Positions 1 to 26,138 of a stretch of DNA of 26,138 nucleotides are shown here, piece by piece. The stretch covers positions 134,775-160,912 of the forward strand of contig WELB01000012.1 in NCBI GenBank assembly GCA_009602725.1, in the 5' to 3' direction. Origin of the DNA: Spirogloea muscicola. Lineage: Eukaryota > Streptophyta > Zygnematophyceae > Spirogloeales > Spirogloeaceae. Positions within the stretch are counted from its first letter, which is position 1. Each line of letters opens with the position of its first letter. Below the pieces are notes generated by a model. It worked only from the letters and a program-made list of their open reading frames with translations. It made no database searches and was not told the origin of the DNA. The position numbers were made by a program, and so were the translations under genes.

Positions 1-350
1 CCACCCTCCTCCCTCACTTCCGATGCATGTATGGCTCGCCATCTGCATTGTTGTGGGGGGCAGGGAGTTCTTTGGCTGTTTTGCAGTCAAAGACGGGGAC
101 ACGGCAAGGTGATCCAATGGGAGGTTTTCTCTTCGCTCTGGCGCATCACCGTGCTTTGCGCAACACGGCGAGCGCTCACCCTGGCGTTCTCCTCCCGAGT
201 TACGCGGATGATACCACGCTCCTCGGCCCCCCAGTGGAGGTGCTGCAAGCTTTCGGCACGCTTCAGCACCAGCTCCAGCTTATTGGGCTTGGAGTCAATC
301 CGGCTAAGTGCTCCGCCTGGTCCCCTATTGGCATCCCTCTTTCCCTCTTC
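1..350 (+). pseudogene. LINE-type reverse transcriptase fragment (non-LTR retrotransposon)
   Basis: The frame that is open from base 3 encodes the core of a non-LTR retrotransposon reverse transcriptase. I can see the GTRQGDPMGG block (RT motif B, near base 85-130), the YADDTTLLGP catalytic block (motif C, bases about 199-230, with the two metal-binding aspartates), and a GLGVNPAKC block (motif D/E, near 288-312). The fragment is cut by the left edge of the window. On the right, similarity fades around base 340-350 into a low-complexity tail and a 24-bp tandem duplication, with a stop near 416, so the copy looks truncated and dead. Together with the C-terminal fragment at 1808-2250 on the same strand it may be one decayed element with other repeats inserted. 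The RT identity is firm; the element family is inferred. Confidence 0.85.
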
Positions 351-363
351 TCCTCGTTGCCTA

Positions 364-411
364 CATCTTGTCAGAGTTTTCATCCGTCATCTTGTCAAAG
401 TTTTCATCCGT
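364..411. repeat. Tandem duplication, 2 x 24 bp
   Basis: Two adjacent 24-bp units (364-387 and 388-411) differ at one base (G versus A at the 11th position). They sit at the decayed 3' edge of the reverse-transcriptase fragment and look like a local slippage duplication. Confidence 0.9.
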
Positions 412-689
412 CCTGACTGGAATTGAAGGGGTAGGTACAGGGAACCCAAGCCAAGCCGTCCGCATGCAAGCATGCATGTCTCATCCTAAGAGCCACACTC
501 CGCCAGCGCCGTGCCTGAAGGGCGTCAATCCTTGGCTTAGGCAGCACAGCAGCTAGTGAGCCTTCGCCAGACCCGTGGACGTCACGTGAAGTCATGGACA
601 CTCACGGACGACATCCGCGGGGTTGCTGCCAAAGCTACTGCAATTGGGTCTGTGATACAAGCTGAAGGCAAGGCGCCCCTGGCGCAAGC

Positions 690-817
690 ATGGCCCTTCA
701 GCTGCAACTTGAGCGGAGAGAAAATGAAGAGGCTAAGCATTGGATCAGTCTAGGAGAGCGCAATGTACCTGCAGACTTCAAGCTGCAGCTTCGAGAGGCC
801 AGACAAGAAACGAAGAG
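690..817 (+). other. Exon-like segment, charged helical peptide, unknown gene
   Basis: From an ATG at 690 a 42-codon stretch reads as a strongly charged, helix-forming peptide (it contains LERRENEEAKHW and, near its end, LREARQETKR). It stops exactly at a good splice donor: AG|GTAAGG, with the GT at 818-819. The in-frame TAA lies inside that donor, so the frame makes sense only if spliced. I find no convincing partner exon downstream and recognise no family. It could be a gene relic, a retrotransposon-derived piece or chance. I see no gene in 818-1125. Confidence 0.25.
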
Positions 818-1125
818 GTAAGGAAAGAGGAGGCAATGCTGTTGCTGAGGTCGGAGAGCGCTGTGATAGCTAACACGGCGCTACTAAGGATTGGTGATGA
901 GTGCATACTCATACACTTCTGAAACCTTGGATCGGGCCGCTTGTACGACGTTGAGTACTCCCGCCTCCATCCGTGCGTCCATGGACCTGTTCGGCGGCCA
1001 CAATGAAAGTGTTCTTTCTTCCTTCAGCGTCTTGTGCATCGGATCGACATGCGTCGCCGTGGTTGGGGCACACCACCGTACTTCAGGCACACCAGCGTAC
1101 TGCAGGCGTTGGTTGCATGCTGCAG

Positions 1126-1575
1126 ATGCGGCTCTTACTATGCCTGCAGCGCTTGCAGGCCCTGGCCTTCATCAGCATTCTGTGCACGCCATAAGGCAGG
1201 CCACTGGCTTTCGCAGCGGTGCTCCGGCTCCAAATTGATTAGCCTGTCCAACTTGTATGCGCTCACTGGGTACTAAGGCCTTCTCAAGCCGTCTGTCCAT
1301 TGCTCACTCGTGGGTACTGAGCTTCCATCTGCGGTCTTGTAGTGACTAGTTGTGTGGTTTTTCTTTTCGTTCCCCTTTGGCTCTTTGGACCTTGTCCATT
1401 CTTTTTCGGCTGGCCCTTCCCAGCCCCTATCTTCTATGGGAGAGCTCTTTCTTTGCCTTAGAACCTCTTAGCTTATGGAACTGCTGCGTAAAGCCCCGTT
1501 CGTTGCCTTTGCATAGCAGTGAATTGGCTCCTCTTGGCCTCCCTACCAATTATGAGCACCGCACGCCTTCTCTTG
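1126..1575 (+). mobile_element. LINE 3'-end copy (decayed C-terminus plus 3' tail)
   Basis: This is a 5'-truncated copy of the dispersed LINE tail, in the order seen elsewhere. Bases 1126-1210 resemble 8076-8160 at the DNA level (both encode MRLL....LQA/WQAF-like peptide, the expected end of the LINE ORF). Next come two CTCACT-(CG)-TGGGTACT blocks (1261-1275 and 1301-1320), the stem-loop at 1408-1425, and a block at about 1500-1575 whose reverse complement reads AAGGCGTGCGGTGC...GGGAGGCCAA, as also found near 7050, 7165, 8665, 8791 and 18320. No intact ORF remains. Confidence 0.65.
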
Positions 1576-1684
1576 TCTAAGGCCTTTGTTTCGTGTGGAC
1601 TCATTCTTTGCACTTCCTTGTTTATTTGTGATAACAGTGTGTGGCTCGATTAGGCAGTGTGTGGTATGCGACGAGCGAGAGCAG

Positions 1685-1807
1685 GGAAAGGGCTCGCCCA
1701 TTGAGGATAGGGGCTGGAAAAAGCCAGCCTAAAAAAGAATGAACAAAGGACGAGAAGGGGCCAGGGGAAGCACTAACAAGCACAAGAAGAAACTAAGCAG
1801 CTACGAG
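1685..1807 (-). mobile_element. LINE 3' tail fragment with stem-loop
   Basis: About 120 bp are nearly identical to 12003-12127. The segment holds the hairpin at 1712-1729 (GGCTGG/CCAGCC arms) and reads as a LINE tail on the minus strand. It ends at about 1807, exactly where the oppositely oriented LINE coding fragment begins, so two insertions appear to abut here. Confidence 0.7.
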
Positions 1808-2389
1808 CTTCGGCGGCGCGCGCATCGTTGCTGATGTGGTCACCACTGATGTGGTCGACCGCTCCAATCCGGGGCTTTCTGCCTCGCGAGCGGGCCATGC
1901 TGCGGCGAAAGCCGCTCGCTGCAAGGCGGCCAAACACGCTGATTACCCGGCTGGGGACGAGATCGTACCCCTGGCCGTGGATGTACACGGGGCTCTCGAG
2001 TCCCAGTGGCTCGACTTGCGAGGCGCGCTGTGTCCCGCAGGCGAGGTGAGCCGGCTGACTTCAACGCCGCTGGCTCATGGGCCCAAGTTTACCGCAAGCG
2101 GTTGTCAGTCTCCCTTTAGCGGTCCATGGCACACGCCTTGCATCTGCGTGCTGGCCGGGCTCTCGCTGCAGCCTCTGGCTTTCGCCAGGGGGATTGTTTT
2201 CCGGCAGCTAGTCTGTCGGATTTGAGGCTCCTCACTCGTAGCTACTGAGTGGTCCATCCTCCAACCGTTCTGCCATAGCGCTTAGGCCCCTCCGTCATTT
2301 GGCCCCTTCAAACCTTTGTCAGTTCTTTTCGGGCTGGCTTTTCACAGCCCTTGGCCCTATTGGGAGAGCCACTTCTTCTGCTACGAAGC
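1808..2389 (+). mobile_element. LINE 3' end: ORF2 C-terminal remnant plus 3' tail
   Basis: Bases about 1810-2050 encode a peptide like the tail of algal LINE ORF2 proteins: an Ala/Lys-rich helix (AAAKAARCKAAKHADYP) followed by EIVPLAVDVHGAL. The frame then shifts: at 2170-2247 another frame encodes SGFRQGD..PAASLSDLRLLTRSY and a stop, also found on the minus strand at 3050-2950. The untranslated tail follows with a CTCACTCGT..CTACT block (2231-2247), GGTCCATCCTCC, TTCTGCCATAG, the stem-loop at 2332-2349 and GGGAGAGCCACTTCTTCT. The frame change and loss of the upstream ORF make it a pseudogene. The LINE assignment of the C-terminus rests on recognition rather than a search. Confidence 0.65.
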
Positions 2390-2468
2390 ACTCAGTAACC
2401 CCTGCTAAGCAGCCTCAGGTCAGAAATACTGGGTTCCTGGAAGCGGGTCCCCTGGTCAGAGCCAGAGG
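2390..2468 (+). repeat. Dispersed repeat, copy 1 of 2
   Basis: About 79 bp beginning ACTCAGTAACCCCTGC are closely repeated at 12133-12211, including AAGCAGCCTCAGGTCAG and GGGTCCCCTGG. In both places the block directly follows a LINE tail fragment, so it may be target-flanking or a further tail module. Confidence 0.8.
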
Positions 2469-2700
2469 GCGCATGCAAGCCGGAGGCAGCTGCAGGAAAA
2501 GCTGGAGGAGGCTGCTAGCTACTCCTACTTCTGGGCTGGCCTCTCACAGACATTGCCTTACATTGAAAGACCTGTTCCCGAGCCCCCTTGTAAACCTTGT
2601 TTACCAGTTTGTAAACCTTCTGCATTTGGGAGATTTGCTTGCCTCTAGGGAAGGCCTCGCACATCCAGCGCCCCCTCAGAGAAGTAGTCCATTCCCATTA

Positions 2701-2795
2701 GGGATAGTTTTTCCGGCAGCTAGTCTGTCGGATGTGAGGCTCCTCACTCGTAACTACTGCGTGGTCCATCCTCCCCCGTTCTGCCATAGCCTCTT
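2701..2795 (+). mobile_element. LINE 3' tail fragment (left arm of an inverted pair)
   Basis: This 95-bp block is nearly identical to the reverse complement of 2909-3002 and similar to 2195-2284. It carries GGATAGTTTTTCCGGCAGC, the CTCACTCGTAACTACT block (2744-2757) and TTCTGCCATAG. Bases 2469-2700 between this and the previous repeat show no gene; an open frame running through the region is only a by-product of the repeats. Confidence 0.8.
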
Positions 2796-3050
2796 CAGAA
2801 GAAGTGGCTCTCCCAATGGGGGCAAGGGCTGTGAGAAGCCAGCCCGAAAAGAATTGACAAGGTTCGAAGGGGCCAAACTACGAGCTAAGCAGCGACTGCG
2901 GGGCCTTGAGAGGCTATGGCAGAACGGGGGAGGATGGACCACTTAGTAGTTACGAGTGAGGAGCCTCACATCCGACAGACTAGCTGCCGGTAAACTATCC
3001 CCCTGACGAAAGCCGGAGGCCGCAGCGAGAGCACGGCCAGNCGGCACTGA
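2796..3050 (-). mobile_element. LINE 3' end in inverted orientation (right arm)
   Basis: Read on the minus strand from about 3050 down to 2796 this matches 2150-2385 block by block: the C-terminal peptide SGFRQGD..PAASLSDVRLLTRNY with its stop, the CTCACTCGT block, GGTCCATCCTCCCCCG, TTGGCCCCTTCGAA, the stem-loop at 2827-2844, and GGGAGAGCCACTTCTTCT. The copy ends within about 90 bp of the TOM9 start codon. One undetermined base lies at 3041. Confidence 0.75.
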
Positions 3051-3077
3051 CGGCCTTGACCAGGGCACCCCGTGACC

Positions 3078-3108
<31 letters not shown>

Positions 3109-3110
3109 AG
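3078..3110. repeat. (CGG)n microsatellite upstream of TOM9
   Basis: A run of GGC/CGG triplets just 5' of the TOM9 start codon, typical of the GC-rich 5' ends of genes in this window. It is probably 5' UTR. Confidence 0.8.
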
Positions 3111-3140
3111 GCCGCTGCGGCCGAGGGCCCGCCGAAGTCC

Positions 3141-3829
3141 ATGGTGGCCCTGGCGGACGACTCGGTGGCAGCCGAACCCGGGCCCTGGCAGCGCCTGCAG
3201 GACTCGCCGACGTACCAGGCGTCCGCACGCGCCGCTGCCGGAGCCCTGACCTTCTCCAAGAAGGTGAGCGCGGAGGACCGTTGCCGCGGACGCCTCGCTG
3301 CGCAAAGTGATTGCAGGAGCTCCATCGGACAGGTCGGAGCTTTCAGGGGGGGCATCGTGGCCAAGGGAGCCACCAAGGCCGGTGATGGTAGCGGCATTGC
3401 CGGGCGCCATTAGCTCAACCACGGCGCTCGTCGTTTTGTCTTGCGGGCGGTCGAGCTGCAGAGCCCAAGCGGGCCTGCCTCTCACTGTCGTCAAGGGAGG
3501 CCGCAGTGCTACGAGCTGGAGTTCAGGGCTTAATCGATCGGCTCACCAGTGACCGTAGCATTGTTGGGCACGACTCACAATTGTCTCTGAGGTTTCCTTT
3601 GAAGGTCATACTTTTGGTGCTGCACCTACTCAACGACTTCCCGTACTCCCTTGCGCAGGTGCTGTGGAGCACAGGGAAGGCGGCCTGGATCGCAGGCACG
3701 ACCTTCCTGGTCCTCGTCGTGCCGCTCATCATCGAGATGGACCGCGAGCAGCAGATGCTGGACATGGAGAGTCAGCAGGCTGGCCTGCTGGGAGCTTCCC
3801 CTGCCCCAGGCCTGCCACTTGCCAAGTGA
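3141..3829 (+). CDS. TOM9: Mitochondrial import receptor subunit TOM9/TOM22
   Basis: Two exons, 3141-3263 and 3659-3829, joined in phase 0 (AAG|GTGAGC donor, TTGCGCAG acceptor), give 97 residues, the size of plant TOM9. The second exon carries the family signature: [20 protein letters not shown] (a single membrane-spanning helix, residues about 45-64) followed by EMDREQQ and a short, Leu/Gly-rich tail ending at TGA 3827-3829. In plants this tail-anchored outer-membrane protein is the short form of fungal Tom22; it organises the TOM pore and its docking sites. The cytosolic part (residues 1-44) has a few acidic residues near its start, far fewer than fungal Tom22. I chose the ATG at 3141 (GTCCATGG); the frame stays open upstream through a Gly-rich (CGG)n run, but without another ATG. 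A LINE remnant lies just upstream. Confidence 0.93.
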
Positions 3830-4684
3830 TGCGCGACGGCTGTGCCTGCTGGGGCCAGCGTGGGACTCAGACATACTCTGGTGGCCACCTGCCTGGCTTG
3901 ACATAGTGCCTGCTGCAATGGTCTGGTTAGTTTGAGGAGCGCTTTTGCAGGCGCCTTCTGTCACAATCGCAAAGCAAGCAAGTCAGCATGGCTTGGCATT
4001 CACTTGGGGGTTACTCTGAAGCACATCACGTTCAAGTGAGTCCCCCTCAAAATGGACGGGTCTCTAGAAAGGGCCTGGTCATCATGTTTGTTACTGTCTG
4101 CAGACATACTGCCAGCTCTTAAGCCTCTCCTACAATGGTCTGCTGATTCTGTGCACAGCTGCGGCTACTGACTACATGGATCGATGCGCACTTGCCATGC
4201 CAGCCCTACAGGACTGTACAAGTCTAAACAAAACATAAGGTATCAGGAACTGCGAAGTTGTGACACAAGTCACCTTCCAAGAAGACAACCATCTGCATTT
4301 GATATATCTCTGATTGACGAGTGCAAGTCACTGAAGGCAAAGCTATTGTGGGCCTTCAGAATTTCTTGCCTTGCATGCTTGCATTCCAATACATATTCAC
4401 AGTGCAACTTACAAAGGCAGTAGTCATGCGCAGCAAAATGCGCATGCTCGTCATCCACATTCGGCTACTTAGCCGCCAGCCTTCATCAAGCACTGGACAC
4501 ATTCCTATGCCTACTCATGTGAAAGCCTGGGGCTGGCCACTGGCGTGTGTGGTTCAACTGCTCTGCAACTCTGAGGACATGCCAGGGGACTGCTTGGGCT
4601 GGAACTGAGAGGATATGACTTTGGGAGGGCGTCGACTTTAAGTCACTGACGTAGTCGAAGGGGTGCCATAACAAGTTGCCGTCG
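3830..4684. other. Convergent 3' flank between TOM9 and the MAPKK gene
   Basis: I see no coding region here; the short open frames are unrelated to each other and to splice signals. It should hold the 3' UTRs of both convergent genes. On the minus strand a TGTAA motif (plus-strand TTACA, 4409-4413), the usual green-algal polyadenylation signal, lies about 270 nt after the MAPKK stop. I see no TGTAA on the plus strand for TOM9. Confidence 0.5.
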
Positions 4685-6654
4685 CTATGTATTGGGTGGC
4701 AGAAGGCGAGAGAGGTCAGCAGACTGTCCCTGGAACTTGAAAAGCCAAGGGTGCTTCAACAACCTCGCAGCTGTGGGCCTCATTGAGAAATCCTTTTGTA
4801 GGCAGGCATTGATGAAGGAGACGAATTCATGTGAAGAGTCAGGCGGAGCTTGTGGAGGATCGTTCATGACAATTGCTGAATAGAGGCCCATCCAATCATT
4901 CTGCTGGCCTGGTATTGCATATGGAAACCTCCCTTGCAAGCACTCCAACAATGTAAGCCCTGCCAAGACAGCGCCAGCAAGGAGATGGCTGCTTAGAGAT
5001 AAGTGATGCAATCAGACACCAGTGGAGAATCTGAAGCCTTGGTGACATCTGCAATGCTTGCATATGAAACCCACGGGCCGCAGCGTAGAGGAGCAGCTTA
5101 CCGAGGCTCCAGATGTCAGAAGCATAACCATTGTACTTTCCGGAAGTGATTTCCGGATTGATACGTTCCGGTGCCATGTAAGCAGAAGTTCCAACATATG
5201 AGTTGCATTGTGCGAGCGTGTTTTCCAGCATTGAGCTCACTCCAAAGTCTGCAATCTTGACTTCCTGCCTGCAATGTGCAGCAGGCATAAGGGCAGTCAC
5301 GCACGTGTCCTTCAACTAGTGGGTTCCTACATAATTGTAGCAGAGCAACAAGGTTGACTACCCACGACCTGGCTCTAACATGTCTGACAAAATAGTAGCA
5401 GTAGCATGCTTACCTGCGGTTAATGAGAAGGTTGGATGGCTTAATATCGCGGTGCACAATGTGATTTGTGTGGAGGTATATGAGCCCCAACAGCACTTGC
5501 TTCGTGACTTCCACCAAATATGGCTCTGGTATTTGGCCGTAAAGCTTCATCACATCTGATAGAGTGCCCCCGTCCATGTACTGTAGAACGTGAACAGAAA
5601 GGACACCATTAGCTTTATGTTGTATTGGTGATGCTATTAACTTTCTACTCTATCTGTGACTTATGCTGCGCCTGCATAGACAACCCAGGAATAAAGGCTT
5701 GGGTGTAGCACACTTATATCTGCAACAGAAGGTTGTCTGCATGGCTTGTCTTTGATAACCACTTAGTGCAATGCTTGCCTCCCACGCAACGTAACCTCTT
5801 GAGGCAAGTTACGGGTTTGACAGCTGTACCTCCAGCACAAAGGAGATCTGGCCTCCGACATCAAAAACATTGTAGCACTGCACAATCTGTTGGCAGCGAG
5901 ACCGCTGCAGGATCTGCATCTCCTGCACAATCTGTTGCCGAACTGCATCGTCGTGCTTGTTTGCAATCACCTTCAACGCATAGACCTGTCACCATAGCTT
6001 CGCACTAGTGCTCATTCAGAGAAACGCACAGCTCCAAGCGAAGCATATCGCATGAGGAGATACACTGCCAGATGAAGGATGCAAGCAAGCCATCAAGTCT
6101 TTAACCGTCCAACAAGTTGCAGCGATACTGCAGTGTCAGCACAGGCACTGCCCAGCCTGTATCTCCAAAAAGGACGCTCAGCGACTCTCCTGCAGGTACC
6201 TGTGCATATCTCTGCTGCTACTGCTGGACAGGTGCTGGAAAGGAGAGCTTCTAGTGGTGCCGCTGCTGACCTTATTGGTGAGTCTATGGCGAACTTTATA
6301 AACTCGGCCTCCAGCTCCCTGCCCCAGGACACCCAGCTTCTCCAGCTCGTCCAGCTGGACCTTGTTCACCCTTTCCGTCGTCAAGGCGGCTGGCTCTGGC
6401 ACGTGGCAATTCACCCAAGAGCCACTGACAGGCGGCAGCGGCTGCCTGTACCCTGCGTGGCCGTTGCCCGGAGGAGCCTGGGGAAGCGGCAGCGGCTGGG
6501 GAATGGGCAGCGGCAGCGGCCGCGGCACCCCCGCCGGCAGCGGAAGCGGCACAGGCAAGGGGACGGCCTTGGGCGCGTGCGCGGGCAGGGCGTCCCGCTG
6601 CGGCACGTCGAGCCTCAGCCCGGGGCCCTTGCGCGCGCGGTCGCGAGCCGCCAT
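4685..6654 (-). CDS. MAP kinase kinase (MAPKK, dual-specificity kinase)
   Basis: Five exons on the minus strand: 6654-6271, 5985-5830, 5580-5414, 5268-5102, 4959-4685. Phases agree and give 382 residues. The kinase domain is complete: Gly-loop GQGAGGRV (111-118), catalytic lysine in YALKVI (K133), [10 protein letters not shown] (223-232), DFGVSS (243-248), activation loop T253-x5-S259 with the plant-type MAPKK S/T-x5-S/T spacing, [12 protein letters not shown] (261-272), SDIWSLG and [16 protein letters not shown] near the end. It should phosphorylate a MAP kinase on Thr and Tyr. The N-terminus has a [10 protein letters not shown] stretch (residues 6-15) fitting a MAPK docking motif, then a Pro-Leu-rich segment (28-62). 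The start is the first ATG in frame (CCATGG on the complement). The intron-1 donor is GTCAGC, weaker than the others. The plant subgroup cannot be told by eye. Confidence 0.92.
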
Positions 6655-7020
6655 GGCCGCCACAGCTACCGGGCCGACGGCCTCATCGAGACGGAGGAGG
6701 AGCGCTCTGCCCGTCAGGCAGGGCGCCGAGCGAGGACCCTCAGCAGGGTGCGACGCGCTGGCTCGTCCAGAGACGGGACTGGCGCTGCCCGGGGACGAGG
6801 GGCCGTCATGGCCGGCACGGCGGGCTGGCCCGGAGGGCGGCGCCGGAGCGCGGCGACGCTACTCCGCGGGGCGGCGCCATGGCGGGCAGGCGAGTAGGGC
6901 AGGGGGGGGCTCCACGTCCCTCGGCGGCGCCTCACGCAGCCGGGCCCCTCGCACAGCCAGGCGCGGCGGCGGCGGCAGCGGCAACCGCGGCGGCGGCGGA
7001 GGAGGCGAGTACTGATCGGC
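6655..7020. repeat. GC-rich leader with CGG repeats upstream of the MAPKK
   Basis: This is the 5' flank of the MAPKK. It is very GC-rich with a (GGC)n stretch around 6962-7008. Long open frames cross it on both strands but only because of base composition. It probably contains the promoter and 5' UTR; I cannot point to a specific element. Confidence 0.5.
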
Positions 7021-7049
7021 CTAGTAGACGTCCCGACGAGGCAACGGGA

Positions 7050-7328
7050 TAAGAGTGGAGTGCGGTGCGCGTGGAATGAAAGGGAGGCAAGATTAAGCCA
7101 GTAGACTGTTCAGGCAAGCAAAGGCTAATCAGTGCACAGATTGGTGTGATGTAAGAAAGGGGGGGAAGGCGAGCGGTGCACATTGAATGAAAAGGAGGCC
7201 ACTACACTGTTCTAGCGAATGGAGGAGCAACGAAGTGGGGCTACATAAAACGGAGGGGGCTAAGGTAACAGGTGTGTATGCAGGCTGAAACGCAGGCAGG
7301 GTCGTCAGTACGCACGAGTGAGCACATA
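7050..7328 (-). mobile_element. LINE 3' tail remnants (two duplicated blocks plus ACGAGTGAGC block)
   Basis: Two diverged units (about 7050-7115 and 7165-7240) share GGTGC..GTGGAATGAAAGGGAGGC-like sequence and CACTGTT with blocks near 1500, 8665, 8791 and 18320. They are followed by GTAACAG and then CAGTACGCACGAGTGAGCACAT (7306-7328), the reverse complement of the CTCACTCGT block of other LINE tails. The same order is seen at 18320-18501. Confidence 0.55.
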
Positions 7329-7377
7329 AGGGGGTGTGCCCGGCCTGTGCGCCTGTACGCCTCGCCCACCGTCGTTT

Positions 7378-7424
7378 CGCTCTTCTGCACTGGCCTTCGT
7401 CCGTCACCAGATGGCAGAAGAGCG
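7378..7424. repeat. Perfect 11-bp inverted repeat (25-nt spacer)
   Basis: CGCTCTTCTGC at 7378-7388 is repeated in reverse complement at 7414-7424. The spacer reads ACTGGCCTTCGTCCGTCACCAGATG-like sequence with no coding sense. It could fold as a hairpin or be the inverted ends of a tiny insertion. Confidence 0.75.
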
Positions 7425-7498
7425 CTTGGCAGAGCACTATTTGTTCATCTCCCTCTAGGGCTTCGCCTGGTGTGATCCAATCAATTGGTTGCACTTAC

Positions 7499-7575
7499 TT
7501 TGCCTCTTTTTCTGCATCAAGAATGTACTTGGCCTGCCTCTCTTTCAGGACATTCGCAGCACGTGCCTTCTCGTT
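7499..7575 (-). other. Exon-like segment, coiled-coil peptide, unknown gene
   Basis: On the minus strand a 77-nt stretch lies between an acceptor (CCTGCAG, exon from 7575) and a strong donor (GTAAGTGC, GT at 7498-7497). It encodes a helical, charged peptide (NEKARAANVLKERQAKYI then LDAEKEAK) with no stop. The composition is exon-like and unlike the repeats around it. I could not find matching exons on either side, so it may be an isolated relic of a gene or of a gene fragment carried by a mobile element. Confidence 0.3.
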
Positions 7576-7902
7576 CTGCAGGATGGCGTGGACAGTGCAT
7601 TTTTAGCTCGGCTTGGCCCCTTTCAATCCATGCGTACCGCGAGCGCGTTCTCTGTTTCCTTCTTCTCCCCTCCGGCCGCGCGATTGGGGACCCGTCTGGC
7701 CGCGGCGTGGAGGGGGCTCTGCGGTTGAGCACCTGCCTAGCGCCCCGAGCGCGCTCAAGACCAGGAGGAGCCGGCACTCAAATCAAGGCGCGGTTGCCCC
7801 AACGCTCAGGTCACGAGCAAGCCACCAGGGGCGAAGTCGTTGTTCACAATGTTGCCCTTTCCTTCACCTTCGGCCAAGGCTAACCAAGTAAGCTTGTCTG
7901 CA

Positions 7903-8830
7903 CGTGCTCACTCGTGGTTACTAAAGTCCGGCTGCAGCTGGCTTTCGCGCAGTTGCCTGACCCCATGGGCAGAAGGCTTCGCTTCGTGAAGCCCCGTGCA
8001 TTGCTTTCCGGTCAGTACCAGCTGAGCCGATGTAAGATGGTCCATCAGGTTTTGGGCCCCGCCCTGCGTCGTGCGATGCGGCTCTTGATGAGCCTGCACC
8101 GCTGGCAGGCCTTCAACTTCACCAGCTGGCTGGGCGGGCCCTGAGCAAGGCCACCAGCTTCCTTAGCAATGCCCAATTCGTAGCTGCGTGGTTTTGCAAT
8201 TTCCAGCCCATTAAAAGGGATTCTAGTTCTTTTGGGCTGGCCTTCACAGACACCGACCCAATCTGATGGAACTTTCAATCCGGCTCTGCAAGCTAGCAAG
8301 TTCACATAGGCTGGCCTTTCACAGCCATCAGACGAACATATTGAACATGTTCTGACATGTTTGACCTGCATGTGCTCAATCATGGATACTCAATCAGCCC
8401 CCTCCCCAGCGCTTTCGCCCTGCTCCAGCCCCTGCTTCCTCTGCCCCTCGTATACTAATGCTTTGCTAGCCCCATCTTTTGCACTCTTTGCTCTTTCCGT
8501 ACTTAGTTCACTGGCTCGACTTTGGCTTTCCTTTCGGATCAGTGTGTCAGATTGTATTGCCGATTCTTGGGTACTAGAGTTTCCTTCTAGTTGTGTTCTT
8601 CGTTTCTTTTTTCTTTTTGTCCTTCCAGATCATCTTCCTTCCAAGTCTTTCTATTTTCTTTTTACGAACAGTGTACTGGCTTGCTTTGGCGTTCCTTTCA
8701 TGTATGCGCACCGCACGCCCTCTCTTTAATCAATTTACGCGCACCCCTTAAGTTCTCCCCCCTTGGCTTGAATGGCCACCCTTCCATTTCATGCGCACAC
8801 CGCGCCTTCTCCCTTGAGCGCAACCAGTGG
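7903..8830 (+). mobile_element. Cluster of LINE 3' ends
   Basis: The blocks of the LINE tail recur here in mixed succession. There is a CTCACTCGTGGTTACT block (7908-7922); a coding remnant (8037-8143, peptide like ALRRAMRLLMSLHRWQAF) homologous to 1126-1177; a degenerate hairpin near 8235-8250; a full hairpin (8309-8326); another TGCTCAAT-type block (8367-8391); and two copies of the CGCACCGCACGCC...TC block (about 8690-8727 and 8787-8815). A T-rich stretch lies at 8590-8660. At least two overlapping truncated copies are needed to explain the order. A similar block also occurs at about 7611-7655. There is no intact ORF. Confidence 0.55.
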
Positions 8831-9049
8831 AACTTCGCTTTTCTTCCCCCCGGCGTGCTATTGACGAACTACTTCCATACTCAGCGACCTTCACTGACAT
8901 TTTGACCCCCACTTTATTTGTTCGGCGACCGGCGGCAGCCCCCAGCGGGCTGGCATGAACGGAGTGTGTGTTTAGTGATGGAAGGCCTCAGTGGCCAAGT
9001 ACACTGGCAAGCACATTGACAGATGTGCATCACCTGCTGCTAAGCTGTG

Positions 9050-9170
9050 AAAAGCCCAGAAGGGGGCGAGGGCTGTGAAAAGCCAGCCCGAAAAGAATGG
9101 ACAAAGAAGAAGTGGCTCTCCCAATGGGGGCAAGGGCTGTGAGAAGCCAGCCCGAATGGACAAGGTCCCG
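9050..9170 (-). mobile_element. Two tandem LINE 3' tail fragments with stem-loops
   Basis: Two hairpins, 9071-9088 and 9135-9152, each lie within a copy of the GGGGC(A/G)AGGGCTGTGA(A/G)AAGCCAGCCCGAA block, separated by 64 bp. The second copy is near-identical to 2804-2850 (AGAAGTGGCTCTCCCAATGG upstream). Bases 8831-9049 and 9171-9387 contain nothing I can name; the latter is presumably the RPSA promoter. Confidence 0.75.
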
Positions 9171-9387
9171 CCCGAGGATCAGGCTATGTTACTAACTGAC
9201 CAGCCTTTAAATGGCCCTCCTCGGGGCCCCCTATGAGCCGTCCGATCTGCCCGTCGGGCGGTCGGCTTCGGGCCTCTGCGAGCGCCCAAGGGGCCCGCGC
9301 TTCGCGACAGGGGGGTTTAACACCACCCGAGTGCTATACTAGAACCCAAAGCACCCTCAAAGCCCCGCCGCGTCGGGACCGCCCCGA

Positions 9388-9412
9388 CGCCGCCGCCGCC
9401 GCCGCCGCCGCC
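9388..9412. repeat. (CGC)n microsatellite upstream of RPSA
   Basis: Eight consecutive CGC/GCC triplets about 55 bp before the RPSA start codon, presumably in the promoter or 5' UTR. Confidence 0.9.
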
Positions 9413-9466
9413 AACGCGCTCTGGCATTGGGGTCCATCTCCCTTTTGCCAATTCCCGGCGGCCACC

Positions 9467-11582
9467 ATGGCGCTCTCTCAGAAGGAGGCGGACATCCAGA
9501 TGATGCTGGCGGCAGGCAGCCATCTGGGCACCAAGAACTGCGACTTCCAGATGGAGCGCTACGTGTGGCGCCGCCGCAGCGACGGTAAATTTGTTGCCGC
9601 TTAGAATCCACCTTCCGATGTCCATCGAGCTCTGCTAGTCGCCATCCGCATTCAGGCCACCTTGTCACCTGCGTTGTCATGAGGTTTGGTAGTGAGCAGG
9701 CTTTCCCAGTTTGTCCAGCGACGAGAGCACGACGTCCGCGTCGCCGTCGAAGCAGGCGCCCTCATGGCTCAAGCAAAGCCTGCGTGAATAAGCACAATCG
9801 CCGAGCAAAGCAAGAGACCGCGCACCAGGGCGCGGAAGCTCTCTCCAGGCAGCCTCTGCTGATGTGCAGCTGACAGCCGGGCTAGGCTGCTCGGCTGTAC
9901 GTGAGTGGTCAGGGGGAGCGACGTCAGGCAGCTCATGGTCCGTTCTACTCTCGCAGGCATCTACATCATCAATCTCAGCAAGACTTGGGACAAGTTGCAG
10001 CTGGCTGCCCGCGTCATTGTTGCCATTGAGAACCCTCAAGACATCTGCGTGCAGTCGGCTAGGCCCTACGGTCAGCGTGCGGTCCTCAAGTTCTCCCAGT
10101 ATACAGGCGCCCAGGCTATTGCTGGCAGGCACACGCCGGGGACATTTACTAATCAGCTCCAGACAAATTTCAGCGAGCCAAGGCTTCTACTCCTCACAGA
10201 CCCCCGCACTGATCATCAGGTAAGCGGGAGCACAGTTTTTCTCTTTGTCCAGCTTGCTATCTCTTTGATGTCGACCTGACTTGCGCCAACTGATAAAGGC
10301 ATGGAGGGGTATGCAGCTGTAGTACATTGTGGGATTACTGTTGTTTTTTGAGATGCTGCCAGAATGTCCTGCAGGGCACGTAGTCCATGTCTGTGAGAAA
10401 GTCTGTGGCCTATCATTAGCGGCCTCCCTCACTTGTCTTCTTGCCTCGTCACCTTAATAAGTGCATATGACTTCTGTGAGTTAAGCTACATCCAAGCTTT
10501 CTTTGAACCACTGATTCTGACGAGCCTCGGTTTTCGTGACTAAGAATCTTGCCAGTAAGCCAATGTAGGATGCATAAAGGTACACTCTGTCCATGGGTGC
10601 AGCCGGCGGCCGAGGCAGCGCTTGGAAACATCCCGACAATTGCATTCAGCGACACCGACTCGCCATTGAAGCATGTCGACATTGCCATTCCCGCCAACAA
10701 CAAGGGCAAGCACAGCATTGGCTGCTTGTATTGGCTGCTGGCTCGTATGGTCCTGCAGATGAGGGGTACTGTGACTGCTGCGCAACCGTGGGATGTCATG
10801 GTAAGTGGGGCTCATAAGCATTGAGGTCATTAAGTGGGTATCAGAGAGCGCTAGTATGGTACTCTAGAATGGTGATTGGTCTATGTTGTGAATGGACACT
10901 TTCAGTGTTAGCAATTTTCATCATAGAGAAAGTGTTTGAAAGCTGATTCGTGAGCGAATCTGCACTTGGGGGCATGCAGGTGGATCTTTTCTTCTACAGA
11001 GAGCCTGAAGAGACCAAGGATCGTGAAGAGGAAGGGGAGGCCGGTGCTGCACCAGACCAAACATTTGGTGGAGTTGCACCGCTTGATTATAGTGCCCCTG
11101 CCACTGGTGTGGCCCCGCTTGCTGATCCTCAATGGGATGCAGCAGCTCCTCCCGCAGAATGGGCTGCCTCGAATGCCCCTCCTCCGGCCGCGCAAGCAGG
11201 GTCCGACTGGACTGCTGCAGGTGCTATAGCATTTTCGTCAGTTGAGCAGTCTGCATGTGTGGCTTGCAGTCTGCATGTGTGGCTGCGAGCTATCAATGAC
11301 AATAGATGGCTGCATTGTATGTATGTTGGGTGCTAAACCAACCCAGCCCTCCTGCATGTGCTCAATATGGACGCTCTCTTCTGCGCAAAAGTTACCCACC
11401 TCATGACCACCTTCTTGTCTTGATTGTCTGTTGCAGCTGCTGCACCTCCTAGTGGGAATTGGGAAGCCACTGCACCTCCCCCTGCTGCGGGCGGTTTCCC
11501 TCCAGCTGCTGCTAGTAACTGGGACCAGGCTCCAGCAGCACCGCCCCCGGCATCTGACTGGGGGGAGCCTGGCGCCCAGTGA
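9467..11582 (+). CDS. RPSA: Small-subunit ribosomal protein SA (uS2, laminin-receptor family)
   Basis: Five exons, 9467-9584, 9957-10219, 10603-10800, 10980-11220 and 11437-11582, splice in consistent phases to 321 residues, a little longer than the roughly 300 typical of the family. The protein is a structural part of the cytosolic 40S subunit needed for its maturation. Diagnostic blocks are [20 protein letters not shown] (residues 14-33), [82 protein letters not shown], and MRGTVT..QPWDVM. The C-terminus (about 215-321) is the acidic, Ala/Pro-rich tail with spaced Trp residues (DPQW, AEW, SDW, GNW, SNW, SDW) usual in eukaryotic SA. The ATG lies in a textbook GCCACCATGG context. The tail is split by an intron between residues 273 and 274. 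I see no TGTAA soon after the TGA at 11580-11582. Confidence 0.96.
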
Positions 11583-11929
11583 GGCTGGCATACGGGTGCA
11601 TGTCGGGTGGGCATGTGTGGAGGGTGTGTCAGCACCTGGGGATTCTGCGATGGAGCAGTGCTTTCGTTTTCTGCTCATTTCTTAGTGCAAGGCCTGTCTA
11701 TCAGTCCCTGGGAAGACAGCAGGTAGGTCTGTCACAGACATTCAAGTACACCTTGAGAGGGTCGTGGACTCCGGCAAATGAAGAAAGTCACTCGTCTTGC
11801 CCCAGGTCTTCCTTGTCGAGGGTGCCCGCCGACCCTGTCAGCGTCCTTCACACTCACTTTGGGAGGTATCTGACCCAATTGAGCCCAACGAGGTAAGTTG
11901 CACAACCGATCGCCTTCGCCGCAGCTGTG
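11583..11929. other. 3' flank of RPSA, no gene seen
   Basis: No coding exon or repeat is recognisable. Short frames lack splice context. It presumably includes the RPSA 3' UTR. Confidence 0.4.
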
Positions 11930-12127
11930 ACGGTGGCCGCCAAGTGGAGAAAGGAAAAGTGGCGCTCCCAATGGGAACCAAGGGTAAGGAGAAAAAGGGG
12001 AAGAAAAGGCTCGCCTATTGAGGATAGGGGCTGGAAAAGCCAGCCCAAAAAAGAAGGAACAAAGTACGAGAAGGGGGCCAGGGGAAGCGCTAAGAAAAAC
12101 AAGCACAACAAGAAACAAAGTAGCTAC
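11930..12127 (-). mobile_element. LINE 3' tail fragment with stem-loop
   Basis: Bases 12003-12127 are nearly identical to 1685-1807, including AGGATAGGGGCTGG, the hairpin (12029-12045, here 17 nt rather than 18), AAAAAAGAAGGAACAAAG and GAGAAGGGGGCCAGGGGAAG. A further AGTGGCGCTCCCAATGGGAA segment at about 11958-11978 resembles the GTGGCTCTCCCAATGGG part of other copies. Confidence 0.7.
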
Positions 12128-12132
12128 GTATT

Positions 12133-12211
12133 ACTCAGTAACCCCTGCCAAGCAGCCTCAGGTCAGAGAAGCTAGGCTACTGGAAGTGGGTCCCCTGGCC
12201 AGTGCCAAGAA
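12133..12211 (+). repeat. Dispersed repeat, copy 2 of 2
   Basis: This copy matches 2390-2468 over about 79 bp with a few substitutions and directly follows a LINE tail, as copy 1 does. From about 12200 to the gap at 12414 the sequence becomes GC-rich, probably the 5' region of the following gene. Confidence 0.8.
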
Positions 12212-12413
12212 GGCCTCCCAACCGAGGGTCGACTTGTGCGCCTTTGCGTCGGTTGGGAGCGCCGGAGGATGGTGGATTTGTGGCTCACATCGACGGCCGC
12301 GCAGATCCGGCAACAGGGCCCCCATCTTGGCGCGCCGCGGCCCACGGATGGTGGGTGCCCGCGGGCCGCCCGGGCCGGTGCGGGCGGCGGGCGTCGCACG
12401 CGCCGGCGAGGCG

Positions 12414-12672
12414 NNNNNNNNNNNNNNNNNNNNNNNNNNNNNNNNNNNNNNNNNNNNNNNNNNNNNNNNNNNNNNNNNNNNNNNNNNNNNNNNNNNNNNN
12501 NNNNNNNNNNNNNNNNNNNNNNNNNNNNNNNNNNNNNNNNNNNNNNNNNNNNNNNNNNNNNNNNNNNNNNNNNNNNNNNNNNNNNNNNNNNNNNNNNNNN
12601 NNNNNNNNNNNNNNNNNNNNNNNNNNNNNNNNNNNNNNNNNNNNNNNNNNNNNNNNNNNNNNNNNNNNNNNN
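12414..12672. other. Assembly gap (259 undetermined bases)
   Basis: A run of N in a very GC-rich region. The length may be an estimate, so reading frames cannot be carried across it. It hides the start of the ARID-HMG gene. Confidence 0.99.
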
Positions 12673-15589
12673 GCGCCACCACCCGCCTCTGCCGCCCTCC
12701 TGAGCCCCGTCTGCGCCGTGTCCCCGCCCGCGCCGCCGCCGGCCGCGTCGTCGCCCGCCGGCGGCCACCATGGCGCCACACCGCCGCCGCCGTCGCCCGG
12801 CCAGTCCGGTGCCGCGTCGCCGCTGCCGGCGGAGCAGGGCCTGCCCCCCGGCATCCAGAAGGGCGTGGTCTATCCTGAACCGCTCGCCTCTCACGAGGCC
12901 GTGGTGGCCTCCAAGGAGCTCTTCATGGACACGTTGGCTAGATGTCACCAGCAGCTTGGAACCACGCTCAAGTAAGCGAGAGCGACCTGCACGGCCTGTA
13001 CTCATAGTGCCGCCGACTCATCTCCTTGCTGTGCAAAGGTTGTCAGCATGGCCAGCATTTCGTAGTTGTCTGCTGTTACTGGCAACATAGGCATACAAGG
13101 AGCTCCACTCTGTCAACAAGGTGCAGGACAGCTTCTGCTTGTCTTTCTGCATGTCTTTCCTGACCTTTCGGCACCTCATGCGATGCTTTATCAAGCTTTT
13201 CCTCTGGCATTGACCTGCTGTGAATGGTTGGGCAGATCCCCTCAGATGGGTGGCAAGGAGCTCGATCTTCACAAACTGTACAAGGAGGTGACAAGCAGGG
13301 GGGGGCTAGCTCAGGTGTGAGTCTCAGGAAGCCTTGTGGTCGAGGACCCACCCTCTTTGGGTTTCGCTGGTTCACTGCCTTTCCCTTCCTATTGAGCCAT
13401 GGCATGAGCCATGGCAGGAGCTGTGGTGCATAGATGCGTCTTAAGTACGAGCTCCGTGTCAGCATTGCAAGCATCGCCAGTCCCTTTGTTCATCTGGTGC
13501 TTGAGCAAGACGAACTGCAATTGAGTATCCCTCCACCTTACCTCACCAACTGGTTGGTGGTCTATCACAATTGACAAGACAATGGCCAAGATCACGTTCT
13601 TTTCTGTCTCCTCTGACAGGTCATAAAGGACAGGTTATGGAAAGATGTAACATTACCCTTCCATTTTCCCCCCACTCTCACAAGTGCATCCTTTGTACTG
13701 CGAAAGTACTACATGAGCCTTATCCATCACTATGAGCAGGTCTACTTCTTCCACACCAGAGGCACGCCTATACATGCTCCAGGTCAGTATCTCATATGAA
13801 CAGCCACAGACACATCTTCGTTTTCAACAAGGCCATGGAGCAGCTCATTGATACATACACAGTGCTTGGCAGGATGTCATCCTCTCTCTTGCATGTCCAT
13901 TCAAGTTCCAAGTGCAGACCTTTTATTCTCAGTGTATTCTCCTTGCAGTGCCTCCACCTACTCAAAGCCCGGGAATGTCTCAGCGGTCTCCGCTGGGTGC
14001 CTCGCCTGAGTTGACAGCCAAAGGGCTCCCCAGGCAGAGAAGGCGAAGATCAGATGCAAGGATACTTGGTGAGTAGGGTCCAAGTCTGCTTCTCCTGCAG
14101 CCACAGACGAGAGCTCATGCTCTACCTAGCAAGGATGCGCTGATGCTTGCCATGGAGTTTTACAATAGTTTTGCCTGTGTGAAATAGCACTGTTCCTCTT
14201 CTTATCTTATCTCGGAAATTGCCTCCTCATGTGCAGCAGACCCTGCTGAAGACATTGGCCAAGTAGTTGCTGGCGTCATTGAGTCCAAGTGCGACCATGG
14301 TTATTTTGTGATGGTCACAGTGGGGGGCGATAGGCTGAAGGGCATTCTCTACAATGCACCAGCCAAAAGCAAAGTCAAACGTCTGCTGCCTTTAAGCTTC
14401 TTACCAATACCTGGGATCAACCCCGCTACTGCCTTGGCTGGTAAGCAGCGTCGCAAGAGGCGTCGAAAGGCAGACATGCCTCCAAAAGATGTACCTGCTC
14501 CACGACCCAACAAGACCGGCTATAACTACTTCTTCCAACTGAAGAGAGGAGAGCTGAAGGAAATCAACCCAGGCAGATCTGACAAGGAGATTGGTCGCTT
14601 GATTGGCGATGCTTGGATGGCACTATCTGAAGGAGATAAGGAGGTAATATTCAGCTGCCACTATGGCAATAGATTCTTTCTCGTCTACTTTGGCATCCCC
14701 CAAGATCGTGACCTCCAGACAGTCAAATCAATATGTACAAGGCTTACATGTTGGAAGTAGCTGTCTTCATGGCTCAAGATGTCCGACACAGCAATACATG
14801 CAATGCTTCAACATGTGAGCCTTTATTGCGGTCGTGTGCAGCCATTCCAAGAACAGGGACGCCTTGACAAGGAGAGATATGACAAAGAGTACGCCGAGTA
14901 TCTGCACAAGCTGTCCAGTCTTGGACAGACGGGCAGTGATACGTACCAGCAAGCCATAGGGCCTGTCTCAGATTCAAGAGCAACTCCTGGTGTAGCTGTG
15001 GAGAAGCTTGAGACTGCTATTACCCCCACTTTGACTGAGGAAGTGCTGCGTGCATCCAAGGGAGACGCTACTGCCTCTGGTAATCAGGTACTATCAGTCA
15101 TCGTCACTCCTTGCAGACGCATGCATGATACTATGCACATCCCAATGTGGCGTTGACACTCTGATGTACCAGCATATCTCTGATTGATTTCTTGCTAGAT
15201 CTTGCAGAATGCTGTCTTTGAAGAGCAAGGTGGTGACCTGATCATGGCTCGATCAGTCGACACAGATAGTGGTGAGCGAATCTGTCTTGCGTCTACTTTG
15301 ACGCTATTGGTTTCCTGATGTTGTATTTGTGTATCAGCCAAGTAAAACCCCTGGTGGGCCGTCGTGTCAATGCTCACGTCAACAGTTCGTACTTGCACAT
15401 ACCCAAATTTGTCTAATGTACAATAAGAAGAGGATGGCATTGGATGATGTTGCAGTGCACCTTACCGGATGGTGCTCATCGCTTGTGAAGGCCTCTTCTG
15501 ATTGCTGAGTCACTCATTTTTGTGCAGACATAGGTGCAGGGGCTCCTGAATTCCCTGTGGCTGGGATATACGACTCTTCTTTTGCCTGA
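12673..15589 (+). CDS. ARID and HMG-box DNA-binding protein (plant HMGB9/10-like), 5' partial
   Basis: Eight exons are visible: 12673-12971 (5' end in the gap), 13236-13314, 13620-13782, 13949-14068, 14237-14643, 14842-15087, 15208-15271, 15528-15589. Phases agree and give at least 479 residues. After an Ala/Pro-rich start comes an ARID domain spread over three exons (about 78-180 of the visible part): MGGKELDLHKLYKEVTSRGG, LWKDV, SASFVLRKYYMSLIHHYEQ. Next is a region found in plant ARID-HMG proteins (IGQVVAGVIESK, GYFVMVTVGG.RLKGILY, about 228-262), a basic RRKRRRK cluster (292-298, likely nuclear import), and an HMG box (about 308-380; KTGYNYFFQLKRGELKEINP, IGRLIGDAWMALSEGDKE, then RLDKERYDKEYAEY). 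This combination is a nuclear protein binding A/T-rich or bent DNA. No ATG occurs in frame before the ARID domain, so the start lies in or before the gap. Confidence 0.93.
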
Positions 15590-16062
15590 ATAGTTTTCCC
15601 TTGTTCATCTATAGATAGGTGGCTGTTATAGTCACAAGGGAAGAGTTTATAGTAAGGAAGATCTAAGAAGTCAGTCCTGGAAACCCTGAGGGCTCGGCTT
15701 TCGTCTTGCCGAAAGCGCCTGCACAGCGCTTCCACCTGACAACCTCCCTCAAAGAAAGCCCTCTTAATCTCCAAACTTCACCTCTTTGCCCTTATGTCGT
15801 CCCACATCGGGCCCCTCTCCATCACGCTTTCTTATGCAGCTGTTGTCGCCCATCCTGCAGCAATTTTTTCCCTGTGTTAATATACTGCACGTAGTGGCGA
15901 GCAGCTGACACTCTCCGTTGCAGCTCTCCTCTCGAGCTTGCTCTCCTTCTTTTGTCTGCTTCAGTGACGGATTTCTCTGTGGATCTGTGGATTTGTGTTG
16001 TTGTCAAGCCATAAAGAAATAAATCATCATACCTTTGTCTGGGCACTGTTTGCAGCAGGCTG
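15590..16062. other. 3' flank of the ARID-HMG gene, no gene seen
   Basis: AT-richer sequence without recognisable exons. It contains an AATAAA at about 16017, which is unlikely to matter if the organism uses TGTAA. Confidence 0.4.
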
Positions 16063-16122
16063 GTAATTTCCTTCTCAGGTGTGCAATTTCCTTCTCAGGT
16101 GAGCAATTACTGTAACAGGTTG
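16063..16122. repeat. Tandem repeat, three 20-bp units
   Basis: Units at 16063-16082 and 16083-16102 share AATTTCCTTCTCAGGTG; the third (16103-16122) is degenerate and carries a TGTAA (16111-16115), a possible polyadenylation signal about 520 nt after the ARID-HMG stop. Each of the first two units resembles a splice acceptor (TTCCTTCTCAG|GTG), but no exon follows. Confidence 0.8.
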
Positions 16123-16916
16123 TATCATGGCAGCTAAATAGAGGAGGCAAGCAGTGGTGTATCTCAGCAAGTCAGGAGACTGAATATAGCTGGAGCATTT
16201 GATAGAGGTTGATGGAGGAAGTTTGTAGTTGCAGAAGAGTGCGGCTTATCATGTAGCTTCCCTGACAGGGGACCTGATCCTCCGGAGTTCTGTCATGCGC
16301 AAGGGCGTCGATGCGAGATGGCGTCGATAAGTCTAGATGAAGATAAATGCTGAGTACTAGCCTACGAGATACACAATCTAATCGAAGATATTGGTTGCTC
16401 TGACCAGCTGACATAAAGGACAGTCTGATAAGAGGTCAACAATAACAATTGTTGTCAGTTGTCTAAGATCATAACACATAAACAAGTCGAAATGATTGAA
16501 ATTTGACTATTAGCAAGCGTGTGTCTAGTGCATGGTAACCGGTTTTCGGTATCAGGAGTATCGTAGTGTCACTGTCTAGTTAAACCTGGCACTACACGTG
16601 CAAGACCCCCAATGGGCGGCCGCTATATGAAGTGTCCGATTGTTCTCGGGACAAGCCCGCACCTTTTCTGTGTTACGTGAGTTTTGCAAGCAATGCAGCC
16701 AAAGGATGCATGCAAGCAATTGATTTCGAAACGTGCACTCATTAATGAGCACAACACTCCAGGCGTCAAGAATTGCAAGAACAGTCCAACGTTAAGACTG
16801 CTCACCGCACAGATAGAACGACTTCTCGCAGTCGCAGCGGGTCCGCGCAAGGCTCGCTATGCGCGCACGCCGTGTTCGCCGGGCTCTACGCTCTCGCGGA
16901 CGCAGGCGCGAGTGAA
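16123..16916. other. Intergenic, nothing recognised
   Basis: No exon, repeat family or RNA gene is recognisable on either strand. Short open frames around 16620-16960 have no family resemblance and no splice context. Confidence 0.4.
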
Positions 16917-16944
16917 CGCCTACCCGCGCAGGCGCGGGTAGGCG
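16917..16944. repeat. Perfect 28-bp palindrome (13-bp arms, 2-bp centre)
   Basis: CGCCTACCCGCGC at 16917-16929 is followed by AG and then its exact reverse complement at 16932-16944. The centre GCGC-AG-GCGC is preceded by a related CGCAGGCGCGAG. It would form a tight hairpin or a symmetrical protein-binding site. Confidence 0.95.
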
Positions 16945-17300
16945 CAGGCGTGGCAGGAGGGTGAAAATTGCCAAGCGGATTGCCTGGCAGAGGTCGCGCG
17001 CCCCGACATGGGCTGGCCGCGGTGAAACCCTAGCGCTACCTTATAGGCCAGGTGCGGCCGCTGGTTGGCTAATCTGGAGGGCCGGCCTTCGTGGAATTTC
17101 CCGACCTGGAGCCGACTTGACAGTAGATGGTGGATTCCAGTCGTCTGCTCCATGATCCCCCCGACACCGCTTCGATAGCGCCCACCTTGACGGTGTTGTT
17201 GGTGGTTGAGGTGCTTGCAGATGGGCTTCCCTCGTTGCGCCTTGCACGGTCTTCGGCCGGATGGCGTCGTGCGTGGGGCCTGGGGCGTTGTAGTCGCTCC

Positions 17301-17390
17301 GTTGTTGTTGTCGTCCGCATTTGATGAGCGGTTGATGTTGTTGTTGTCGTTCGCCTTGGATGAGCGGTCGATGTTGTTGTTGTCGTCGAG
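17301..17390. repeat. 36-bp minisatellite, 2.5 units
   Basis: Units at 17301-17336 and 17337-17372 and a partial one at 17373-17390 begin with GTTGTTGTTGTCGT and continue GATGAGCGGT(T/C)GAT. On the minus strand the unit is a multiple of three and reads NNNI(D/N)RSS.A(N/D)D inside a 182-residue open frame (17468-16920), whose remainder I do not recognise; I do not call a gene. Confidence 0.9.
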
Positions 17391-17450
17391 AGAGAGAGAG
17401 GGTAAAGAGAAAGCGAAAGAGAAAGAGAGGAAGGAAAGAGAGAGAGTGGG
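17391..17450. repeat. GA-rich simple repeat
   Basis: An almost pure purine tract ((GA)n grading into GAAA/GGAA) runs straight on from the minisatellite. Confidence 0.95.
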
Positions 17451-17586
17451 AGAGAAGTGGTCCTCCATCCTTAGCGTGAATCACACACAGAAGTGTATGA
17501 CCCAGCCTAGGAAGCCACGGAGAGAGAAAAGTGGTCTTCCATCCTTAGCATGAATCACACACAGAAGTGGATGAGTCAGCCTAGGA
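17451..17586. repeat. Tandem duplication of about 74 bp
   Basis: The two copies begin near 17451 and 17523 (the shared CCATCCTTAGC is offset by 74 bp). They share CCATCCTTAGC(G/A)TGAATCAC, ACACAGAAGTG and CAGCCTAGGA with a few substitutions. From 17587 to about 18109 I see no gene or known repeat. Confidence 0.9.
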
Positions 17587-18109
17587 GGTGGAGTGATGTC
17601 AATTTCCTTACAGTGCATGACCTATGCTGAGCTAGTTATTTGTATGTAGCCGCCGTGTATGCATCTAGATTCGTTACATTGAATAACAGTAATCTAACAA
17701 AGGGTTTACAGGCTCAGCTAGTATTGCACGCTGTGTTCCATGGGAGCAGGTGCGCAGCTAAGTTAGCGGCAGAAGAGTGCCACCAGGACTACACGCCTAG
17801 AGGTCCAGCTTGCCTTTGATGGGGCATAGGCAGTCACGTTGGCACTGCTGATCAGAGGCATGGACGCTGACGGATGACATATCATAGGCTTGAGGTCAAG
17901 GTGATTGAAGCTGCTACTGAGGGCGGCTGTGAAAGCAAGCTGAGCTATATACAGAGGATGATGTTGAAATGACTTGTTGCTTAGCTGCAGGCTGGGCAGC
18001 TCAGGACCCTATGAAATACTCCAATGGGGAGTCAGATGAGTTGATAGGAGAGGAAGAAAAGGCATGCAGTGCGCACAGTATAACGGGTGGCCTACATATA
18101 TCAGTGCCG

Positions 18110-18560
18110 CTTTGGAAGGAAGAGAGAGGGCTCTTCTACAATGGGGAGTGGCTGTCAAAGACCAGCCCCAAAAAACTGTACAAGTTGAGGGAAGGCACTG
18201 CGGCTTTATAAGGCCATCCCGTGAGCGTCTGGCTCGTGGGGATGAGCTCTTCCAAACGGATAGGGTGGCTGTAAAAGGCCAGCCTGACAAAGAGTGGACA
18301 CGGTCAAGGGGGGAGCCAAGCCGGCAAGAGAGAAGGCGCATGGTGCGCATCAGAGCGAAGGGAGGCCAAGCCGAGTCAGTGTATACTGTTGTGGCAGAAA
18401 GTAGTGCTACACGAAGCAAAGCCTAGGCAAAGAGGCAACAGGGTAACAGAGAGAAAGCACAGCTGAAGGCGGTTGCAAGTATTCACGAGTGAGCACATGC
18501 AGATCAGGCGGGCTAATCTGGGGAGCCGGAGCAGGGCCACAGAAGCCTGTGGCCTTGTGC
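18110..18560 (-). mobile_element. LINE 3' tail copies with two stem-loops
   Basis: On the minus strand the order is: GCTCCGGCTCC and GATTAGCC (18530-18505), the GTGCTCACTCGTGAATACT block (18501-18478), the ATGCGCACCATGCGCC-type block (about 18400-18320), hairpin 18267-18284 followed by CCTAT..GGAAGAGC, and hairpin 18150-18167 followed by a similar GAAGAGC. The first part matches 1189-1275 well. The two hairpins lie 117 bp apart, so the copy contains an internal duplication or two stacked insertions. Confidence 0.65.
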
Positions 18561-18690
18561 GCGCGCCCAGGCGAACGGCCAAAGCCTGGGAGCGCGGCAA
18601 CGGCCGAGGGCAGCTTAGCTGGCTGTCGGGTTGCGGGGCCGCCACTCTGGGGCTGCTGATTAATAAAGCAGCCGCTACAACAGCCAGCTA
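18535..18690. repeat. Cluster of inverted repeats upstream of SUT
   Basis: GGCCACAG (18535-18542) and CTGTGGCC (18547-18554) form a perfect 8-bp hairpin with a 4-nt loop. TAGCTGGCTGT (18616-18626) and ACAGCCAGCTA (18680-18690) form an 11-bp inverted repeat. Inside the second pair GGCTGC/GCAGCC form a nested stem. Function unknown. Confidence 0.7.
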
Positions 18691-19083
18691 GGTGCATATA
18701 GCAGCAACGAGGGTAGGTTGCCTGGTGGCCGTCGTTAGCCCTTTTAGTTTTGCCCTCCCTTCCATATCAGCAGCCGCATAAACTCAGTTACCGTCCATTT
18801 CTGTGATTTTTACATTTCATGCGCCCCGCGCGCCTAGGCTCGCACGGGCTGGCCGTGGCCGGCACTCTCGAGCTCCGGCAGCGGCCGCTTCCGGGCCCCG
18901 CCATGCCGCCTGGCCGACCCGCAGCCGCGGCGGCCGCCNCAGCCGCCGCCGTCTTCGGCGCAGCCTCGGCGCCGCCGCTGCCGCGTCTCGTCGCCTGCAG
19001 GCAGGCGCGGCAGTGGCCGCCCTGGCCGGAGGGCTGCCGATGACCTGCACGGCACCTCTGCGACCTGGCGGAGTCGGGCGAGC

Positions 19084-22000
19084 ATGGGGACTCCGCGTGC
19101 ACTGCAGAGGCGTTTGTCGCCGTCGCAGATCGAGCTTGCACCAGTCGTGCCCGAGATCAAGGAGGACGACCACGCTGCAAATGGCAGTGACGATCAGGTC
19201 TCCTCCTTCCAAGGCCCACGGTTGACAAAGTCAGAAGAGGAAGATGCTTTGCCGAGAGGCAAGGAGATACCGGTGTACCGCCTCGCATTCATGTCGATGG
19301 TCGCTGGCGGCATTCAGTTCGGCTGGGCGCTCCAGCTTAGCCTGCTCACTCCTTACATACAGGTGAGTACTTCGGTCCCCACCAGCTTTGGAAGCAATTC
19401 AGTCATGTGACTGCCAGCTACAATCGTCTGGCAGATATCTCCTGCGATCGGGTGTCCAAGCAGTCGTGAGAGATTCTTGTGTAGGCAGGGCATTGCAGCC
19501 TTATATAGATTGCAAGGTTTCCCGTCTGCCTCTTCTGCTGTAGGCTGTAATGCAGCTGGCTTAATAATGATGTGCAGCTGACTTGTTGGAGCCTTCACAC
19601 GTCTGCATGCAGCAACTAGGAATCTCGCATGCTTGGGCTTCGCTCATCTGGCTGTGCGGACCTATCTCTGGGCTTCTGGTAGAACCATCCTTCTTTTTTT
19701 ACATGTGGGCTAGCTGAGAGAGGTTCCTCGTCATTATGGAGAGCATGGCCCTCCATGGGCAGCCAGACATGCAAGGGCGCTTGGACAGGACTTAGGGCCA
19801 GATGTGTGCGAGCCTGATTAGTCCAATGCCTCTCAGCAGCTCATCTATATGGATTCGTCATCTTGATTCAGGTACAGCCTTATATTGGAGTTTGGAGTGA
19901 TTCCTGCAAGTTGCGCTGGGGCAGGCGGCGGCCCTTCATATTGGCTGGAGCATTACTTGTCTCTGCTGCTGTGAGTATATCAAGGCACTTAGGCTAGCTA
20001 ATCAGAGACTCCATCATGATGATGAGCTGAATTTCAGCAGATGGAGCTGTCCTGCCTTGTGTCTCAGTCAAGTGATGCTCAATGCTTGCCTTCAGGGCAG
20101 GAGCTTTGCAGGTGCAGCTGTGGTGCCTACTGCAAGGCATAGCTTCTTACGGCCGAGTGTCTGATCAACCAGGTCACTCTGATAGGTTTCTCTGCTGATC
20201 TTGGATATCTGTTAGGGGACTACAGGCACTTGAATGGCAAGTGAGTACCTGCTACTGGAAGACCTGCTCTGTAGCATGCAAGGTAGTTTGGAAGACTGTT
20301 TGCTTCAGCTTTTATTGAGAGCGTTGAGAAGGTATCTAGGCATGGTTCCAAGGTCCCGTGAAGATCATGTGCCGAGAACTTGAATTATGTCACTGTCTTG
20401 TGCGCGTTCTTCTGTGAGCCTTCCACAGAAGTAAGCCAATCGCATAGAAACAACATTCAATTGTGCTTGCCTTTGAATCCAGCTTCCCAAGGCAGCATTC
20501 ACATGCATGCAGTGTTGTGATGCAGGGTACGTCCTTATGCTTGTACAATATTCATCCTGGGCTTCTGGTTCTTGGATCTGGCTAACAATACTGTACAGGT
20601 AAGAACAGGTAGTGCTTAATGTCCTGAAGTAAAGCATGCAGGTTCCATCGATTGCTGAATTTACGTACTGGCGTAGAAATCTCAACATCCAGATGATACC
20701 AAATGTCCTGAAGTGTCTCAGCTTGTCACTTTGCAATATGACTTCTGCCGTTTCTAGAGCAGCCCGTGAAATTGCATTGTTCCTTCTGTATATTTCAGGG
20801 ACCTAGCCGTGCCTTGCTTGCAGATCTAGCAGGTGATTGCTGCTCTGTACTAGCTTGTCAACTCCTAGATCCTGAGACGTGCTAGAGTTGTGTTAGTGTC
20901 AGTTGCCAGTATCTGTGATAATGGCTCCTTATCTTAGTAATAGGCTCGGACATCCAAGTGAGCCATCAGGTTGCTACATAGCCGGGGTTGTACAAATTCG
21001 ATCTTGACGCTTCTATATTGCCAGGGTGGTACAAAGTCGATCTCCTGAAAATTCATATATCGTCTTGATGCAAGTTTTCTCGTTATTTTGACATCTCCAG
21101 GAGCCGATCAACAAGAAGCTGCAAACGCATTCTATTCTTTATGGATTTCAATTGGAAACATTCTAGGCTACTCCACGGGAACAAGTGACCAATGGTTTAG
21201 GTTGCACTATGACCATCGCCGTTTTATCACCACGTGTTATTGACGTTGTATCTTCCTTATATGAAGCAGTGAATAGGAAGTGATGAATACTCTTACTGAT
21301 GTTGTTTCCTGAATCAGGTTATTTCCATTCCTAGTGACGACAGCGTGTGGAGAAGCTTGTGCAAATTTGAAAGCTGCCTTTCTATTGTCGGTGGTAAGTA
21401 CTGGCTGTTTGTGAATGGTGTAGAGATCTTGCTATCTTGATGTGTAATTATCGCATCTACTTAGACTAAACAGTTAGGGAAAAATCTCCAGATTTCCTCT
21501 GTCTACTTAAGGAATATCCCACTAACTTACTGCGCGCTCGGAAAGTAGTCCTTGTACCTCTTTGTCTGACCTGGTTTTATGAGGTCCTCTTGCTTCAGAG
21601 GCAATAGGTCAGCACTGGCATCTGGCTCTGCTGCAAGGATGGTTTTGGAGCCTCTCATTCTGTCTCTGTTTGCTGCAGGTCTTTCTCCTTATCTGCACTA
21701 CAGTGACAATCTCAGTAGCACGTGAGGCCCCCTACACATCACAAGGTGGAACTGAAAGGCCTGCCCTTGGCATGGAAGTTTCGCCACTTCTTCGACAGGA
21801 GAAGCAGAAGGCTGCTGAGGAAGGCCGTCACGGGCATGAGGTTGGGCACCATGTGGACATTGGAGAGACCCGGACCACTGACCTAAGCAAAACAGACTAT
21901 CCAGGGAGTGCGGTCGATCAAGATAGTCTCCCAGGGGACAGTGGCCCCGAAGCTGTGATGGCTAATCTGTTGATTGGTCTTAGAAGCTTGCCGAGGAGTA

Positions 22001-23689
22001 TGATCAGCATACTTGCTGTTATGGCCTTATCTTGGGTGAGCACTAATAGCTGATATATGAGCTTTGCAACATTTACCTCATAAGAGTAGAATTGCAATGA
22101 CTCTGCAAGTGAGACCTTGAGCTGATGGACTAATCTGCTGTTGCTGAATTAAAGAGCAGATGGCGTGGTTCCCATTCCTTCTTTTTGACACTGATTGGAT
22201 GGGGAGGGAAGTTTATCAAGGAAGGCCAGACGGCACCAAGAATATTGCAGCTCTGTATCAGAGTGGTGTTCGAGAGGGAGCTCTTGGGCTTCTCCTCAAC
22301 TCTGTGAGCAATTTGAGCAGATATATGACAATTTGACAACAGCCTCTCAATGCTCTTCATGCTTTGAATGCTTGAGCACGCTCAAAGATGTTCTTGATGG
22401 AAGGATTTTGTAAAGTATCAGCAATTTTGTCAAAATAGAGCATTATCTGATCACCATGAGCAGGAAGGTATCCTAGTATCTGGAGCATGCTTAATTTGTA
22501 TAAGTGACACACTGTTTGATGTACACAGGTAGTCCAAGCAGTGGTTTCGACATGCATAGACCCTCTCTGTAGAGTTTTTGGCGCAAGGAGGGTCTGGGCT
22601 GGAGGAAATTTCATAATATTCTCTTGTATGGCGGCCACTGCCATTGTCACTGCCGCAGCAGTTTCTGTCAAGACAGTGGGGACTGAACATGTTGTGTCCC
22701 ATCCGTACTGGGTGAAGATTGTTGCTCTTGTAATTTTTGCTGTACTTGGTGCGCCTCTTGCGGTGAGTCATTCTTTGAGCAAGTCGTTGTGGCACTGCAA
22801 GTGCACTTTGCAAGCTTTAGTGTCAGCTCTGGTGGGCATTTACAGGTGCTAGGGAGTATCTGATAACAGGATGGGCTCTTACAGCTACCCTGGAGAGGGA
22901 CAGTGCTTGGCACATGCTGGTATAGAACCCCTGTCTGCTAACTGTCACGTTCGTCAATGCCTCATGCCAGATCACACTCAGTGTGCCCTACTCTCTTACT
23001 GCGAGCCTGACAGCTCTCAGTGGCGGTGGGCAAGGTATGTGTTATCATCACTAGTCAAGTACTGGAGTTTACATTGTGCTGTACAGTGTCATGCCTGAAG
23101 TGCTTGCCTCCACGAGACACAGATAAGCAGTGCATGATGCCGCTGAGTAGCTTCGCGCCCTGTCCAGGTATTTGCACATTCACTGTTTACTGCATTTGCT
23201 CCTGCAGGGCTGTCCATGGGGATCCTCAATCTCGCGATTGTTATTCCTCAGGTCTCATATAGTGTCCATGTGTATGCGGACGTGTATGCCAATGATGCAG
23301 CATTGCCCTCTTAGAAAATGTCTGTGTTATGAGCACTTATGCCAGCCTATTCCCTCTTGAAAACAAGTCTTATGCAGCCTGTATGGCAAAAGGTGACCCT
23401 AGCAGATTGCTAGCGATCAATAGGCAGCTTAGACTGTCCTTAGTCGTCGCAGCTCATTGCATCTTCTCTACATCTGCGCCAGTGCAATTAAGATTCGGCT
23501 GCTCTGTGCCAGATCATTATTTCGATTGGTGCAAGTCCATGGGACGAGCTTTTTGGCGGAGGCAATCAGCCATCATTTGTTGCTGCTGCTGTTTTCGCTC
23601 TTACAGCAACCATTGTTGCTGTGTTGAGCTTGCCAGACACTCCCAAAAATTATAGGCCTCCTCCAACTGGGGTGCATGGCCTCCACTGA
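19084..23689 (+). CDS. SUT: Sucrose/H+ symporter (SUT/SUC family, GPH-type MFS transporter)
   Basis: Fourteen exons: 19084-19362, 19613-19678, 19872-19970, 20173-20240, 20526-20598, 20799-20832, 21101-21200, 21318-21393, 21679-22035, 22160-22303, 22529-22762, 22971-23034, 23208-23251, 23513-23689. Every junction is GT-AG and in phase; 604 residues. Signatures of plant sucrose transporters follow in order: [40 protein letters not shown] (with the loop histidine, H99), [113 protein letters not shown]. Twelve membrane helices are expected. It should carry sucrose with protons across the plasma or vacuolar membrane. The loop between helices 6 and 7 (about 283-365) is long and hydrophilic. The start at 19084 is the first ATG in frame near the conserved part; the frame is open further upstream to an undetermined base at 18939, so an extension is possible. 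Confidence 0.95.
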
Positions 23690-24440
23690 CACAGGCAGAC
23701 TGTGTCCATTCTTTCTGCAAATTTGTGTGGCTCTTCTCATACATGGGGCGACCTTAGTGGTTGGTCCGGGTGTCGGACAAAGTACGCTTCACTAGCAATC
23801 AGAGGCGAAGGCGCTTTGGCACTCGGTAAGCTGTAAGTTGGTAACAGTGCCCACAAGATGCGTAAAGCAGACTATGTACCTAAACGGCTTTCCTGGAGTC
23901 AGGTGTGGCGCCCATGTCTCCTCGGGGGGGCAGGGGCATGGCAACGCTACAAGACGGGCACTCTACAGGCAAGTCAGTCAAGCTGTTCAATGCTATGGAC
24001 AGCCTGGCGATAGCTGCCAAAGTGACAGATGCAGGACCCAAATGAAAGTTTCAGAACTGATGGAACCCTGCAGTTAGCATGAAGGCGCCCAACTAATCAA
24101 TGACCTCACCGATCTCAAGGTCAACAATACCACTTATTGCTGCTACTTTGAGGTAGGAGGTGTAGCTGAAAGTCTTGGACAGGAATTTTTAGGATACGGC
24201 TTCTACTCTGCTTGTGTGCCATTAGCTTGTGGCAGGCAGTGTAGTTACCTGAAGGCTCCAGTCGCAGGTGTAATGTTCTTTAGGAACTATGTGCGAGCCC
24301 TGCCAGAGACTGACAACTACGCCAGCTCCAAAGGTGTTGTCAGTGGCTACCGTCGTAGGAGCTAGAAACTCTTGAGGCCAATGACTGGGCCTGTGTCGCC
24401 GGCATTAGCAGGGGCCGCTGCTCACCCCAACCCGGCGTGG
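23690..24440. other. Convergent 3' flank between SUT and the coiled-coil gene
   Basis: No exon is recognisable. It should contain both 3' UTRs. On the plus strand TGTAA at 23832-23836 lies 143 nt after the SUT stop; another lies near 24269. I see no TGTAA on the minus strand for the opposite gene. Confidence 0.5.
23832..23836 (+). other. Probable polyadenylation signal (TGTAA) of SUT
   Basis: TGTAA is the usual poly(A) signal of green algae. Its position 143 nt after the stop codon fits a short 3' UTR. Confidence 0.5.
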
Positions 24441-26002
24441 TCACACATCTGCAGAAGGTAACTGGCTCTTACCCTCACCACTGGCCACCTTGAAGCGGTG
24501 CTGCTCCACAGTGTAGTGGAACCAGCTGGATGCAAGCGCAGTCACCCCCTCTTGGAGCTTGGCCATCGCCGAAATGCTGCCATGAGCCTCATCGCCCAGG
24601 GCTAGCATGATGGTCGCATCCTTCAGCTCCTTGTAGGCCGCCTCCACGCTGCGCATGCACCCAGTAGCCACGGTCTGCTTGCAAGATCAGGGCTAGTAGG
24701 GAAGCAAGAGGTGCAGGACTCTCAAGAAGGACCGCTTCTGCTTGGTGTGAGTTATCTTGTTGTGCAGGCCAGAGAAAGCATTCTGCTGCCATGCATGCCG
24801 TGCATGACAGCATGCTTGCAAGGTGCTGGTGGCCAAGTAGAAGCCTGCAAAGGTCAGAGCGACCCTGAGGCTAAAGGGGGACAATGATCACGCCAGCAGC
24901 TCATCATGTCGACAGCATGTTGCCAAAAGCTGGGGCCCCTTACTGGCTCTTGTGGCTCTCCAAGCGGCCGAGGGTGGCGTCCTGCACTCTCTGCAGCCGC
25001 AACCTGACCTGTAACAGCCGCTCCCTGGCCTCATCCGAGACTTGCCTCGCCTCCCGGGCTCTGCACCCGAGTGAATGGCAGATTCAGCCAACCTTTGGTG
25101 CGGTCGTGACATTTGACCTTGGGTGTCCGTATCAGGTGCAAGCATGCTGGAGTTCGCCCACTGTGACAGAGGCAGAGGGCAAATGATCTGCAACATCACA
25201 TGCGGATCAAGGGGGCCGCCAAAGTGCTGTGGCGAAGCGGGCCTGCAGCGCACCTGTCCTCAGCAGCCTGAGCGGCCTCCTGCAGGTTGCGGGCGGCCTT
25301 CCTGGCTATCCTGACGGCCTCCTCGGCGCGCTTGAGCGCCAGCTCCGCCTGAGTCGCCCTGGCCCGCGCCTCGACCAAGCGGTGGTCCTCCGCCCCGCTG
25401 CGCTGCACGCACGCCTCCAGCTCCTGCTCCAGCTCTGCCAGCACCGACCCGTGCTTGCTTAGGAGCTCCTCCATGGCAGCCTTGACCCTCTGGTCCAGCT
25501 GCCCCGGCCGGCTCACAAGCGTGTCCGGGAGCACCAGAACCTCGTCAACGCCCGGAGGGAAGCCCGCCACCTGGCCGCCGGCTGGGCCGGGAATGGCCAC
25601 CGTCACCTGCCCCGACACCGCCGCCGCCTTGTCGCCGGACCTGCCGCCGCCGCCGTCCTCCTCCGCTCCTGCGTTCGGCGCGCCCTTCCGGGTCTCCAGC
25701 TTGGGGCGCTTGGCTGCAGGCCCGTCTGCGTCTGCGGACGGGAGGACCTCCTTCGCCGCGTCGCACTTGTCCGAGCTGCCGTTGGCCTGCTCCGGGCCAG
25801 GGTCGCGCGGCGGTGCGGGCTCTGGGTCCACTGGTCGTGGCGCGGCATCGGGCTGCGCGCCAGCATTGTCAGCAGCAGGAGCAGGAGCAGGGTCCGTCGA
25901 GGCAGCTGCTGCGGAGGAGGCGGCGGCCGCGGCGGCGGCGGCCGCGGCGGCGGCGGCCTCCTCGCCCTCCTTCTTGGCTCTGGTCCCCCTGGTCTCCCTC
26001 AT
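24441..26002 (-). CDS. Unrecognised coiled-coil protein with poly-Ala N-terminus and nuclear-type signal
   Basis: Three exons on the minus strand, 26002-25254, 25060-24944 and 24648-24441, join in consistent phases (donors GTGCGC and GTAAGG; acceptors GTGCAG and GCGCAG) to 357 residues. Residues 1-10 are basic; 16-34 are Ala-rich; about 35-75 are Pro/Ala/Asp-rich; KRPK at 98-101 looks like a nuclear localisation signal. From about 175 to 310 the chain is a nearly continuous helix rich in Glu, Arg and Ala (EELLSKHG, LAELEQELEA, RATQAELALKRAEEAVRIA, then ERLLQVRLRLQRVQDATL), a likely coiled coil. The last exon (VEAAYKELKDATIMLALGD, SSWFHYTVEQHRF) is also helical. I recognise no family. The last exon runs to TGA at 24441; a possible GTAAGA donor 30 nt earlier would instead need exons I cannot find. 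The start is the first ATG in the frame. Confidence 0.7.
25908..25963. repeat. (GCC/GGC)n tract encoding poly-alanine
   Basis: An imperfect trinucleotide repeat inside exon 1 of the coiled-coil gene encodes 13 consecutive alanines, SS, then four more. It is likely length-variable between strains. Confidence 0.9.
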
Positions 26003-26138
26003 GGCAGCCGGCGGCGCCCAGCTGTGGGCAAGACGAGGACCCGCGTGTCGTCGGATCCTGGACGGAAGCCGAGCCCCGCGGCGGCCCCTCACTCGGCGCT
26101 GCGGAGCCCGCCGGCCGCGCGGTGTGGGCCGCCGCCGG

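Follow-up and report, generated by a model that had tools for sequence, protein, structure and literature searches.

Hairpins and LINE 3' ends in the window

The window, a stretch of 26,138 nucleotides of the Spirogloea muscicola genome (contig WELB01000012.1), contains a fragment of a LINE reverse transcriptase (RT), a series of LINE 3' ends and ten short hairpins (Table 1). A first-pass annotation had called these ten hairpins, nine of 18 nt and one of 17 nt, and a pattern search of the window recovered each of them in its place. GGCTG-N8-CAGCC matched nine times, at exactly the listed places (mean 0.15 and maximum 2 in 100 dinucleotide shuffles), and GGCTG-N7-CAGCC matched once, a result that alone is not significant, as 9 of 100 shuffles reached one match. 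The strands that had been assigned are consistent if a pyrimidine-rich loop is taken as the mark of the sense strand. CCCTAT and a GGGAGAGC-like block, described as following the hairpin, are genuinely present but family-specific, the B, A and D tails being different (CCTATCCTCAATGGGCGAGC in B-type, CTTGCCCCCATTGGGAGAGCC in A-type and ACCAGTTAAYCTGGCCGCGC in D-type tails).

Table 1. Features of the window related to LINEs and hairpins.
Feature	Position	Strand	Remarks
F1-type LINE reverse transcriptase fragment	1..377	+	GTRQGDP and YADD motifs; enters from outside the window; ends before any 3' tail; basis ORF 3..416
LINE 3' end, own tail type	1125..1455 (upstream limit provisional)	+	coding end LTRGY* at 1303-1320
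Hairpin GGCTGGCCCTTCCCAGCC	1408..1425	+	
B-type LINE 3' end	1682..1806 (approximate limits)	-	5'-truncated
Hairpin GGCTGGCTTTTTCCAGCC (sense strand)	1712..1729	-	
A1-type LINE 3' end	1797..2380	+	decayed endonuclease coding region; stop 2246-2248; 3' end CCACTTCTT
Hairpin GGCTGGCTTTTCACAGCC	2332..2349	+	
A2-type LINE 3' end	2796..3040	-	5' truncation within coding end
Hairpin GGCTGGCTTCTCACAGCC (sense)	2827..2844	-	
Hairpin GGCTGGCCTTTCACAGCC	8309..8326	+	without flank match
Hairpin GGCTGGCTTTTCACAGCC	9071..9088	-	A-type copy adjoining the 9135 copy
GAATGGACAA, two copies	9095..9104 and 9154..9163		candidate target-site duplication around the 9135 copy
A2-type 3' end	9105..9153	-	
Hairpin GGCTGGCTTCTCACAGCC (sense)	9135..9152	-	
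B-type LINE 3' end including coding-region end	11999..12207 (approximate limits)	-	
Hairpin GGCTGGCTTTTCCAGCC (17 nt)	12029..12045	-	
Hairpin GGCTGGTCTTTGACAGCC	18150..18167	-	tail tentatively in family, older type
Hairpin GGCTGGCCTTTTACAGCC	18267..18284	-	tail tentatively in family, older type

The remnant of a LINE protein reported upstream of the hairpins also proved genuine: the copy with the hairpin at 2332 has the coding end LLTRSY*, with 83 nt between stop and hairpin, and this A1-type copy matched copy L011 at 88.8% over -532..+46. The RT fragment and other F1 copies were 99% identical in an alignment of 125 aa. The flanks of the hairpins at 8309, 18150 and 18267 gave no match to copies at other loci (blastn, E 1e-8); the tails of the latter two were family-like when aligned, the 8309 copy was assigned to no family, and an LTREY-like remnant was observed on the minus strand upstream of the 18267 hairpin. 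The A2-type 3' end at 9105 is either a 49-nt insertion limited to the hairpin and the 3' end, or part of a longer copy in which a small deletion precedes the hairpin. Its candidate target-site duplication is ambiguous: TTGTCCATTC recurs as a conserved motif upstream of hairpins of this kind. Many copies are short and lie in inverted pairs, the members of which are separate copies.

The hairpin is a conserved part of the LINE 3'UTR

Linkage of the hairpin to LINEs was assessed at 40 LINE coding ends, which had been selected on protein similarity and fetched from the 150 matches listed. All 40 were followed by the hairpin at a distance of 74-116 nt, 37 with exact arms and three with one mismatch; as background, the exact hairpin was present in 25 of 400 random 180-nt stretches from RT-anchored loci. 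Among RT-anchored elements with a located stop, a set of 18 that leaves out L045, whose stop was not located, 15 carried the hairpin 16-79 nt past the stop. The three exceptions were the three elements of lineage F3 (3/3), so that the hairpin is not universal. These counts demonstrate that the hairpin is linked to LINEs, and that it is a conserved part of their short 3'UTR. The proposal that it is a feature of the LINE 3' tail was borne out, since the hairpin occupied a near-constant place just before the 3' end in long and truncated copies.

Genome-wide counts were made with sequence patterns. GGCTGG-N7-CAGCC gave 27,068 matches in the 153-Mb genome, self-complementary copies being counted twice, compared to 49 for the reversed control, and the N6 form gave 18,652 matches (reversed control, 28). 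Patterns restricted to the flanks detected 1,603 A-type and 206 B-type tails, with no match in controls. The copy lists omit L001, which is inside the window, and L005-L007, which are duplicates of L002-L004; of the 60 A-type regions intended for comparison, 40 were retrieved. The R2-type LINE group described below is a major repeat class of this genome.

Structure and protein class of the elements

The F1-type element, about 4 kb long, has a single ORF between a short 5'UTR and a 3'UTR of about 100-150 nt. The ORF encodes, in this order, a C2HC-type zinc finger, a reverse transcriptase, a zinc knuckle and an endonuclease. The 3'UTR finishes with the hairpin and about 25-28 further nt, at the end of which stand CTTC and then TTC or CTT units, variable in number; a poly(A) tail was not found at any 3' end inspected. 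The non-LTR RT family PF00078 was detected in five of five ORFs (E 1.2e-14 to 3.4e-17), and the RT profile matched R2Tg at 3.7e-11 and LINE-1 ORF2 at 0.006. The N-terminal zinc finger C-x2-C...H-x3-C, recognized by motif only, was invariant in all five ORFs, as were, in the five full-length ORFs, CEC...H...C and R-x-D-x-V ... D-V-V-x-x-D, which correspond to a zinc knuckle and a PD-(D/E)XK endonuclease. The top seven Foldseek hits of a model of the C-terminal region (mean pLDDT 60) were all R2 proteins, with Z of 12.8-15.2, the next hit having 7.7. Pfam hits of the five ORFs at E 0.1 included no APE family.

By their domains, rather than by clade placement, the LINEs are R2-type elements with a C-terminal restriction-like endonuclease (RLE); their RT is 26-28% identical to that of R2Tg, the only R2 in the comparison, where it served as outgroup. 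UnaL2 and ZfL2 LINEs have an APE-type endonuclease. Kinship to eel UnaL2, to whose stem-loop the first-pass annotation had likened the hairpin, was not supported, as the endonuclease is of the R2 restriction-like type and the search detected no APE domain; membership of UnaL2/L2 was rejected on endonuclease type. Dualen/RandI, which combine APE and RLE in one protein, were also discarded, with RLE found and no APE hit.

Insertion and truncation of copies

Flanking sequences differed among the 40 coding-end loci and among 40 flank-selected copies, and several copies were nested in others. Insertion at a single site in 28S rDNA was not observed, the copies being scattered across many contigs and flanks. 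Many copies were truncated at the 5' end with the 3' end kept, and this explains why so many hairpins stand alone between genes. L068 (14 bp) and L057 (10 bp) showed duplications where the copy was truncated. A duplication test that required a recognized 3' end was positive for 28 of 91 copies versus 314 of 2,000 mismatched pairs, a modest signal; an earlier version, which is the source of the L057 result (L057 is not among the 91 copies), gave 18 of 40 copies versus 63 of 200. Eight longer copies showed no clean target-site duplication.

Constancy of the stem and evidence for pairing

Fourteen tail types were aligned, ten from protein-selected loci, for which the arms were ignored, and four found by their arms (1408, 18150, 18267 and L019). 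Eleven of the 14 invariant columns were the arms plus a sixth G. Between F1/F2 and F4/F5, whose RTs are 63-65% identical, all 11 of these bases were kept, and most other tail columns differed. The contrast drawn in the first-pass annotation between invariant arms and a varying loop therefore holds between lineages; it does not hold within the A family, where both decayed equally. In 40 A-family copies picked by their flanks only, the arms were off-consensus in 10 of 400 cells and the loop in 27 of 320; 20 of these 27 changes fell in one subfamily-diagnostic column, and its exclusion left 7 of 280, so that arms and loop decay alike. The invariance first noticed was in part the product of selection, because those copies had been chosen by their perfect arms.

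Compensatory changes in the arms, which had been suggested as a check, were not found among the 14 tail types; they cannot be demonstrated there, as the arms are constant across the compared lineages. Genome counts for pair 2 were 27,068 for the intact pattern, 506 for GACTGG-N7-CAGCC (control, 42), 574 for GGCTGG-N7-CAGTC (control, 29) and 94 for the double change GACTGG-N7-CAGTC (control, 65). Doubles minus control amounted to 29, versus about 9 expected under independence, for this pair only and in counts that ignore copy age, include self-complementary copies on both strands and have some places in both single lists. With no covariation of the stem, pairing in the RNA rests on predicted folding. 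Ten folded tails gave z-scores from -4.2 to +0.9. The B, C and F4 tails folded with an outer helix (z -3.9, -3.2 and -4.2, respectively), and the others had no enclosing pairs, or pairs that shifted with the folded length. When cognate flanks were compared with swapped flanks in 16 tails, the observed mean was reached by 3,787 of 20,000 permutations in free register, by 496 of 20,000 in fixed register and by 1,713 of 20,000 with one tail per group; with shuffled 3' flanks, it was reached by 0 of 2,000. These predictions are only suggestive of an outer helix around the hairpin, in some lineages.

Tail exchange between lineages

The C-type tail was found behind three different kinds of coding end, and two of 14 C-type copies sit behind a foreign coding end. 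In L030, the ORF continues into another tail. No head of non-LINE origin, as would be expected of a SINE partner, was present among the C- and F-type copies inspected.

Role of the hairpin

The choice of RNAs that a LINE enzyme copies depends on recognition of the 3' tail. A review describes the development of R2 enzymes for gene insertion (PMC12503042). We consider it probable that a superfamily of R2-type LINEs uses the hairpin as its 3'-terminal recognition element in target-primed reverse transcription, with recognition itself inferred. Handles by which a reverse transcriptase selects its RNA are known elsewhere, but here several diverged lineages share one identical stem. By analogy with R2 and zebrafish L2, an RNA stem GGCUG/CAGCC of constant 5 bp with a mostly pyrimidine loop of 7-8 nt would be bound by the protein, and the bound hairpin would bring the CUUC end to the target nick, where first-strand synthesis would be primed. 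Incomplete reverse transcription would then leave the 5'-truncated copies with a 3' end that are observed. The persistence of F3 without a hairpin in the same genome was counted against this reading, as were the absence of covariation in the stem, the spread of the folding z-scores, the imperfect analogy with zebrafish L2 and the modest duplication signal.

A different role, as a signal by which the host RNA machinery would form the 3' end of a transcript without poly(A), or stabilize or transport that transcript, seems unlikely. As the 3' ends inspected show no poly(A), the end of the RNA must be formed in another way, and the fixed stem with a UUUUC-like loop resembles the stem-loop of animal histone mRNAs. 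Yet a GGCT..AGCC-type stem-loop was absent within 260 nt of the stop in four histone H4 genes (of eight matches), Rfam gave no histone stem-loop among the matches listed, the LINE ends some 25 nt past the hairpin, and F3 manages without one. Histone stem-loop mimicry was rejected on the H4 and Rfam results. It is more doubtful still that the identity of the stem derives only from descent or exchange of tails between lineages, with no present function. Tails do swap, and in the A family the decay of the arms is at least as fast as that of the loop, as such an origin would have it, but the 11 arm bases persist between F1/F2 and F4/F5 in otherwise divergent tails, and if tails were swapped, the same core was retained every time. 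The short copies in inverted pairs could evoke ends of DNA transposons or MITEs, or a hairpin that regulates host genes. Such an origin is hardly conceivable given the near-constant place after LINE stops, the 5' truncation, the TTC-type tails, the open RT frames and the independence of paired copies; for the tested families, a DNA transposon or MITE was not favoured on the position after LINE stops.

The proposed recognition of the hairpin by the LINE enzyme can be set beside known systems. R2 elements of Bombyx mori, Taeniopygia guttata and Platysternon megacephalum likewise have RT, zinc knuckle and RLE in one protein and a structured 3'UTR; unlike R2, which targets 28S rDNA, the present elements are scattered, with a very short 3'UTR and a distant RT. 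Many R2s have a stem-loop in the 3'UTR, which is bound by the NTE and RT domains, according to the same review (PMC12503042). R2-like elements lacking rDNA specificity, as here, are described in an insect, Blattella germanica (PMC7650587). Utopia and the NeSL clade likewise combine zinc fingers, an RT, a further zinc finger and an RLE in a single protein, whereas Utopia targets U2 genes, and the text of that report has no mention of alga, Chlamydomonas or Volvox (PMC4640811).

The stringent L2 LINEs (eel UnaL2, zebrafish ZfL2-1 and ZfL2-2) have a 3'-tail stem-loop, as here. Two traits of the stringent type were found: a conserved 3'-tail structure (40/40 coding ends, 15/18 RT-anchored elements and 14 tails; not F3), and short terminal repeats replacing poly(A), with varying TTC/CTT units after ...CTTC in many copies. 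The stem-loop of stringent L2 is reported to be needed for retrotransposition, and in zebrafish L2 the stems are exchangeable and the loop confers specificity (PMC4176376); the analogy is imperfect, because in the present elements it is the loop that varies and the stem that is fixed. The 3' end of UnaL2 consists of TGTAA repeats, the tail pairs SINEX/RandI (Dualen) and L1-1_CR of Chlamydomonas document sharing of 3' ends in green plants, and the 3' hairpin of plant L1 shows compensatory changes, as given in PMC3747384. These Chlamydomonas and plant L1 cases belong to other LINE clades, and their stem varies and compensates, whereas here it is fixed. A table of green algal LINEs in the same source lists L1, RandI and RTEX families (PMC3747384); further algal background is given in PMC8226300 and PMC10088271. 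Among the titles and abstract openings listed by searches of an open-access library, none described a hairpin of R2-type LINEs from green algae.

Lineages share the stem although the remainder of the tail differs and is sometimes exchanged, and for this reason the enzyme of one lineage may be able to use the RNA of another. A broader scenario, possible though short of an even chance, is that one fixed-stem hairpin is the common currency of several diverged R2-type lineages, with cross-copying and modular tails, and that F3 left the pool via a different structured tail. If true, it would amount to a natural experiment on the sharing, then loss, of template recognition. Hairpin matches by the tens of thousands, several long-ORF lineages with a common stem, natural tail swaps and a stemless relative all occur in this one genome. 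F3 groups with F1/F2, and a comparison of F1/F2 with F3 could indicate the protein residues that read the hairpin.

Hairpin copies in the window

Nine matches of GGCTG-N8-CAGCC were found in the window by pattern search, against 0.15 expected from shuffles, together with one match of the 17-nt form (N7 loop), and all ten copies placed by the first-pass annotation were thereby recovered where it had put them. When the sense strand was read as the one with a pyrimidine loop, the majority of the copies sorted into families with common 3' flanks. The flanks of the copies starting at 8309, 18150 and 18267 gave no blastn match to other loci; two of these three showed family-like tails in alignment. 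Host genes in the window alternate with repeats.

Features located in the window (strand where reported)
Position	Strand	Feature
1-416		Reverse transcriptase (RT) fragment; young F1 fragment entering the window, 99% identical to F1 copies with long open frames; breaks off near 377 before any 3' tail, its own end having been cut away or replaced
1517-1574		F3-type-like tail with GCGC hairpin
4685-6860	-	Host gene, presumably a protein kinase (from translation)
8669-8726		F3-type-like tail with GCGC hairpin
9041-9156		Copy within, or directly next to, the hairpin or tail of a further copy
around 9105-9153		Ambiguous candidate target-site duplication
9467-11583		Host gene, presumably ribosomal protein SA (from translation)
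about 18806-18832		F3-type-like tail with GCGC hairpin
18900-24000		Host gene, presumably a sugar transporter (from translation)

Linkage of the hairpin to LINE coding ends

A search of the 153-Mb genome with a 111-nt query around the copy at 2332 listed 1,468 candidate places, of which 40 were scored, giving 42 matches. Searching with the RT fragment at the start of the window gave at least 150 matches among 1,054 candidates, in groups near 99, 91, 70 and 62% identity, and lineages F1 to F5 were named from 19 fetched matches. The open frames representing F1–F5 have 1,434, 1,370, 1,316, 1,325 and 1,521 codons, respectively, counted from stop to stop and thus exceeding the true ORFs. Compared copies were 99.3–100% identical within F1, F2 and F4 and about 93% within F3; F5 comprised one pair at 100% and a third region (L045) at 88%.

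The hairpin lies 16–79 nt past the stop in 15 of the 18 RT-anchored elements with a located stop (F1, 5/5; F2, 4/4; F4, 4/4; F5, 2/2; F3, 0/3). The query for a second sample was the last 260 residues encoded by an A-type copy (A to D being types of tail and coding end), for which at least 150 matches were listed. Forty coding ends were fetched, the first 20 at 86–89% identity and the other 20 at 65–81%, and every one had the hairpin 74–116 nt beyond the match end, with perfect arms in 37. Of 400 segments of 180 nt drawn at random from the RT-anchored loci, 25 contained an exact copy of the hairpin. The supposition that LINEs carry the hairpin just before their 3' ends was thus borne out in both samples, except for F3. 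No animal-type histone 3' stem-loop was found within 260 nt of the stop in four H4 genes (L134–L137).

Anatomy and conservation of the tail

In the short 3'UTR, about 53–115 nt separate the stop from the hairpin, and about 25–28 nt ending in CTTC follow it; many copies then add TTC or CTT units, in varying number. In an alignment of 14 different tails, fourteen columns did not vary: three lie upstream, and the other eleven spell GGCTGG and CAGCC. Ten of these tails came from RT- or protein-selected loci; the other four (window copies 1408, 18150 and 18267, and locus L019) were found via the arms, whose constancy there is by selection. The sixth position (G) opposes A, C or G, so that only five pairs are fixed and, the stem being fixed, covariation neither proves nor disproves pairing. 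In the A family, decay affects the arms as much as the loop, the pattern that dead copies should show. The initial claim of invariant arms around a variable loop therefore holds between lineages, over 14 tails including the four arm-selected ones, but not within the A family. An outer helix around the hairpin, e.g. UGUUCAUU with AAUGGGCG, is predicted with weak to moderate support for B, C and F4 tails, the prediction being inconsistent for other tails.

Type of element

Pfam searches of the five proteins returned RT and one weak zinc-domain match under the cut-off. An N-terminal C-x2-C...H-x3-C finger is common to all five, as is a C-terminal CEC...H...C knuckle, behind which lies a region with R-x-D-x-V and D-V-V-x-x-D. 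A predicted model of the C-terminal part had a mean pLDDT of 60, with 112 of 307 residues below 50. Its first seven Foldseek matches were R2 proteins (E 1.8e-6 to 7.9e-4), and comparison with R2 gave Z values of 12.8–15.2, whereas the next entry did not exceed 7.7. The RT profile likewise matched best R2Tg, the R2 of Taeniopygia guttata. Based on these motifs and matches, the elements are classed broadly as R2-type LINEs with a restriction-like endonuclease, although their RTs are no more than 26–28% identical to that of R2Tg. The F1 copies compared share a 5' start about 60 nt ahead of a methionine and are near 4.1 kb in total, the lengths being our own reading of the comparison.

Abundance and copy history

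The pattern GGCTGG-N7-CAGCC had 27,068 exact matches in the genome (reversed-pattern control, 49) and its N6 form 18,652 (control, 28). Hairpins with a CCAGCC end are counted on both strands, and C stands there in 38 of the first 100 listed; extrapolating from that hundred, the N7 form is estimated to occupy about 22,000 separate sites. Patterns built from the flanks only, leaving the arms free, matched 1,603 A-type and 206 B-type tails (controls, 0), and arms were broken in 2 of the first 100 listed A-type tails and in several others, as decay predicts.

Many copies at hand are 5'-truncated, L057, L071 and L002 near the hairpin, and target-site duplications were seen at the truncation point of L068 (14 bp) and L057 (10 bp). 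Duplications were scored in 28/91 copies versus 314/2,000 mismatched pairs and, in another run, in 18/40 versus 63/200, a modest signal overall. Eight longer copies yielded no clean duplication, and the window candidate is ambiguous because its repeated word, TTGTCCATTC, is a conserved upstream motif. Some copies (L009, L004 and one in the window) are lodged in another copy's hairpin or tail or lie directly against it, often beside CTTC-like sequence.

A probable recognition element

The position, between-lineage conservation and abundance of the hairpin, the enzyme type, the truncation and the tail repeats are observations; by analogy with known LINE tails, the hairpin is probably the 3'-terminal recognition element of these R2-type LINEs. 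The LINE protein would bind it and, once bound, would bring CUUC to the nicked site for target-primed reverse transcription. With a fixed stem and a variable loop, the protein would read the stem and, by our own extension, one tail might serve several enzymes. Published work offers two precedents: the NTE and RT domains of R2 bind the 3'UTR (PMC12503042), and in zebrafish L2 retrotransposition failed when the pairing of the stem-loop was disrupted (PMC4176376). Stems of zebrafish L2 are also reported to be exchangeable (PMC4176376), whereas the fixed stem and variable loop of the Spirogloea muscicola LINEs show the opposite emphasis. For other LINE clades, in green plants, both shared tails and a hairpin with compensating changes have been described (PMC3747384).

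Tail exchange and the F3 lineage

Among 14 C-type tails inspected, one follows a B-like coding end (L122) and one a D-like coding end (L051, on the minus strand); in L030, counted among the four F4 elements with a hairpin, the F4 ORF leads into a tail that differs from those of other F4 copies. These chimeric ends suggest that templates were switched at the tail or that recombination took place there. The RT of F3 is 71–72% identical to F1/F2 versus 65% to F4/F5, and the split uniting F3 with F1/F2 received a FastTree support of 1.0 and, in IQ-TREE, SH-aLRT 100 and bootstrap 60, with the root weakly placed. The most economical explanation is a replacement of the hairpin in F3. In its stead, the F3 tail ends in ATGCGCCCCGCGCGCC, then CTT(T)CTC, and is predicted to fold into an 8-bp hairpin and a GCGC hairpin. 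The one-base variant ATGCGCACCGCGCGCCTTCTC was not seen directly after an F3 ORF; it has 1,053 genome matches (control, 0). Tails resembling the F3 type also occur in the window.
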